Positions 1 through 64,000 of a stretch of 64,000 nucleotides of DNA are shown here, one piece after another. Under the pieces are notes generated by a model. It worked only from the letters and a program-made list of their open reading frames with translations. It had not been told where the DNA came from and searched no databases. Each line of letters opens with the position of its first letter. The first letter of the stretch is position 1. Origin of the DNA: Plasmodiophora brassicae (lineage: Eukaryota > Endomyxa > Phytomyxea > Plasmodiophorida > Plasmodiophoridae); assembly GCA_039704465.1 (NCBI GenBank), contig JASFAU010000003.1, forward strand, positions 1,426,001 through 1,490,000. The letters are read 5' to 3'. Both the position numbers and the translations under genes were made by a program.

Positions 1-967
1 CGTTCCTGGTCGACAACGAATCCCTGTATGACATCGCTTCAAGGAACCTCGCCGTCGACCGGTAACGAACTCGCTCGTTGATAATAACGTTAACCCAACC
101 GAAAGCTGCCACCAGGCCAACGTACTTTAACCTCAACCGTGTCATCGCTCAAGTCGTCTCATCGCTGACGGTGGGTATGACGACGAGTCGCTGGGCAACG
201 CACTGAACATTTCGTGCAGGTGTCGACGAGGTTCCAAGGCGCTCTCGACCTGCACCTGTCCGATTTGCAAACGAACCTGGTGCCGTACCCGCGCCTCCAT
301 TTCCCGGTGACGGCGTACGCCCCCGTGGTCTCCGCCCAGGTGGCCTACAACGAGCGAATGTCGGTCGCTGACATCACGAGCGCCGCGTTCGAACCTGCTA
401 ACCAGATGGTATGCGCTGCCCTGGCGCCCGCGCACAGCACCTGAACCGTCTCTAGATCCGATGCCGTCCTCCCTCTGGACGGTACGTCGCCTGCTGTTTG
501 ATGTACCGAGGCGATGTCGCCCCGAAGGACGTCAACGCGTCGATATCCATGCTGAAGGCCAAGCGCGACATTCGTTTCGTGGATTGGTAAGGGTCGATGC
601 TCCGCAGGCCATCACGCGTCTAAGCGCTTGGGGAAGGTGCCCCACTGGGTTCAAGGTCGGCATCAACAGCCAGGAGCCGGCGACGGTCCCCGATGGGGAC
701 CTTGCCGTCCTGAAGCGCTCGCTGACGACGATCTCGAACACGACGGCGATTGCCGACGTCATGTCGGCCATCGACCGGAAGTTCGACATGATGTACGGCA
801 AGCGCGCCTTCGTGCACTGGTACGTCGGCGAAGGCATGGAGGAAGGCGAGTTCACCGAGGCGCGGGACGACCTGGCCAACCTCGAGCGCGACTATAGCGA
901 ACTGAACGGCGACGCTAAGCAGTCCGAGGACGACGACGACCAGGACGACGAATACGCTGATGAATGA
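1..967 (+). CDS. Alpha-tubulin, C-terminal half (5' end outside window)
   Basis: Alpha-tubulin forms the alpha/beta dimer of microtubules. Five exons can be joined: 1-61, 116-170, 220-408, 456-586 and 637-967, with four introns of 47-54 nt. The translation follows the family from the [10 protein letters not shown] region (about residue 200) through [11 protein letters not shown], the [10 protein letters not shown] block and the [17 protein letters not shown] helix to the acidic tail. It is more divergent than typical alpha-tubulins: the usual CDPRHGKYMACC stretch reads [12 protein letters not shown]. The tail ends DDEYADE, so the usual terminal tyrosine is absent. Intron 4 uses an AAG acceptor. 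The stop lies 6 bp from the convergent end of the MORN5-like gene. Identity is certain; whether this is the main or a specialised isotype cannot be told. Confidence 0.95.
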
Positions 968-972
968 ATCGT

Positions 973-1710
973 TCATGAGTACTGTGCACCGGTCGCGACG
1001 TAGCAGTTGGCAACGGCCCACTGTCGAAGCGCCTCGCTCGGTTTCTCGATGAGCTTGCCCTGGGCGTCATCGGCTCAGTTACCATTCACAAACGGGATTG
1101 GGCATCGCCTGACATCGTAGGTGAAGACCGCGTCCTTCCCAATGTCAAGGAAACCAGTGCCGATGTCGTACGTCCCTTGCGGTATCGCGGCCGGGCCTCC
1201 ATCGTTACGCAGACGCACAGGATCTGGAATGGGCGGTTAGGGCCACGATCGGCAGGAACTGTCTGGGGAGCCCCGACCTTGCAGCAGGAGCGGGTCGGTG
1301 ATCTCGCTCTGGAAGCGCTGGTCGTCCTCCGTGCAATAGTCCCAGCTGACGTCGTCATGGAACCGCAGACCGTCATGGAACGTCACGACGGGCTGCCCCA
1401 CAGATCCACCTCTTCAATTCGAAACGCATGAGACCACCCTCCACTTACGTCACTAGCAACGCCATGCGCCCATACGGCTTCCACTGTCCCTTCCGGGAAG
1501 ACTATCGTTCCCGTGCCATGGAACCTGGCTCGTCTGTTCACTGGTCGGGGCCGCGCCCGCTCACTGACCGACGAACCTTCCGTTGGACAGTTCGCCGTCG
1601 TAGGCGACCCCGTTATCGAACTTCAGGACGGACGAGCCGCCCTCGATGCTGTCGGGGGCATCGAGCGCGCTCAGGATCCGGTCGCGATCCTCCTGCGACA
1701 GCGGCGCCAT
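973..1710 (-). CDS. MORN repeat-containing protein 5 (MORN5) homologue
   Basis: The five exons, on the complement, are 1710-1577, 1524-1449, 1392-1278, 1223-1090 and 1059-973, giving 181 aa in a continuous frame. The N-terminal part carries MORN units (AYDGELSNGRFHGTGTIVFP). The rest follows the MORN5 family: a VSWDYCTEDDQRF stretch corresponding to the NWHYC..DRRF region, and IPQGTYDIGTGF corresponding to IPKGYYDCGDGF. MORN5-type proteins are typically found in ciliated or flagellated organisms, which fits the neighbouring tubulin and the dynein further on. Intron 4 would be only 30 nt; without it the protein stops about 30 residues earlier. The start MAPLSQEDRD was chosen because it directly precedes the conserved part. 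It is divergent from TAF1 and shares a 133-bp upstream region with it. Confidence 0.8.
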
Positions 1711-1843
1711 GCGCGCCCCGTCGACAATGGTACCCGAGGTCGATCCCTGTCCCAGGGGGTGGCATACCATTGCGGAAGGAATGATCCAGAACGTTGGCTG
1801 TGCTGGGTCGCGTGCCCAGGAGTGAATCTGCGCTCCCTGCTCT
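1711..1843. promoter_or_regulatory. Shared divergent upstream region of MORN5-like gene and TAF1
   Basis: Only 133 bp separate the two start codons, so any promoters must sit here or overlap the coding regions. No TATA box stands out. This is inferred from gene orientation only. Confidence 0.4.
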
Positions 1844-4800
1844 ATGTCGTCGCCCGACGACAGCGTTGCCCATCCCTGGCGTCACCCTGCCGCTGAGGAT
1901 GCTCCTCCGCCCCGGCCAGCGGTCGGGGCGCCCGGCTTCAGCTGGCCTTCTCCCCCGCACCAGGACGACGACTACGACTGGGACACGGAAGACGACCAGC
2001 AGCCTCAGAAGCGACCGGGGCCCCAGGCGACACCGGCCATGGTCTACGTTTCGCCAGCGGTAACGTGGCCGCCGGCATCGCAGGCGTCGCCGTCGGAGGC
2101 GGACGCCCTGCTTCGTGACCCGGGCAACGTGCTGCGAGTGGAGACCGACGGGGAACTCGTCCTGCGATTCTCCAGGCTGTTCGGGCCGATGGCGATCGCC
2201 GACGCGAACGACGTCCAGCTGGTCAAGGCACGTGGGACGCATCGCCGGCAAGCCATGGCGAACGCGGACGCCGACGACGCGGCCACGTTCCTCGATAGCG
2301 GGTCGAAGGCGTGGACGCCTGAGTCTGGGGCTGGCCCCGGTGATGACGACGATGTGGAAGATGACCCCAGGTATGCCGTCGGGCGGGCTCTATACGAAGG
2401 CGATGATGCGCCCGAGTTGGCAGCGCGTCTGGACCCATCGTCGTTCTCTTTGATCGAGCAGCTCCAGTGGGAGGACGACGTTCGCATGGAGACGCCTCCG
2501 GCGACACCGCCGGGCGGCGATGCCGTTCCCGATGCACGACCGGCAGCAACGGCCAGCGATGCGTCCAGGGCAGCAATGTCGTTCATTGACTCGGCACCTC
2601 CTGAACCGTATAGCGCCTCGGCGCTCCCCGAGGCGCATCGCCCATTGATGCTTCATCTGGGTCGGCGACGGCGTCCCAGCAGGGACGTACGACATGGCCA
2701 AAGTCTTCCGCAATGGAACCTGCCAACGGTGCACTGCTGGGATCAGCACTGGGACACGCCATGCGTTCCACAGCGGGCGACCTCGATGCCAGAGACGCCC
2801 GCAGCGCTCGTCGGCAGGAACGACGATTTCGAAAGCATGTCCTGGCTGGAGGACGTCGCCTGGGACCGCAAGCCGAAGGCGGGCCGAGTCCCCCTGCTTC
2901 TCAACGCCAACGACCGCAACATGATCTTCGTCGAGGAAGGCGACGAGACGGAGGTGCCGACCGAGTCCCAACCGCCTCCGCAGCAGGCGCCGGCGTCGCG
3001 GTTCAACGTGTCGCATGACGACTCGGGAAAGTACGCGTCGTACCGCGACGACATGGGGGCCGTCGTCGGCAAGACCGGCCTGCAGCACGCCCTGTTCGCC
3101 AAGAACCTCATCGAGGACCTGTTCCCGACGGATCGTAAGCCGCAGGAGTGGGCGGAATGGCACCGCCCCCAGCTGCGCCTGGCTCGTGGGTCCCCGATGG
3201 CGCTGAAGGTGTCGAGCGGGCAGACCCGCCCATCGCCACAGGCGTCGTCGTCGACGAAGAAGTTCGTGCCCAGGCGGGTACGCGAGGTCTCCGGCAAGGA
3301 CGGCGATCTGGTCCTGATGGAGTACGTCGAGCAGCACCCGCTGCTGATCCAGACGACGGGCATGGCCAGCGAGCTGGTCACGTTCTACCGTCAGCGCAAC
3401 GACAAGGACGGGTTCCAGCCGCAGCCCGAACACGGCACCATCCGCGTCGTGTCCAGCGAGATGGACGACGAGACGCCGTTCCTCGGCAAGATCCGCCCGG
3501 GCGTCTGCATTCAGGCGCTGAACAACAACATGTTCGCCGTCCCCGTCGTCCGGCAGCACCTGTCGACGTCCACCACTGACTTTCTGCTGTGCGTGTCATC
3601 GCGGGGGACATCGTTCTCGCTGCGGCCGCTGCCGGCCCTGTTCCTGGCCGGGCAGATCCAGCCCAAGATGGAGGTGCCCGCCCCGAACTCCCGTGCCGCG
3701 TCCGCGTTCATGAAACGGCGCCTGACCGTCTACATGCATCGCAAGTTGCAGGAGCGGGGCGCCATTCAGATCTCCGAGGTGTTCACCGCGTTCCCGGACC
3801 AGTCGGAGACGGCGATCCGCGCCAAGTTGAAGGAGGTCGCCGCGTTCCAGCGTCGCGGCGACCTCAGCGGGTACTGGACGCCGAGGCCGGATCGGCCGCC
3901 GGTCCGCGACACCGTCCTGTGGGACCTGGTCACCCCGGAGGCGCTCTGCGTCTACGAGCGCCTGGAGTCGGGGCGGCAGGCGCTGCGCGACCAGTTCGGC
4001 ATCGCGTTACTGGCCACGCTGACGCAGTCGGAGCGCATCTTCATCGCCAAGATGGCCGCGGATCACCCGCTGAAGCGCGTCGCGCTGTTCATCGAGCAGC
4101 AGACGCGGCTAACGCCCTGGAACCTGTCGTCGAACTTCTGCACGGCCATGAACGGCCTCTGCGTGTTGCGGTTGAACGGCCCCGGGAACCCGATCGGGCG
4201 CGGCGGCGGCCTGAGCTACCTGCGGGCGCCGACCCGCGCCGAGCCGGACCCCATCGAGGAGAAACTCGGCCCGGCCACCGGGCTCACGGGCACCAACAAG
4301 GACCTGCGGAAGCTCGACATGAACGGCCTCAGGGACGTTCTCCTGTCGTTCGGCGTGCCCAAGGCCCGGATCGATAAGCTGCTCCGGTTGGGGACGCGTC
4401 GTGCGCATCGCAGAGCGTTCGACGGCTGACCGTTGACGTGTGGCAGGTGGGAGAGGGTGGACCTGGTGCGCTTGAAGGCGACCGAAGCGGCTCGCGACGG
4501 TCACGACAACGAATGGTCGAGATTCGCGAGGTCGCAGAGGAACACGTACCGGGCGCTGAGGGCCCAGTTCCTGAAGGACGCGCAGAGGTTGCTGGAGAGG
4601 CAATGCGAGTTGCTTGCCGGGCAGGAAGGCGCTCTGGTCGGGACGACAGACCAGGACGATGCCACGGTGGACGAGATGGAGGAATGGGCGAAGGACCTCG
4701 AGTCGATGATGGAGAGCGAGGATCTCGGCAGGAAGAAGAAGAACGGTAAAGCGGGCGCCGCTGACGAGGACGAGGCCGCCGAGTACAACAACTGGGTCGA

Positions 4801-5593
4801 GTCGAAGCAAACGGCGAAGTTGCCCAAGGAGACGCCGTCGCAGCAGTCCAGTACGAGAGACGAAGCGTTGCCGGCGACGATGACGACGACGACGACGACG
4901 GTGAAGAAGCGGAAAACGGTGAAGAGGAAACGTCTGAAGAAGGTCGTGACGACGATGAACGCGTCGGATGGGACGACCACGACGATGGTGACGATGATCG
5001 ATGACCCGGACCTGGTCGAGGCGTACGCCGCCGATCTGGTCGACAACGGCACCCGATTCTACGAGCTGATGTCGTCGTCCGCGACCGCCGAGCACGAGAT
5101 CGTGGATCCATCGGCCAGCGGAAACGCTGGGGCGATGACGTCCGCTGTCGACGCGGGGCTGGAACGCGCCAGGCAGCGCCTGGACACCAAGAAACGTCGC
5201 CGTGGACGGCTCCCAGGCAGCAACGCGCGTAAGAAGTCGACGCTGCTGCTAGCCATCAAGCAAGGCAGGCAGAAAGGGGTCGCAGGGAGGAAGCGAGGGA
5301 GGCCCAAGGTGCTTGCACCGTCGTCGTCCGACCGCCCGTCAATGCTAGTGGTTGGCGGGGCGGCAGCGGGATCGCCGGCGCCGTTACGTGCGACCGGCGA
5401 CACGGACACCATTGTGAGCGCGGCCCCAGCCAAGAAGGTGGTGACGGTTCGATGCTCGCGCTGCAAGATGGTCGGGCACACGAAGAGCAACAGCAAGTGC
5501 CCGGCGCTGGTCGCTGGTGCGGCGCCCGTCGTCATCGAACGAAACGGCAGCCTGGTCGTCACGTTGAAACCGGCGTCGGCGTCCGCCTCCTAG
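1844..5593 (+). CDS. Transcription initiation factor TFIID subunit 1 (TAF1)
   Basis: TAF1 is the largest TFIID subunit and scaffolds the pre-initiation complex at RNA polymerase II promoters. There are two exons, 1844-4386 and 4447-5593, with a 60-nt intron; the joined protein is 1229 aa. The N-terminal half is acidic and low-complexity, with the TAF1 signature LRFSRLFGP near residue 110. The central DUF3591 region is clear: EYVEQHPLLIQTTGMAS, PNSRAASAFMKRRL, TPWNLSSNFCTAMNG and TGTNKDLRKLDMNGLRDVL. Exon 2 continues directly with the WERVDLVR segment. Near the C-terminus a zinc knuckle (CSRCKMVGHTKSNSKC) is visible. No bromodomain follows, unlike animal TAF1, so this is the short architecture. 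The ATG at 1844 is the first in frame. Confidence 0.93.
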
Positions 5594-5643
5594 CAGGATG
5601 TCTATAGCATATTCGTATACACTTGTATGATGGGTGCGGCGGT

Positions 5644-7042
5644 TCAGAACCCGAACGTGAACGTCCGTATGCGCTCGATAACGACCCCGACGTCGTCGTC
5701 CGTCTTGGCGCCCATGCGCCGATCGAAACAACTCGAGCAGGAATGCGGCGGCGGCGGCGGCGACCCGGCAGCCCCATCTCGCTTGTAGCGGACGCCGAGC
5801 ATGGTGGAGAGCCTGGCGGCCAGCGCGAACCTGGACCGGTTGCGACGCTGCCGCCTGCAGATCTCGTACGTGTAGCAACCCTGCAGGACCCTGTCGGCGA
5901 CGTTACTGCTGATGTCCATCGAGACGATGCGCCCGTTGATCAGCAGCGCCCGGGACAACGCGCGCAGGCCCAGGTTGCCGATCTTGTTGTACCCGACGTC
6001 CATGTGCTGCAACGACGAGTTCTCCTGCATCGCCATGGCGATGGCGATCGCTCCCCGATCGCCGATCTCGTTCCTGGATAGGTCCAGGTGGCCCAGCGAG
6101 GTGTTGCAGCGAACAGCATCCGCCATCTGGGCGGCGCCGTCCTCGCCGCACGAATTCCCGCTGATGTCCAGCGACACCAGCGAGCGGTTCACGCGCAGGG
6201 CGGACGCCAACGTGGCGATGCCCATGGCGCCGGCGGTGTTGTTGCTCAGGTTCAGGTGCAAGAGCTGGCATCGGAAATGGGGCAGCAGCAGCAGACTCGA
6301 TAGCGCGTTGACGCCCTTGTGGTTCACGGCCGTCGACTGGACGTCGAACCGCGACAACCGCGACCGGCGATTCGCTGACACGGCCTCGGTCAGCGCTCGA
6401 ACGCCCTTATGGTAGATATAGTTATCTCTGAAGCGCCCGGCAAAGGTCAGACGCGTCTCGGTGCAGACGACGAGCGACGGTTTACCTAATGTCTAGCGTG
6501 GTTAGCGTCGAGTTAACGGCCAGGGCGCCCGCTAAGGATTCGGCGCCGGCCCAGGTAACATCGACTCGGCGCATCGACAGAATCAGGAGCGTGGCGTTGT
6601 CCTTGAGTGAGTGGGCGACTTTGGCGAGGCCATCGTCGCCCAAGCCGGTCTGGTCCAGGACGATGTGGACGAGGGCGGTGTTGGAGTGCAGGACGGTAGC
6701 GATGCTGTCGATGGCCGGTGGTGACAATCGGAAGCCGGAGATGTCGAGCAGGCGGACGTGTCGGTTGGGGAGCAGGGCCGATCCCAGCATTGTGATTTCG
6801 AACCCTTCACAGGCCCGGCAGGTGGCGACGACGGCGCGTCGTTGTACGTCGCCAGGATTGTCCTCCCATTTGACGCTGGTTAGGGATGGGTCGTCGTGCC
6901 GGCATCGATCAATCAGGCGCCGCTTGGATCCGACTAGGGTGTGCTTGGCGAGGCCCGTGACGCAGGAGATGGTGCCATGCAGGTGTGCCAGCAGGGTCCG
7001 CTTCTTTAGGCGACGCCGGGCGAGGCCGATAGCCCCCTCCAT
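5644..7042 (-). CDS. Leucine-rich-repeat (RNI-like) protein
   Basis: Two exons on the complement, 7042-6486 and 6427-5644, joined over a 58-nt intron, give a 446-aa protein. From about residue 110 there are ribonuclease-inhibitor-type leucine-rich repeats such as LLHLNLSNN, LVSLDISGN, LGHLDLSRN and LQHMDVGYNKIGN, separated by helical segments. No NACHT, kinase or membrane domain is visible. The C-terminal 80 residues are basic and contain a run of prolines. Proteins of this type are usually protein-binding scaffolds; the partner is unknown. It converges with TAF1, with 50 bp between the stops, so the 3' untranslated regions probably overlap. Confidence 0.8.
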
Positions 7043-7134
7043 GCCGTGTTGCGTGTTAAAGTGTAATACGCACGCTTGTCGATAGTACGACCTCGTTCTA
7101 ATAGTACACACAGATCGAAAGATATTACTGGGCC

Positions 7135-7164
7135 TATATGTATGTGCCCTTGCACACACATATA
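7135..7164. repeat. AT-rich short inverted repeat
   Basis: TATATGTATGTGC is followed, after a 3-4 nt gap, by GCACACACATATA: 13-bp arms with one mismatch. It lies between the LRR gene start and the first 5S gene. It may be a cruciform or merely a TG-repeat by-product. Confidence 0.5.
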
Positions 7165-7284
7165 TCCCCCGATCCTGACCATGGCCGACCCGGTACCGTA
7201 CGAGATAGTGGGGGCCAGCGTATCGTATCCTTACGTCGGACCAGATCCCCAAATTGGCAGGCAACGGGGCGGCAGCTATTGCAT

Positions 7285-7314
7285 ACATGAAGGCGGAAGT
7301 GAACCACCAACACT
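7285..7314 (+). promoter_or_regulatory. Conserved 5S upstream element, copy 1
   Basis: The 30 bp immediately before 5S copy 1 match the same positions in copies 4, 5 and 6 (pattern ACATsAAGsyGGArrTGm then ACyACCArCAC). Conservation stops being obvious about 60 bp upstream. Its role as an external promoter element is inferred. Confidence 0.55.
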
Positions 7315-7434
7315 GGTTACGTTCATACAACACCGAATGTGCCGTATCTCATTCCGAATTGCGAAGCCAAATGGTGTTTGGCCTGTCCAGTACTCGGGAG
7401 GGGGACCACCGGGGAACCGCATGGTGATGTAACC
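7315..7434 (+). rRNA. 5S ribosomal RNA, dispersed copy 1
   Basis: This 120-nt gene has the eukaryotic 5S layout. Terminal helix bases GGTTAC and GTAACC pair. The conserved CGTATCTCATTCCGAATTGC block and the internal promoter (GAAGCCAAATGG, then CAGTACTCGGGAGGGGGACC) are present. It is followed by a six-T RNA polymerase III terminator at 7435-7440. It differs from the other copies by CCTGTCCAG in place of CCTGTTCAG. The small ORFs in this stretch repeat at every copy and are not genes. Confidence 0.95.
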
Positions 7435-7563
7435 TTTTTTGCCCGGTGCTCGCCGAAGTCATCAACTGCTTTGTCGGCTCACTGCAACGTGCGCCATGGC
7501 ATGGCAGTGCGCCTTGAAAGAAGCGTGCTCCCGTGAAGTGGGTGCACCGCCGGAAGGACCTTC

Positions 7564-7683
7564 GGTTACGTTCATACAACACCGAATGTGCCGTATCTCA
7601 TTCCGAATTGCGAAGCCAAATGGTGTTTGGCCTGTTCAGTACTCGGGAGGGGGACCACCGGGGAACCGCATGGTGATGTAACC
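7564..7683 (+). rRNA. 5S ribosomal RNA, dispersed copy 2
   Basis: Second 120-nt 5S gene, tandem with copy 1 after a 129-bp spacer, with a T5 terminator at 7684-7688. Its sequence is the common form (CCTGTTCAG, GGGGGACC). Its upstream flank resembles the shared element only weakly. After the terminator both copies 1 and 2 continue with a similar GCCCGG motif. Confidence 0.95.
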
Positions 7684-7688
7684 TTTTT

Positions 7689-8111
7689 GGCCCGGCTCAT
7701 CCATCGTTCGTCGACTGGCACGTTCGCATGCTGGCTCGCGAGGTCTTTGTCCCATACCATGCGTTGTTGGCGACTGACATACACGTCATTGGGCACGCAA
7801 CCGAAAGTGGCTCGGCACCCTCTTCAGAGCGTAACATCAGAGGAATCGCAGACGATGGAACGTCGCGTCAAGCATGTGATCTATGCGAGGATGGCTGCGA
7901 CTTCCGTATGGACCCGTGCTGCCCACGGGCTTGGAATTGGGAAAAATCGGCCATGGCGTCGTTCGAGTCTGTGACACAGTGCGAGGTGGAGGTCAGCCTC
8001 ACGGGGCTTTTGATGCGTTCTGCCCCGGTAGTGTGAAACCGATCGTTGCAGAGCCGAGTGCGGTCGTAGGGGCGGCAGCCGCAGCCGCAGCCGCACGCTG
8101 CCGGCTCGACC
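7689..8111. other. Intergenic region before USO1
   Basis: 423 bp without a gene I can support. A plus-strand open frame of about 100 codons exists but shows no recognisable domain. A short CAGCCG-type run at about 8070-8100 precedes the USO1 start. It presumably holds the USO1 promoter. Confidence 0.4.
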
Positions 8112-10589
8112 ATGTTCTCCTTCCTGACCGGGTCGACGTCGACGACCGTGCCGACGTCGCGATTGCTGTCTCGCGTCGAGCATTCGAGCGTCGTCGACGA
8201 GCGCGTCGACGCTCTACGCCAGTTGAATGAGATCCCGCTGCATACGCTGACGAAGCATCGTGCCGCCCAACACCTGGCCAGGGTGCTCGTGAATACTGCC
8301 GAACATCATCTCGATGATGCCGACGTACACATTGAAATCATTCAAACGTTGACGCTGTTGACGACAACGCCGACACCAGGCGGCGTGAACGATATCGACC
8401 TTCAAGGTAGCCTCCGACATGATTTGCGTTAGCCAGCGAGTACCAATGTTGTTCAACATTCTATTCACATTGTGTTCAGCTCTGCAATTATTCTGAGGCG
8501 AGGTCTTGCAGGTGATGATATCGATGGAGACGAAGGGCAAAGTTCAGCTGCCGACGCCCAAGAAAACGCGGATATGTTCTTGCAGAATGAGGACGCGCTG
8601 GACATTCTGCAGATGTTTCTTGAACCCAGCCACTCTGTCTTGGTTCGCGTGCATACGCTACGCCTCCTTCTGCAATTGCTGCGCCAGCGCACCAGCCTGG
8701 TCCAGGAGGCGATTCTCTCACGATCCGGCTTCATCAAGATCTTGATTGAGCTGCTCGGTGCTGCTGGCGAAATTCTTCGCAATGAGGCAATTTTGGTCAT
8801 GGAGGCACTCGTCACTGGAAACGCTGCCATTCAGGGCATCTGCGCTTTCAATGGGATCTTCGAGATTCTACTTGGCATCGCCAAAGACGAAGGTGGCCAT
8901 GGCATCGTCGCCGATGACTGCTACACTTTGATTCTTGCCCTCATTCGCGAGAATGTGTCCAACGTCAATTATTTCCGGGAGGTCGGATGCATTCAACGGT
9001 TGTTCCCGCTACTGCTTTCAGTGCAGAAGGCATTTCATCTCAAGTCGCCGCCGCCTGGCGCGGTACAACGCCAAACATCAGACCCTGGTGTACCACCTGT
9101 TCCAGCTGTCAAGCCGACCGCATCTCTGTCGCTCCTCTTCGACATCATCACTGTTGTTGATGCTGGCCAACGTTCGCAAGCGCAGCTGGCCACTATACCT
9201 GCCATTGACGCCTACTTTTCCATTATCAACGATGGGGATTTGCCGTCAGACATAGCATGTGGCCTTCTGCGAATCATCGGTCGAAGCGTTCTGTGCTGCC
9301 CTGCTTCTCGCACCGCTCTGTCCTCTTGTAGAGTTAACGGGCTCACTGCTCTAGTTCACGTCCTTCGCATTGCCCTTGATGGTCATGACATCAACCAATG
9401 CTCGAACGCGTTGTTCCTTCTGGAGTCATTCTACTACGATAACGAAAAGGCGCAGGTGGCTGCCGTATCCGCACTCGCTCCCCACCCGTCTGATGTTGCT
9501 CCATCCTCCATTGCTCCACTGCTCGTGCAGTCACTTGAACTCTGGCGCAACGACCCCAAATCATTCCGGGATTCGATTCGGTACTGGATCACGACGCGTC
9601 TTCTGTCACTTCTGGTTCGACGGAACGAGACGGCGAAACAGATTGCGCTGTCGACAGCGATAGCAGAACCCGTTGACGAGCGCCCTGCTCAACGATTAAT
9701 GGATTCCATCGTTCGCACGATTCAGGCCGCGTTTGATACATCACATGCTGATGCTCGTGTTCGCTCGTCGCTGCTGCTTCTGCTGTGCGAATGCCTTGCT
9801 GACTCCAGTGAGTCAGTGTCGATCTTGCTGGGGTCCGCGCATCTCACCGAGAGCCTGCTTGCTGTGGCGCCCTGGACGTCCACCGACGTCGTTGTTAGTG
9901 GACTTGGCACGTTCGTATGGGCATTATGTCTTGTGCATTCAGATATTGAAACGTTTCGTCCCACTCTCCGTCGGGTTGTTACTTCGGTTATTGGCGTTGA
10001 CCGATTCAAGATGTGCCTTCAGCGACTTCGTGCGTCTCCAGAACTTGCCAAGGTTCGAGATGAGCCATGCTGGGAACCGATGCCCATAATGCAACTAGTG
10101 CTATTCGACAGTTATTTTTCGAGCCAGTTCGAGAAGGTCGTCGACCTTTGCGATTCCCGGCTGCTCTTGATTGTCATCAAGCGGGATGGGCAGGCCGACG
10201 ACAGTGTTCCCGAGCAGCCACGAGTGATACCGTCGTCCGTAATATCAGACGAGCTTATCGCTGCCCGGTCACGAATCGCCGAGCTTGAGTCAAGTCTTCA
10301 AGCTGCCCTGGACGAGCTGGCAGATAAAACCGACGACGTCGCCCTGACCCGGTATCGTCTCGACCTTGTTCAGCAGGAGCTTCGCGACCTATCTTCAAAG
10401 GCCGGTCATCCCGTCTCTGATGGGGACCGTGCCCTTGAAATGAAACTCGGTGAATTGCGGACGGAGCACAACGTTCTTCTCGACCAGCACAACGACCTTC
10501 TCCTCCTCCTTGCCGCCTACGAGGACCCGGGCACTGCTGAGCGCCGCGAATCCAATAACTTCATCGACCCGCCCTCCCCGCTCCCGTAA
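8112..10589 (+). CDS. General vesicular transport factor p115 / Uso1 homologue
   Basis: Uso1/p115 is the golgin that tethers ER-derived and intra-Golgi vesicles upstream of SNARE pairing. There are two exons, 8112-8406 and 8512-10589, with a 105-nt intron, giving 790 aa. The armadillo-type globular head is well conserved: EILRNEAILVMEALVTGNAA, GIVADDCYTLILALIREN and NVNYFREVGCIQRLFPLLL match the family block for block. After about residue 650 a coiled coil starts (ISDELIAARSRIAELESSL), but it is far shorter than the long tail of animal or yeast proteins. The C-terminus is Asp/Pro-rich rather than strongly acidic. The start at 8112 is the first ATG of the frame. Confidence 0.9.
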
Positions 10590-10762
10590 ACCGTTTTTCA
10601 CGGTCTCTACCCATATCAGCGCAGATACATATCCACTGTCTAAATACATCTTTATCGAGATTACCGACGAATAGCGGGACTCGCCTGACGTCGGGATTGC
10701 CAGGTGAACCCCTACAACGGAAATTTTTTGGGTCGCCGCCACTGTTGCGGATCGTCGTCTCG

Positions 10763-11658
10763 ATGTCGGACGCCACCAAGATCCTCAACGAACTGAAGAC
10801 GGCGTTCGCCGCCAAGTCGCCCGACCTGAAGAAGTGCCAGGCGCTGGTCGACTCGTTTAAGGTATGCATGCGGGCGAGGTGCTGTCGGGAAGCACGCGTC
10901 TGATGCGGGGCGCAGTTGGCCTTGCTGAAACTTCCGGTCACGCCGCCGTTCAACCCGTCGGATCCCGCTGTTCGACAGCATCTGGTCACCGCCAGAGACG
11001 GGTTTGAAGTCGCTGTTCTGCTCAGTCTGCACCTCAGCGATCTGGCTGCCTTCGAATTGAATTTCCAGCAGCTGAAACCGTATTACTTCGACTTTGCGTG
11101 AGAACCCTCGGTTTTCTCCCGCTTTCGCTGGTAGACTGATATGGGTTTTATAGATCGGTGCTGCCTGAATCGTCTCAAAAGTGGCCTGTCCTTGGTCTGC
11201 GCTTGCTGAGTCTCCTCGCCGAATCTCGAATTGCCGAGTTCCATACGGAACTGGAGCTTCTGCCGGTTGCATCACATGGGAACCAGTTCATCTCGTACGC
11301 GATCGCTCTCGAGCAGGAGTTGATGGAAGGCAGCTACCGGTCCCTGTGGGATGCGAGCTCGAAGGTCCCGTTCCCCGAATACAGGTTCTTCGTTGACCAC
11401 CTCGTCAGTGCCGCAAGGGACAACATTGCCGAATGCTCTGAGAAGGCCTATCGGGAGCTCACCCCGGAGGACGCCATCAAACTGTTGAAGCTGTCGTCTA
11501 CCGCCGCACTAAGTGACTTCTGCGCCAAACGAGGATGGGAGCTCAAGAACAATGTCGTCCACTTCCGCCCCGTCGTCGACCAAACGTTCTTCATTCCGTC
11601 AAAGGAACTCATCAAGCAGGGGCTGGGATACGCGACCGAACTCGAGCGTATCGTCTAA
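10763..11658 (+). CDS. 26S proteasome regulatory subunit Rpn12 / PSMD8
   Basis: This is a lid subunit of the 19S proteasome particle, required late in lid assembly. Three exons (10763-10861, 10916-11097, 11154-11658; introns of 54 and 56 nt) give 261 aa, close to the core length of the family. N-terminal helices ILNELKTAFAAKSPDLKKC lead into the PCI-type fold. The segments FISYAIALEQELMEGSYRSLW and RDNIAECSEKAYRELTPEDA are typical of the CSN8/PSMD8 domain, as are VHFRPV and a helical C-terminus. It lies 173 bp downstream of USO1 in the same direction. Confidence 0.92.
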
Positions 11659-12205
11659 TGCAGGTCCGGACACTGTATCCATAAAATGAATCGCAACTTA
11701 ACGCTTGACCTGAAGACCGGTGCTCCTGACGGAACTAGCTACTATGATTTACCTCGTGCTCGGCAACAGCGAAGACTTTCCTAGGCGCCAGAGCACCGTG
11801 TTCGCGTCCGATGGACTCCAGGTAGCCAACGCCAGGCAATCAGAGATGTTGTTCTCAGATTGCCATGGCAGTGATGAGCCCATAGGCTCCATACCCTTGG
11901 ACCAGATCTGTAACTTGACGATCCTACGCTGGGCGCGCTCATACGCTCTGGGACGATACATATCACCGAATGATGCCCGTGGATGCCAACAGAGCCTTCA
12001 GTACACCAACGATCCTCACGTTGTGCCCAGAGGCGTCACCCAGTGCTTCTCCGTCCAGGCTTTGTCGCCGTTAGATGTCGTAGATCCAGGGTGCCTCGGG
12101 AGGCGGGACGACTGATGTCTCGTCGTTACGAGATGCTTGCAAAAGTACCCAGCAGACCGGACACACGCCGCGTGCTTGGAACATTGACATCGTACCATTA
12201 TATCA
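11659..12205. other. Intergenic region, no gene seen
   Basis: 547 bp between Rpn12 and the DUF4604 gene. Open frames occur on both strands (for example plus 11720-12115), but none shows domain similarity, a convincing splice pattern or a signal sequence. No RNA gene was recognised. Confidence 0.4.
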
Positions 12206-12774
12206 TTATTCATCATCCCCGAATGACAGCAGGTTGGCCTGCACCTTGCCAGGCCTCCTTGGCGAGGACGACGCCTTCGCAGTAGACGCCTTGCTGGCAC
12301 GGTTCCGCTTTCGGAACGCATGACGTCCAGGATTTTCCGCTTCCAACGCATCTGCTTTAGCATCGGATGGGTTAACAGCAGCGGGTTCCGGCTCCAGATC
12401 CGGCTGCGTCTCTTCTCGCTCCTCGTCTTCGCGTTGAACGCCGGACACGCCCAATTCAGCCAACAGCTCAGCATTCTTCGGGTCTTGCAATTCGTCCTTG
12501 TAATCGTCAATGTTTACGACAACCGGTACGAGGTCGTCACCCTGTTTGCGCTTCTTCGCCGCTCGCTCCGCTTCACGCGCATCGTGCGCATCAGCGGCCG
12601 CGTGCAAGCTGGTCGGCGCGGCGACCTCCGGGTGCTCCTCCTGGTACGCCTGCAGGAACTTGGGTACCTGCCCGCAGACACTAGCACGTCAGCGCGTCCG
12701 CCGCCAGTGACCCAGACGGGGGGAGAATCCGCGTTCCGAACCTGCTTGACGTACTCGACGCCTTTCCGGGACAT
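12206..12774 (-). CDS. DUF4604 / KIAA1143-like nuclear protein
   Basis: Exons on the complement are 12774-12742 and 12667-12206 with a 74-nt intron, giving 164 aa. Three landmarks of the DUF4604 family are present in order. The N-terminal VEYVKQVPKFLQAY corresponds to SYVRPAEPAFLARF. A central DDLVPVVVNIDDYKDEL corresponds to the QVVVLK..DLS..E region. The C-terminus is ANLLSFGDDE, the family's LLSF plus acidic end. Between them is a charged, low-complexity segment. The function of the family is not established; a splicing association has been suggested for some members. The very short first exon encodes only 11 residues. Confidence 0.7.
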
Positions 12775-12986
12775 TCGGATCGCTTGGCCCGTGGGGTGGG
12801 CCCGTGGGCCCGCGGAGTGGGCGGACCCAACTGCAATTTCGGGGCCCTGATTTTAGGCGGGTCCGCCGACTGCCGCCGCCCCCCGCTCCGCCGCCTGGAT
12901 GAATTCCTGCACAACGGGGATTATTTGTAGTTGCGACCGAATCGTCCGACGCGCGCGGGTCGGCTGCGGCGTTACACACGAGGGCC

Positions 12987-13487
12987 ATGGCCAGGGGGCT
13001 CGTTAGCACGATCCGCCACGAGAAGAAGGGCGCCGCCGCCGGGCATGGCGGCAAGGGCGAGGCGATCACGCCGGGCAGCATCAGCGTGACGTCGCCGAGC
13101 GCGCCGTCGAATGCGATGACGGCGCCGCCGCCGTCGAGCGGGTCCGGGCTTCCGATCGCAGGGGGCGAGGGGTCGATGCCTCCGGGGACCGGTGTGGCGT
13201 CCGGGCCGTCTCATGCCATGGGCGGGGGTGGCGGGCCGGCGCCGGCGGCCCCGCCAGCAGCGGCGCCGATGTCCAAGCACGCGCAAGCAGGTCAGGCATC
13301 GCGTTCTGCACAGCGCATCCCTTCTGATCTGGCGGTTCGCGCAGACCTGATTTGGAAGTCTCCGGGGAAGCTGATTCAGAAAGGGTGCGCCATCGGGTTC
13401 ACATTGACGGCCGGCGTGGCACTCGGCGGTGCGCTCTACACCGTCGACAAGGCCAAGAAATACGTCAACAGCTGGTTCCAGCATTAA
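12987..13487 (+). CDS. Small Gly/Pro-rich protein with a C-terminal membrane segment
   Basis: Unspliced 166-aa frame beginning at the first ATG. Residues 20-95 are low-complexity Ser/Gly/Pro/Ala. Residues 100-130 are more ordered, and a hydrophobic stretch, AIGFTLTAGVALGGALYTV, lies about 20 residues from the C-terminus, followed by a basic KAKKY. This is the layout of a tail-anchored protein of the outer mitochondrial or ER membrane. No family recognised. Confidence 0.6.
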   Translation: MARGLVSTIRHEKKGAAAGHGGKGEAITPGSISVTSPSAPSNAMTAPPPSSGSGLPIAGGEGSMPPGTGVASGPSHAMGGGGGPAPAAPPAAAPMSKHAQAGQASRSAQRIPSDLAVRADLIWKSPGKLIQKGCAIGFTLTAGVALGGALYTVDKAKKYVNSWFQH

Positions 13488-14055
13488 GCCACATACACCC
13501 CTAATGTCCAGCAGCGCACGCAACGTGGCGCCCAGCGTTGCCCTCCGACGACATATACAGTCTATAACGGCATCGTCGTACGACGTCTGGGGTTTGCAAT
13601 GCGGGCAGGGCCAGCAATCGGAGACGCAGGCCAGGATAGAATCATCGCCCAGCTGGATCTGCGCTGGGCTGCGCCACGGTCGTGTGGGAGAGCCCGATCC
13701 CCTTCGTTTACGTTCTGGCTGGCTGGCCTGCTTCAGCTGGCGGCTCTGGATAGCGCGAGAAGGCCGTCCCGCAATTCGTGGCTCGGCCGCAATGCATCGC
13801 CGGGTCGTCCACGTACGTGGCGACCATGCTGACAGTCGGAACGGTAGCGCGTCCAGGCAGCGGAATCGTTGTGTGTGTGTATGTGGAGTCGAACCCGGAT
13901 GTTTGTAGGTAGCCGTTCGCAGAGGGACGTGCTGGCGCCGTCGTCTGGCGGGGCTGATACCGCGAGGAGAAGGCACAAGCGGAAACGCGAGTCCAGGGTG
14001 CCGTTCGACAAGTTGGTACATGACTGTGGCTGTTCGGCGCTCTGCATTGCTGAAG
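13488..14055. other. Intergenic region, no gene seen
   Basis: 568 bp before the exonuclease gene. A long minus-strand frame (about 12972-14078) crosses it but overlaps the membrane protein antisense and has shadow-like composition. A short GT run lies at 13870-13882. Confidence 0.4.
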
Positions 14056-16086
14056 ATGGCGATTAGGGAAGAGTGCATTCGGGAATTTCTAGCAGCGCAA
14101 GCGTCTGGATGTGCTCATGCAACGCTCCATGCGCTGTCGAGGCTTGCTCGCCCCGGTGGGTTCGACTGGGTGAACACGAACCTCACGGAAATCGGCCTTA
14201 GGAGTGAGGCGCCGCTGGAGTTTGCTGTGGTACGCACGATGCATCGATCGGCGCCGCCGTTGATAGTCATGCGGGGATTGGTAGGGCCTTGCTGAAGCGT
14301 GCGCTGCCAGGTTGGCAGACATATCTGCATCGTGCGCTGCCAGGTTGGCAGACACATCTGGATCCCAGTCATCTGCTGCGGCCGACGAACGGAATCGGCT
14401 CGCTTGGATGAGTCGACCTGTGTCAGCACTGCTGGTAAATGTGTGTGATGTGCATTTCGACTCCCTGCCCGTCGTTAGACAAGACGAAATTCGACGAAGG
14501 ATTCATCCATTATCGTGGGTCTCATAAAGGCCGTCCTCCGCTGTGGGCCCTCAGTCGCTGACACTCACAATTGACAACGATAGGGATTTCATTCTACCCG
14601 TTCCGTGGTCGCTCCTGGTCAATCAGCTGGCGCTTGCTGTCCCGCAAGGGCTGCTACTTCAACAAGCTCGTGACATGTTGCAGCAGTCGACGCGCCTGAT
14701 CGATGCTCTCCAATTCGTGTCCAACCTAAGGCTATTTCCTCTGATGACGTTCGACGAGCTTATCCGACCAATGGTGGACGCGAGGCAATCCAAACTTGCG
14801 TTGCAGGCCGCCCAAGCGTACCCGCCATTTCTCCCCGCTACAATTCGCGCTATCGTGCACATTCATCCGACAGCAGCGTTTCGAGCCGTCGTCGAAAACA
14901 GTCTCGATGTAGCTGCGTTTGCTGACATTGAATACGCCGCCAAGCGCCCAACGTTGCGTTGGCTAGCAAAGGAAGGTACCGTTGTGTGTGTGTCTGCTGA
15001 TATCGTTTATCCGTCATCCCTGACCTAAAGTCTGTCCAGGAAAGCTTCATGAGTTCGCGATAGGCGTCTGCGGGGACAACCGTCGCCTGCAGGAATACGC
15101 TTTGACGCTCCTTAGTCAAGCCGGTCAAATGCAAGCATTCAGAGAAGCGTATGAGGCTTTTCAGGGCGGCATCTCTAGCCAATCGCTGCGTAATCTGTAC
15201 TACAAGTATATATCGAGCCCCCATTTGTGAGCGTAACGCGGTGTACCGGAACCGATGTGATTATAATGCATCGTCCCGCAGGTTTCCAGAACCTGCAAAA
15301 GCGGTGCCAAACCCCAATGAGTTCCTGCAGATGTCAGTACCAATCCTTTTCGAACCTGAGGACGACGTATTCGTTAGCCATTTCCTGTCGAGTGACGTTG
15401 TCGGAATCGACGTTGAATTCGTCCCTTCGTTTACCAGCATCGAAGGTCGTACAAATCGAGCCGCGACCTTGCAAGTAAGCATTTCCATCACATTCGCAGG
15501 GCTGATACGATTGGATGAACATTTCGTTAGCTGTCAACACCATCACTGTGTGTCATTTTCGACATGTGTATCCCGTTATCGCCAAGAAGGGCAACATTCC
15601 TGCGAGAGCTCTTCCGAGCCGAACCGGTGCTCAAGCTCGGATTTTCCTTAAAAGGCGACTGTAGGCGAAACGATACAGCCTTTAAGAAACTCAGTAATGA
15701 CGTTGCTCCTGTTCAGTGCAGGCTCTGATGGAGTCACATCGAGAAACGGATGTGTTCTCATCAGTCGGACCGATGATCGACCTTCAGAGTGCCGTACGCT
15801 CTCTCGCCATCGACGGGCTCCCCGAAACCAACCATGTCAGTCTGTCGAAGCTATGCGAGCTGCTACTCGGCAAGCCACTGGACAAGACAGAGCAGCTGTC
15901 GAATTGGGCGAGGCGACCGTTGCGACCAGAACAGGTAGATTTGCCTCTGTATCTATTTGTAACTTCTCAGTGCAAGCTTTGGTCCAGATGAACTATGCTG
16001 GCCTTGATGCCCATGTCCTAACCGATCTGTACGAGGTCATCCGAAGGCAACCATTGGCAAACGTCGAGGTCTGTTTGACGGTCTGA
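14056..16086 (+). CDS. Mut7/EXD3-like 3'-5' exonuclease (DEDDy family)
   Basis: Eight exons join in frame: 14056-14280, 14369-14518, 14555-14975, 15040-15205, 15282-15474, 15531-15660, 15717-15934 and 15988-16086, giving 533 aa. The N-terminal 300 residues are helical and weakly conserved. The C-terminal part is the DEDDy exonuclease: GIDVEF gives the first Asp and Glu, LKLGFSLKGDLQALM the second Asp, and NYAGLDAHVL the Tyr-x3-Asp of motif III. LSKLCELLLGKPLDKTEQ with SNWARRPL is characteristic of Mut-7/EXD3 rather than WRN or RNase D. The downstream Mut7-C RNase domain of animal EXD3 is not seen. Mut-7 proteins trim small or structured RNAs. Exon 2 and the 36-nt intron before exon 3 are the least certain joins. 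Confidence 0.82.
14298..14363. repeat. Two tandem 33-bp repeats, each with a small hairpin
   Basis: Copies at 14298-14330 and 14331-14363 differ at two or three positions. Each contains the palindrome CTGCCAGGTTGGCAG. Both lie inside intron 1 of the exonuclease gene. Confidence 0.85.
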
Positions 16087-17160
16087 CGATTACGTTCGAC
16101 CGCTGAACGAACCCGATTTAAACGTGTCCTCGTTGACAATCAACGTTGATGACCAATAAAGGCCTAGGATGATCATGGATTATGTTGTCGTTGCTGTCAT
16201 CGCTGTTGTTGCCTGTGGTGCCTAGAGATCATGACATTGTCACCGACACTTCAAGCCATGTCGCTTGTAGACCGGGGCGCCAACTAGGTCAGAGGAGCAG
16301 CTGCTTCTGTGACCTATGTAATTGGCGCCCCGGTCTACGCGCTGCCATGCTGCCATGTCTCACGTCGGTTTGGTGTCATCAGACGTACCTAGTACCTAAG
16401 TTAGTGCTTTCAATGCGAGCTGGAGCATTTAGACGTCGACGCGACGAAGCTTGCGCGCTGGGTGGCGCTCAACGATTCGAACGCAGCTGACGCAATGCCT
16501 GAAGCACTGGGCATTGAGCGCCCATCCAATGCAGCAACACAGCTCGTATCGCCGCCTGTCGTCCATGACGAGGCTAGCGGTATGCCACACAGACGTTTCA
16601 CAATGATGTTCAGTTCAGCGCGGTGCGCATATCAAGGAAACCGACCAGGGACGCCTTGCGGTTTTCATCGCGAGTTATGGGTGGGTGGGGAACCTCCTGC
16701 AACAGGAACGTACCTACCGGCGTTGATTGCATTGTCCCGCGTTGACGGGTGCCATTGCGGCACGCCCACCAACGGCGTCGGCTCGCTCTCTGCGGCCATC
16801 GGAAGACTTCTCGCTGACGTTGTCCACGCCTCCGCGCCTTGATGACGAATCGGTGAACAGGATTCCCTGGGTTACGCTTTTCGCGTTTGAATGAGGCGAT
16901 GAGATGCAAGCGGAAACCGAACGTCCCGCCGACGGTTCCAGCGGCATGCACCTGATAGCCTGCGCCCGGGTAGGCCAACGATGAGTCACGCCGCCCGACT
17001 GACAATATCGTCGCGAGATATAGTGTCATGTGTCGCGCTCCAGTTGAGTCACCGCTGTGCTGTGCTGTGCCCTGGAACTTACGTCAATGGCCGATACCAC
17101 TTCGTTATTGGATACCTGCGTCGCGCCTATCACCGAGAAATAATTCTCGCCCGGGCCGCC
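16087..17160. other. Gene-poor stretch with the palindrome and an unassigned open frame
   Basis: Besides the palindrome there is a plus-strand open frame from about 16402 to 16842 without a convincing ATG, holding VDATKLARWVALNDSN and later RVDGCHCGTPTNGVG. An upstream ATG at 16169 starts a hydrophobic, signal-like MIMDYVVVAVIAVVACG, but I could not splice the two in frame. A minus-strand frame over 16610-16990 is an alternative. None is firm enough to call a gene. Confidence 0.35.
16267..16337. repeat. 71-bp near-perfect palindrome
   Basis: Outer arms GTAGACCGGGGCGCCAA and TTGGCGCCCCGGTCTAC are perfect 17-bp complements. Inside them TAGGTCA pairs with TGACCTA. The centre AGGAGCAGCTGCTTCT is self-complementary apart from one G-T wobble. 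Only a few bases are unpaired. It could be a transcribed hairpin, a binding site or the core of a foldback element. Confidence 0.9.
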
Positions 17161-17307
17161 ATGCGCTTCGACGCCCTCGCCCTCCTCGCGCTCGTCGCGA
17201 TCTCTGCTGCTGCCGGCCAGCAGTTACAGCAGCAACAGGGGCAACAGCAGCATCAATTTCAGCAAGAGCAACAGCAGCAGAATGTGCAACAGCAGCAGCA
17301 GCATAAC

Positions 17308-17378
<71 letters not shown>

Positions 17379-19570
17379 TGCAGACGCAGCAGCAGGTGCA
17401 ACAGAACCAGCAGCAGGTGCAGCAGCAACAAGAAAACGAGCAGCTGAGTGATAACACGAAACTTGTCAAGAAACGCGTTGTCATTACGACGACGATGGGG
17501 ATGAACGCGACGACAGCGCCCACACCGGCGCCGACCGTGCCGCCTCCGACCACGGCCGCCCCGCATCTGCCACCTATCGCCGCCTACAACCCGGCAACCG
17601 TCGTCAAGAACACGAACAGTTACAACGGAGACGTTGTCGTTCCGCCGCCCACGACGTCGCCAACGTACGCGGGCGTTGTTGACGGGTCGGCCCCCGTTGT
17701 CGACGATGACATCATGCACCAACGCGTCAACGTCCCCGTTGCCGACGAGCAGGTCTGGTTCCCAGAGACGCAGCTGAACCACGTTGGCCCCAGGCCCGTT
17801 ATCGTGCCACCGCAGGCGCCTGCCGCAGGCGGCAACTCTGTGGGCCCCCAGGCGCCTGTCGCAGGCGGTAACTCTGTGGGCCCCCAGGCGCCAGGCGGCA
17901 ACCTGCCCGGCCCTCAGTCGCCGATCAACGATGACGACCCGCCCCTGCCGATCGTCATGCCGCCTACCGCGCCTGGCTTCGTCATGGATGCGATGCCGAA
18001 TGGCCCTGTGCGAGGGTCGTCGCCGAGTGTCGCCATTGCTGGCTGGCAGGAACCTGTTCCAGCTGGTCCCCAGCGTCCCCGCAACCCGCCAGCGGGCGTC
18101 AACGTCAACAGCGAGTTCGTTGTCGATGACACCGACGTGCCGCGTACGGGCGGATCGGCGTTCCCGACGACGCGCTCCAACGTCGTCATTGTCGGGACCA
18201 GGCGTCGCGATAACGAACCGTTGCCTCCTGTGGACACGTTGCCCATCGACCTGAGCCCATCGCGCCCCGATCGTGTCGCCATCGTTCGCCCGCCGCCCGC
18301 CCGCCGCATCATCATCGTTACGCCCACCGTCGTGGACGGCACCATCGTCGAAGACGAGGACGACGACGACAGCGATGTCACCATCAACGACTTCAGCTCG
18401 AACACCGTCAGCGGCGTCAGCAACACGAACGTGAACAGGAACACGGTCGGCACGAACACGAACGTGAATGCGAACAGCGTCAACACGAACAACGTCAACA
18501 ACGTGAACACGAACAACGTGAACACGAACAACGTGAACACGAACAACGCGAACACGAACAACGTCAACACGAACAACGTCAACACGAACAACGTGAACAC
18601 GAACAACGTCAACACGAACAACGTCAACACGAACAGCGTCAACGTGAACAATGTCAACACGAACAATGTGAACGTGACGGTGACGCCAGCGCCAACGCCG
18701 TTCCCGACGACCCCATCGCCGACCCCATTCCCGACACCGGCGCCGACGCCGTTCCCGACACCAGCGCCGACACCCGCCCCGACAACGACGTCGCCGCCGC
18801 CGTCCCCTGTCATCATCAACCGCACGACGGAGACGATCGAGATCGACGGCAACCTGGAGAAGAAGACGTTGCAGGCGTCGCAAGTCCAGCCGGAACCGGA
18901 GCTGTCCCGGGTCGGTCTTCGCGAGTACAAGGGGCGCAAGGACCCGCCGGCCAAGACGCCCGACCACACCACGGTCGACGTCTGGACGGCCAAAGCGCCC
19001 GAGCAACCGGAGCCGTCCACGATCGAATCCGGCAACGTCCTCGCCAAGCGCAACGTCAAGGTCGAGCGATTCGGGTCGGACGCCGGCGCCAAGGGCGACG
19101 TCACCGAGTCGTCCGAGGTGATCGACGCCGACCTCGTCAAGGCCAAGTTCCCGAACGAGGGCACCGTCTCCGCCGACCGCCTCGAGCGCGACGTCAGCAA
19201 GTCCAAGGACGTGTTCGCGCGCGGCAACGACCGCGGCGAGTTCGACGTCGCCAAGTCGTCGACGGTGCAGGCGTCGGCCGACGAGAAGACGGCCGACGGG
19301 CAGCACGAGCGCCAGGCGCAGGTGCAATCGGCGTCGCAGAAGCAGTCCTGGGAGAACTTTGGCAACCAGAACACGAACGGGTCGTTCGTCGCCACCGGGT
19401 CGACCCGAACGGGGGCGAAGCGTGTCGCGCGCGACGGCGGCGACATCCGCACCGACCGATCCGGATCCGCCCAGCACACGTCCGTCGTCGAGTCGTTCGA
19501 CGCGCCAACGCCGTCGTCGTCGTCGTCGTCGAAGGTCACCCTGGACAGGAAGCCGGGCCCGTCCCTGTAG
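17161..19570 (+). CDS. Secreted low-complexity repeat protein (poly-Gln, Asn-Thr pentads, Thr-Pro)
   Basis: The protein begins with a signal peptide, MRFDALALLALVAISAAAG, followed by Gln-rich sequence. Signal and body lie in different frames. Removing 17284-17311 (28 nt, GT...AG) joins exons 17161-17283 and 17312-19570 in frame for 793 aa; a slippage frameshift in the CAG tract is the alternative. Order: poly-Gln; a Thr/Pro linker; three copies of APxAGGNSVGPQ-type units; an Asp-rich patch; roughly 15 pentads of NTNNV type (18420-18670); TP(F/T)PTPAP repeats; then about 260 charged residues lacking repeats. No transmembrane or anchor signal is seen at the C-terminus. An extracellular matrix or coat role is inferred. 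Long antisense frames over this gene are composition artefacts. Confidence 0.75.
18421..18675 (+). repeat. 15-bp tandem repeat array encoding NTNNV pentads
   Basis: The unit AACACGAACAACGTC/G is repeated with few changes. Variation is mostly at the third base of the Val codon, which alternates GTC and GTG without changing the protein. This suggests selection on the peptide or recent expansion with conversion. Confidence 0.9.
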
Positions 19571-19689
19571 GGCCCGCGCGTGGTCGACATCTCGTAAATG
19601 AAATCGGGGGCGCTCCTCTATTTGCTGTCTCAACAGATACGACGTTCGTATCTGTGCCCGATATCTACGCCTGTCGCCGACGTTGGTCG

Positions 19690-20283
19690 ATGCACGCCAA
19701 TGGGGAGACGCTTCGGCACCGATCGTCGTCGAGCGGCGACGGCCCGGCCATTGTCGCCATCGACCCGACGTTCCCGGTGGCGCCGACGACGGCGATCAGC
19801 GATATGGATTTCGTGGTGGCGCGACGCAACCCGTTCGACGCAACGTCGATCGCCACGATCGTCTGCATCCTGCTCGTCGTCATCGTCATTGTCGTAGCCG
19901 TCGTCCTGTCGACAGTGCACCCGGGGTCGTCGTCGCCGGCGTCGACCGCGCCGCCGACGACGTCGAACCCGCTGGAAGTGTTCGCATCGCAGATGACGGT
20001 GCAGACGGCGATCCCTGTGAACAGCACACAGCTGGCTGTGGGCATGGCGCAGACGCTGTCGCTGCCGCAGGACAACCTGAAGGCCGTCGAGAGCGCGATG
20101 TCGACGACAACGGATCTGACGTTAACAGGGACAGCGGGCGACCTGCAGATCACGCTGGGGACGCTGCAGGAGGTCCTCAGCGTCCCTGGCGGCGGCACCC
20201 TGTCGCAGTGGCAGATTCAGAAGGTCTACATTCGACACAACAACCAGCTCAACGTCGTGTGCGCATCGGGAGGCTGCTCATGA
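19690..20283 (+). CDS. Single-pass membrane protein with extracellular C-terminus
   Basis: 197 aa from the ATG at 19690, which starts MHANGETLRHR; an upstream frame extension lacks an ATG. About 55 residues precede a strong membrane helix, IVCILLVVIVIVVAVVLSTV. A Ser/Thr/Pro stalk and a compact domain of about 120 residues follow, ending VVCASGGCS with two cysteines. No family recognised. Signal-anchor (type II) topology is likely. Confidence 0.6.
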   Translation: MHANGETLRHRSSSSGDGPAIVAIDPTFPVAPTTAISDMDFVVARRNPFDATSIATIVCILLVVIVIVVAVVLSTVHPGSSSPASTAPPTTSNPLEVFASQMTVQTAIPVNSTQLAVGMAQTLSLPQDNLKAVESAMSTTTDLTLTGTAGDLQITLGTLQEVLSVPGGGTLSQWQIQKVYIRHNNQLNVVCASGGCS

Positions 20284-20527
20284 CCGCCCGTAGAGGTTTA
20301 CGTAAACGATGACTACCATGACGAGGTGGCTCCCGAACCGGCGTAGACGGTGACTGGTGCCGATACTGCTGCAATGCCAACCCGAGCTGGCCGTCGAGGT
20401 AGGACGATGATGACGTCGGCTGCTGTAGGAGAGTCGTCATGATGCCCAACAGGGTTTAGGCACGTCTTCGCACGTATATAAATACTGTTGATGATATATT
20501 GGCTGCCTACATAGGTTGCAGGATACT

Positions 20528-22215
20528 TCATAGACCGCCGGTTATCAATCGCTCGAGGACGCCGTTCATCCTGGCGTTCTTGGCGAGGGCCACCTGGAGC
20601 TCCTTTTCGCTCTGCTCCAGTCGTGCCCGCATGCTGGCAACGTCGGCCGCCTCCCGCTGCCTCAGCGCCTTGACCTGGTCGGCGTGCGCCCGCATCTCCA
20701 CCGATATCGACGACACGTCCCCTTTCCACTGCTGGAACCTATGGGACCGTCAGGTCGGCATTGCCCCCGACTGGGACCCGCTGCCTGCGAACCATTTCGA
20801 CTGGGCGGCAACGGCGTCTTCCGCCGTCTTGGCCCGTGCCTCCAGCTGAGCCAGTCGAACGCTGAGGTCGTCGTTCGTGACCTGCAGAGCGCCCGCCTTC
20901 TCAGTGATCAGGCGATTCTCCCGAGCGATCGCGTCGGCACGATGCCGGCAGCGATCCCGTTCGGCGGCGATCTCGACGAGCGCCTTCTGCAGCGGACGAA
21001 GCTGATCCGCCTTCTGCTCGATATCGGCGGCCGACGACCGCAGGGCGCCGACCTCGGTCTCTAGCCGGTTCCGCTGCTTGTCGGCACCCGCCAGATCGCG
21101 TTGTAATCGAACAACAACCCCCCGTTCGCTATCCAGCTCCTGCTGCATCGACGCCTTCTCGTCGTCCAACCGCCTGATCTCAGCGGTCTGTTGCTCCATC
21201 TACCCCCAGCCACCGTCAGACGACACCGCTCATTGAGCGGGGCCATTCCCCAACCTGGACTCTCAGGTCCTGGATCACCCTCCCGAACGTCTTCGCTTCG
21301 ATCGCTGCACGAGACGCATTGGCAACACGCTGCCGACTGACAGAGCAGCGTCGTCGGTACCTGACTGGCTCTGCTTCTCGAGGTTCGCATGCAGAAGGCC
21401 CTGGAGTTCGCGCAGCTGGGCCGAGAACCCGTTCAGCTCCTGGTTCTTCTCGGCGATCCGATCCTCGAGCGTGCGCACCTGGTGCCGGTGTCAGCGATCG
21501 CCGTGTCCACTCGAAACGCGCCGGTCACCTTGACGGTCAAACGGACGTTGTCCCGTTTCAGGGCGAGGGCCTCGATGGAGGACGCCGGGTCGGCACCCGG
21601 TTCCACAACGGTCGAGCTCGGTGCCAGATCGGAGCGAACCTTGCCGACCTGCTCCGCGCGTAACCTTCGCTTCAGCAGGCGAATCTGATGCTGGGCCTCC
21701 TCCAGCGACTGCTTGTAGTGGCCGGCCCCGGTCCTGGTCTTCAACAGGCGGTTCGCTTCGGCGAGACGCGCGGCCAGATCCCGAATACGCTCCTCGAGGC
21801 GGACGGCGTTCTGCGCCCAGTGCTTCTCCTTCTTCTTCCAGGCCGATTCCGCCTCCAGTGTCTTGGTACGCAGCGTGTCGAGCGCGTTGGCCAGCGCTTG
21901 CCGCTGCGTCGCCGACCGGGATCGCTCCTGCTCGTGGCCCTTGATGGCCGCAAGGCACAAATCCTTCGCCTCGACTGTCTTCGTGACGAGGTCGTCGAGC
22001 TCGCCGATCCGGGTGACCGCCTCGCGAAGCTCGGCACGCAGGCGGACGCATTCGGCGCGCTCCTCGGCGACCCGGTCGTGCAGGCGCGCGTTCTCAGCCC
22101 CGACGTCATCCAGCGTTGCCTTCAGCGACGCGATCGTCTGCGCTTGCGCCTGGCAGACATCGGGGCCGCCACCCGCCCACGACCTGATGCCGACCGGGTC
22201 TCCACTGCCCTGCAT
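20528..22215 (-). CDS. Long coiled-coil protein
   Basis: Five exons on the complement (22215-21529, 21478-21361, 21304-21255, 21199-20793, 20738-20528; introns 51-56 nt) join to a 490-aa protein. Heptad-like sequence runs from about residue 20 to the end, for example RLEERIRDLAARLAEANRLL and RRLDDEKASMQQELDSERG. No other domain is visible. Composition suggests a centrosomal, basal body or golgin-like structural protein, but the family is not recognised. It is head-to-head with the CH-domain gene, 141 bp apart, which may mean joint regulation. Confidence 0.75.
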
Positions 22216-22356
22216 GGATTGCGATTACCTTGGCCGGCAACCGACCGCCATCTTCTGTGACAGGTTCGGGCGACCATTCGCCAGTCTGCCACTCTGCAAC
22301 CACCTCGCCGGGCTGTGCGGGTACCCTTGGGCAAGATCGACCTCGCTATACTCGGC
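22216..22356. promoter_or_regulatory. Shared divergent upstream region of the coiled-coil and CH-domain genes
   Basis: 141 bp between two opposed start codons. No known element recognised. Inferred from arrangement only. Confidence 0.35.
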
Positions 22357-25300
22357 ATGGAGGGTCGTGATGGTGCCGTGCAATCGAAAGGTCGACCACG
22401 CCGGGCGTCGCTGGCCTCGGATTCGGCACCAGGCGCACAACGACAACGCCTGGCGTCGCTCCAGGCGCAGTATGGCGTCGAGCAGGCTCGTGAGACGCGG
22501 ACCCGTCAGCGTCCCGGCGCTGATCATCGACCGTAGACGGGTTACCATGCGGTCCTCGACAGATGCAAGGCACAGCTCAAGGAGGTGCTGGAGACGACGC
22601 GACACCTGCCCATTCCCAATGTGGAACGCACTCGAGTCTGTGCCGAACTTTTATACCAGGTGCACCGCCATCGCCAATCTGCATTGCTCGAGGAGCGCGC
22701 CAATGACGGGTGGTAATCAGTTGTCGGAATCGCTGGTGCGTCTGTCGCCCGTGCTGCGTCCGTTGACGCAGCAGGTCCTGTCGTCGGTGTTCCGGCCCAG
22801 CCCCACGAAGGGGGAACCGCCCGTGCCCTACTTCCACCTGGTCGCCACGGTGCGCGACAAGATGAACGCCTTGCAGCAGGAGATGTCGGTTGCCGAAGCG
22901 AGACGACGGAAGATGGAAACAGATGAGGTTGGGTGCCCGCACACGTACACTACACGGACGCGCGCCCTAATGTTAATAGTAGTTTCGTCGCACGTTCGTC
23001 CTGGATGCCGCAGCGCGACACTGGAAAACCAGTCTGACGGTCAACGTGTTCAACATCTGGAGGAATAACGTGAACATTTTGAAGCGGCAACGTGCAACAA
23101 TAGCGTATGCCAGGCCGATGACGGCACCGTGGAGACACCGCTGGCTGACACGCTTCGTAGGACGGTGTTGAACCGGTGGCGAACGAATCCGATGCTGCTG
23201 AGCAACGCGTTCATGGCCTGGAAGTTAGACCACGTCTCCAGGAAACGGGAGAAGATGGAGGCTGCGCTTGACGAGGCGTACCAGCGTCATGTTACGATCG
23301 AACAGGAGACAACGGAGGCACGGGCGAATGCCGAAACCGACCTTCGCGAGCTGGGGAACATGCGTCAGAATGTCGGTCAGCTCAAGGCCGAAACAACATT
23401 CATTGGACATAATACGGGCAATATCGCAGGTCGAGGTCCTGAAGGCCCAACGGGTCGAGATCGAGGAGTCGATTGCCCAGATGGAACACAAGCTGTTCCA
23501 GAGCAAAGGTTGCACAACTCGCCATAATCGGGCAGTACCGGTCGACTAATAGGACGATGGGGGCAGATCGCGATATTAACTTCACTATCAAAACGTTGAT
23601 GGACCTGACCAAGATTGGCCTGAACTCGCTGGAAGCCGAGTTGGCGATGTACTCGTCGAAGCCAATGGAGGACGTTCGCCGCATCATCCCTAACGAGCTC
23701 AGTCTTGACAACAGCAGCGAACAGGAACTGCTGTTGGCCTGGGTCAACTTCCACCTGTGCCATTTACAGCGTCGCCCACCGGTAGAGAACTTCACGACAG
23801 ATCTGTCGAACGGCGTCGTCCTGGCCCTGATTCTTCACAAAACTCGTCCGGGTATCATTGCCCACATCGATAAGCTGATAGATCCCACCCTGGGATCCCA
23901 TGAGCGCTGCACGCGACTCGAAACCATGTACGCGATGACGCGTTCATGCACGTTTGCTGGCTAACTGTGGCGGGTGGCAGCCTGCTCGGCGCAGATGATC
24001 TCCTGCCCGTTGACATGCAGCAGATGCTACGCGCCAACAACCTTGCGTATGGCATGTCACCTGATCTGACAGTGGCATTCCTGGCGAGGCTGTTCGTCGA
24101 ATTCCCTACGTTGCAACGCACAGAGCCAAGCGCTCTGCAGTTGGCAGCGCGAGATGCTGTACAGCATTCGTATGCGGCTATCGACGAAGTGTGCAATGCG
24201 CTGGACTCGACCACAGATGATCAGGAGCAGATTGATTATAGGCCGCTCGAAAGCCTGGTTATCAGCCTGACCAACGCGTACACCGCCGTAAGCGAATACG
24301 AAAAGGAAGTGGAGACGATTCGCGGCATATGGCAACGGGTCCAGAGCCGCATACGACGATACATTCTCGACGTTCTCATCCACCGCGTCGAGGAGATCCC
24401 CATCGATACCATTGACCTGAGGCAACGTCGTCATCGCCAGCAGTGGGCTGAAGTCGACGAGGACATGATACGGGCAGAAATGTCGCTGCCTGCAACATCA
24501 CCAGGTGCCGAGTCGTTCCGCCGCCGCCCATCTCTGACTGACGTCACCGCTTCAGGAGGAGATACCGATCAGGAAGCCGATGCGAAGACGGTTGCGACGC
24601 GAGCAAACCTTATTGAAGTGCTGCGCGTCCGTAACGTGCTGTCCAGAAATTATGCCGAATTGCAATCAGTGTTCTTGGGGTATGCCACTTCGGACGTGAT
24701 GAGCCGAGAGCCCTCACAGGCCAACGAGGACAATGCCACGTTAAGTTTTCTGGAATTCTGGTACGTCTGCCGTTCGCTCTCTGGTGGCAAGCAGTTAAAC
24801 CCCCCGCTACAGGATGCTGACCAAGGATTCGAAGTTGCTGTCACAGGCGCTGACGCCGGTGAAGCTGCTGGAGCTGTTCGAAGAGGTCGCACCCGATGGA
24901 AACGTCCAGCTGAGGACGGAGATCACCGTCCGACAATTCGTGCACCTGCTGGTGAAGATCGCCAAACTGCACCCGTACGACAGGCCGGAGCTGGGCTTGC
25001 GTCTTCAGAACGTTATCGAGAATTTCATTGTCGTATACGGGAAGCGAGCACTGGAGACAGAGGGACGGGCGTCGCACCTCCTGCAAACGTTACGCCCGTT
25101 CATCAGACCGATCATGGCCATGTTCCAGAAGTTCAGCAACAACAGACTGGCGGTGAAGGCGGAAACGGGCAAGTCCGCCAAGGTCGACCAGCTCGGCATG
25201 CTATCGTCGTCCATGTCGATCGACGACGTCAACCGGTTCTTCTACGACGCGAAGCTGCACGCGCACGGCTTCACCATCGAGGACATCCTGCGCATGGGCG

Positions 25301-25467
25301 AACGCATCATCGACCTGCACGCCGACAGCGACCGCCGCATGTTCCTCCCCGAGTTCATCGACCTGCTGATCGCCCTGGCCTGCACGCGGTACCCGAACCC
25401 GTTCGAGGACATCCTCCTGCGCGTCCACCGGTTCCTGTCCCGCGACCTCCAACTCGACAAGAAGTGA
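22357..25467 (+). CDS. Coiled-coil protein with a calponin-homology-like domain
   Basis: Exons I can join: 22357-22469, 22563-22659, 22721-22927, 22983-23104, 23161-23371, 23430 to about 23480, about 23550 to 23922, 23977-24760 and 24813-25467. The join near 23480-23550 is unresolved because frames change there. The N-terminal part has helical repeats with spaced Trp (VFNIWRNNV, LNRWRTNPML, AFMAWKLDH), then a coiled coil with AALDEAYQRH. A CH-like domain follows: ELLLAWVNFHL, then VENFTTDLSNGVVLALIL. The C-terminal 300 residues are helical (FVHLLVKIAKLHPYDRPELG). Fimbrin-like CH domains bind actin or microtubules. I infer a cytoskeletal, perhaps flagellar, protein. Confidence 0.65.
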
Positions 25468-25720
25468 AATGAACTGCCGACGGCAGGCAGCATCTCTGTC
25501 GTTCGTCGCCACTCGTCAGGGACGTCCCCCTTTTTTGCTTGGCACTGTGGCCTGAGATGAATCCGCGTTACATACCTGACCACCGGGACGTGCCAGTCGC
25601 AGTCCCGCATGATGTGGCGTCAGTCGTCACTGTCATGCGGATGTCCAAAAAGGAACCCCCCACTCTGGGCCAGGGGGGCCCAGGTCGGTCGAACCCCGCC
25701 ACTAGTCTAACAGGGGGCCG

Positions 25721-26908
25721 ATGTTGGCGTCGGGGTCGCGTTCGGCGTTGTCCCGGGCGTGCCTGGTGGGAGCGGGTAACCGCCTGCCGGCGATCGCGTC
25801 CGGTGCGGCGGTCGCGACCCCGGTTCCGTCGGGGCCGGGCGCCTCGGTGCGGGAAAGCGTACGACCGTCCGTACCGGTGCACAAAGCGGCGACGCCGACG
25901 CGTTGTGATACGGCACCCGGTGCGTTCGGCCACTTTACGTTCGTCCAGTACCTTGGCGTTGGCGCCAACGGAGTCGTCTACGAGGTCACGAATCGTCTCG
26001 ACCTGCAACAATATGCTGTCAGGTTGCGTTAGTGCTGACATGGTAACCGGTAGTGATGGGTGTGCGAACAGATTAAGTGCATCCCGTTCTCATGGTCGTC
26101 CGAGTCGGCGCGTGTCTTGCGCGAGGTACAGACAATGGCTCGGGTTCCCCCACATGAGAACCTCGTGCGATACTTTTCCTGCTGGGTCGAGAAACTGACG
26201 CTGGCGCTATTCGAATTCATGTCCTCCGCGCGAGGCCGCCTGGATGGCGGCCTTTCAGTATCGTCGTCTCTGTCGCGTGGACTTGCAGCGGCGTCCCATG
26301 TCCTGTTCATTCAGATGGAGTGCTGCCAGGAGACCTTACGAACATGGATGACGTCGCGCGGTAGTTTCATCAATCCTGCACAGGCGCTGGACATATTCCG
26401 TCAAATGGTTCGCGGTGTTCAGCACTTGCACACGAACGGCGTTGTCCACAATGACGTGAAACCTGACAACGCGTTCATTGACACGTCCGGCGTTGTGAAG
26501 ATCGGGGATTTCGGCGATTGCGGCGCCTCGTCGTCGCATGTGTTGGGAACAGCATCATATTCACCGCCGGAGAACAATGCATCGATGCAGGGCGACGTTT
26601 TCTCGCTGGGCCTCTGCCTGATGGAGCTGTTCTCATCGTTTTCGACTGGAATGGAACGTGCGCTTGCCTTCAATGACGTTCGATCTGGGGCGCTCTCAAT
26701 GCCTTGGACCAGTGAGTTCCCCGACGTGGCGACGATGGTACGGGCAATGACCGCGGCGAAACCCGAGTCTCGACCCTCACTCTCCGACCTGCTGGAATGG
26801 CCGCTCGTTCGCGTTGTGTCGCCCATTATCGGTCGTCTACAAGAGGCGTTGAACGCAAAGGATGAAATGATTCAGCGGTTGCAACTGAAGCTTGCTTCGG
26901 TTTCGTAG
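25721..26908 (+). CDS. Protein kinase of the eIF2-alpha kinase family
   Basis: Exons 25721-26017 and 26072-26908 (54-nt intron) give 377 aa. The first 65 residues are unstructured. The kinase domain has the Gly loop GVGANGVVYEV, catalytic Lys in YAIKCI formed across the splice junction, ENLVRYFSCWVE and LFIQMECCQETLRTWM typical of the PEK/GCN2 group, DFG in KIGDFGD, and SPPE. The motif TGMERALAFNDVRSG corresponds to the T-x-MER...DVR signature of eIF2-alpha kinases. The HRD Arg is replaced: the loop reads VVHNDVKPDN. No regulatory domain (HisRS, haem or ER lumenal) is attached, and a short coiled coil ends the protein. Wee1 is the alternative, since it too lacks the HRD Arg. Confidence 0.8.
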
Positions 26909-27249
26909 ACGAGAACATCAATATGCTCCTAACTGCTGCGCGTCCACATGGACACCTGCTCAAGACAGCCGTTCTGTTCGGCAATGGCATGATGATTAAC
27001 ACAACGATGCATCTAAATCGCCGCTAAGAACGATAGCAACATACACTGTTTGAGATTCATGGTCTCTGTCTCCGATTACGAAATCGTCCAGCACGTCGCT
27101 TCGGTTGGCAATCTTCTGACTGGGGGCGTACCAGCGGTTCGCGATCGACATGCTCTGAGACGTCGAGCACAGTGTGGCGCATCTCGTCCCGTCGTCTGCG
27201 TCTGGAGTTGCTACTGTAGGAGACGCTGGGCCTGCATACGCGACGTGGT
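26909..27249. other. Intergenic region, no gene seen
   Basis: 341 bp between the kinase and the convergent SAP30BP-like gene. Short frames only, with no recognisable features. Confidence 0.4.
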
Positions 27250-27895
27250 TTATCGTAGCGTCTGGGAGTATTGCGCAGCAAGCGCCCTGGCCCTTCGTAA
27301 CGCGTCCTGAGGGGTTGCTCGCGATTGAGATGCGGCCGTGAACTCTATGGATCGGTTGGGGTCATTCGACAGCGCCCGCTGTCTCGCAGCTTCTTGTCTG
27401 TCGGCATCCAACCGATCGCGCGTTTCGGCCAGCTTGTCAAAGTATTCATCGTCAGCAAACCGTTTCGGGTCGTGCATAGTCGTGGGCATATTTGTCCCAT
27501 GTTCGTATATGCCATAGAGCTATAGCAAACCATGCTCAGGTTTAACCGGTAACCAACCGCTAACATACGATGCCTTCAACCTTAGCGACAGTCTCCAGAA
27601 TATATGGGTTGATGAAGAGTTCATGGGCACGGAGCGACGCGTTGAAATTGTGCCCTCGGCGCTGGTGCTCGATGCACTGCCGGATGTTCTCCTGCACGTC
27701 GGGATCCGCTTCACCGATTGGCGACGGCGGCAACAACAACCGCGCGCGGTCGTCACGCGCCGTCACCGGATCCTCAGGACGTGCGCCTACCTGCACCTCG
27801 TCCTGCGCGGTCGGAACCGCCGCCTCGTCAACGACGTCGTCTTCCTCGTCGTCGTCACTGGCATAATGCGCAACGAGCGGCGCCCTGCGATGCAT
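27250..27895 (-). CDS. SAP30-binding protein / HCNGP homologue
   Basis: Two exons on the complement (27895-27569, 27519-27250; 49-nt intron) give 198 aa. The N-terminus LVAHYASDDDEEDD matches the acidic start typical of the family. The HCNGP domain follows: DVQENIRQCIEHQRRGHNF, INPYILETVAKVEGI, then, across the splice, YEHGTNMPTTMHDPKRF and ADDEYFDKLAE. The last corresponds to ELGTNYPKDMFDP and the EDSYYEALA region. HCNGP proteins are nuclear and linked to splicing and transcription repression. The C-terminal RS/K region is shorter than in animals. Confidence 0.85.
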
Positions 27896-28144
27896 TGCCA
27901 CAATCACGGAGTTACGAACCCAGACGGCAGACCTGTCATGGGGCGACAGGAGTTGCTCCCGCGACCATTCGTACCAGCAATCGTGTGCCCAGTCTGCGAC
28001 CTGCGTTGCGTCAGTTCTCCCTCGTCAAGGAACTAGCAGTTATCGTATACGACCCTCATGGTTAACTCCTGCCAGTAGGTAGCCGCTCGTCCAATGCCCC
28101 AGAGCCCCTGCAATGGCGTTTAATTTCGGGGTGCGCGGCATTAG

Positions 28145-29154
28145 ATGGGTCCTTCATCGTGGGTCGTGCTTGTGATCGGCGATGGGGTTTGCCAGTTCGG
28201 CACGTCAGACGGTGCCGTTATGAACGTCGTGACGGATGCTGGGTTCGATCGGCACAGTCGTGATGTGAGGCGGCATTTGTCGAGGCTGTATCGTCTCGGG
28301 CACATACCGTCGGTAAGGGACGCCAGCGTGTGTGTTTGCTGGGACGTCGACTGGCCCAGGGATTTCGAACGGAGCATCGCCAGCGCGCTTGTGTCGTTTG
28401 GTGCAAAGCAGGTCGCGTTTGTACCTGCGCCGATCCTGACCATGTACGCCTCGCAAACTGATACCGCCATCATAATTGACCTTTCATATCGTCGTACAAC
28501 AGTGAGCGTCTAGTTCGGGTCAGAGTTTTCCCATCGGCACTGAATGAGGTGTCCTTTATCAGGTCACCCCTGTTGTGCTCGGGTGTGTCATGTCAGGCTG
28601 CAGAGTTGTGGATCCGGCCAGCCTCTTGAGAACGTTCCGTCACGTCTGCCCCAACGCACCTCCGTCTGACAATGCATTGGTCGAGTTCTTTGTCCAATTC
28701 GGATGCGTTGCTGACGAGGATGGTCTTGACCGAATCGTGCCGTTGACGAGTGGTGAGGGCACTGTGTCCTGCAGCGTTACGTTCCGAGAGATGCAGTCGG
28801 CCATCGAGGACTACATTGACGAAGTCGTTCCCATAATCCTGGATGTCCTGTCGGTGTGTCCACTGGACCAACGCAAACAACTGGCTGGATCCTTGTTAGT
28901 TATCGGCGGCGTTGCTATGATTCCTGGACTTCGCGAACTGCTGATGGAACGGATAAGGAACCTTCTACCAGGTCATGCATCCACACGACGTCTTACTGGT
29001 GATCATGTCAACTGGGATGGGGTTATCATTTCTAACTGAACCTGCAGGTCTGGCTCCATTCTTGTCCAGCCACTCAGTGGGCTTCCCAGCGAATACGCTT
29101 CAATGGGCTGGAGGTGCGCCTTTCGACCAGCCGACTCTGGTGACTCATTTCTGA
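28145..29154 (+). CDS. Actin-related protein 10 (Arp11), dynactin pointed-end subunit
   Basis: Three exons (28145-28507, 28563-28998, 29048-29154; introns 55 and 49 nt) give 301 aa, shorter than the roughly 400 aa of animal ACTR10. The most diagnostic stretch, ILDVLSVCPLDQRKQLAG followed by LVIGGVAMIPGL, matches ACTR10 closely. DLSYRRTTVSVTPVV is the actin-fold phosphate loop region, and QWAGGAPF corresponds to the WLGGAIF strand. N-terminal ATPase motifs are degenerate (GDGVCQFG), so nucleotide binding is doubtful. Arp11 caps the Arp1 filament of dynactin, the dynein cofactor. The exon 2 donor was chosen to keep the WAGG frame. Confidence 0.82.
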
Positions 29155-29469
29155 CACCCGTTTAGGTTGCATTATGTGCCAGCTAGGCGTGCCTGCCGAA
29201 TGCATCCTCTCCAGCAGCGAGTGCCTTGATAGTCGACTGGACATTATGTCGCATCAGAAGGCGGCGCTCTGCAATTCCCGTTCCAGGCGCTCGGATATGA
29301 CGCGACATACGACCCCACTGAAATGAATCAGAATGTACAGAGCGTGTTGTTGTCTCGAGACTACCGAACGCGCCTCGACTGGGCGTCGCGTCCGCCAACC
29401 AGGCCAGAGAAGCGTTGTCAGTGTATTGGGGATCATCTACGTAGAATGTCTGGACAGGTCGCGCCATTC

Positions 29470-29691
29470 TTACTTAGACTTGCCGCGGGGGCTCTGGTGG
29501 ATGCCTTTACGGCCTTGGGGCCGGACGTGTAGGTTCTTCTCGGAGGCTGGGGCGTTCTGCTGCTTGCCCTGCTGGAAACGATGCTCTTCGTCATGGGCGG
29601 TTTTCTCGACAAAGCCGAACTCGCTGAGCGCGTTGGCGGTCTGGCGGTTTGAGCGCGGCGAGCCACGTGGGGACTTGGAGTGGACCGGCAT
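29470..29691 (-). CDS. Small basic hypothetical protein
   Basis: A 73-aa frame with a true ATG at 29691, Ser/Pro/Arg-rich at both ends and with a charged middle (EFGFVEKTAHDEEHRF). No family recognised. It could be an exon of a longer gene or noise. Confidence 0.3.
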   Translation of the reverse strand: MPVHSKSPRGSPRSNRQTANALSEFGFVEKTAHDEEHRFQQGKQQNAPASEKNLHVRPQGRKGIHQSPRGKSK

Positions 29692-29915
29692 GGTCAGCGA
29701 TGTGAGCTGTGCTGTTCAAACAGACGGGCTGAATGACTTCTGAGCAGCAGAAGCGTGTCAGGCAGGGAGGGTCTCGGCGGGATAGCGTGACAACAGTCGA
29801 TGAGCGCGTGCCCTTCCTGTACTCGGAAAGGACAACGAGGCCTACTCCCATACATAGGTACCTGATCATGTAGTAGATAAATATGGAATCCCATGGCAGG
29901 CCGGGTTAGCCAGCA

Positions 29916-32900
29916 TCAAATAAAGTGACGCTTGGATGGAGGGACGAAGGATCTGATCACGGGTGCAGGACGCTTGACATCATTTGGACGCCGCTCAGAC
30001 TGACCAGTTGGCCCAGCTGTTGGAACCTGCTGCGGCAGGTTAGACGTTTCTTGTAGGCGCTGATATGAGGACATGGGTCGCGCGCTGGGAGTAGCCATAG
30101 GCATACGTTGGGACAATGTCCTGACTCCCGCCTGGAATGTACCTCCCGATGTCGGAAATGCAGAACCTGACGGCAGCAGAGTTGGCGGCCTGAAGGGCTG
30201 ACTAGGAGCCGAAGCGGCTGGCTGAAGGCCTTGCTGGCCGCGCAAAGAAGCGGCGGTTTGGAATCCGGTAAAAGTCGGCTTTGAAGCGCCCGATGCAAGC
30301 GCTCGCTGGCCCTCGGCAGACGAGGGCGCCCTTGACGATTCCGAGTGTGGTGGCGCTTTGGGAGTGGTGCACTGTACATTGGCGGCTCCTGGCCAAGGCG
30401 CAACCAGTTGCTCAGGAAATTCTTGAACAAACCGAGATGGAACAGAATTACTCCCCTAGATGCTAATGTTAGCCACATGTACAAGAATAGGTGCTGTGGA
30501 AACGTCACCTTTGCGTCCATCTTCGTTGCGCTCAGAAACAGATGTGTCTTAGCGCGCGTCAGTCCAACGTAGCAGATTCGTCGTTCCTCTTCTATGTGCT
30601 CATGGGACTGGTGCAGCAACTCTTCTTGCGATGCTTGCTACGACGAATCAGTGCTATTCCCATGGTTAACGTAACAGTACCGACCTTAGGAGAAGCCACG
30701 TGGCTTTGGTCAGTGATTCTGAACTCGACGGGGATGACACCCTCGTTGAATTGGACGACAAACACGCACGTCCCTATGATAGAGTCAGGAGTGAAAGATG
30801 ATTCATGAGGAAACTGCCCTCACATTCTTTGCCTTTCGCTTGATGGATGGTCGATAGCGTTACCGCGTTTCGCGACGTGGCTGGCGTCATGGGCGATGCC
30901 TTGCACATCTCGCACATTTCTGCTAACGTTGCTTTGGCATGGTCGGCTCGCTGCGCAACCTCAATTAGCCCGATGAGGTCACCTTGGGAACGGACACGCT
31001 GTAAGTGAATGTCAACGAAATACAGTTTGCCGACGAACCTTTCATTTTCGTCTTCGCAGAGTAGCCTGTGCCTGCATCAATCTTCTTTATGGTTTCAACA
31101 TTAGGCTTCGACCGGCACTGTGACTTTAAAACGCGTATGAGAGAAAGAAAGTCACTCAGCGATTTCCGGGCACGCGCGGGCAGATCAGAAGAGGAAATAA
31201 GACGAGATGCCACCTGCACGTTGATTAGGCGAAGACGTGCATCGCGATCAGATAGGAACGTCACCTTGAGAAGTGACATATCTTTCTGCTGTTTTTGCTT
31301 ATTCACAATCATATCAACTGTCGATTTCCCAATCTGGCGTTTAGGAACGTTAACAACCCGAAGAAACGCCGCGTCGATCTAAGCATTAGATGGCGTTAAA
31401 TCCAGTGTGCTTTCATGTCATGAACTGCGGTTCTACCTCTTCTTGCCGCACAGGAGGATCGCAGATTAAATGGCAATATGCGATCATATCAAGGACCTGG
31501 CGCGACTTCAGTCTAACTCGGAACGTATATGATACCTTGTGTCGGACCTGTTTGCTCTGCTTAGCTTCACGTCCACTAGTTTCTTTCTCGTCTCGAGCTG
31601 CCTCGAAAGGAATCAGCGCCTTTAAACGTCCATTGAATATTATAAGAATGCGTTAATTCATCCTAGTATACCGACCTCTTGTAGTGCTCTCGCGAAAAAG
31701 ACCAAAGGGGAGCGGGTCCTGCAGAGTATGGCAATATCGGAGAGCCTACGTGGGCAGCAATGTACCGAGTAAGTACGACTTCACCAACCAGAAATAATTG
31801 AATTGAATACTGCATGTGGTTCACGTCGACGAGCCTTCGAATCTGGGATACAACGTCGCGAACTTCCGCACCAAAATCACCACAAATACGAAACTGAATG
31901 GCACGAGTCAGTCCTGAGGAGACCCTCCAACCCTGCTGTTCAGGTAGTTACCATGACAGGGCTGGAACTAGGTTTCGTGGTAACGATGGCCTTTGAAGTC
32001 CGATTCTTGTTGTGGTTAATGACTTTTGAAGCCAACTGGACGATTTCAGGAGATGACCGGTATGTCTCCGTCAGCATAACAAGTTCATGCTTAGGGTACG
32101 ACGACTTCAGCAAGTTGAAACTGCAACGTTACTCAGCACCTGACGCACGCAGCACAAGCATTGCAGAAGGTACCTTTGTGATGTACCAAAGCGAAACGCG
32201 TAGATCGACTGATCGTCATCGCCGCAGACGGTAAGGTGCCCCGAACTGCCAACGAGCAGTTGAATGAGTTCAAACTGGTCGTCTGAAACGTCCTGGTATT
32301 CGTCGACGCTGCACACCTATGAGCGTTCCGTTGAACACCAGAAAGTTCCAGGTTACTGACATGATGTGGAGCCAGCGCTGCCGCAGCGAATGGAGTATGT
32401 TCGGACGACACTTCAGCAACCGAATCGTTAGAGGAACGAAATCCTGGAAATCAAGTTGGCCTCCACTTTTCTGCGGCGTCGTAATGCTCAATACCAGTAC
32501 AGAGCACGTGCAAGAAAAGCGACGCTTACAAGAGATTGAAGGTAGTGCGCGTAGATATTGGCGTGATCATCAACGAACTCGTTCGGCTTTTGTCTTCGAG
32601 CCTTTGCTTTCCCAATGAAATCACAGAAGTAGTTGATGTCGCGGGTAGAGACGCCCGGAGACGCTTTATCGCGGTCGCCTTCGTTCGACGCGTCCGACAT
32701 ATCATCATCGCTAACGGTGACCCCAACCTAGCAAGCGCAATGAGGCGGAGTGCAGACCAAACGTGACTGAGCAACGAGCAGACGTTGAGTCTGTCCGACT
32801 TGTGAGCAGTCTTCCAGTGCAGGATTGCCTCCCGGACGATGCGACGCTGGGTATCACGGCTGAGGACCTGCGGCGTCTGTGCAAACCCGGCGTCTCGGAA

Positions 32901-33405
32901 GTGTTCTTTCAGAATGCTCAGGCACAGTTGGTGGAAGTTGCAGGCCCGTACTCTGCCGGCTAGCGCTCCCAATCCCGAACTGTGGAGTCGCGCTCTCATC
33001 TCGTCGCCTAGGTAGTAGAGATTACGACGCGACACCCCAACCCGTAACGACTCCAAACGTTGTACCTGCTTTCCTTGTGAACGTGACCGCCAGTATCTGC
33101 TCCGGGCTGACATGCCGGGTGGAAATCAGGTCGGCTATTCTCATAGTCAGCGTCGCTGTCTTCCCGCTACCAGCACCGGCCACAATAATCAATGGCGACG
33201 CGCCATCGTATTTCACCGCTCGCAGCTGCTCAGGATTAAGATTCACAAGGAGCGATCGCGGTATCCTTGGAGGCGACGCCGCCGGCGCCGACGCCTTGCT
33301 CGGCGTTACTGCCCATTTGGACTGCGAATCCAGTGAATCCCTGATGATCCCATGTCACTCCGATGGTTCTCGTACCGCGTCAGGCCGTGATCGGAACGTC
33401 TCCAT
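29916..33405 (-). CDS. UvrD/Rep (SRS2-like) superfamily 1 DNA helicase
   Basis: An intron-rich gene of probably more than ten exons. Exon 1 is 33405-33376 and exon 2 starts at 33321. Motifs in order on the complement: Q motif [14 protein letters not shown]; Walker [13 protein letters not shown]; motif Ia [40 protein letters not shown]; Walker [81 protein letters not shown]; and motif [18 protein letters not shown]. The C-terminal 110 residues are Pro/Ser/Gln-rich, ending PPSKRHFI. UvrD-like helicases unwind 3'-5' and in eukaryotes (Srs2) dismantle Rad51 filaments. Exon borders between 30700 and 31900 are not all resolved. Confidence 0.88.
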
Positions 33406-33752
33406 CAGCGGTGCATCCCGTGCAGAGACCAGCTGCTACCCCCGGGTGACCTCTCCACCTGCGATACGCCACCGCAAAACAGTCGCAGTGGCCGCGAAAC
33501 CCGCCGCCGGTGACTTTGTCGCCCAGCCAACGAACGGCGGAACCCGCTATAGAATAGATGCACTCCCGCTCAACCTTCGGTCCTGGACAGCGCCGTATCT
33601 GACGACCTACGTCTCCTCCGTGCGCGAATAGCCGACTGTGATATCGTCGTTCGTGATCTGTTTGACATCTCGTGCGTGTCCAGCCTCGTTCGCGGCTGGG
33701 GAGTCGTTGACAGGGTTGGAAGCCTTTTTCGCTGGTGCCAATGCCGGGTGTT
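33406..33752. other. Spacer between the helicase and GGCT-like genes
   Basis: 347 bp. Frames on both strands are open but without features. It should contain the helicase promoter, since both flanking genes run on the minus strand. Confidence 0.4.
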
Positions 33753-34224
33753 TTACTGGCAAGCCATCTCCTCAAGGTACGTCGCCAAATGGAGACGCCT
33801 GAAATCGTCAAGTGACCACTCTACCGATTCGTCGATACGCGCGGCAAGAGCATCGGTACCGATATAAACAGAAGGGGCTGGTTCAGGCGGAATACCGCAC
33901 GCGTGGCATTGATCGGGGCGCAGCTCTACCCGATTGTACCCATCTCCTTCGAACTCATCGAGGACAACCATTTCTTCCAACGTCAGGTCTAGAAGTAGTA
34001 GCCCATCGGTCGTCGCGTCCGCCTCTGGTACAACGACTGGGTATATCATATCTCTGCAGAATTGCCACATTCAGCGATCAGTGACGAGCGTGCCCCGGTG
34101 CGTACCTGAGAGCATAGCGCTGTAGACCAGGAACCGAGGCCGCGCGGTGACCTGGGATGCGGCCAATCAGGCAGCGTAGAACCTCCGGGCACATCAACGT
34201 CCCATAGACAAACAAGGCCGACAT
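33753..34224 (-). CDS. Gamma-glutamylcyclotransferase-like (AIG2) protein
   Basis: Two exons on the complement (34224-34106, 34053-33753; 52-nt intron) give 139 aa, the normal length for a single domain. ALFVYGTLMCPEVL is the nucleotide-like YGTL loop of the fold. YPVVVPEADAT and LDEFEGDGYNRVEL include the conserved Glu of the LDxFEG motif, the likely general base. GGCT-like enzymes release 5-oxoproline from gamma-glutamyl amines or peptides; the substrate here is unknown. Confidence 0.88.
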
Positions 34225-34523
34225 AGCGGCACTTGGCTGGTGATGAAGTCCGATGCCACCGGCCACGGCGTTCCGGCGTGACTCGCTGTCGCGGCAACCG
34301 TCAGTCTGCGAGCGGCGCGATGGCAGCGCGACGCTATCGCGCCACGGCAGGCACATCCCCACGGGTCGCTAGTAGGCGTCGGTACCTGAAGACCTTCGGT
34401 AAACGACGTAAAGGAGCGACCCAAGATTCCCTCGATCATGGCACCTCACTGCAAACGAGTATTGGCTCCGTGTAGGGTGTTTCGGAATACTAATGAAGCA
34501 TCAACACGTACTGGGTGACAGGT

Positions 34524-35850
<1,327 letters not shown>

Positions 35851-35946
35851 TCACGATGGGTTTGATGGTTGACCGCCGGCCTTGCATCCGGTGTTCTGGG
35901 TCGGATGTGCCGCGTACGTCCGTGCCGTGTGAGAGGACTGATTGGG

Positions 35947-35981
35947 CCAGGAACGGGACGGCTGATTCGAACCCGTCCTGG
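35947..35981. repeat. Short hairpin upstream of 5S copy 3
   Basis: CCAGGA-A-CGGG can pair with CCCG-TCCTGG around a 14-nt loop, with one bulged A. The loop contains GATTCGAA. It starts 65 bp before the 5S gene. Confidence 0.5.
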
Positions 35982-36011
35982 ACACATAGCTGCGGCGTCG
36001 CGAGCTCATCC

Positions 36012-36131
36012 GGTTACGTTCATACAACACCGAATGTGCCGTATCTCATTCCGAATTGCGAAGCCAAATGGTGTTTGGCCTGTTCAGTACTCGGGAGGGG
36101 GACCACCGGGGAACCGCATGGTGATGTAACC
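36012..36131 (+). rRNA. 5S ribosomal RNA, dispersed copy 3
   Basis: 120-nt 5S gene of the common sequence form with a T6 terminator at 36132-36137. It stands alone between the thiolase and RPL12 genes. Its upstream flank lacks the shared 30-bp element seen at copies 1, 4, 5 and 6. Confidence 0.95.
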
Positions 36132-36137
36132 TTTTTT

Positions 36138-36371
36138 GGCCTTGTCGGTAGTTTGCGACGATAGGTAGTGGCACACAAGGACGCTGTTACAACTTGGACA
36201 CTGTCCTGTTGGATTACCCATGCTCCAAGCAATTGGGAAGTCGGAGGGCCCTGAACCGAAACGTGTTTGGCGAACGCACGACTTTGAACAGACGCGGACG
36301 CCATCGTCAAATTCGATGACGCGCGCAGCACGGCTACGTAGCACTGCTGCCGTCGCCGATCTGTTCATCAT
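36138..36371 (-). CDS. Possible small mitochondrial zinc-site protein (weak)
   Basis: A minus-strand frame begins at 36371 with a presequence-like MMNRSATAAVLRSRAARV. It continues with IEFDDGVRVC and a CPSC pair in NPTGQCPSCNSVLVCHYL. The Cys pattern and length recall small respiratory-complex zinc proteins (NDUFS6 or COX5B type), but similarity is too slight to assign. The frame runs on into the 5S gene without a stop before 36084, so a splice or another end must be assumed. Confidence 0.25.
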
Positions 36372-37061
36372 TATCACCAACCGTCGCTTCCGATGCTGCG
36401 GCGCCGCTGGGGACACGCGGTCAACCGATATAACGGGCATCCCTTAGTGAAGTAGAATATCAGTTTACGGGCATGACACTCATAGTGTGGACGGGATGAG
36501 ACAGAGGAGCTGTCTCGTTATGGCGTTTCTGATCCAGCCACTTCCGTCTGATTCTCGATCTGAGCCATCTTGACATAGTAATTTGACGCCAGCCGTCTGA
36601 CCCAGTAATTCCCTCCACTGCTGGAGTACTCCAAGGCGCCAGCACATCGCCTGGCCCGTTCAGTTTCCGAATTGATGATGGCCTACCGAGGCGATTGGCG
36701 CGGCAGTCGAAACACCTGTATCGGGTGACGTTCCTATCCCCATGTGAATTTTCGCGTCGTTTGATTCCTACGACGATGGGCGTCATCATAAGCAGGATCT
36801 TTGAAAAGCGTGCTTTCTGACGCCGCATGTGTAATGTCTGTTGGCCAGGTAAAAGGGGCGACGGTGTACCGGCAGCGCTTCGCCGTTCACCCACAAATAT
36901 ATGGCTTGCGCGCTAATATTGCAGGCTGCTTAGTCCGTACGGAGTCCGCACGAGGTTCGTACGAGCAGAAGAGGTTTACCGTCGTTCGTGAAGCAGGTTG
37001 TGTGTCGATGTTGCTGCCTTTGTCGATAACGTTTCACTGAGATGTTCGCGTGTTTTCAGCC
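36372..37061. other. Upstream region of RPL12
   Basis: 690 bp without a supported gene. Just before the RPL12 start, TGTTTTCAG at about 37050-37059 looks like a 3' splice site, so an intron in the 5' untranslated region is possible. Confidence 0.4.
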
Positions 37062-37559
37062 ATGCCGCCAAAGTTCGATGCTGGCGCCACCGTCGTCATT
37101 TACCTGCGTGTGTTCGGTGGTGAACCCGCTCCGGCGTCCACGCTGGCCCCGAAAGTTGGTCCGCACGGTCTGTCACCAAAGAAAATTGGTGAGGACATTG
37201 CGAAGGCGACCACTCAGTACAAGGGTCTCCGTGTCACCTGCAAGTTGACTGTCCAGAACCGTCAGGCTCAGGTCGAGGTCGTCCCGTCTGCGTCGTCTCT
37301 CGTCATTGGCGCTCTCAAGGAGCCAATCCGTGATCGCAAGAAGGAGAAGAACATCAAGCACGATGGAAACCTGTCGTTCGAGGCGATTCTCGACATTGCT
37401 CGTACGATGCGTCCGCGGTCGCAGGCGAAGGAGCTGAAGGGCACCGTTAAGGAGATCCTGGGCACTTGCTTCTCTGTCGGATGCACTGTTGACGGACAAG
37501 CGCCCCGCGATGTCCAGACTGCCATTGACAACGGCGAGATCGAGGTCCCTGCAGCGTAA
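37062..37559 (+). CDS. 60S ribosomal protein L12 (uL11)
   Basis: Unspliced frame of 165 aa, exactly the family length, starting [40 protein letters not shown] and the C-terminal rRNA-binding part with [16 protein letters not shown] are typical. uL11 forms the base of the GTPase-associated stalk. Codon use is strongly biased and unlike its neighbours, as expected for a highly expressed gene. Confidence 0.97.
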
Positions 37560-37682
37560 TCCAATCGCCATATTTTAAACGCGGAACATTGTCTCTGTGA
37601 CACGTCAGCGTTTGTCGGTCCCTAATCGCTAGGTAGTTACGACCTGTTGGCTATGTAATGGCAATAGGGCTTCGAGGTATGA

Positions 37683-39466
37683 TTATCTCAGCCATTGTTT
37701 ACAGTTCTTGGACCCGCATTTGCAGGGAACAGCCTTGTTTGTCTTATCCCAATTGTAGTCAATTGTCAACTCTTCACCAGCTCTAATGGTGCGCTTTGTA
37801 AAAAAGGATACCTGGACGTCGACGATGTTCAGCAATGCATAACCGTGAACCATTGTACAATGACCTGCGGGATTCGGGCATCGCGATAGACACACTCAAC
37901 GCGACAGGAAAACAGATTCGGATCACAGGAATGATTCACGAACCGGGACAGGTTACCATGCGTGGCCGAGTCAACTGAATATGGGTCAAGGTCGGGTCCG
38001 GCATCAAGCACTACGGAACCGTCGATGAGAGTCGAAGGTAACAATTGGTAGGGTTAAGAACGGTACCATCAGTCCAAACGTAATGCTTGTCCAGCGTGAA
38101 ATACACGGTATCTTGCTTCCGTTGAATGGTGTTCTCATCCACGATCTTCCCAAGGTATTGGCAAACAAAGCGCCCTTTGGGAATCGCGCGAAGAGATATC
38201 AGACCGGATCCGGACAACGGAGATGGAATGACCTTCAAGGGAAAATCCCCATGCTGATGCGATACGTAATCAGAAACAGGTATAAGCTGGATCGTTCCTT
38301 CTTACACTGCGGTTCCGAACAACACGGTTCCGACAACGGGATTTATCGCAACTACATCTCTCATTGCATTCAACAATGGTCCCATGACGAATTCCACTTA
38401 TCGAGCCATCACGCTTGTACGTAAGGTCGCCCTCCAACCTACACTCACAGTGTGCACCGCAGGTATCCTGGCACGAACATCCATCTGCAGGAAAACTTGT
38501 CAGCAGCAAGAAAAGGCAAAGGAACACGCCAAGCAGTATACAAAGGGTTTGGTGATCAGGTACTTGAGCGGACTCGGTCATGATGCTGTGAAGAACGGGG
38601 ATGAACCTGGAGGATGTATGCATTTGGTAACGCGCCGTCTGTAGGTGACCAGGCATACTGACATGCCAAGAAGGTTGCTTCCCGCACAGCCAACGGGCTC
38701 GGCCAACGGCGTGAGCGCAGCTCTGGCGTCGACATCACCAGCATTAAAACAGATGCTTCTAAACAGATACTTGTGTCACACACGGCCAAAGCATTAAACA
38801 AACAATGGGACCTTCGTCTCAATTCGGCCATTTCAGCGGCAACAGCACGGCGCGTTTCGGCGACAAGGCCATGCAACTGTTTCGTAAATTAGTACTGTTA
38901 CACAATCAGGAGCGATAATGAGGTGGAACGTGATAATTACACGCTTAGGGTCAAGCGCGTCGCTGCAACTGAGAATAAAGGCTTGGAAACTGGCAAAGTA
39001 ATGTTGCAGAACACCGTCCAGTGGATCGGACACTGGACAAACTAGCTTTTCCTGTGGCAAGGTGGGTCAGATCCGCCGAAAAGGGAAACACTGGGGAACC
39101 GACTTGCAACGCTATGATTTTGTCCTCCAGTTGTCGATATTCCCTTTTCAGAGAAATTGCGAGTGCTCTATAACGCGTTGAACTGTGATGTCAGGTGTTG
39201 TCAGCTAAACGCATGTAACTGCAGATTTCAGAATCCTGACTAGTTGCTTCCTTGCGAAGATGTGATGATCCCTATCTCCTCGTGACTCCATTGGGACAGA
39301 ATATAACGTCTGGAACGCCCCATGACACATGCAAGACAGTCTATTAATGCATCGCCTACGGAACCATGTTTGTTTGCCAAAGAACGAAGTTCATCAGCTC
39401 GACCTTACTTCTATGCGGGTACTTAACGTTATAGCAAAGCAAAAGCTTGCGCTCCTGATCGGTCAT
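37683..39466 (-). CDS. SET-domain histone methyltransferase (SUV39/G9a-like)
   Basis: Multi-exon gene on the complement. The pre-SET zinc cluster is seen as CSCQDTCGAHCECRL and VECNERCSCDKSRCRNRVV. The SET domain follows with GLISLRAIPKGRFVCQYLG, NLSRFVNHSCDPNLF (cofactor and active site) and RAGEELTIDYNW. The post-SET motif is CKCGSKNCKQWL at the very C-terminus. This order is typical of H3K9 methyltransferases. The N-terminal part is assembled from small coherent exons: MTDQERKLLLCYNVKYPHRS from 39466, then KREYRQLEDKIIALQEKLV, then LHGLVAETRRAVAAEMAELR. Their joins were not all verified, so the start is tentative. No chromodomain or ankyrin repeats are seen. Confidence 0.85.
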
Positions 39467-40539
39467 AGGTACGTCTTGCCCCTTCAACCAGATGTCAGGC
39501 CAATTTTGAGCAGTGAGGCGACTACATCACCTGGCGGCCCGTTTCTGTCCTCAACAGATGGCGATGCTGTGACCACGACGGTGACACCAGCAGTCCGCAT
39601 AGTTCAGCATACCACTCAGGACTCCTACCATGGCGTCAATTAACATCAGACAAAAGCCCAAACGTTTACAGACGTTGGGCTTGTGCTCCTAGCCTTGAAG
39701 ACGTCCGACCTCATCGTCCTAAGCAGTTGATAAGACAGCCAGTTCCAATCAGATCAGCAAGAGTGTTCACCGTTCTCCATACTGCGGCAGGTCTTGCTCG
39801 CCATCACAAGGGATGCGCTGGGAACGCTGATCGACAAGTCTTCCTTTAACGAGACTGTGGCATTCAGCACTGCGAACCTGGGCAACATGTAACTCCAATC
39901 ACCCCGTGCATTCAATTGGGGTAAACCAATGCGGCTGTACCGTGATGCCATTGAGAACCGGGCTGAGGGCTGGTTCCGGAGACGGAGGGCGATACTCGTC
40001 GTTGCTGGCACCGCCTGGCTTCATGGTCTTGCGTGCATAGTACGTCCGTCGCGAGCGCTTCCATTGCGAATCGCGGCCAGGCGGAACGCCTTCTGGAGCA
40101 ATCTGTGCAGCGCCCTGTCGGCTGCACGGCACCGTCCGATCGTTGTCCATGCCGCATCCGTCACCGCAGTACCGACGGCATCACCTCATTATGGCGGCGC
40201 GTGCGGTGGCCGTGGCAGACGTCCAGGTGGACGGAGTGATGGGGATGGTTAGAACGTACAGGCTGAGGCTGGTCAACGTTCCTCACACCAGTGCTGCTGG
40301 GAAGGTTGATACGCGGTTGGCAACACTGTGGGCCCGACGGACTTCGTGACGTACATGGGTCAATGCATCAGAATCTGATATCGACCAGGAGGCAGAACAG
40401 CGTGTACGACCATTCGACCTGGCGACACCCATCATAGATCGCGTTGTCCTGTTGGAGATGCCGTCACCACCAAGCGTCTTCGGTATGCTTCCTAACCAGG
40501 CTAAAGGAGACAAGTAATCGGTAGAAGCACCGACGGCAT
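39467..40539. other. Unassigned region between the SET gene and the 5S inverted duplication
   Basis: Short coherent-looking frames occur on the minus strand at 39754-40150 and 40283-40513 and on the plus strand at 40195-40350 and 40370-40517. None carries a recognised domain or makes a full gene that I can splice. Some may be 3' exons of the giant gene to the right. Confidence 0.35.
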
Positions 40540-40683
40540 CTCCACATGGTCATCTTGGAACTCGACATCTGTCATCTTCGCGCCAGGCCGGGTAAGTCAG
40601 CCTGCCTGCTGGATCCATTATCACGGGCGCACGCCGATTCGCAGGCAACCACCAACTTGGCAGAATCAAAAGGTTCCAAAAAA

Positions 40684-40803
40684 GGTTACATCACCATGCG
40701 GTTCCCCGGTGGTCCCCCTCCCGAGTACTGAACAGGCCAAACACCATTTGGCTTCGCAATTCGGAATGAGATACGGCACATTCGGTGTTGTATGAACGTA
40801 ACC
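40684..40803 (-). rRNA. 5S ribosomal RNA, dispersed copy 4
   Basis: 120-nt 5S gene on the minus strand, common sequence form, with the A6 run at 40678-40683 acting as its T6 terminator on the complement. It lies in the left arm of the 300-bp inverted duplication. Confidence 0.95.
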
Positions 40804-40836
40804 GTTAGTGCTGGTGGTGCATCTCCGGCTTGATGT
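40804..40836 (-). promoter_or_regulatory. Conserved 5S upstream element, copy 4
   Basis: The 33 bp before the gene match the upstream element of copies 1, 5 and 6, with three extra bases (AAC) next to the gene, shared only with copy 5. Confidence 0.55.
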
Positions 40837-40979
40837 AATGCATAGCTGCGGCCAGCCTTCAGGCAGCGCGTCAGGTCAAACCTGACGTTTCGGCCCTGGA
40901 GTGTACGGCTGCGACGCCGATGCCACCCGTCCCACATCAGTTCGTGACGTATGCATCGCTTTCAAGTCCAGCGCCATGG

Positions 40980-41232
40980 CTAGGTAGCTACGCTGCTGGT
41001 GGTTGCCAGATTATGAAGGGGACCGCGCCAGTGGGCCTCCGGCAGACACCGATGACGACGGCCTCGGCGGCTCTGCTTCCAGGTTGTTAGGCCATTCTCT
41101 GCGTCCAGGACCTCAGCGCGCTGGCCCATGAAATACAAATCATCCCGCGTGATATAGATATCGGTGTCTTCGGCGTCGATCTTTTTGTCGATTTCAACAC
41201 GACGGTGCTCCAGTGCACGCCGGCCGTGCGCC
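40980..41232 (-). CDS. Possible 3' exon or cytoplasmic tail of the giant gene (weak)
   Basis: A charged open frame on the complement ends at a TAG at 40980-40982. It contains ALEHRRVEIDKKIDAEDTDI, YITRDDLYFMGQRAEVLD and a basic CRRGRR-like stretch. The composition suits an intracellular tail. Joining it to the Cys-rich part would place 5S copy 5 in an intron; the GGGTAAGT near 41487 on the complement is a strong donor consensus for such an intron. The join is inferred, not shown. Confidence 0.3.
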
Positions 41233-41242
41233 CCAGGGAATT

Positions 41243-41275
41243 ACATCAAGGTGGAGATGCACTACCAGCACTAAC
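41243..41275 (+). promoter_or_regulatory. Conserved 5S upstream element, copy 5
   Basis: 33-bp element directly before the 5S gene, same pattern as copies 1, 4 and 6, including the extra AAC shared with copy 4. Confidence 0.55.
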
Positions 41276-41395
41276 GGTTACGTTCATACAACACCGAATG
41301 TGCCGTATCTCATTCCGAATTGCGAAGCCAAATGGTGTTTGGCCTGTTCAGTACTCGGGAGGGGTACCACCGGGGAACCGCATGGTGATGTAACC
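41276..41395 (+). rRNA. 5S ribosomal RNA, dispersed copy 5
   Basis: 120-nt 5S gene with a T6 terminator at 41396-41401. It has one substitution in the internal control region, GGGGTACC in place of GGGGGACC, which could reduce TFIIIA binding. It is antisense to the giant Cys-rich gene. Confidence 0.93.
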
Positions 41396-41599
41396 TTTTT
41401 TGGAACCTTTTGATTCTGCCAAGTTGGTGGTTGCCTGCGAATCGGCGTGCGCCCGTGATAATGGATCCAGCAGGCAGGCTGACTTACCCGGCCTGGCGCG
41501 AAGATGACAGATGTCGTGTTCCAAGATGACCATGTGGAGCTGCGCTGGAGGTGCCAGCAGCGTGTCGCATGAGGAACCTCTCCCATCGGCAAATGTGGA

Positions 41600-44500
41600 G
41601 GGGACCGATGGCAAATCCATTACTGAAACGTTTATGGAGCCACTGTCCGATACTGAGTGCCAAGGTTGACGCCTGCCGTGTTTCCAAACTGATCGATGCA
41701 CGATCCCGGGCAATAGTACCCGCTGAGCACCACGCCGCTGACTTGAGTCAGGCCATGTGCTGCACAGTACATGCCCGGTGGGCACTTCTGGCATTCAACG
41801 ACAGACATCAGCATGGTCTGGTTGCCAAAGCGACCAGGTGGGCATAACGGCAGCGTTGTGTTCGACCCGGCCGGGCAATAGAATCCAGCCGGACAGGGTA
41901 GCGGGTTCGTCGTTGCCTCCGGACAATACCACCGTGCTGGGGCAATCACGAGATCAGCGGTCAATGTCGCGACAGGGTTACGACTGTACCTGGGCACTGT
42001 AAGCACGTCGATTGCCCTGAGAAGATTCGATTAGTAAATTGATGGGGTTGACATTTCGAACACTGTCCGACCTGTGACGTTCTGGTACTGGCCTGGGGCG
42101 CAACCGATCGGTGCCGAACTCCCAGCTGGGCACATCGTTCCTGTCGGACAGATGCCCGATGATGGCGTTGACGTTCTCACGCCCCCGGTGCAGTAGTATC
42201 TGACATTAGCATATTCTACTAAGCAAAGGCGAATTCGATCGAGACGTCGAGCGCAAGACCCACCCAGAAGTGCATGGTCCGGTCGGCTGTGCAGCACCTG
42301 GTACACTGCAGTACGAGCCACCTGAACAGGCAGTACACCTAGATCATGGTCAATACCAACGGAACGAGGCTGGACGTGCAAGACGGACTGTGACAGGTTC
42401 GTTGCGCCAGTCACGTTCATGAAGGTTGACACGGGGCACGAGGCCGGCGTCCCTGATCCAGCAGGGCAGTATGACCCCTTCGGGCATACGACAGCCTGGG
42501 CCGACGTGGATGATGATGGGCAATAGTAACCCTGCGTGCATGGTCCGCTTGGTGCCGATTGCCCTTGATTCGCGCAGTACGACCCTTGTGGACAAGGAAG
42601 GCATTGCGCTACTGACCCCGCGTTCGCTGTCGGGTTATACGATCCTGCTGGGCATAGCTTGGCAACGGCGCTGCCTGCAGGACAATATGCGCCTACACCC
42701 ACGCTCGTCAGTATCGAACGAACACGTACGAGGCCGTTTCTCAAACCGGTCGGGCATTCGTTATGGGTCGTCATTGACGCATTCGCGCAAAGACGACCGG
42801 CGGGACATGTCAAGCACGATCCGGTCGCCGAGTCTGGGTTGTATGTCCCTGGTGAGCAAGGCAACGTGGTACTGCTGCCCACGAGGCTGTATCGTCCAGG
42901 TGGTGCAGCGTACTGTTGCGGGTTGGCAGCCGACCCAATGCAATAGTACCCTGCCGCGCATGGCCCACTTGGATTCGCGCTCCCGCCTCCCGAACAGTAC
43001 TGTCCCGGTGGGCATGGAATGCAATCCGATGACGATACCGCGCCTGTCGTGTTGCGGAATGATCCTGGGCCACAAGCCGTCGGGCGTGACGATCCAGCGG
43101 TTGCATAGTACCCAACAGGCACAATAGCACCACCATCGGTAGGCAAATGGGGCGACGCTGTAAGCGAGTTGCCAGTGCAGTAGTATCTAGTGGGACATAT
43201 CGTCAGAGGAGGGACGTTCCAAGAAAACCAGTGGGTTACCCAGATGAGCATTTCGCGTCGGGAGAGGTTAACCCCGGCAGATCACAAGCCCAACCAGCCG
43301 TGCATGGCGTACAAGACGAGACGCTTCGCAGTCCAGTCGTATTGCTAAAGGTCCCGATCGGACAATGCTGAGGGGATATCGTTCCCGCTGGGCAGTAACT
43401 GCCAGCAGGACAACTGACAGGCGCCGAGGTTCCGGCCGCGGGGCAATAATATCCTGTGGGTCGGCGGTCAGCTTTGGCAGCAACGTTCGGCATCACCGTG
43501 AACACTGGGCCGACCTGGTGTGCATGATGTACAGAACGTTGCCGACGTGGCTCCCGTCACGTTGCTGGATACGCAGGCGTTAAGATACGACGGAGCAGGC
43601 GATCTCGGGACTTACTTGAATGTCCCAGCAGGGCAAGCAGCAGCGGTAGCGTTTGTGCTGCTAGCTGGGCACCAGTACCTACAGACATGTTCCGTGTAAG
43701 ACGTCGACCATGCAGAATCGAGAGGATGAGTGCCACCCTGTGGCACAGGCACCCGTAACAGTAGATTGGGCTGTGGCGTTACAGTATGACCCAGCCAAGC
43801 ACCCCAGGCAGGAGCTGACAGATGCGCCACCGGGTAGCGGATTGTATGTTGAAACGGGGCATGGCACCTGAACTGGGGTGGCTGCTGGACAGTACCAACC
43901 AGGCGCACAGGCATGACTTTGAAGGTTGGGCACCACCGTCGAACTACAGACAGAAGTCCTAGCGTCAACGATACGGCGACGTTGTTTAGCGTCCAAGCGA
44001 CGAACTTTGAAGGACAGAAAAGGCCGGGAGGGCACGTTCGTCCAACGAGATCAGCATCAGAGAGAGTTCCCGCCTCACAGTAGTATCTGTTCAGGGAGGC
44101 ATGAGAATAACGAATGCGTCAACCGCGATATACAGCGTACCCAGCAGGACACGTTATGCACGACGAGGAATTTGAAGGAGAGTACGAACCCGCAGGACAT
44201 GGGATCGGTGTCACTAGCGCCAGAGAAGGGCATTTGTATCCTATCATCCTCAACGTCACAATTGTGACGAACATCGCTGATTGAGCATATTCTTTCACCT
44301 GCTGGGCACGACAAACAGGATGTCGGCTTGCCAGATACAGGGTACGCACTCGTCGTACCAGACACGTTCGCGTACGTCTTGATAGGACACGGCCAATAAT
44401 GGGTCGACCCCGTTGCGTTCACGTAGTATCCAACCGGCGCAGGTGTGCACCCGCTGCTGTCCGTCAGGTTCGTCAGTGTGGAATACGTGCCCAATGGGCA

Positions 44501-47500
44501 CGGGTAAAGGTTTGGCGCCGTCGAATTCACTGGACAGTAAAACCTAGGGAACGTTGAACTTCCGCAGATTCAGGACTAACGATTCGCTTACCCAGCGGAG
44601 CAAGTCCCGCTCGGGACCGTTAGCCCTCCTGCACACCAGCGGCCGGCCGGGCAGGCATTGCATTGGGAAGCGGACGACAGAATGGTGGAATTGGAGTACG
44701 TCCCAGGTGGGCATGGATAGCTTGTTGGCGTTGGGGTGCTTTGAGTGCAGTAATACCCAGCAGCGCCTAACCCACTATAAGCTCACTTCGTCTGGAGACC
44801 GACTCTCATCGCAAACGTACAGGGCTTCTTGGTCAGCTGAGTACCTCCGGTACCACTTGAACATGCCCATTGTGGAGGGCACGGGAGACAGTCATTGGCA
44901 GACGTCGCATTGGTGGCATCTGTGAACGTTCCAGCAGGGCATGGATTCCCCGTCGGGGAGGTAGATCCACCAGGACAGTAATAACCTGTTGTCAAAGTGG
45001 CTCAACACGACGAGATATTGACAACCATAACTGCTCCTCATCCTACCGGGGCTGCATGAATGATAAACAGTCGTTTGCCCAGTCAACGGGCAAGCGAAAC
45101 CTGGCCCACACCCGTCAGGTTTCGGACGTCCTCCTACAGATCATGGACCGCACCTGGAGTGCACTGCTGACAAGCAGCACTAGTGCTGGCCGCGAAATTC
45201 GGGTTGAACCTCCCAGGTGAACAGGGCGTTGGTTGTTGGGCGCCAAGTTGACAGTATCCGCCTAAATGCAGTCAGCAACGAGCAATCAGTAGGGAACGTC
45301 AACGTCAGACCTGGATCGCAGGTTATGCAGTCTGAAGGAGCGGTGAGGCCCAAACGCGTCCCGGAATACGTTCCTATTCGAATGTTATAACAACGCCGAG
45401 GTCCACCGTTCCTCATGGGGGAGATACCGGCAGGGCACTTGACGGGCGGGGAAGGATCGGTTGGGCTCCCAGTCTGCTGGGGACAATAATACCCTTGAGG
45501 GCATAACAGGTTAGCGTTCGCTGAGCCTGCAGGACAGTAACGTCCCTGATTCGTCCAAACGTCACCGATCGACGTCTACGATTCGATTTGTTACATTAAT
45601 GACGCACCATGGGGCACGACAGGCAATGTAGACTGGCGCTCCACTGGCCAAGGTTCGGGTTATACGTACCAGCAGGGCAGGGGAACGACAGGTACGAAGT
45701 CGTCCCAGTTGGGCACTGTGCAATAACAAACCCAACTGAGCCTCCTGTTGGGGCAGTCGCCATGTACCTTACGTAATATCCTGGCGGGCATGCCAGCAGC
45801 GACGAGGTCCCGCTCATACCAGAATTCGGGCACTACGAGCAGATCAGCGTCGGATGTGGCCCAGAGCGAGGTCCACTGACATAATAGCCTTGAGGGCAGC
45901 TGGTACATCCGGACGCTGCCGACGTTGCCTGGGTCACGGTTCCATACGTCCCGGCAGTACAAGGCGTCATGGTGGCCGTCGTGACGCCGGACGCGCACCA
46001 GTATCCAACTGGGCATTCTGATCCTGGACGGGGCGGTCACGTTGGTTCGTTTGGGCCATCCACGTTGAAGCCCGAGAGTGCCCCACCAGCGGGATTGGCT
46101 GTTGTCGAACCAGCAGGGCAGATGAAGCCAGCGTTGCAGTTCGAACAAGAACCTTGCCCATTGCTGGACGTGTACTTTCCTGTGTGGCCCATCACATCCT
46201 CTTCCCCATGCAGCTTGACAACGTCCCCCCTACCGGCAGAGCATAGGGTTGGAGCAGTCGCGCTGGCAGGACAGTACGATCCGGCAGGGCACTGATCAAG
46301 GGCGTGCCGTCAATAGTGATCTGGGTGGTCGGTTAAACAACCGTCATCACCGTCAAGCAGGCCGTTAGCCCTCCGCTGGAGTATCTTCCGGCGACACATT
46401 GCGTCCCAGCCTGCGTGTTCAGCGGGCACTCATACCCTACTCAAAGCACATGAGCGACGGCATCGGCTGTCTGCCATCGAGGATCTGACCCGGCGGACAC
46501 TGTGTACATGTTGATTGCCCAGCCAACGAATACGTTCCTGGTGGGCACGCCGTCGCCGTGAATTCCTGCATGCTGGGACACGCGTATCCGGCAGGGCATT
46601 GCTGAACACGCCTTGAGAACAGGCTCGACATGCCAGCGAAGATTTATAAACACCTACCTGGCAACTTGTAGAACCTCCAAATGCAAAGCTTCCCGTTGGG
46701 CATACCGCAGGCGAAGACCCCGATCGAGATGCCGAGGGACACCTGCTCGCAGATCAGAGACCCAAGCTGGTCGCGGCCAACGTGCCGATAAACAAACGTA
46801 CTGGAAACCCGGAGGACAACGATCACAGTAAGCGGCCCCTGCTAACGATGTCGACCCTGGCGGGCACGGCAGGATCGCTGCCTGGTTCGTGTACGGGCAG
46901 TAGGAACCCGCAGGGCCTGTATACCAGGATGTGAACAATTTGCTCTCTCTCTCTACTCGGGAGGGAACCCTGATGCACCGACATTGCGAGCAGGTCGTCG
47001 CGTTGCCAATGGCGTACGTGCCTGGCAGACAGGCCGCATTCTGGCTACCGTCTTTCGCTGGGCAAGCGTACCTGGAAGGACGTCGTTTGTTCAGCGGATT
47101 AGCCACCGAGGTCAGCTGCCCAGGCGCTAACCCAGCTGGACACGGCGAACACTGCGAACTCGAGGTGGCGGACCACAATCCAGCAGGGCAGGCGACCACA
47201 GTGGCCACTGTGGTCGAAGGACAGTAACTCCCTGAACAGCCACAGGCGTTGGTGCCCGACGTCACACGAGCCAGACAGACGCGTTCTTACCCGCCGGGCA
47301 GGCAGCGCAAGTGGCGAGACCGCCCGTCGAGTACTTCCCGGGTTGACAGGGCTGTACGATGCCCGAATCGATTTGAGGACACTGCCCCAGGACACATCAG
47401 GTGTCGTAGTCGTCGAACGAACACACGTGACATTGAACTCACCGCAAACCCGGCTGGACAGGACGTGCACGAGGTCTGGTTGCCTACAGAACCAGCACTG

Positions 47501-50500
47501 CGCTAAGCTGACCCAGATGATCGCTTCACTGACGATTTCGCACCAGTGCTGTACTTGCCAGGTGTGCATCGAACCGGCGTTGCGCTTGTGGTCGCACACT
47601 GGAACCCAGCGGGGCACTACGACACGGTCCAACATGACTAACAACGTCCAGTTCAACACAACACGCATGCGGTGTACCGGTATGCAGACTGTGTACCCGG
47701 AGAGGGACCACTTCCCCACAGGGCACGCCGCTTTCAACGTTGGCGTCTCGCATGAATACCCAGCTGGGCACGTCGTACAGTTGGTCGCCCCGGCTAGACT
47801 GAACCGCCCCGGCTGGCAGGCCATGCTGGGATACGATGTCGATGGTGCGTATCGACCCTGGGACGCTTGGGTGCAATTGACCGAGCCGCAGTCAGAGTAC
47901 CATCCTGGGGCGCACGCCACCGGCGCCGTCGCTGGATTCCAGCAGGCGCTGCCAGCAGGACATGGCTGGCAGAATATGGATGCAGCCGGGCTATATGAAC
48001 CGGATGGGCATGCCACTGGAGGTTCACTTGGGTCGGGACAGATGGACCCAGCGGGGCAAGATAAGCAGGATGTGCTTCCGGACGATGAGTACCGCCCGGG
48101 AAGGCACAGGACGGGAGGTAACGAGCTTATTTGACAGGAATACCCAGCAGGACATACAGTGCAGGATGTCTGCCCAGCTGTGCTGTACCACCCGCTCTGG
48201 CATGGTATGGGAGACGACGCAATGGATGGGCAGTACGACCTTCACGGCAGACTGGGTCATCGACACAAATAAGCGTCACCGAACCGCCTTACCCTGCTGG
48301 GCATAACGTTGCTGCTGTCTGATTACTGCACGAGTATCCTGTGGAAACCACGTTAGTCAGGAGAGCATAAGCAAGCGTAGCAAGCAGACCTGTGTTGCAC
48401 GACAGACACACTGTGGACAGGGCTTTCGAGCTATACGTTCCCGGTGAGCACCGGCTGCATTGTGTGGCCAGCGGCCCTAAGAGACGAGTCGGTCGGTACG
48501 ACCCTGCCTGTCACGTGGCATCGTCGAGCGTACCGGAGAAGTTCCCAGGTTGGCATGCAACCGGGAACGATGTGGGCGTCAGGGCAGCGTACCCTGCCGG
48601 CGTTGCCGTACAATTCGCTGATCCGGCGTATGGCGCGTAGTACCCTGTTCGACGATTCATCAATGATCGTATCGATCTACGGGACACAGGAAGCCTGACC
48701 CGGGGGACACGGCGTACAGCCCGTTTGGCCTGCCGGCGAAAAGGTTCCCTTTGGACCTGAGCGAACCGTCAGTGCAACCGGAGAGCACACGGCGACCCCC
48801 CGTTGGCCCAACATATCGTCGCAGCGGTCGATGTGCAATACCACCCAGGCGGGCACTACAAGGGGCAGATCGTCAGCAACCGTGCGGGAAGACGCCATTG
48901 CGAATAGCAACGGATGACCTGCGAGCATGCCGCCGACGACCCACTGCTCGAGTACCATCCAGTTGGACCTGCACGAATCGTCATGCGTCGTCCTGTGTGC
49001 AACACGCAGGCACGACTCACATGGCGAGCAGGCTGTTTGGCCAGCGGCTGTATAACTCGTTAGAGGCCGGTTGCGGAACGAGAAAGCGGGCGCAACGGAC
49101 CGCTGAACGTTCCAGCTGGGCAGGCCGATGGATTGCTGGACACGGAAGGAGCAATCGTGCCAGCAGGCGCGATCGTGCATGCCGGTCGACCCGCGCTCGA
49201 CGCATACCAGCCCGGCGAGCAGGGCGTGCAACTAATCGAACCAGCGACCGAGAAGGTCCCCGCTGGAGGCGTTTGCGTCAGATTCGACAACTCCACTGCA
49301 AATGGTCCCGATTCACACCTGGACATAGTGTAGCCGTCGTCGACGTGCAGAACGACCCGGCGGGACACTACTCCTGGTCAGTACCGAAGCGTGGCAAATA
49401 ACGAAGACGGACCTGTGTGCAAGACCCTGAATTGGACGAGCTGGAATACCATCCCAGCGAGCAATTCGTGCACGCCGTCTGACCGCTGACTGTGCGGTCC
49501 AGCATCGGTTCAGGGCAACGCTCCTGCCACACAGAACGCTGCACTGACTGGAGTATCTGCCAGCAGGGCAAGCGTAAGCGGCAGTGCTGGTGCAGTATGA
49601 ACCTATGGGACAACCCGTCAGAATCGAGCCAACGACCACGAACAGCAAGGGTACCCGCTGGGCACGTTTGGCACGTAGCCGACTTGACCGTCGCCGCGAA
49701 TGTGCCAGGGGAGCACGCCAGGCAGGACGTGGCGAGGGCGCTCGACCAGTTGCCAGGAGCGCACGCTATCGGTGCTGACGACGGTGCCTGGACAGCGTAG
49801 CCGGCCGGTGTCGCTGTACAATTCGGGGACCCAGTCGAGTTGGCATAGTACCCGGTCGGGCACTGCTGGCAGCTGGTCTGCCCGGCGCCTTCGCCCCGGA
49901 ACAGGTCCCAGTGAGACACATTGGTCGACCGGTGGCGAACTGGCATACCTGAGAAACGGCCAACTGTGCATGACGCGTTAGTCATCAGCGTGTGGGTAAC
50001 CTGACCCGTTTGGAGGCTTACCAGGACAGGCAGTGATACTTGTCGCAGAGCAATATGAACCGGCTGGGCACTAGGACGACGATTGAAATTTCCCCTTTGG
50101 AACAGCAATGGATAGCACGACTGGCGAACGTACCTGAATGCAAGACGTCGAGCGGCTGGTGCCTGTGTACCACCCAGGTGCGCAGGCAATGCATGACCCG
50201 TTCTGGGCATACCCTGTAATCAACCCGCGATAAGGTCGCGATTATGGTGTAAACGGGCTACAGGGGAAATCAACACCTGAAAAAGTTCCAGGAGAGCATG
50301 GGACAGGTGGCAGGGTCGACGAAGGCGAATACGTCCCTGGGGGCGACGCGGTGCAATTCCAGCTGCCAGGGGACGATGCATAGTACCCAGGCAGGCACGG
50401 CGAACATGTCGTTTGCCCTGACGCTATAAGACACCCGATTGAGGACTCACGGCCACATGCGATCGGCGGCAGGACGTGCCTGCAAACGTCCCAGCTGTAG

Positions 50501-53011
50501 GTTGAAGATGCCCCGTGTCAAAGCAAACACGGTGGGGACAGCGCTCAACGACTCCTACCTGGACAGATCGTGGCGGCAGTTGAGTTGCAGCGAAATCCAG
50601 CAGGACAGGTCGTGCACGATGACGAGCGATTCGTCGCGGAGTACGACCCCGGCCCGCATGGCGAGCACGACGTCGCCAGTCCCTTGCTGAAGGTGCCCGC
50701 CGGGCAACTCTGCGGTACCGATGACGTTGACGCTGCCATCATGCCAGGTGAAGTTGCAGAGCAGTTCGCGTTGCCATATCCCACTGCGTAATAGCCCACA
50801 GCACAGGAGGCACAGGACAACTGGCCGGCGCCTAACATGTACATAGTCAACGATCCTGGAGGATGCAACGCTGCCGCCAACCACCACGAACCGGCATATC
50901 TCCCTGGCGGACACAGCTGGCTGATCGTAGAGTTGCAATACGATCTGCGATGGGCGTTCAAGGCTTAACCTGGCCAGCGGGTCACGCTACGAACCCAGAC
51001 GGGCAGATCGTACACGACGCCGAGCGATTCGCCGGGGCGAACCGACCAGCGGGACAGGGTGAGCACGACGTCGCCAGTCCAGTGGCGTACGTGCCAGCAG
51101 GGCAATCGCGGGGATCCGATATCAGCGACACCCAAACCGAACCCGGTGGCGTCGCCGAGCAATTCGACGATCCGGGCCCTTTCGCGAAGTAGCCTGTCGA
51201 GCACGACGAACAGGATCCCTGCCCGGAACCTGTGCCGGGAATGGTCGTACGATAAGTGTGTCGCGGTGCGATGATGCCACGCACGCGTCTTACTGGAATA
51301 CTTCCCAGGCGAGCACAGCACAGGCGCCGATGAATTCGTTAGACAGAACGACCTGCGCAAACGCCGTCTGAGGGCGCCCTTCCAGACGAGATGCATCGAC
51401 ACACACTGACCCACTGGGGCACGCTGTGCACGCTGCCGACCCCGACGACGATGAGAAGGTCCCGGCAGGGCATACCGTGCACGTCGCCGCCAATCCCAGG
51501 CTAAACGTTCCCGCGGGACACACAACCGGCGCAGATGACGTCGAGGGCGTCATGTACCCAGGGGGCGATGCTGTGCAATTCTGGGCCCCGGCCGTCGTCG
51601 AATACCATCCCGGAGCGCAGGCAACGCACGACGTCCCTCGCTGGTACTGGCCGACGCCGCACAGACCAACCAGGACGCTGGTCTGCGAACTAATGCCGTT
51701 GAGCGCGCTGGTGACAACAACGGGGACCGCGCCCCCCGATGGCAACGCCGGCACCGTGCACCGTATCGTCGTGCTGTTCACGAAGACGGGGCTGAGGCAA
51801 GATGACCCGCCAACGGTCACTGATCCGATATCGGCGCTGGACTGCGCCAGGTTCGTTCCCAGGATCGTGATGAGCGTCCCGCCAGCAACAGGGACCGAAG
51901 CGGGTGCAACTCTGGTCACGACCGGCTGGGCGTTGTAGGTGAAACGCGATGACGCGTTCGATATCGATGAGCGCCCGCCAGAGAGTGTCTGGACTTGGAC
52001 GTTGACAGCACCTGATGCGGTTGTCGCTGGCGGCCGACATTTGACCTGGGTCGACGATATCCAGACGACGTTGGCACAGGGAGCGGACCCACATACGCCT
52101 CCGATGACGGTCACGTTCCCGAGATCGCTGGCGGACGTGCCGAGCAGCATGCCCGAGATCGTGATCGTCGTGGATCCCGCCATCGACCCGTTCGTTGGCG
52201 TGATGGACGTTATGATCGGGACGAGATTCGCGCGAAACGATCCAGCTGCGGTCGGCGACACCGATCCGGTCGCCAGGGCCGATGTTCGCGCCGCGTTCCT
52301 GATCGCACCGACGACGGTGATCGTCAGGGCGCCAGGCGTAGGCGGTGCCGCCCCGGTCGGATCGACGATGACGATCTGCAGAACCGACGCCGACGTCCAT
52401 GTCGACGTGTAGGATGCGCCCAGGGACTGGCTTGCGGTGATCAGCGCGTCCGTCTGCGACTTGGTCAGGGTCGTCGGCCCGCCTGCCATGTCAGTGGCGC
52501 GGTCGAACGCGATCTGGATCGTCGATCCGGCAGCGTAACTCGCCTGCCCAGGTGCGGCAACGCACAGGACTGACGAGATGGCGGGTGCTGCCGCGAACGA
52601 TCCATTCAGAGCAGGAGATGGCGACGAGGATACAGAGGCGCCGAGCAGGTGGCCGTTGATCGTTGCAGTGCAGACGCCGATCTGGGGCGGCGCTGCCGTC
52701 GAAGAATTGATGATTGTAACAAGGAGGACGGACGGTGACAGCCAGAAGCCGGTATAGGATGACCCCAGCGACTGGGAGAAGGTCACGATCGCGTCGACCA
52801 GCGATCGACCTGGAAGCGCATCCGACCCATTCGCTTTGTTCGTGGCGGCGCTGAACGTGACCTCAATGGAATCGCCCGCGGCATACGAATCGAGAGCGGC
52901 CGTGTTCAGAGCCGTCAAGGACACGATCGACAGCGGCGACGATGACCAGGCGATACCGATGCATAACGCCAGCACGACCGCCCGGGTCAGCGCCCGTTGC
53001 TGCCGACCCAT
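41600..53011 (-). CDS. Giant Cys-rich surface protein with signal peptide and IPT/TIG domains
   Basis: The chosen start at 53011 gives a clean signal peptide, MGRQQRALTRAVVLALCIGI. Two repeat-like beta domains of about 110 residues with SYAAGSxIxIxF and QSLGxSYT motifs follow. Then come two IPT/TIG domains (ITSITPTNGSMAGSTTITI; VTRVAPASVPVAGGTLITI). From about 51700 to 41650 the protein consists of more than forty Cys-rich units of CPAGTF/CPPGYYC type with CxxC spacings, similar to GCC2/GCC3 (ephrin-receptor-like) domains. Many short introns break the frame and I have not resolved each one. Such proteins are large cell-surface or matrix receptors in protists. No membrane helix was found before the last Cys-rich unit, so the 3' end is open. 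Confidence 0.8.
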
Positions 53012-53795
53012 CGAACCCGCGGAACGTCGGGACGAAGGCCCCGCCGACCTGAGGCCCCACTGACCAGGAACTGACAAGCAACCCAGCAGATAACATACGA
53101 TGGCGGTGGTGCAACGCAGGGCAGATATCCATTTCACGCTGCTCCTTCGATCAATACGCAGCGCGATTGCCGACGAAACCGGCCACAAGGCAGGATGCCG
53201 TTGTTCCTGCGAATGGGTTGCCGGGCGAGGTTGTAGGCCACGTCGTATATCTTCTCAGTCACAGCTCCACCTGACACGTTCGTGGAGTTGGCTCACTGAT
53301 GTACCTGTCCCAGACCTCAATGGAACAGGTATACCACCCGCGAAGGTCGACCGAACCAGGAGGCGGACTGGGAACGCCGCGCCAGTGCTGACAACGCGGA
53401 CGGCGACGTCAAACGTCGCCATCCCCGTGCTGGCCCGACCAGCTGAGCATCATTCTGCCCGAGTAGACCGTCCAGACGGGTCTGGCGCTGCAGCTATTGT
53501 TTGACGATATGTCGCTTATTGTGTATTGATGTTGCCAACGCGGATCGCACCGCGAGATGGTGATGAGCTGTTGAGCTGTTGATTGTACGACACGGCTGAC
53601 AGGTGACAGCGACCGCCATCATCGTCCTGTTGTAGACTGAACAGCGTCTTAGTGGCCGCAATATACGAAATCGCAAGCATTGGCCGAAATAACGCCACCA
53701 ACAATGTTGTGATGTAGCGTTTGGCGAGCAGCCATTCCGGTGGCCATTCCTTCGTACCATCTTTGCCAATGTGCTTCGAGGTTTCAGGTCCTAAA
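53012..53795. other. Upstream region of the giant gene
   Basis: 784 bp between the giant gene's start and the METTL22-like stop, both on the minus strand. Frames on both strands are unremarkable. An upstream in-frame extension of the giant gene to 53188 exists but would bury the signal peptide. Confidence 0.4.
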
Positions 53796-54524
53796 CTATC
53801 GTGGCCCTCCAGTAACGATCTCGAAGAGAAGCGACGTGGGAGAGCGTTCCAAGGACGTGGCACTGGCGATGTCGCCCATGTCGACAAGGACGAGACCGAG
53901 ACCCGCGTCATCGACGCATCGACGGAAGTGGTCAAGAGCGACGTCCGCGATTGCCATGGTCGCGACGATGAAATTAACACGAGATTCAACGGCGATGAGA
54001 ACGCATGCGCCCTTCGCCAAGTACCTCGACGACAGATTAACGAGCGACGATGTCAACACATCCTCGAAGACTAGGTCGCAGGCGATCAAGTAGTCAACAT
54101 TCTCGATAGGAACGGCATCGAATGGTGTATCTCCGGCTGCCAACTCAACAACATCGATTCGACGCGTCTGAACACGATCGGCAAGACCGTTCCGTTGCAG
54201 GTTCGACTTACATAGCGACAGGACGTCGTCGTCATGATCGCTGGCAACAAACGCCTTGGCAGAAGGTCCGAGGACGACAGCGACTAGACCAGGACCGCAG
54301 CCGACCTCGAGGATCGTGGACTGCCCGAGACGAGGCTGCGTATCTGTTCGTAGGAACCAATCGCAGACCAGCTGACAACACGGCCACGCCTGCAACCCGC
54401 TGTGGTCGACGTCCGTCGAACTCGCGATAGACATGACGATATGCCGATCCGGCGCATCGAACTCCAGCTGTTCGTCAACAGTGTTCAACGCACCAACGAC
54501 ATCATCGCCGCTGTCGCTCGCCAT
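53796..54524 (-). CDS. METTL22-like lysine methyltransferase (Methyltransf_16 family)
   Basis: Unspliced 242-aa frame from the ATG at 54524. The SAM-binding motif I is ILEVGCGPGLVAVVLG, followed by ASDHDDDVLSLCKSNLQRNG. The family's D-x-x-Y/F motif region reads LIACDLVFEDVL. CVLIAVESRVNFIVATM resembles the METTL22 branch. W-x-x-x stacking residues lie at AWPCCQLVCDWFL. METTL21/22-type enzymes methylate lysines in chaperones and other proteins; the target here is unknown. Confidence 0.85.
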   Translation of the reverse strand: MASDSGDDVVGALNTVDEQLEFDAPDRHIVMSIASSTDVDHSGLQAWPCCQLVCDWFLRTDTQPRLGQSTILEVGCGPGLVAVVLGPSAKAFVASDHDDDVLSLCKSNLQRNGLADRVQTRRIDVVELAAGDTPFDAVPIENVDYLIACDLVFEDVLTSSLVNLSSRYLAKGACVLIAVESRVNFIVATMAIADVALDHFRRCVDDAGLGLVLVDMGDIASATSLERSPTSLLFEIVTGGPR

Positions 54525-54675
54525 AACCGAAATAGAACGACGCGCACTTTTCTACGCTGCACCAAAGCGCTACACACGGAAGAGTCTCACGCATCCCGGT
54601 AGAACTCGGCAGAGTTTAACGGACACTGGTGTTGCATTCCTCTCTTCGTGGGGTCGACGACGGCACGAATCAGGC

Positions 54676-55294
54676 TCAGGCCCCCGGGGCACCGTTGAGG
54701 ATGCGCTGGAGGATCAGCAGAAGAAGCACCAGAGTGATCATGTGCGGGCCTTGCGCCTGGAGTGCATCGGAGTAGGCCTGGTACTGGAGACAGCAGAACT
54801 TCGACCCGTTCTGGAAACCTTTGGAAGGACTGCAAAAGTCAGATGGGGTAATTGGATCCTGACACTGACTGGATGATCCTGTCCGTGTTGATCATCAGCA
54901 ACCACATTCACGGAGCACATTTTCTGACGGGATTAATACCTTGGCAGCAACGAAGAGGCGGATGGAAGTTTGTGTCGGACGATAGCGTGGAACATTGCTC
55001 CGTATTCGTTGTCAAGCACTGGGGGTCGCCTGGACTCGGCACGAGAGTTGGAGGGAAGTAGCGAACGCCATGATTGTGCGGGTCCTGAACCGACGGGTGG
55101 CTTGGGTCGTCATATGGAAATGCACCTGCACCTGTTTTACCGTCTCCGCCTTGGCCACCACGGCCTTCACCCCCGCCATGTTCGCCACCGCGACCGCCTC
55201 CGCCGCCACCACTTGCACCAAAAGCCCGCTTCCCATCAAGGATGGCCAGAACAACCAGTAGAAACGTGAACAGGAACGCTCGGGCGGGAACCAT
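54676..55294 (-). CDS. Small secreted Gly-rich protein, possibly GPI-anchored
   Basis: On the complement, MVPARAFLFTFLLVVLAIL forms a signal peptide at 55294. A Gly/His-rich segment and FPYDDPSHPSVQDPHNH follow. A downstream coherent exon holds DFCSPSKGFQNGSKFCC and ends in MITLVLLLLILQRILNGAPGA plus a TGA at 54676-54678, a hydrophobic end suited to GPI anchoring. The join between the two parts (around 54860-54960) could not be fixed in phase. No family recognised. Confidence 0.45.
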
Positions 55295-56015
55295 CGATCT
55301 CGAATGTGGGACTCGTGTTTCCGCTATGCGGACTGCGGAATGCAAACGCCGCAGATCCGATGCACCGCGCGCTCCCGATTTAGCACCGCAACAGCCATCT
55401 CATGAGCGTTGAGTCGATCGCCCATAGCCCACAGGCCACTGTTAGAGCACGCCCCCGTTTACGGACGATGCCGCACGGTGTCCGTGGCGGTGTGCCGTTC
55501 GTTGACTGTTGAGGGCGGGGGGACCGGAGGGGTGCGGACCCACGACGGCCTTGCAACAACGGCCGACTGCCGGACTCGGAGGGGTCCAGTCCTGTATTTT
55601 ACACGCCGTCGATGTGAATAGGTAATAGAGGCGACTCGTTCTGCGCTAACGTTTTCAATGCGGTTCGGATCGCAGGCGGCGCTGGTGCCCGATCACGGCT
55701 CGGTACGTGCGTGCCCCGCGTGCACACGTCGCTCGAAGGCTCAACTGGCGCCACCAAGCCGCTGTTTGTTCTAGACCCTGTTTCCGCTGATCTTGGACAA
55801 TCAGCCTACGTGAACAAGGCGCTGTCCGTGCTGCTGGCAGGAACCGACCACCTGACGACGGCCTCGCCTAGCCAGGGCGGCGTGGGCCATTCACATTTCA
55901 TGGGTGTGTCGGCGCACTCGTACTTGTTTAGTACTGCGAAGACCTCCGTAGACATCAACGTGACCGACTCGCAGAATTCGTTGGTGGATGTTAACACAAG
56001 CGCCGTCGTCATCCA
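55295..56015. other. Region before the inverted duplication
   Basis: A plus-strand frame at 55711-56076 and the antisense frame from the left arm cross this region. No recognised domain and no RNA gene. Confidence 0.35.
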
Positions 56016-56212
56016 GGGCTTCTTCTTCCGCCCCGGATCCGCCTGGGCCTCCAGAGCCCTCTTGGTTAGCGCGTAGTGCCGACCTGGGAAACGCACAATG
56101 CGCTCGGCGGTCTTCCCGATGTGCTGGATTCTTTTGGCGTACGCGTGAATCGTCTCATCCGGCATCATCGAGAACTGGCACTCGCTGTCCTCGACGAGCT
56201 TCGGACAATACT
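56016..56212 (-). repeat. Inverted duplication, left arm (197 bp)
   Basis: Reverse complement of 56250-56449 at roughly 90 percent identity by eye, separated by a 37-bp spacer. On the minus strand it encodes MMPDETIHAYAKRIQHIG followed by KTAERIVRF and ADPGRKKKP. Confidence 0.85.
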
Positions 56213-56249
56213 GCCGTGCCAGATGGTTGTGCTATTTGTACAACGTCGT

Positions 56250-56449
56250 AGTATTGCCCGAAGCTCGTCGAGGACAGCGAGTGCCAGTTCTCGATGATAC
56301 CAGACGAGACGTTTCACGCGTACGCCGAAAGAATACAGCACATCGGGAAGACCGCCGAGCGCATTGTGCGTTTCCTATGTAGGTCGGCACTAAGCGCCTA
56401 CCAAGAGGGCTCTGGGGGCCAGGCGGATCCGGGGCGGAAGAAGAAGCCC
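56250..56449 (+). repeat. Inverted duplication, right arm (200 bp)
   Basis: On the plus strand it encodes MIPDETFHAYAERIQHIG, then KTAERIVRF and ADPGRKKKP, so both arms keep the same reading frame in head-to-head orientation. Indels between them are in the segment after IVRF. No family recognised for the peptide. Confidence 0.85.
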
Positions 56450-56845
56450 CGTTTGGGACTATTCTACGATCCCCTCATATTTGTAGACCGCTTGCTCGTT
56501 CCGTACGTCGGAGGTCATGGAGCGCGGTTGCTCCCCATCGCAACCTGTGGCGTCTTCAGCTGGCGGCGACAAGGCCAACGCGGACAGCGGCGGGCGCTCG
56601 ATGCATGTCCGGAGTTCCCTGAGGTCATGAATCATGATGATGATCGGTGAGGATTTCGCTGCGGCCATGACGGAGCGTGGGCATCGCGTCGTTCAGCCCG
56701 GGTCAACAACACGCCATGTCCTATGTTGTCCAGGAGCGGTCGGCCTCTTTTCGTAAGCCCGGCAGGATCGGGGAGATCATTGGTTTTCCTGGCAGCGGCG
56801 TTCCAAATGGAGGGTACCCGGCGGTAGCTACCTATTGTTTTAATT
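56450..56845. other. Region between the inverted duplication and 5S copy 6
   Basis: About 400 bp. The right-arm frame continues to 56650 without recognisable domains. The last 60 bp resemble the region upstream of 5S copy 1 (a shared GGCGGyAGCTA and following bases). Confidence 0.35.
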
Positions 56846-56875
56846 ACATGAAGGCGGAAGTGCACCACCAACACC
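56846..56875 (+). promoter_or_regulatory. Conserved 5S upstream element, copy 6
   Basis: Nearly identical to the element of copy 1: 28 of 30 bases by eye. Confidence 0.55.
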
Positions 56876-56995
56876 GGTTACGTTCATACAACACCGAATG
56901 TGCCGTATCTCATTCCGAATTGCGAAGCCAAATGGTGTTTGGCCTGTTCAGTACTCGGGAGGGGGACCACCGGGGAACCGCATGGTGATGTAACC
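56876..56995 (+). rRNA. 5S ribosomal RNA, dispersed copy 6
   Basis: 120-nt 5S gene of the common sequence form. The terminator is only T4 (56996-56999) followed by GGG, shorter than in the other copies. It lies 213 bp from the dynein stop codon, convergent with it. Confidence 0.94.
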
Positions 56996-57208
56996 TTTTG
57001 GGCGCTCACGATCATGTCCGTTCGTGTTTGCGACTTCAACGCCAATTCAACCTATACTACCGCGTCTACCTAGTACTCGTCAGACGTATAAAGCGAATGC
57101 GCTTCAGCTTCTTCATATCAAAACTGCACTCCTCGGTCCGCCTGCATCAGAGCGACTAACGGATCAACCGAATAATGGTGCCAGCGCCGATATATTTCGC
57201 AAGATTTA

Positions 57209-60200
57209 TCAGTCATCGAGCTGGAGAATAAGAGCAACACCACGTTTGACCCAGTGCTCTTCTGGGAGCCGGGATGGCAGGTTCACGGTCATGACGTAGT
57301 TTGTAGAATGCCCTGTTGTGGAAAGAGTGCCGGCGCGTTTGCTTGTTTTGTAGACTGGGCACGGGTACAGTGTCCTGTTCGCTGGGATGTCCCCCGTCTT
57401 CATCGGCTTCAGCCAGACGACAGGCATTGGCGTCTGCAATGTCTTCGGCATGGACTCCGCTGCAGGCAATTGTCATGCCAAGTCCCACACCTTGGCCATA
57501 CATCGAAATACCTAAGCACTGGTGCTGGGAATCCCAGCGGGCGCCTTCGAGGAACATTCCAGAAACGTAGCAGCCTGACTCAGGAGCCTTGACTGCTTGG
57601 CGGTCTTCGTTCCCAGTCAATGACGACATGACCTCAAAGTCGAAACTGAGCGTGTCGATGGGGAATTGGTGAGCACGGGCGTAATTCTATAGACGTTCAG
57701 GTTGGAAACCGCTCGCAACACCACCTACCGAACCGTACGTACCTGAAGCGCACCAGTTAAGAAGCTCTGGGTGAAGAAGAACCCAGAGATCCAGAAAATG
57801 TGTGGTGGCCCATTGTCCACCCAGTCCCGGAGGAACGCAATTCGACGGCTGAGGTCATCGGCCCACGACGAGAGGGGCTTCAACGATGGATATGACACGG
57901 AAGCCCACAATCGGGGTACTCTTCCGTCGAATATGTCGTTCCCAAGTGTTTCAAGCTCACTCGTCATCACCTGCGTGACCTGTTCAGTATACAGCCCAAA
58001 CGCACATCTATCAGGCGTACCAGTTGCCCGGCTAAAGCCTGTGACAGCGACGACAGGGTCGACTTGACTTTGTTTAACAGCCGGTTGAAACGCTTGATTT
58101 CCTGAACCAGGACGGTGTTCAAACTCTGCTTGTATTCCACCGTGTACTTTGCGGATATCGCCTCGATATCAAACAGAGCAGGCACAGCCGCCTAGCATGC
58201 GCGTTACAGGTTGCAACGAGAACAGTGCAAATCTACAGGCTACCTGAGTGTCGGCGACGGCTCGGGAAATAGCAAGATCGCGAACAGCCCCGGAAGTGTT
58301 CGTCGAGCGCGGCATTTGACAGAGGGCTGCGTCTAACAGTTCACTGCTCTCCTTGATGGCAGAGCTAATGCTAGCGTTGTCGTGAAGGCCAAACGTCGAC
58401 GGCTCATCGTTCGTCGGGAATTTCTTGATGTGTGCGATAACCGAGTCTAACGCCCCGTCCTATGAAGAGTCGATTTAAGAGCCAGTACGTTACACAGCGT
58501 GGACATCACCAAACTACAGGAGGTGTCTTGTAGACTCCTGATGACGACAGGGCGTAGGGGTTGACGGAAACGATTTGGTCACAGTAGAACGTTTTGAGAA
58601 TATGATTCATGGTCCGTCGGTCGTTCTCATCGGTGACACGCCCACCGTAGTTGAGCTCACCGGTTAGATATCGTAAGGCCTATCGCATCTCTGAATCTGT
58701 CTCTCGATATCAGTGTTCGGCTTCAAAATTACCTGGAGTGGCACCGTTTCATAGGTTTCAATGAACTGGCGAAGTTGGCGGACACTGATGCTTAGGTCGC
58801 TTGCATTGAACTCATACATGATGTTCCATCCGAGAGGCCCGAATTTCCGACGTTCCTGCAGTGAAACCTCAATTTCTGCATCGACTAGAAGACGCTGTAG
58901 GACTCCCCAGACCTGGACAATGGCGTGGAAGAAGCACAGACCGAACAATAATCTCTTGAACGGCTTCGGTTTCGGACAGTCTTGGTACCACTGGGGATCG
59001 AACCCAGAAAACGATCGCAGCATGTTGGCGCGAACTCCTCTCGGCGGTTCGTTTGTCATCTTGACGCCATTCTGAAGAATGGATACAGGGAACCTAGAGC
59101 CGAAGTCATCCAAATGTGTTGAGCGAAGCCGCGTGTACGAAACGCACTGCTTGCTAGGGTTCGATGTCAGCCACAGGCGGAAATCAGGGTGTGCAGTCTC
59201 TGGGTTGATGTCCTGCACGATCTTCTCCAGACTACTCATCCAAGACACCGCAAGGTGACAGTTCTGAAGCAGAACCCAGGTCCCTGTTCGGCATGGCCTT
59301 TCAGACACCCATGGTAGTTCCTTGTTTGTCATGTTCTACCTTTGTCGATGGCTGCAGCAATCGCAGCCTCGGCTATAGCACCCTGCCCCTGACCCAACGA
59401 TATGCTGGCGAGCTTGTCCGGAGTAGCATAGCCCCGCGTGTCAGCGAACTTATAGAGCCTAGTGGAGCATAATGGTTATCAATCCGTCGTTGAGCAACGC
59501 GAACCGCCGCCTACTCCGCAACGGGGTCGGCCCCAGGCGATAGCACGAACACCAAGGGCGACACATTGGACGAGTCTTCGAACCCCTCGTTGAGGTCGAA
59601 TGGGGGAGGCTCGATGAACTTCTTGCCCATGCACGTGCTTACGAAACTTTGAATCCCAGGGACCAGCTTGTCGAATCGAAGACAGCGAACAACCAGCAGT
59701 CGCTGGAACGGGTCCATCTGAGCCTGATTGCAGGCCATCAGTCGATGTCGAAATTGGGTATGCAATTTGCTTCAGAGGTTCACCTGGAAAGGTTCGGGGA
59801 ATGCCTCGTTGTAGGGATCCGGGCTCTCGTAGACCCGCTTCCAGTGTCGAAGACTACGTTGGAAAGACGCATCGAGTCCATTATAGTCCTCGATTTGCGA
59901 CAACGTCTGTTGAACGATAAACGCGGGTTCTGCCGAACGTACTGAGGCAGTTACCTGAATCATTGGCCATATCGGTCCTGTGAGCCAATCTGGAGAAGGG
60001 TTGACGATGGGTTCATACGGGGCACCGTTCCCAACTATCCGGTGTACGTTAGATTGACGCAAACCACAATTGGACAACGCATACCGCCAGTCAAAAGGAA
60101 GCGGAGCGCCATTTGATTCAACTCCCCTTTACCCTCAAGGTGCTTGACGCACAGCAAGAATGAAAACAAGAGCTTGTCGTCCTCGAACAGGGACCTGCAA

Positions 60201-63200
60201 ACATTCTTGTATAGGTTGTAGGTGAACTGGTCCCGGATATTCGTTGTTCGCTGTGCTCTTTGAGGAGCCTACTCGCAGCAGTTAGGTAACTTCTCGGGCA
60301 ACGCGACAGATGCCTGACCTTGGGAGATGAATCGATGGAGCGTAGAAAGAGCCCGACAAACCACTCCAGCGAATACTGGTACATGGGGTCAACGTTGACC
60401 AGATCGGATATGCAGAAGAAGAGGTTCGATGACGTCAGCGCCAATGGTTGATACTCGGCGCGAATCTTGTTGATACGGGTCTCAGTGGTGATTGCTTCTT
60501 GAACGCGTTTCTCAATTTGCTTGGATGCTTCTTTGCTCTGTTACGGTGGATTAGTACCACGAACACTACTGCTAGCAGAACATGTCTAGTGGCAAACCTT
60601 TCCAAGTGCAGCAATCAATTCCTCATTATCCAAGATGTTGCCCTCGGCAGAACTCAGCCGCTGGAGAATTTCGTCTTCGATCTTCGACAGTTGACGCTGA
60701 TATTCGCTGTTGCTAACAATGAGCTCGTTTCGTTCTTGTTCGAGTTTCGGCTCTTCTTTTGACACGACTTGCCCGAGCATTTGATCTTCCAAACCTTCAG
60801 GTGTGATCATGAAATTCACGATCACTACCTTGGTTGAGATCTGTACGAAAGGGAGTCAGCGAAAATCCTCCTAACACAGAGATCGACACAGACCTGAGGC
60901 GTGTAGTGCGGATTAGCTAGCTTTGTCGTCATATACAACGAGAAGTTCGTGTCGAATTCAACAGATGCTTCGCCTAGTTTGATCATTTTGCGACCTCCGG
61001 CAACGTAGAATTGTTTCGTTAGAATCGGATCCAGCATTGAGTCAAGCGTTTCGCCGACGTCCTCGATGAGAAGAGGTGTACCAAACTAAGCTTTTGATTA
61101 AACTGGGTTCAGCGAAATTCGTCTCGAGGCAGTCTACCTGAAGACAGTTTTCCAGTGTACGTGTGAAGCCCGAATCGCGAAGCTTGACAATCTTCATCGA
61201 TCGCGACTTTTCCTTCAGGCATATCCATCGGTGAGCTTGAGCCTATGCGTGGGCCTTTAGCTGCCATGACGAGCGAACAATACGTTCGGCAAATACCTGA
61301 GGATCAATCATCAACGGGTACATCGTCGAGTTCTTCATAATGACAGCGTTATCGAGGGAAAACTGATCTTTGGGCAGTTTCTGAATGATCCATTCCCTAA
61401 TCTCGACAGGGTTGCCCAAGACGGAGTTGAGCGTGAAGGCCTGAATTGAAAGTCAGTGGCGCAAACCGCAAGTACTATCACGATAACCGGTACCTCTGAA
61501 ACAGGAATTGAGGCAGCTTGGAGGGCAGCCTTCCAGGCGGCTATGATTTTCTCTCTGAATGTATGCGTGAACGTTCCCAGATAGGCGATGACACCAGAAG
61601 ACACGACAATGTTGCCGACAACATTGTTGAAGTCCTTGGTGAGATCGGCCGCTCGTTGCGTCCAACGATCTTTCTCTCCGCCCAAACCTCCAATCAGTTT
61701 CTCAGCACGTTCCAATCTCCTGTTATTCGATGGCACATTTTGTTAGTCGCCAAGAAGAGGCAAGGTGACATGGCACGAACCTGCTGCAGTCTTCGACATC
61801 ATCCTCCAGTTTGCGCTTCCTATGCAATATTAGTGATTCAATCGGTCAATAAATCTGAGGAGCTATCTGACTTGGCATCGGCAATCTCGAATTGTGTCTT
61901 CAGATCTTTCAGGAGTTGTTGAACAGCGTCGAACTGGACGATCTTGGCGTCCAACTGTTTCTTGGCTTCGGCAAGGGACGCTTCTGAGTTCGCCAGAGCA
62001 ATCTGACCGAAAATACGATCAACCTCTTCCAGCAAGTTCCGATTATGAGGTCGTACCTTCATGGGCCCGACGTCCTTGGCAACCTCATTGTACGTGAACA
62101 GGGCACGAACCCACTTGCATAACCCCTGTGCCGCAACAGATGCTTTCTTGACTTTGTCGGGAATGAATTCTGCGCGAAATGCTTAGAACGATGCTTGTAG
62201 TCGAGTACAGGGAAGCCTTATTCCAACCAGGGTTGTCCATGTACGGTCGAATAGCATCAATGATCTTGGGCGGGATGTTATCCTTGTCGTAGTTTTGCAG
62301 TGTTGTAAGGAATTTCGGGTCACCGAGAAACGACTTCTTTGCAGTTTCCCAATAATCAGACACCTTCTGACCAGCAGCTCCAACTTTGATGGGCTCGACA
62401 TCCAACATGATGCAAACTGCATGCACGTCTCAGGAGCGATTCAAAGGATGCCCAGGTACTTGGGACTTACTCGTTTCCATTGTCAACACGACAGCAGGTG
62501 GTGGTGTCTTCATCGCCTTGACCTCAACAATGTCGCTTTTCTTCAAGACCTTCAGAGCTTTCAACGCGTTCTCGTAAGCGGGTAGTGCGGCATCAAGCTT
62601 CACTTGACATTCGTCCTTGATACGTTGCGCCTCGGCGGCCTGCTGATTACAGATCTGCGTCTCGGTTTCGACAACCTAATCCAAAAGCATCATAATGGGT
62701 TCTTTGCCAAATGAAAGCCGAAACAATGGACCTTGGATTGTGCGTCTGCTTCAGCTGTGCGCAGTTGGATTGTGACCATCAGATCAGCCGTTTCCGCCGA
62801 GCTCTGAATCAATTGTGGCTTCAGAAGTTCCAATTGTTCCTGCATTCCCTTGACTTGAATTTCCGTATCAGCCAGTTTCTGCAGGCCATTAACATAACGG
62901 TCTCGAGCACGACCAATTTCACTGACAAGCGCACGATCAGCGGCACTGCTGACATTACTATATAGATCTCCAACCTTCGCTTGGATTCGAAGATGTTGGA
63001 AAACGTCTTCAGTAAGCTCAGATATGACGTTGGCGTCACATAGTTATAGCGGTTCAGAGCGGCCTTGTACTCGGCACTGAGGTCGACGACGCTCTGCTGC
63101 ATGGATACACATATATCAACAACACGTTCGTCGACGTCGACATTTGCCAAGAATCGATCAGCAACCGATCTAAAGAGAGCCGTTCAGAAGGTTGACTGTG

Positions 63201-64000
63201 ATAGTCGCCAAAGCCGTTTTACCGAAGCGCATTCGTCGGCCACGGATGGAACCAGTCGATCGTGCAACAATTAACCAGAGACGGAAACTGTCTTAAGCGC
63301 TCACGAAACGCGTCACCGATGGGGGACAGACAAAGAACAATGTGGATATTCTGGCGGCAACGCTGAACGAAGAAGGAATACACGGCAGAAGCAGAATCAC
63401 CACGGTTCGCCGCTCGTGCCGCCGTGCTCGTGCTGTCGACGATAGATGCAAGCTCCTCTGGAGCGAACAAATTCGGAACCTGATGAAGTCGCTAAGCGAA
63501 ATGTCTTTCAACAAGCACCGACATATGCATGACGCACCTCTCCATTGTTCAGAATGTTGTTGATGTCTTCGAGAAATGATTCGTTCTTCAGGTTGTTGTC
63601 ACTCAACAAGAAGACTTGCTGAACATCCTCGACTCCCGACGTTGTCAAAAGCTTTTTCAAGTCGTCTCTCCATTCGTTCACGCCGTACAGGTTGCCCGCC
63701 TCGATCGAGAATACTTGGTACTCAGCGGCGAAAGCCTGAGTTTGGATCAAGAAAACAAGGATCAGTTGACGTTACAGAAATTAGTACGCTCAGCTAGGCA
63801 TACAGCTATTCTCGTCAAGCTTTGACGACCACTGCCACCGACACCAACCAGTAGGGCATTGCCCAGCGGGTTTCTGATTATGCGAACGATGCGTGTGATG
63901 TGTTCAATGGCAGACTCGAAGAGAACCAGGTTCATCGTGGTCGTATGGGCAATGTTGTAGTCTTCCAGAAGTTCGTTGACGCGCCGCCGCAAATTTTGGT
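57209..64000 (-). CDS. Dynein heavy chain, AAA4 to C-terminus (5' part outside window)
   Basis: Axonemal-type dynein motor subunit. On the complement, from the window end: AAA4 P-loop [24 protein letters not shown]; stalk helices with [37 protein letters not shown] and [15 protein letters not shown] near the second stalk helix; AAA5 with the [16 protein letters not shown] region; [18 protein letters not shown]; the AAA6 region; and the C-terminal domain with [52 protein letters not shown] and the end [15 protein letters not shown]. Many introns of about 50-60 nt interrupt it. The presence of the C-terminal domain and the sequence style point to an axonemal, possibly inner-arm, chain; subtype not determined. 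Confidence 0.93.

Follow-up and report, generated by a model that had tools for sequence, protein, structure and literature searches.

The window, that is, the whole stretch of 64,000 nucleotides of Plasmodiophora brassicae DNA that was analysed, contains exactly six matches to the Rfam 5S rRNA covariance model (RF00001), with scores of 82.1–83.6 bits against a cutoff of 38. All six alignments span model positions 1–120 and are full length. An earlier note on this DNA had placed six 5S genes at these positions, on both strands, and had proposed a covariance-model search as the check; RF00001 scores every one of these intervals well above its cutoff. The genes and the features associated with them are as follows.

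7315..7435, plus strand: 5S gene 1 (L021), first of a tandem pair; T73C allele, its sole change; RF00001 82.6 bits
7436..7563, plus strand: spacer between the paired genes 1 and 2 (unit of 249 nt); homologous spacers lie at C3:702k and C3:1136k (from flanks, BLAST and pair scores)
7564..7684, plus strand: 5S gene 2 (L022), consensus; Rfam 83.6 bits
35981..35987, plus strand: site of the upstream box (-31 to -25) belonging to gene 3, which alone among the window copies is in the 12-copy motif set
36012..36132, plus strand: 5S gene 3 (L023), consensus; Rfam
40536..40839, no strand assigned: left arm of a 304-nt inverted duplication (98%), holding gene 4
40683..40803, minus strand: 5S gene 4 (L024), consensus, within the left arm; Rfam
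41240..41543, no strand assigned: right arm of the 304-nt inverted duplication, holding gene 5
41276..41396, plus strand: 5S gene 5 (L025), G90T in a hairpin loop, within the right arm; Rfam
56845..56874, plus strand: short upstream flank of gene 6, 29 of 30 nt matching 7284–7313 upstream of gene 1
56876..56996, plus strand: 5S gene 6 (L026), consensus; Rfam 83.6 bits

Four of the six genes are identical over their first 120 nt, and the other two differ by T73C (gene 1) and G90T (gene 5), which bears out the near-identity that had been claimed for them. Each gene is followed by a run of 4–6 T, again as noted earlier. Genes 4 and 5 are the only ones with both flanks in common at the strict cutoff. 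The downstream flanks of genes 6 and 1 are dissimilar despite the matching short upstream flank, and a search for free copies of the flank at 56400–56874 returned the flank itself, a 5S locus at C3:1295093–1295231 and an adjoining inverted stretch of 50 nt. Gene 3 precedes a thiolase gene that is encoded on the other strand, and its flanks match no other copy. No other Rfam family scored above its own cutoff in the window, and ARAGORN, run with the bacterial code and no intron search, found no tRNA there.

Across the assembly, 28 near-full-length 5S copies and four relics were found, giving 32 places on eight of the 21 contigs; the window holds six of the 28. The whole-genome DNA search scored all 31 of its candidates, yielding the 28 near-full-length copies and three relics, and the fourth relic was added by a pattern search. 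In the RF00001 genome search, in which 47 of 1684 candidates were scored, all 29 listed matches were over the cutoff. A 100% identical RPL12 points to P. brassicae, a member of Rhizaria, as the source of the assembly. No long 5S array was found in the assembly, where the longest tandem run comprises two intact copies and one relic and tandem pairs are spaced at 249–285 nt. The 5S genes of P. brassicae thus appear to form a dispersed family, at many loci on several chromosomes and not in one array. The count falls short of the hundreds of single dispersed copies envisaged earlier; nevertheless, the copies are indeed dispersed and near-identical and probably active too, and the single tandem array elsewhere that would have made them relics was not seen in the assembly.

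The copies are also clustered. In placement simulations that treated 13 contigs as equally long, none of 5000 runs reached the observed 21 of 32 places with a neighbour no more than 30 kb away (mean under the null 2.24), none of 5000 uniform placements of 32 places put at least six in any 64 kb, and 8 of 5000 were as extreme once neighbours less than 1 kb apart had been collapsed (27 places, maximum four). Uniform placement is thus rejected, in agreement with the earlier description of six genes in 64 kb as dense. A special base composition at the 5S loci was considered and rejected, the G+C content being 58.9% around 30 loci (the 28 near-full copies and two relics) and 59.0% around 21 tRNAs.

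When the 28 near-full-length copies are compared over 120 nt, 12 are identical, nine carry T73C only and seven have other changes, so that two alleles differing only at nt 73 account for 21 of 28. Position 73 is perhaps unconstrained, and recurrent mutation there would mimic conversion. Near-identical 5S genes are also what purifying selection alone predicts. In the nine distinct sequences taken together, pairing is kept in 99.7% of the 306 base-pair cells. The changes in L011 and L035 are one-sided and keep their pairs, one base pair is broken in L028, and in L027 both partners of pair 17–62 are changed (C17G and G62C); this compensatory swap is a single event, and shuffling is a weak control for the covariation, 56 of 500 shuffles matching it. 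The internal control region, the start of which we take to lie at position 50, is almost unchanging: positions 50–64, 67–72 and 80–97 are invariant in the 28 copies except for G62C (L027), G90T (L025) and a 1-nt insertion (L012), in keeping with the intact control regions described for the window genes. The limits 67–72 and 80–97 are those given in PMC6204057.

A T-run of at least four follows all 27 tabulated copies, and L012, which is in addition to these, has one of five. Twelve copies with mutually unrelated upstream flanks all have a C at -1 and a G behind the T-run, and these twelve also carry a weak upstream box at -31 to -25. The summed information over -33 to -25 is 5.38 bits, a value that none of 5000 random-offset sets reached, and in leave-one-out scoring 10 of the 12 boxes ranked among the best 6% of positions in the flank, the exceptions being L016 (41%) and L034 (16%). 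At -31 to -26, the two full U6 genes read TATATA or TATATG. No strong fixed-position box was found in 21 nuclear tRNA genes (the best 30 of 63 matches, less nine that are mitochondrial), and scanning with a 5S weight matrix did no better than in control windows (Mann–Whitney p = 0.17); a box general to Pol III genes is not supported by either analysis. Neurospora 5S transcription requires a TATA box (Tyler 1987, as cited in PMC6204057). The box common to the P. brassicae copies with unrelated flanks is a candidate Pol III promoter element for the group. Judged from their sequences, the 5S copies look functional, because of the near-invariant internal promoter, the T-runs, the C at -1, the weak box and the compensatory swap.

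The flanks were compared in all 378 pairs of copies. With a score above 24 (null maximum 18), 17 pairs share the upstream flank only, six the downstream flank only and one both; thus homology is confined to one side and ends at the gene in 23 of 24 flank-sharing pairs, although these belong to about five flank families and so are not 23 independent events. A looser cutoff gave 25 of 27, and 150-nt flanks at the null-maximum cutoff gave 22 upstream-only, seven downstream-only and two two-sided pairs. Over three lengths and three thresholds the two-sided pairs numbered 2 to 5 and the one-sided pairs 22 to 32; L015/L016 and L021/L022 are two-sided with 300-nt flanks because their flanks overlap. 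In tandem pairs, array geometry partly produces one-sidedness. None of the 17 upstream-only pairs has more than 12/24 identities directly past the T-run, 12 being the background maximum among unrelated copies. L011/L012, classed as downstream-only, has 13/24 upstream identities, equal to the background maximum; L028/L029 have a 25-nt downstream stretch in common that scores 23, just below the cutoff; and L032/L037 have homologous DNA farther downstream. The initial assignment of copies to flank family D was made by eye, and L010/L012 show 19/24 identities.

In ungapped comparisons over 40 positions, three pairs on contig C5 have 32, 36 and 33 identities at -40 to -1, against 9, 11 and 13 beyond the T-run, three other pairs in the list being uninformative or low on both sides. 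The C5 flanks are 82–92% identical while the adjoining 5S copies are 98–100% identical. At four places a unit of roughly 4.2 kb precedes 5S, and at one of them 5S is present at both ends (L030 to L029). Searching the genome with 1078 bp of the C5 segment gave four near-full matches, each of which precedes a 5S gene that marks the end of the segment; all four are on one chromosome, with a partial match of 166 bases on C17. One flank family extends to another chromosome (L037 on C18), and T and C at nt 73 are mixed inside each of four flank families.

Taken together, these data probably reflect a small, functional Pol III-transcribed 5S family, dispersed and not in an array, that has spread mostly by local duplication and is homogenised by ectopic recombination in the 5S genes. 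The dispersed copies are probably transcribed, and an internal promoter with a short upstream box would make each copy independent of its neighbourhood. Copies would multiply chiefly by local duplication of segments, by inverted duplication and as short tandem pairs. The near-identical 125-bp genes would be the homologous stretches that initiate ectopic strand invasion, conversion or crossing-over. Such recombination would homogenise the genes and occasionally introduce or swap one flank, and copies that escape it would become the few relics. The strong conversion suggested earlier gains indirect support from the 98–100% identical genes beside diverged flanks, the mixed nt 73 and the flank homology that usually ends at the gene. 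The active spread proposed as the alternative is borne out only in part: most of what is seen is local duplication, inverted duplication and short tandem pairs, together with the one family that reaches C18, and there is no target-site-duplication signal.

Segmental duplication with strong purifying selection and no conversion would account for the constrained-looking genes, the four relics and the several flank-carrying duplications, one-sided flanks being chance breakpoints and unequal decay; nt 73 may moreover be free to vary. We regard this birth-and-death account as rather unlikely, given that flank homology halts at 5S in most pairs and that nt 73 is mixed in four of four flank families. 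It is less likely still that the dispersed copies are relics of, or minor satellites to, an unassembled main array or 5S genes in the rDNA spacer. The tandem pairs do resemble array fragments, and searches of the assembly for nuclear 5.8S, 18S and 28S came back without a match, so further 5S copies may be unassembled: a 5.8S family search gave no match (39 of 1087 candidates scored), one 18S signature at up to one mismatch was found only on the mitochondrial contig C21, and one 28S signature gave no match; a nuclear gene with more mismatches would escape such signatures. However, 28 of the 32 places do not look like decaying relics: they are near-identical, their structure is intact and their promoter positions are conserved.

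Mobility of the 5S sequence itself appears more doubtful again. Insertion of reverse-transcribed 5S transcripts at new sites, as in 5S-derived SINEs, would leave solo copies in unrelated flanks, and twelve copies do have mutually unrelated upstream flanks and the homologous segments do end at the T-run. Yet the longest shared word averages 5.33 nt in the 12 copies and 5.04 nt in mismatched pairs, giving no target-site-duplication signal; the twelve copies have the box and the C at -1, neither of which is part of the RNA, though selection after insertion could explain this; and other copies have upstream DNA in common over as much as about 4.2 kb. Retroposition was set aside after the negative target-site-duplication test and is improbable. 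A transposable element carrying 5S, Cassandra-like or otherwise with a 5S end, might be read from the unit with 5S at both ends, but is highly improbable: its conserved piece has near-full matches on one chromosome only, the terminal repeat in the L030–L029 case is the 5S itself, the unit is absent from the compared flanks of other copies, and five ORFs tested contain no transposase or reverse transcriptase domain. The carrier was set aside on the missing domains and the single-chromosome unit. In Cassandra retrotransposons (PMC10853983), 5S sequence is likewise tied to a larger repeat, but the 5S promoter lies in the long terminal repeats, whereas P. brassicae has complete genes; terminal repeats beyond 5S, reverse transcriptase and target-site duplications were not found in the five ORFs and 12 copies analysed.

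Ectopic recombination between dispersed functional genes may have a further consequence. We tentatively suggest, at somewhat less than even weight, that the dispersed 5S genes act as recombination ports, 125-bp islands of homology from which ectopic repair begins, and that they hold one another identical across chromosomes. A single 5S locus could in this way become a 5S–spacer–5S pair, or gain a kilobase-scale segment ending exactly at the gene. If so, one process would both keep a dispersed rRNA family evolving in concert and reshape the surrounding genome. With 28 copies, many with their own flanks, in a near-chromosome-level assembly, the family lends itself to the study of how dispersed genes remain identical and of whether they themselves bring about rearrangement.

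Single 5S genes dispersed among protein genes occur in Neurospora crassa, other filamentous fungi, fission yeast and Yarrowia, and P. brassicae is alike in this respect; however, fungi belong to another supergroup, and the P. brassicae copies cluster on eight of 21 contigs and display short tandem pairs and one-sided flank sharing. To our knowledge, 5S arrangement has been described for few lineages beyond fungi, animals, plants and trypanosomatids, and a literature search found no description for Rhizaria. Dispersed 5S genes are already known elsewhere. Microsporidia also have rRNA genes dispersed genome-wide, and the title of PMC3566094 names recombination; there the dispersed elements are rDNA units, whereas here they are 5S genes. 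The 5S genes of Leishmania, according to PMC6562600, are similarly few (9–11 copies), dispersed and highly conserved, but are linked to tRNA genes. No linkage of that type emerged from the window and the scanned loci: Rfam identified a single tRNA in the window and 20 loci, a tRNA-Leu beside L036, and ARAGORN on the window and 20 partly different loci agrees.

The six 5S rRNA genes placed in the window by the earlier note are exactly those matched by the Rfam 5S model, one of them on the minus strand, and the positions given there proved correct to within 1 base. Four of these genes have the same sequence over 120 nt. No other Rfam family scored above cutoff across the 64-kb window, and no tRNA was detected in it by ARAGORN (bacterial code, no introns). 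Ribosomal protein L12 is also encoded in the window, with 165 amino acids identical to a Plasmodiophora brassicae protein. A 15-nt minisatellite (18422-18666, ∼ 13 copies) lies within long overlapping ORFs and reads as an Asn-rich repeat in one frame. Two minus-strand ORFs, 42034-43281 and 51293-53254, have ephrin-receptor-like cysteine-rich matches, the latter with IPT/TIG domains as well, and these matches suggest that both encode large surface or secreted proteins.

The assembly searched comprises 25,344,181 bases in 21 contigs (largest 2,115,091 bp). On one contig, of 114,743 bp, lie many tRNAs together with an 18S-type signature. For P. brassicae e3, the published genome is described as 20 nuclear contigs plus a 114,663-bp mitochondrial contig, with a largest contig of 2,120,846 bp (PMC6823432). 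A covariance-model search of the assembly gave at least 29 5S matches, with scores computed for 47 of 1684 candidates. A 27-nt core, allowing three or fewer mismatches, was found at 32 places (none for the reversed control pattern), and the 125-nt gene used as a DNA query identified 31 places (all 31 candidates scored). The combined inventory holds 28 near-full-length copies and four relics, the latter being:

C3:1136340-1136454, 5S relic
C4:1065941, 5S relic, ∼ 55 nt at 85%
L009, 5S relic, ∼ 59 nt
L038, 5S relic with an internal duplication

The near-full-length copies are distributed over contigs C1 (4), C2 (1), C3 (12), C4 (1), C5 (6), C6 (1), C14 (2) and C18 (1). The 32 places occupy eight contigs, against a mean of 16.2 under uniform placement, and are clustered far above that expectation. 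A family search for 5.8S and two signature patterns found no nuclear 18S, 5.8S or 28S rDNA in the assembly, and so an extra 5S array, or 5S genes in an rDNA spacer, may exist beyond the assembled copies. The analysis covers the genome sequence of one strain.

Dispersed 5S genes are already known in other organisms; in Leishmania, 9-11 dispersed, tRNA-linked copies are described (PMC6562600). The phrase '5S rRNA' is absent from the main text of three P. brassicae genome papers (PMC6823432, PMC4471660, PMC4815078; term search); a mitochondrial 5S ribosomal RNA does appear in the first of them. Judged by titles and abstract openings, in a literature with most subscription journals outside its scope, there was no paper on 5S rRNA genes for P. 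brassicae and none for Rhizaria.

Twelve of the 28 near-full-length copies are identical over 120 nt, nine differ solely by T73C and seven carry other changes. Base pairing is kept in 99.7% of 306 pair cells (nine distinct sequences). In copy L027 pair 17-62 is exchanged on both sides, an exchange that alone is not significant (reached by 56 of 500 shuffles); two copies keep a pair despite a one-sided change, and one pair is broken in L028 (C5:570778). Immediately past its own T-run, L028 carries a second copy of the gene's last 10 nt followed by a C and another T-run, resembling a scar left by recombination or slippage.

The DNA around the copies is shared mostly on one side. Among 378 pairs of the 28 copies (150-nt flanks, score > 24, null maximum 18), homology was upstream only in 17, downstream only in six and on both sides in one; other flank lengths and thresholds gave two to five two-sided and 22 to 32 one-sided pairs. 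These pairs represent about five flank families and hence few independent events. The 21 tRNA loci are no useful control, since just one pair has a common flank, downstream only. Copies L011 and L012 have 1.4 kb downstream in common at 91%, and upstream 13 of 24 identities, which equals the background maximum. On C5, an inverted ∼ 4.4-kb segment (619719-624090 and 635682-640045, 89% identical) has one end at a 5S T-run, and the 5S genes at 570778 and 777540 are preceded by related units. A 1078-bp piece of this unit has four near-full genome matches, all on C5 and all upstream of a 5S gene; its other matches are short internal repeats and a 166-base partial on C17. Copy L037, on C18, shares ∼ 150 nt upstream with C5 copies, so exchange is not limited to one chromosome; with L032 it also shares DNA further downstream. 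Three tandem pairs on C3, spaced 249-285 nt, have a common spacer, and one of them has a relic added to it as a third copy; flank comparison revealed no match among their outer flanks. Separately, a near palindrome (56046-56420) lies ∼ 460 bp upstream of window gene 6, with arms 56079-56212 and 56250-56383 (93% complementary, separated by 37 nt) and additional paired arms at 56046-56085 and 56381-56420 (90%).

Flank homology ending at the gene is the expected trace of 5S genes recombining ectopically with one another: from a broken 5S locus, one end would invade another copy and then copy the DNA beyond. Repair of a single locus from a pair would give a pair with unchanged outer flanks, which would explain the three C3 pairs. 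Such recombination would also homogenise the genes, and the mixing of nt 73 alleles within all four of four flank families agrees with this, although recurrent mutation at nt 73 may underlie it. Purifying selection with chance breakpoints may likewise account for near-identical genes and one-sided flanks. Retroposition of 5S copies gained no support from the target-site test.

Twelve copies without mutual flank match (BLAST, E ≤ 0.001; some match copies outside the set in the downstream flank) were aligned at the gene start. They have in common a box spanning -33 to -25, which from -31 reads roughly GTCAnAA and is equalled by none of 5000 random-offset sets, with mean pairwise identity of 37.7% against 25.5% and 27.2% either side, and all 12 have C at -1. 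We infer this box to be a putative TFIIIB site. Donax 5S genes are reported to have a TATA-like motif around -28, and the same source cites it for Neurospora and others (PMC6204057). Upstream of 21 nuclear tRNA genes, no strong box was seen at a constant position. Both full U6 genes (L076, L077) have TATATA or TATATG at -31 to -26. They also share GGTCCCAT at -68 to -61, perhaps a PSE/USE-like element, in otherwise different flanks. A truncated U6 match, L078 (C3:1-71), lies at the extreme start of contig C3, from base 1.
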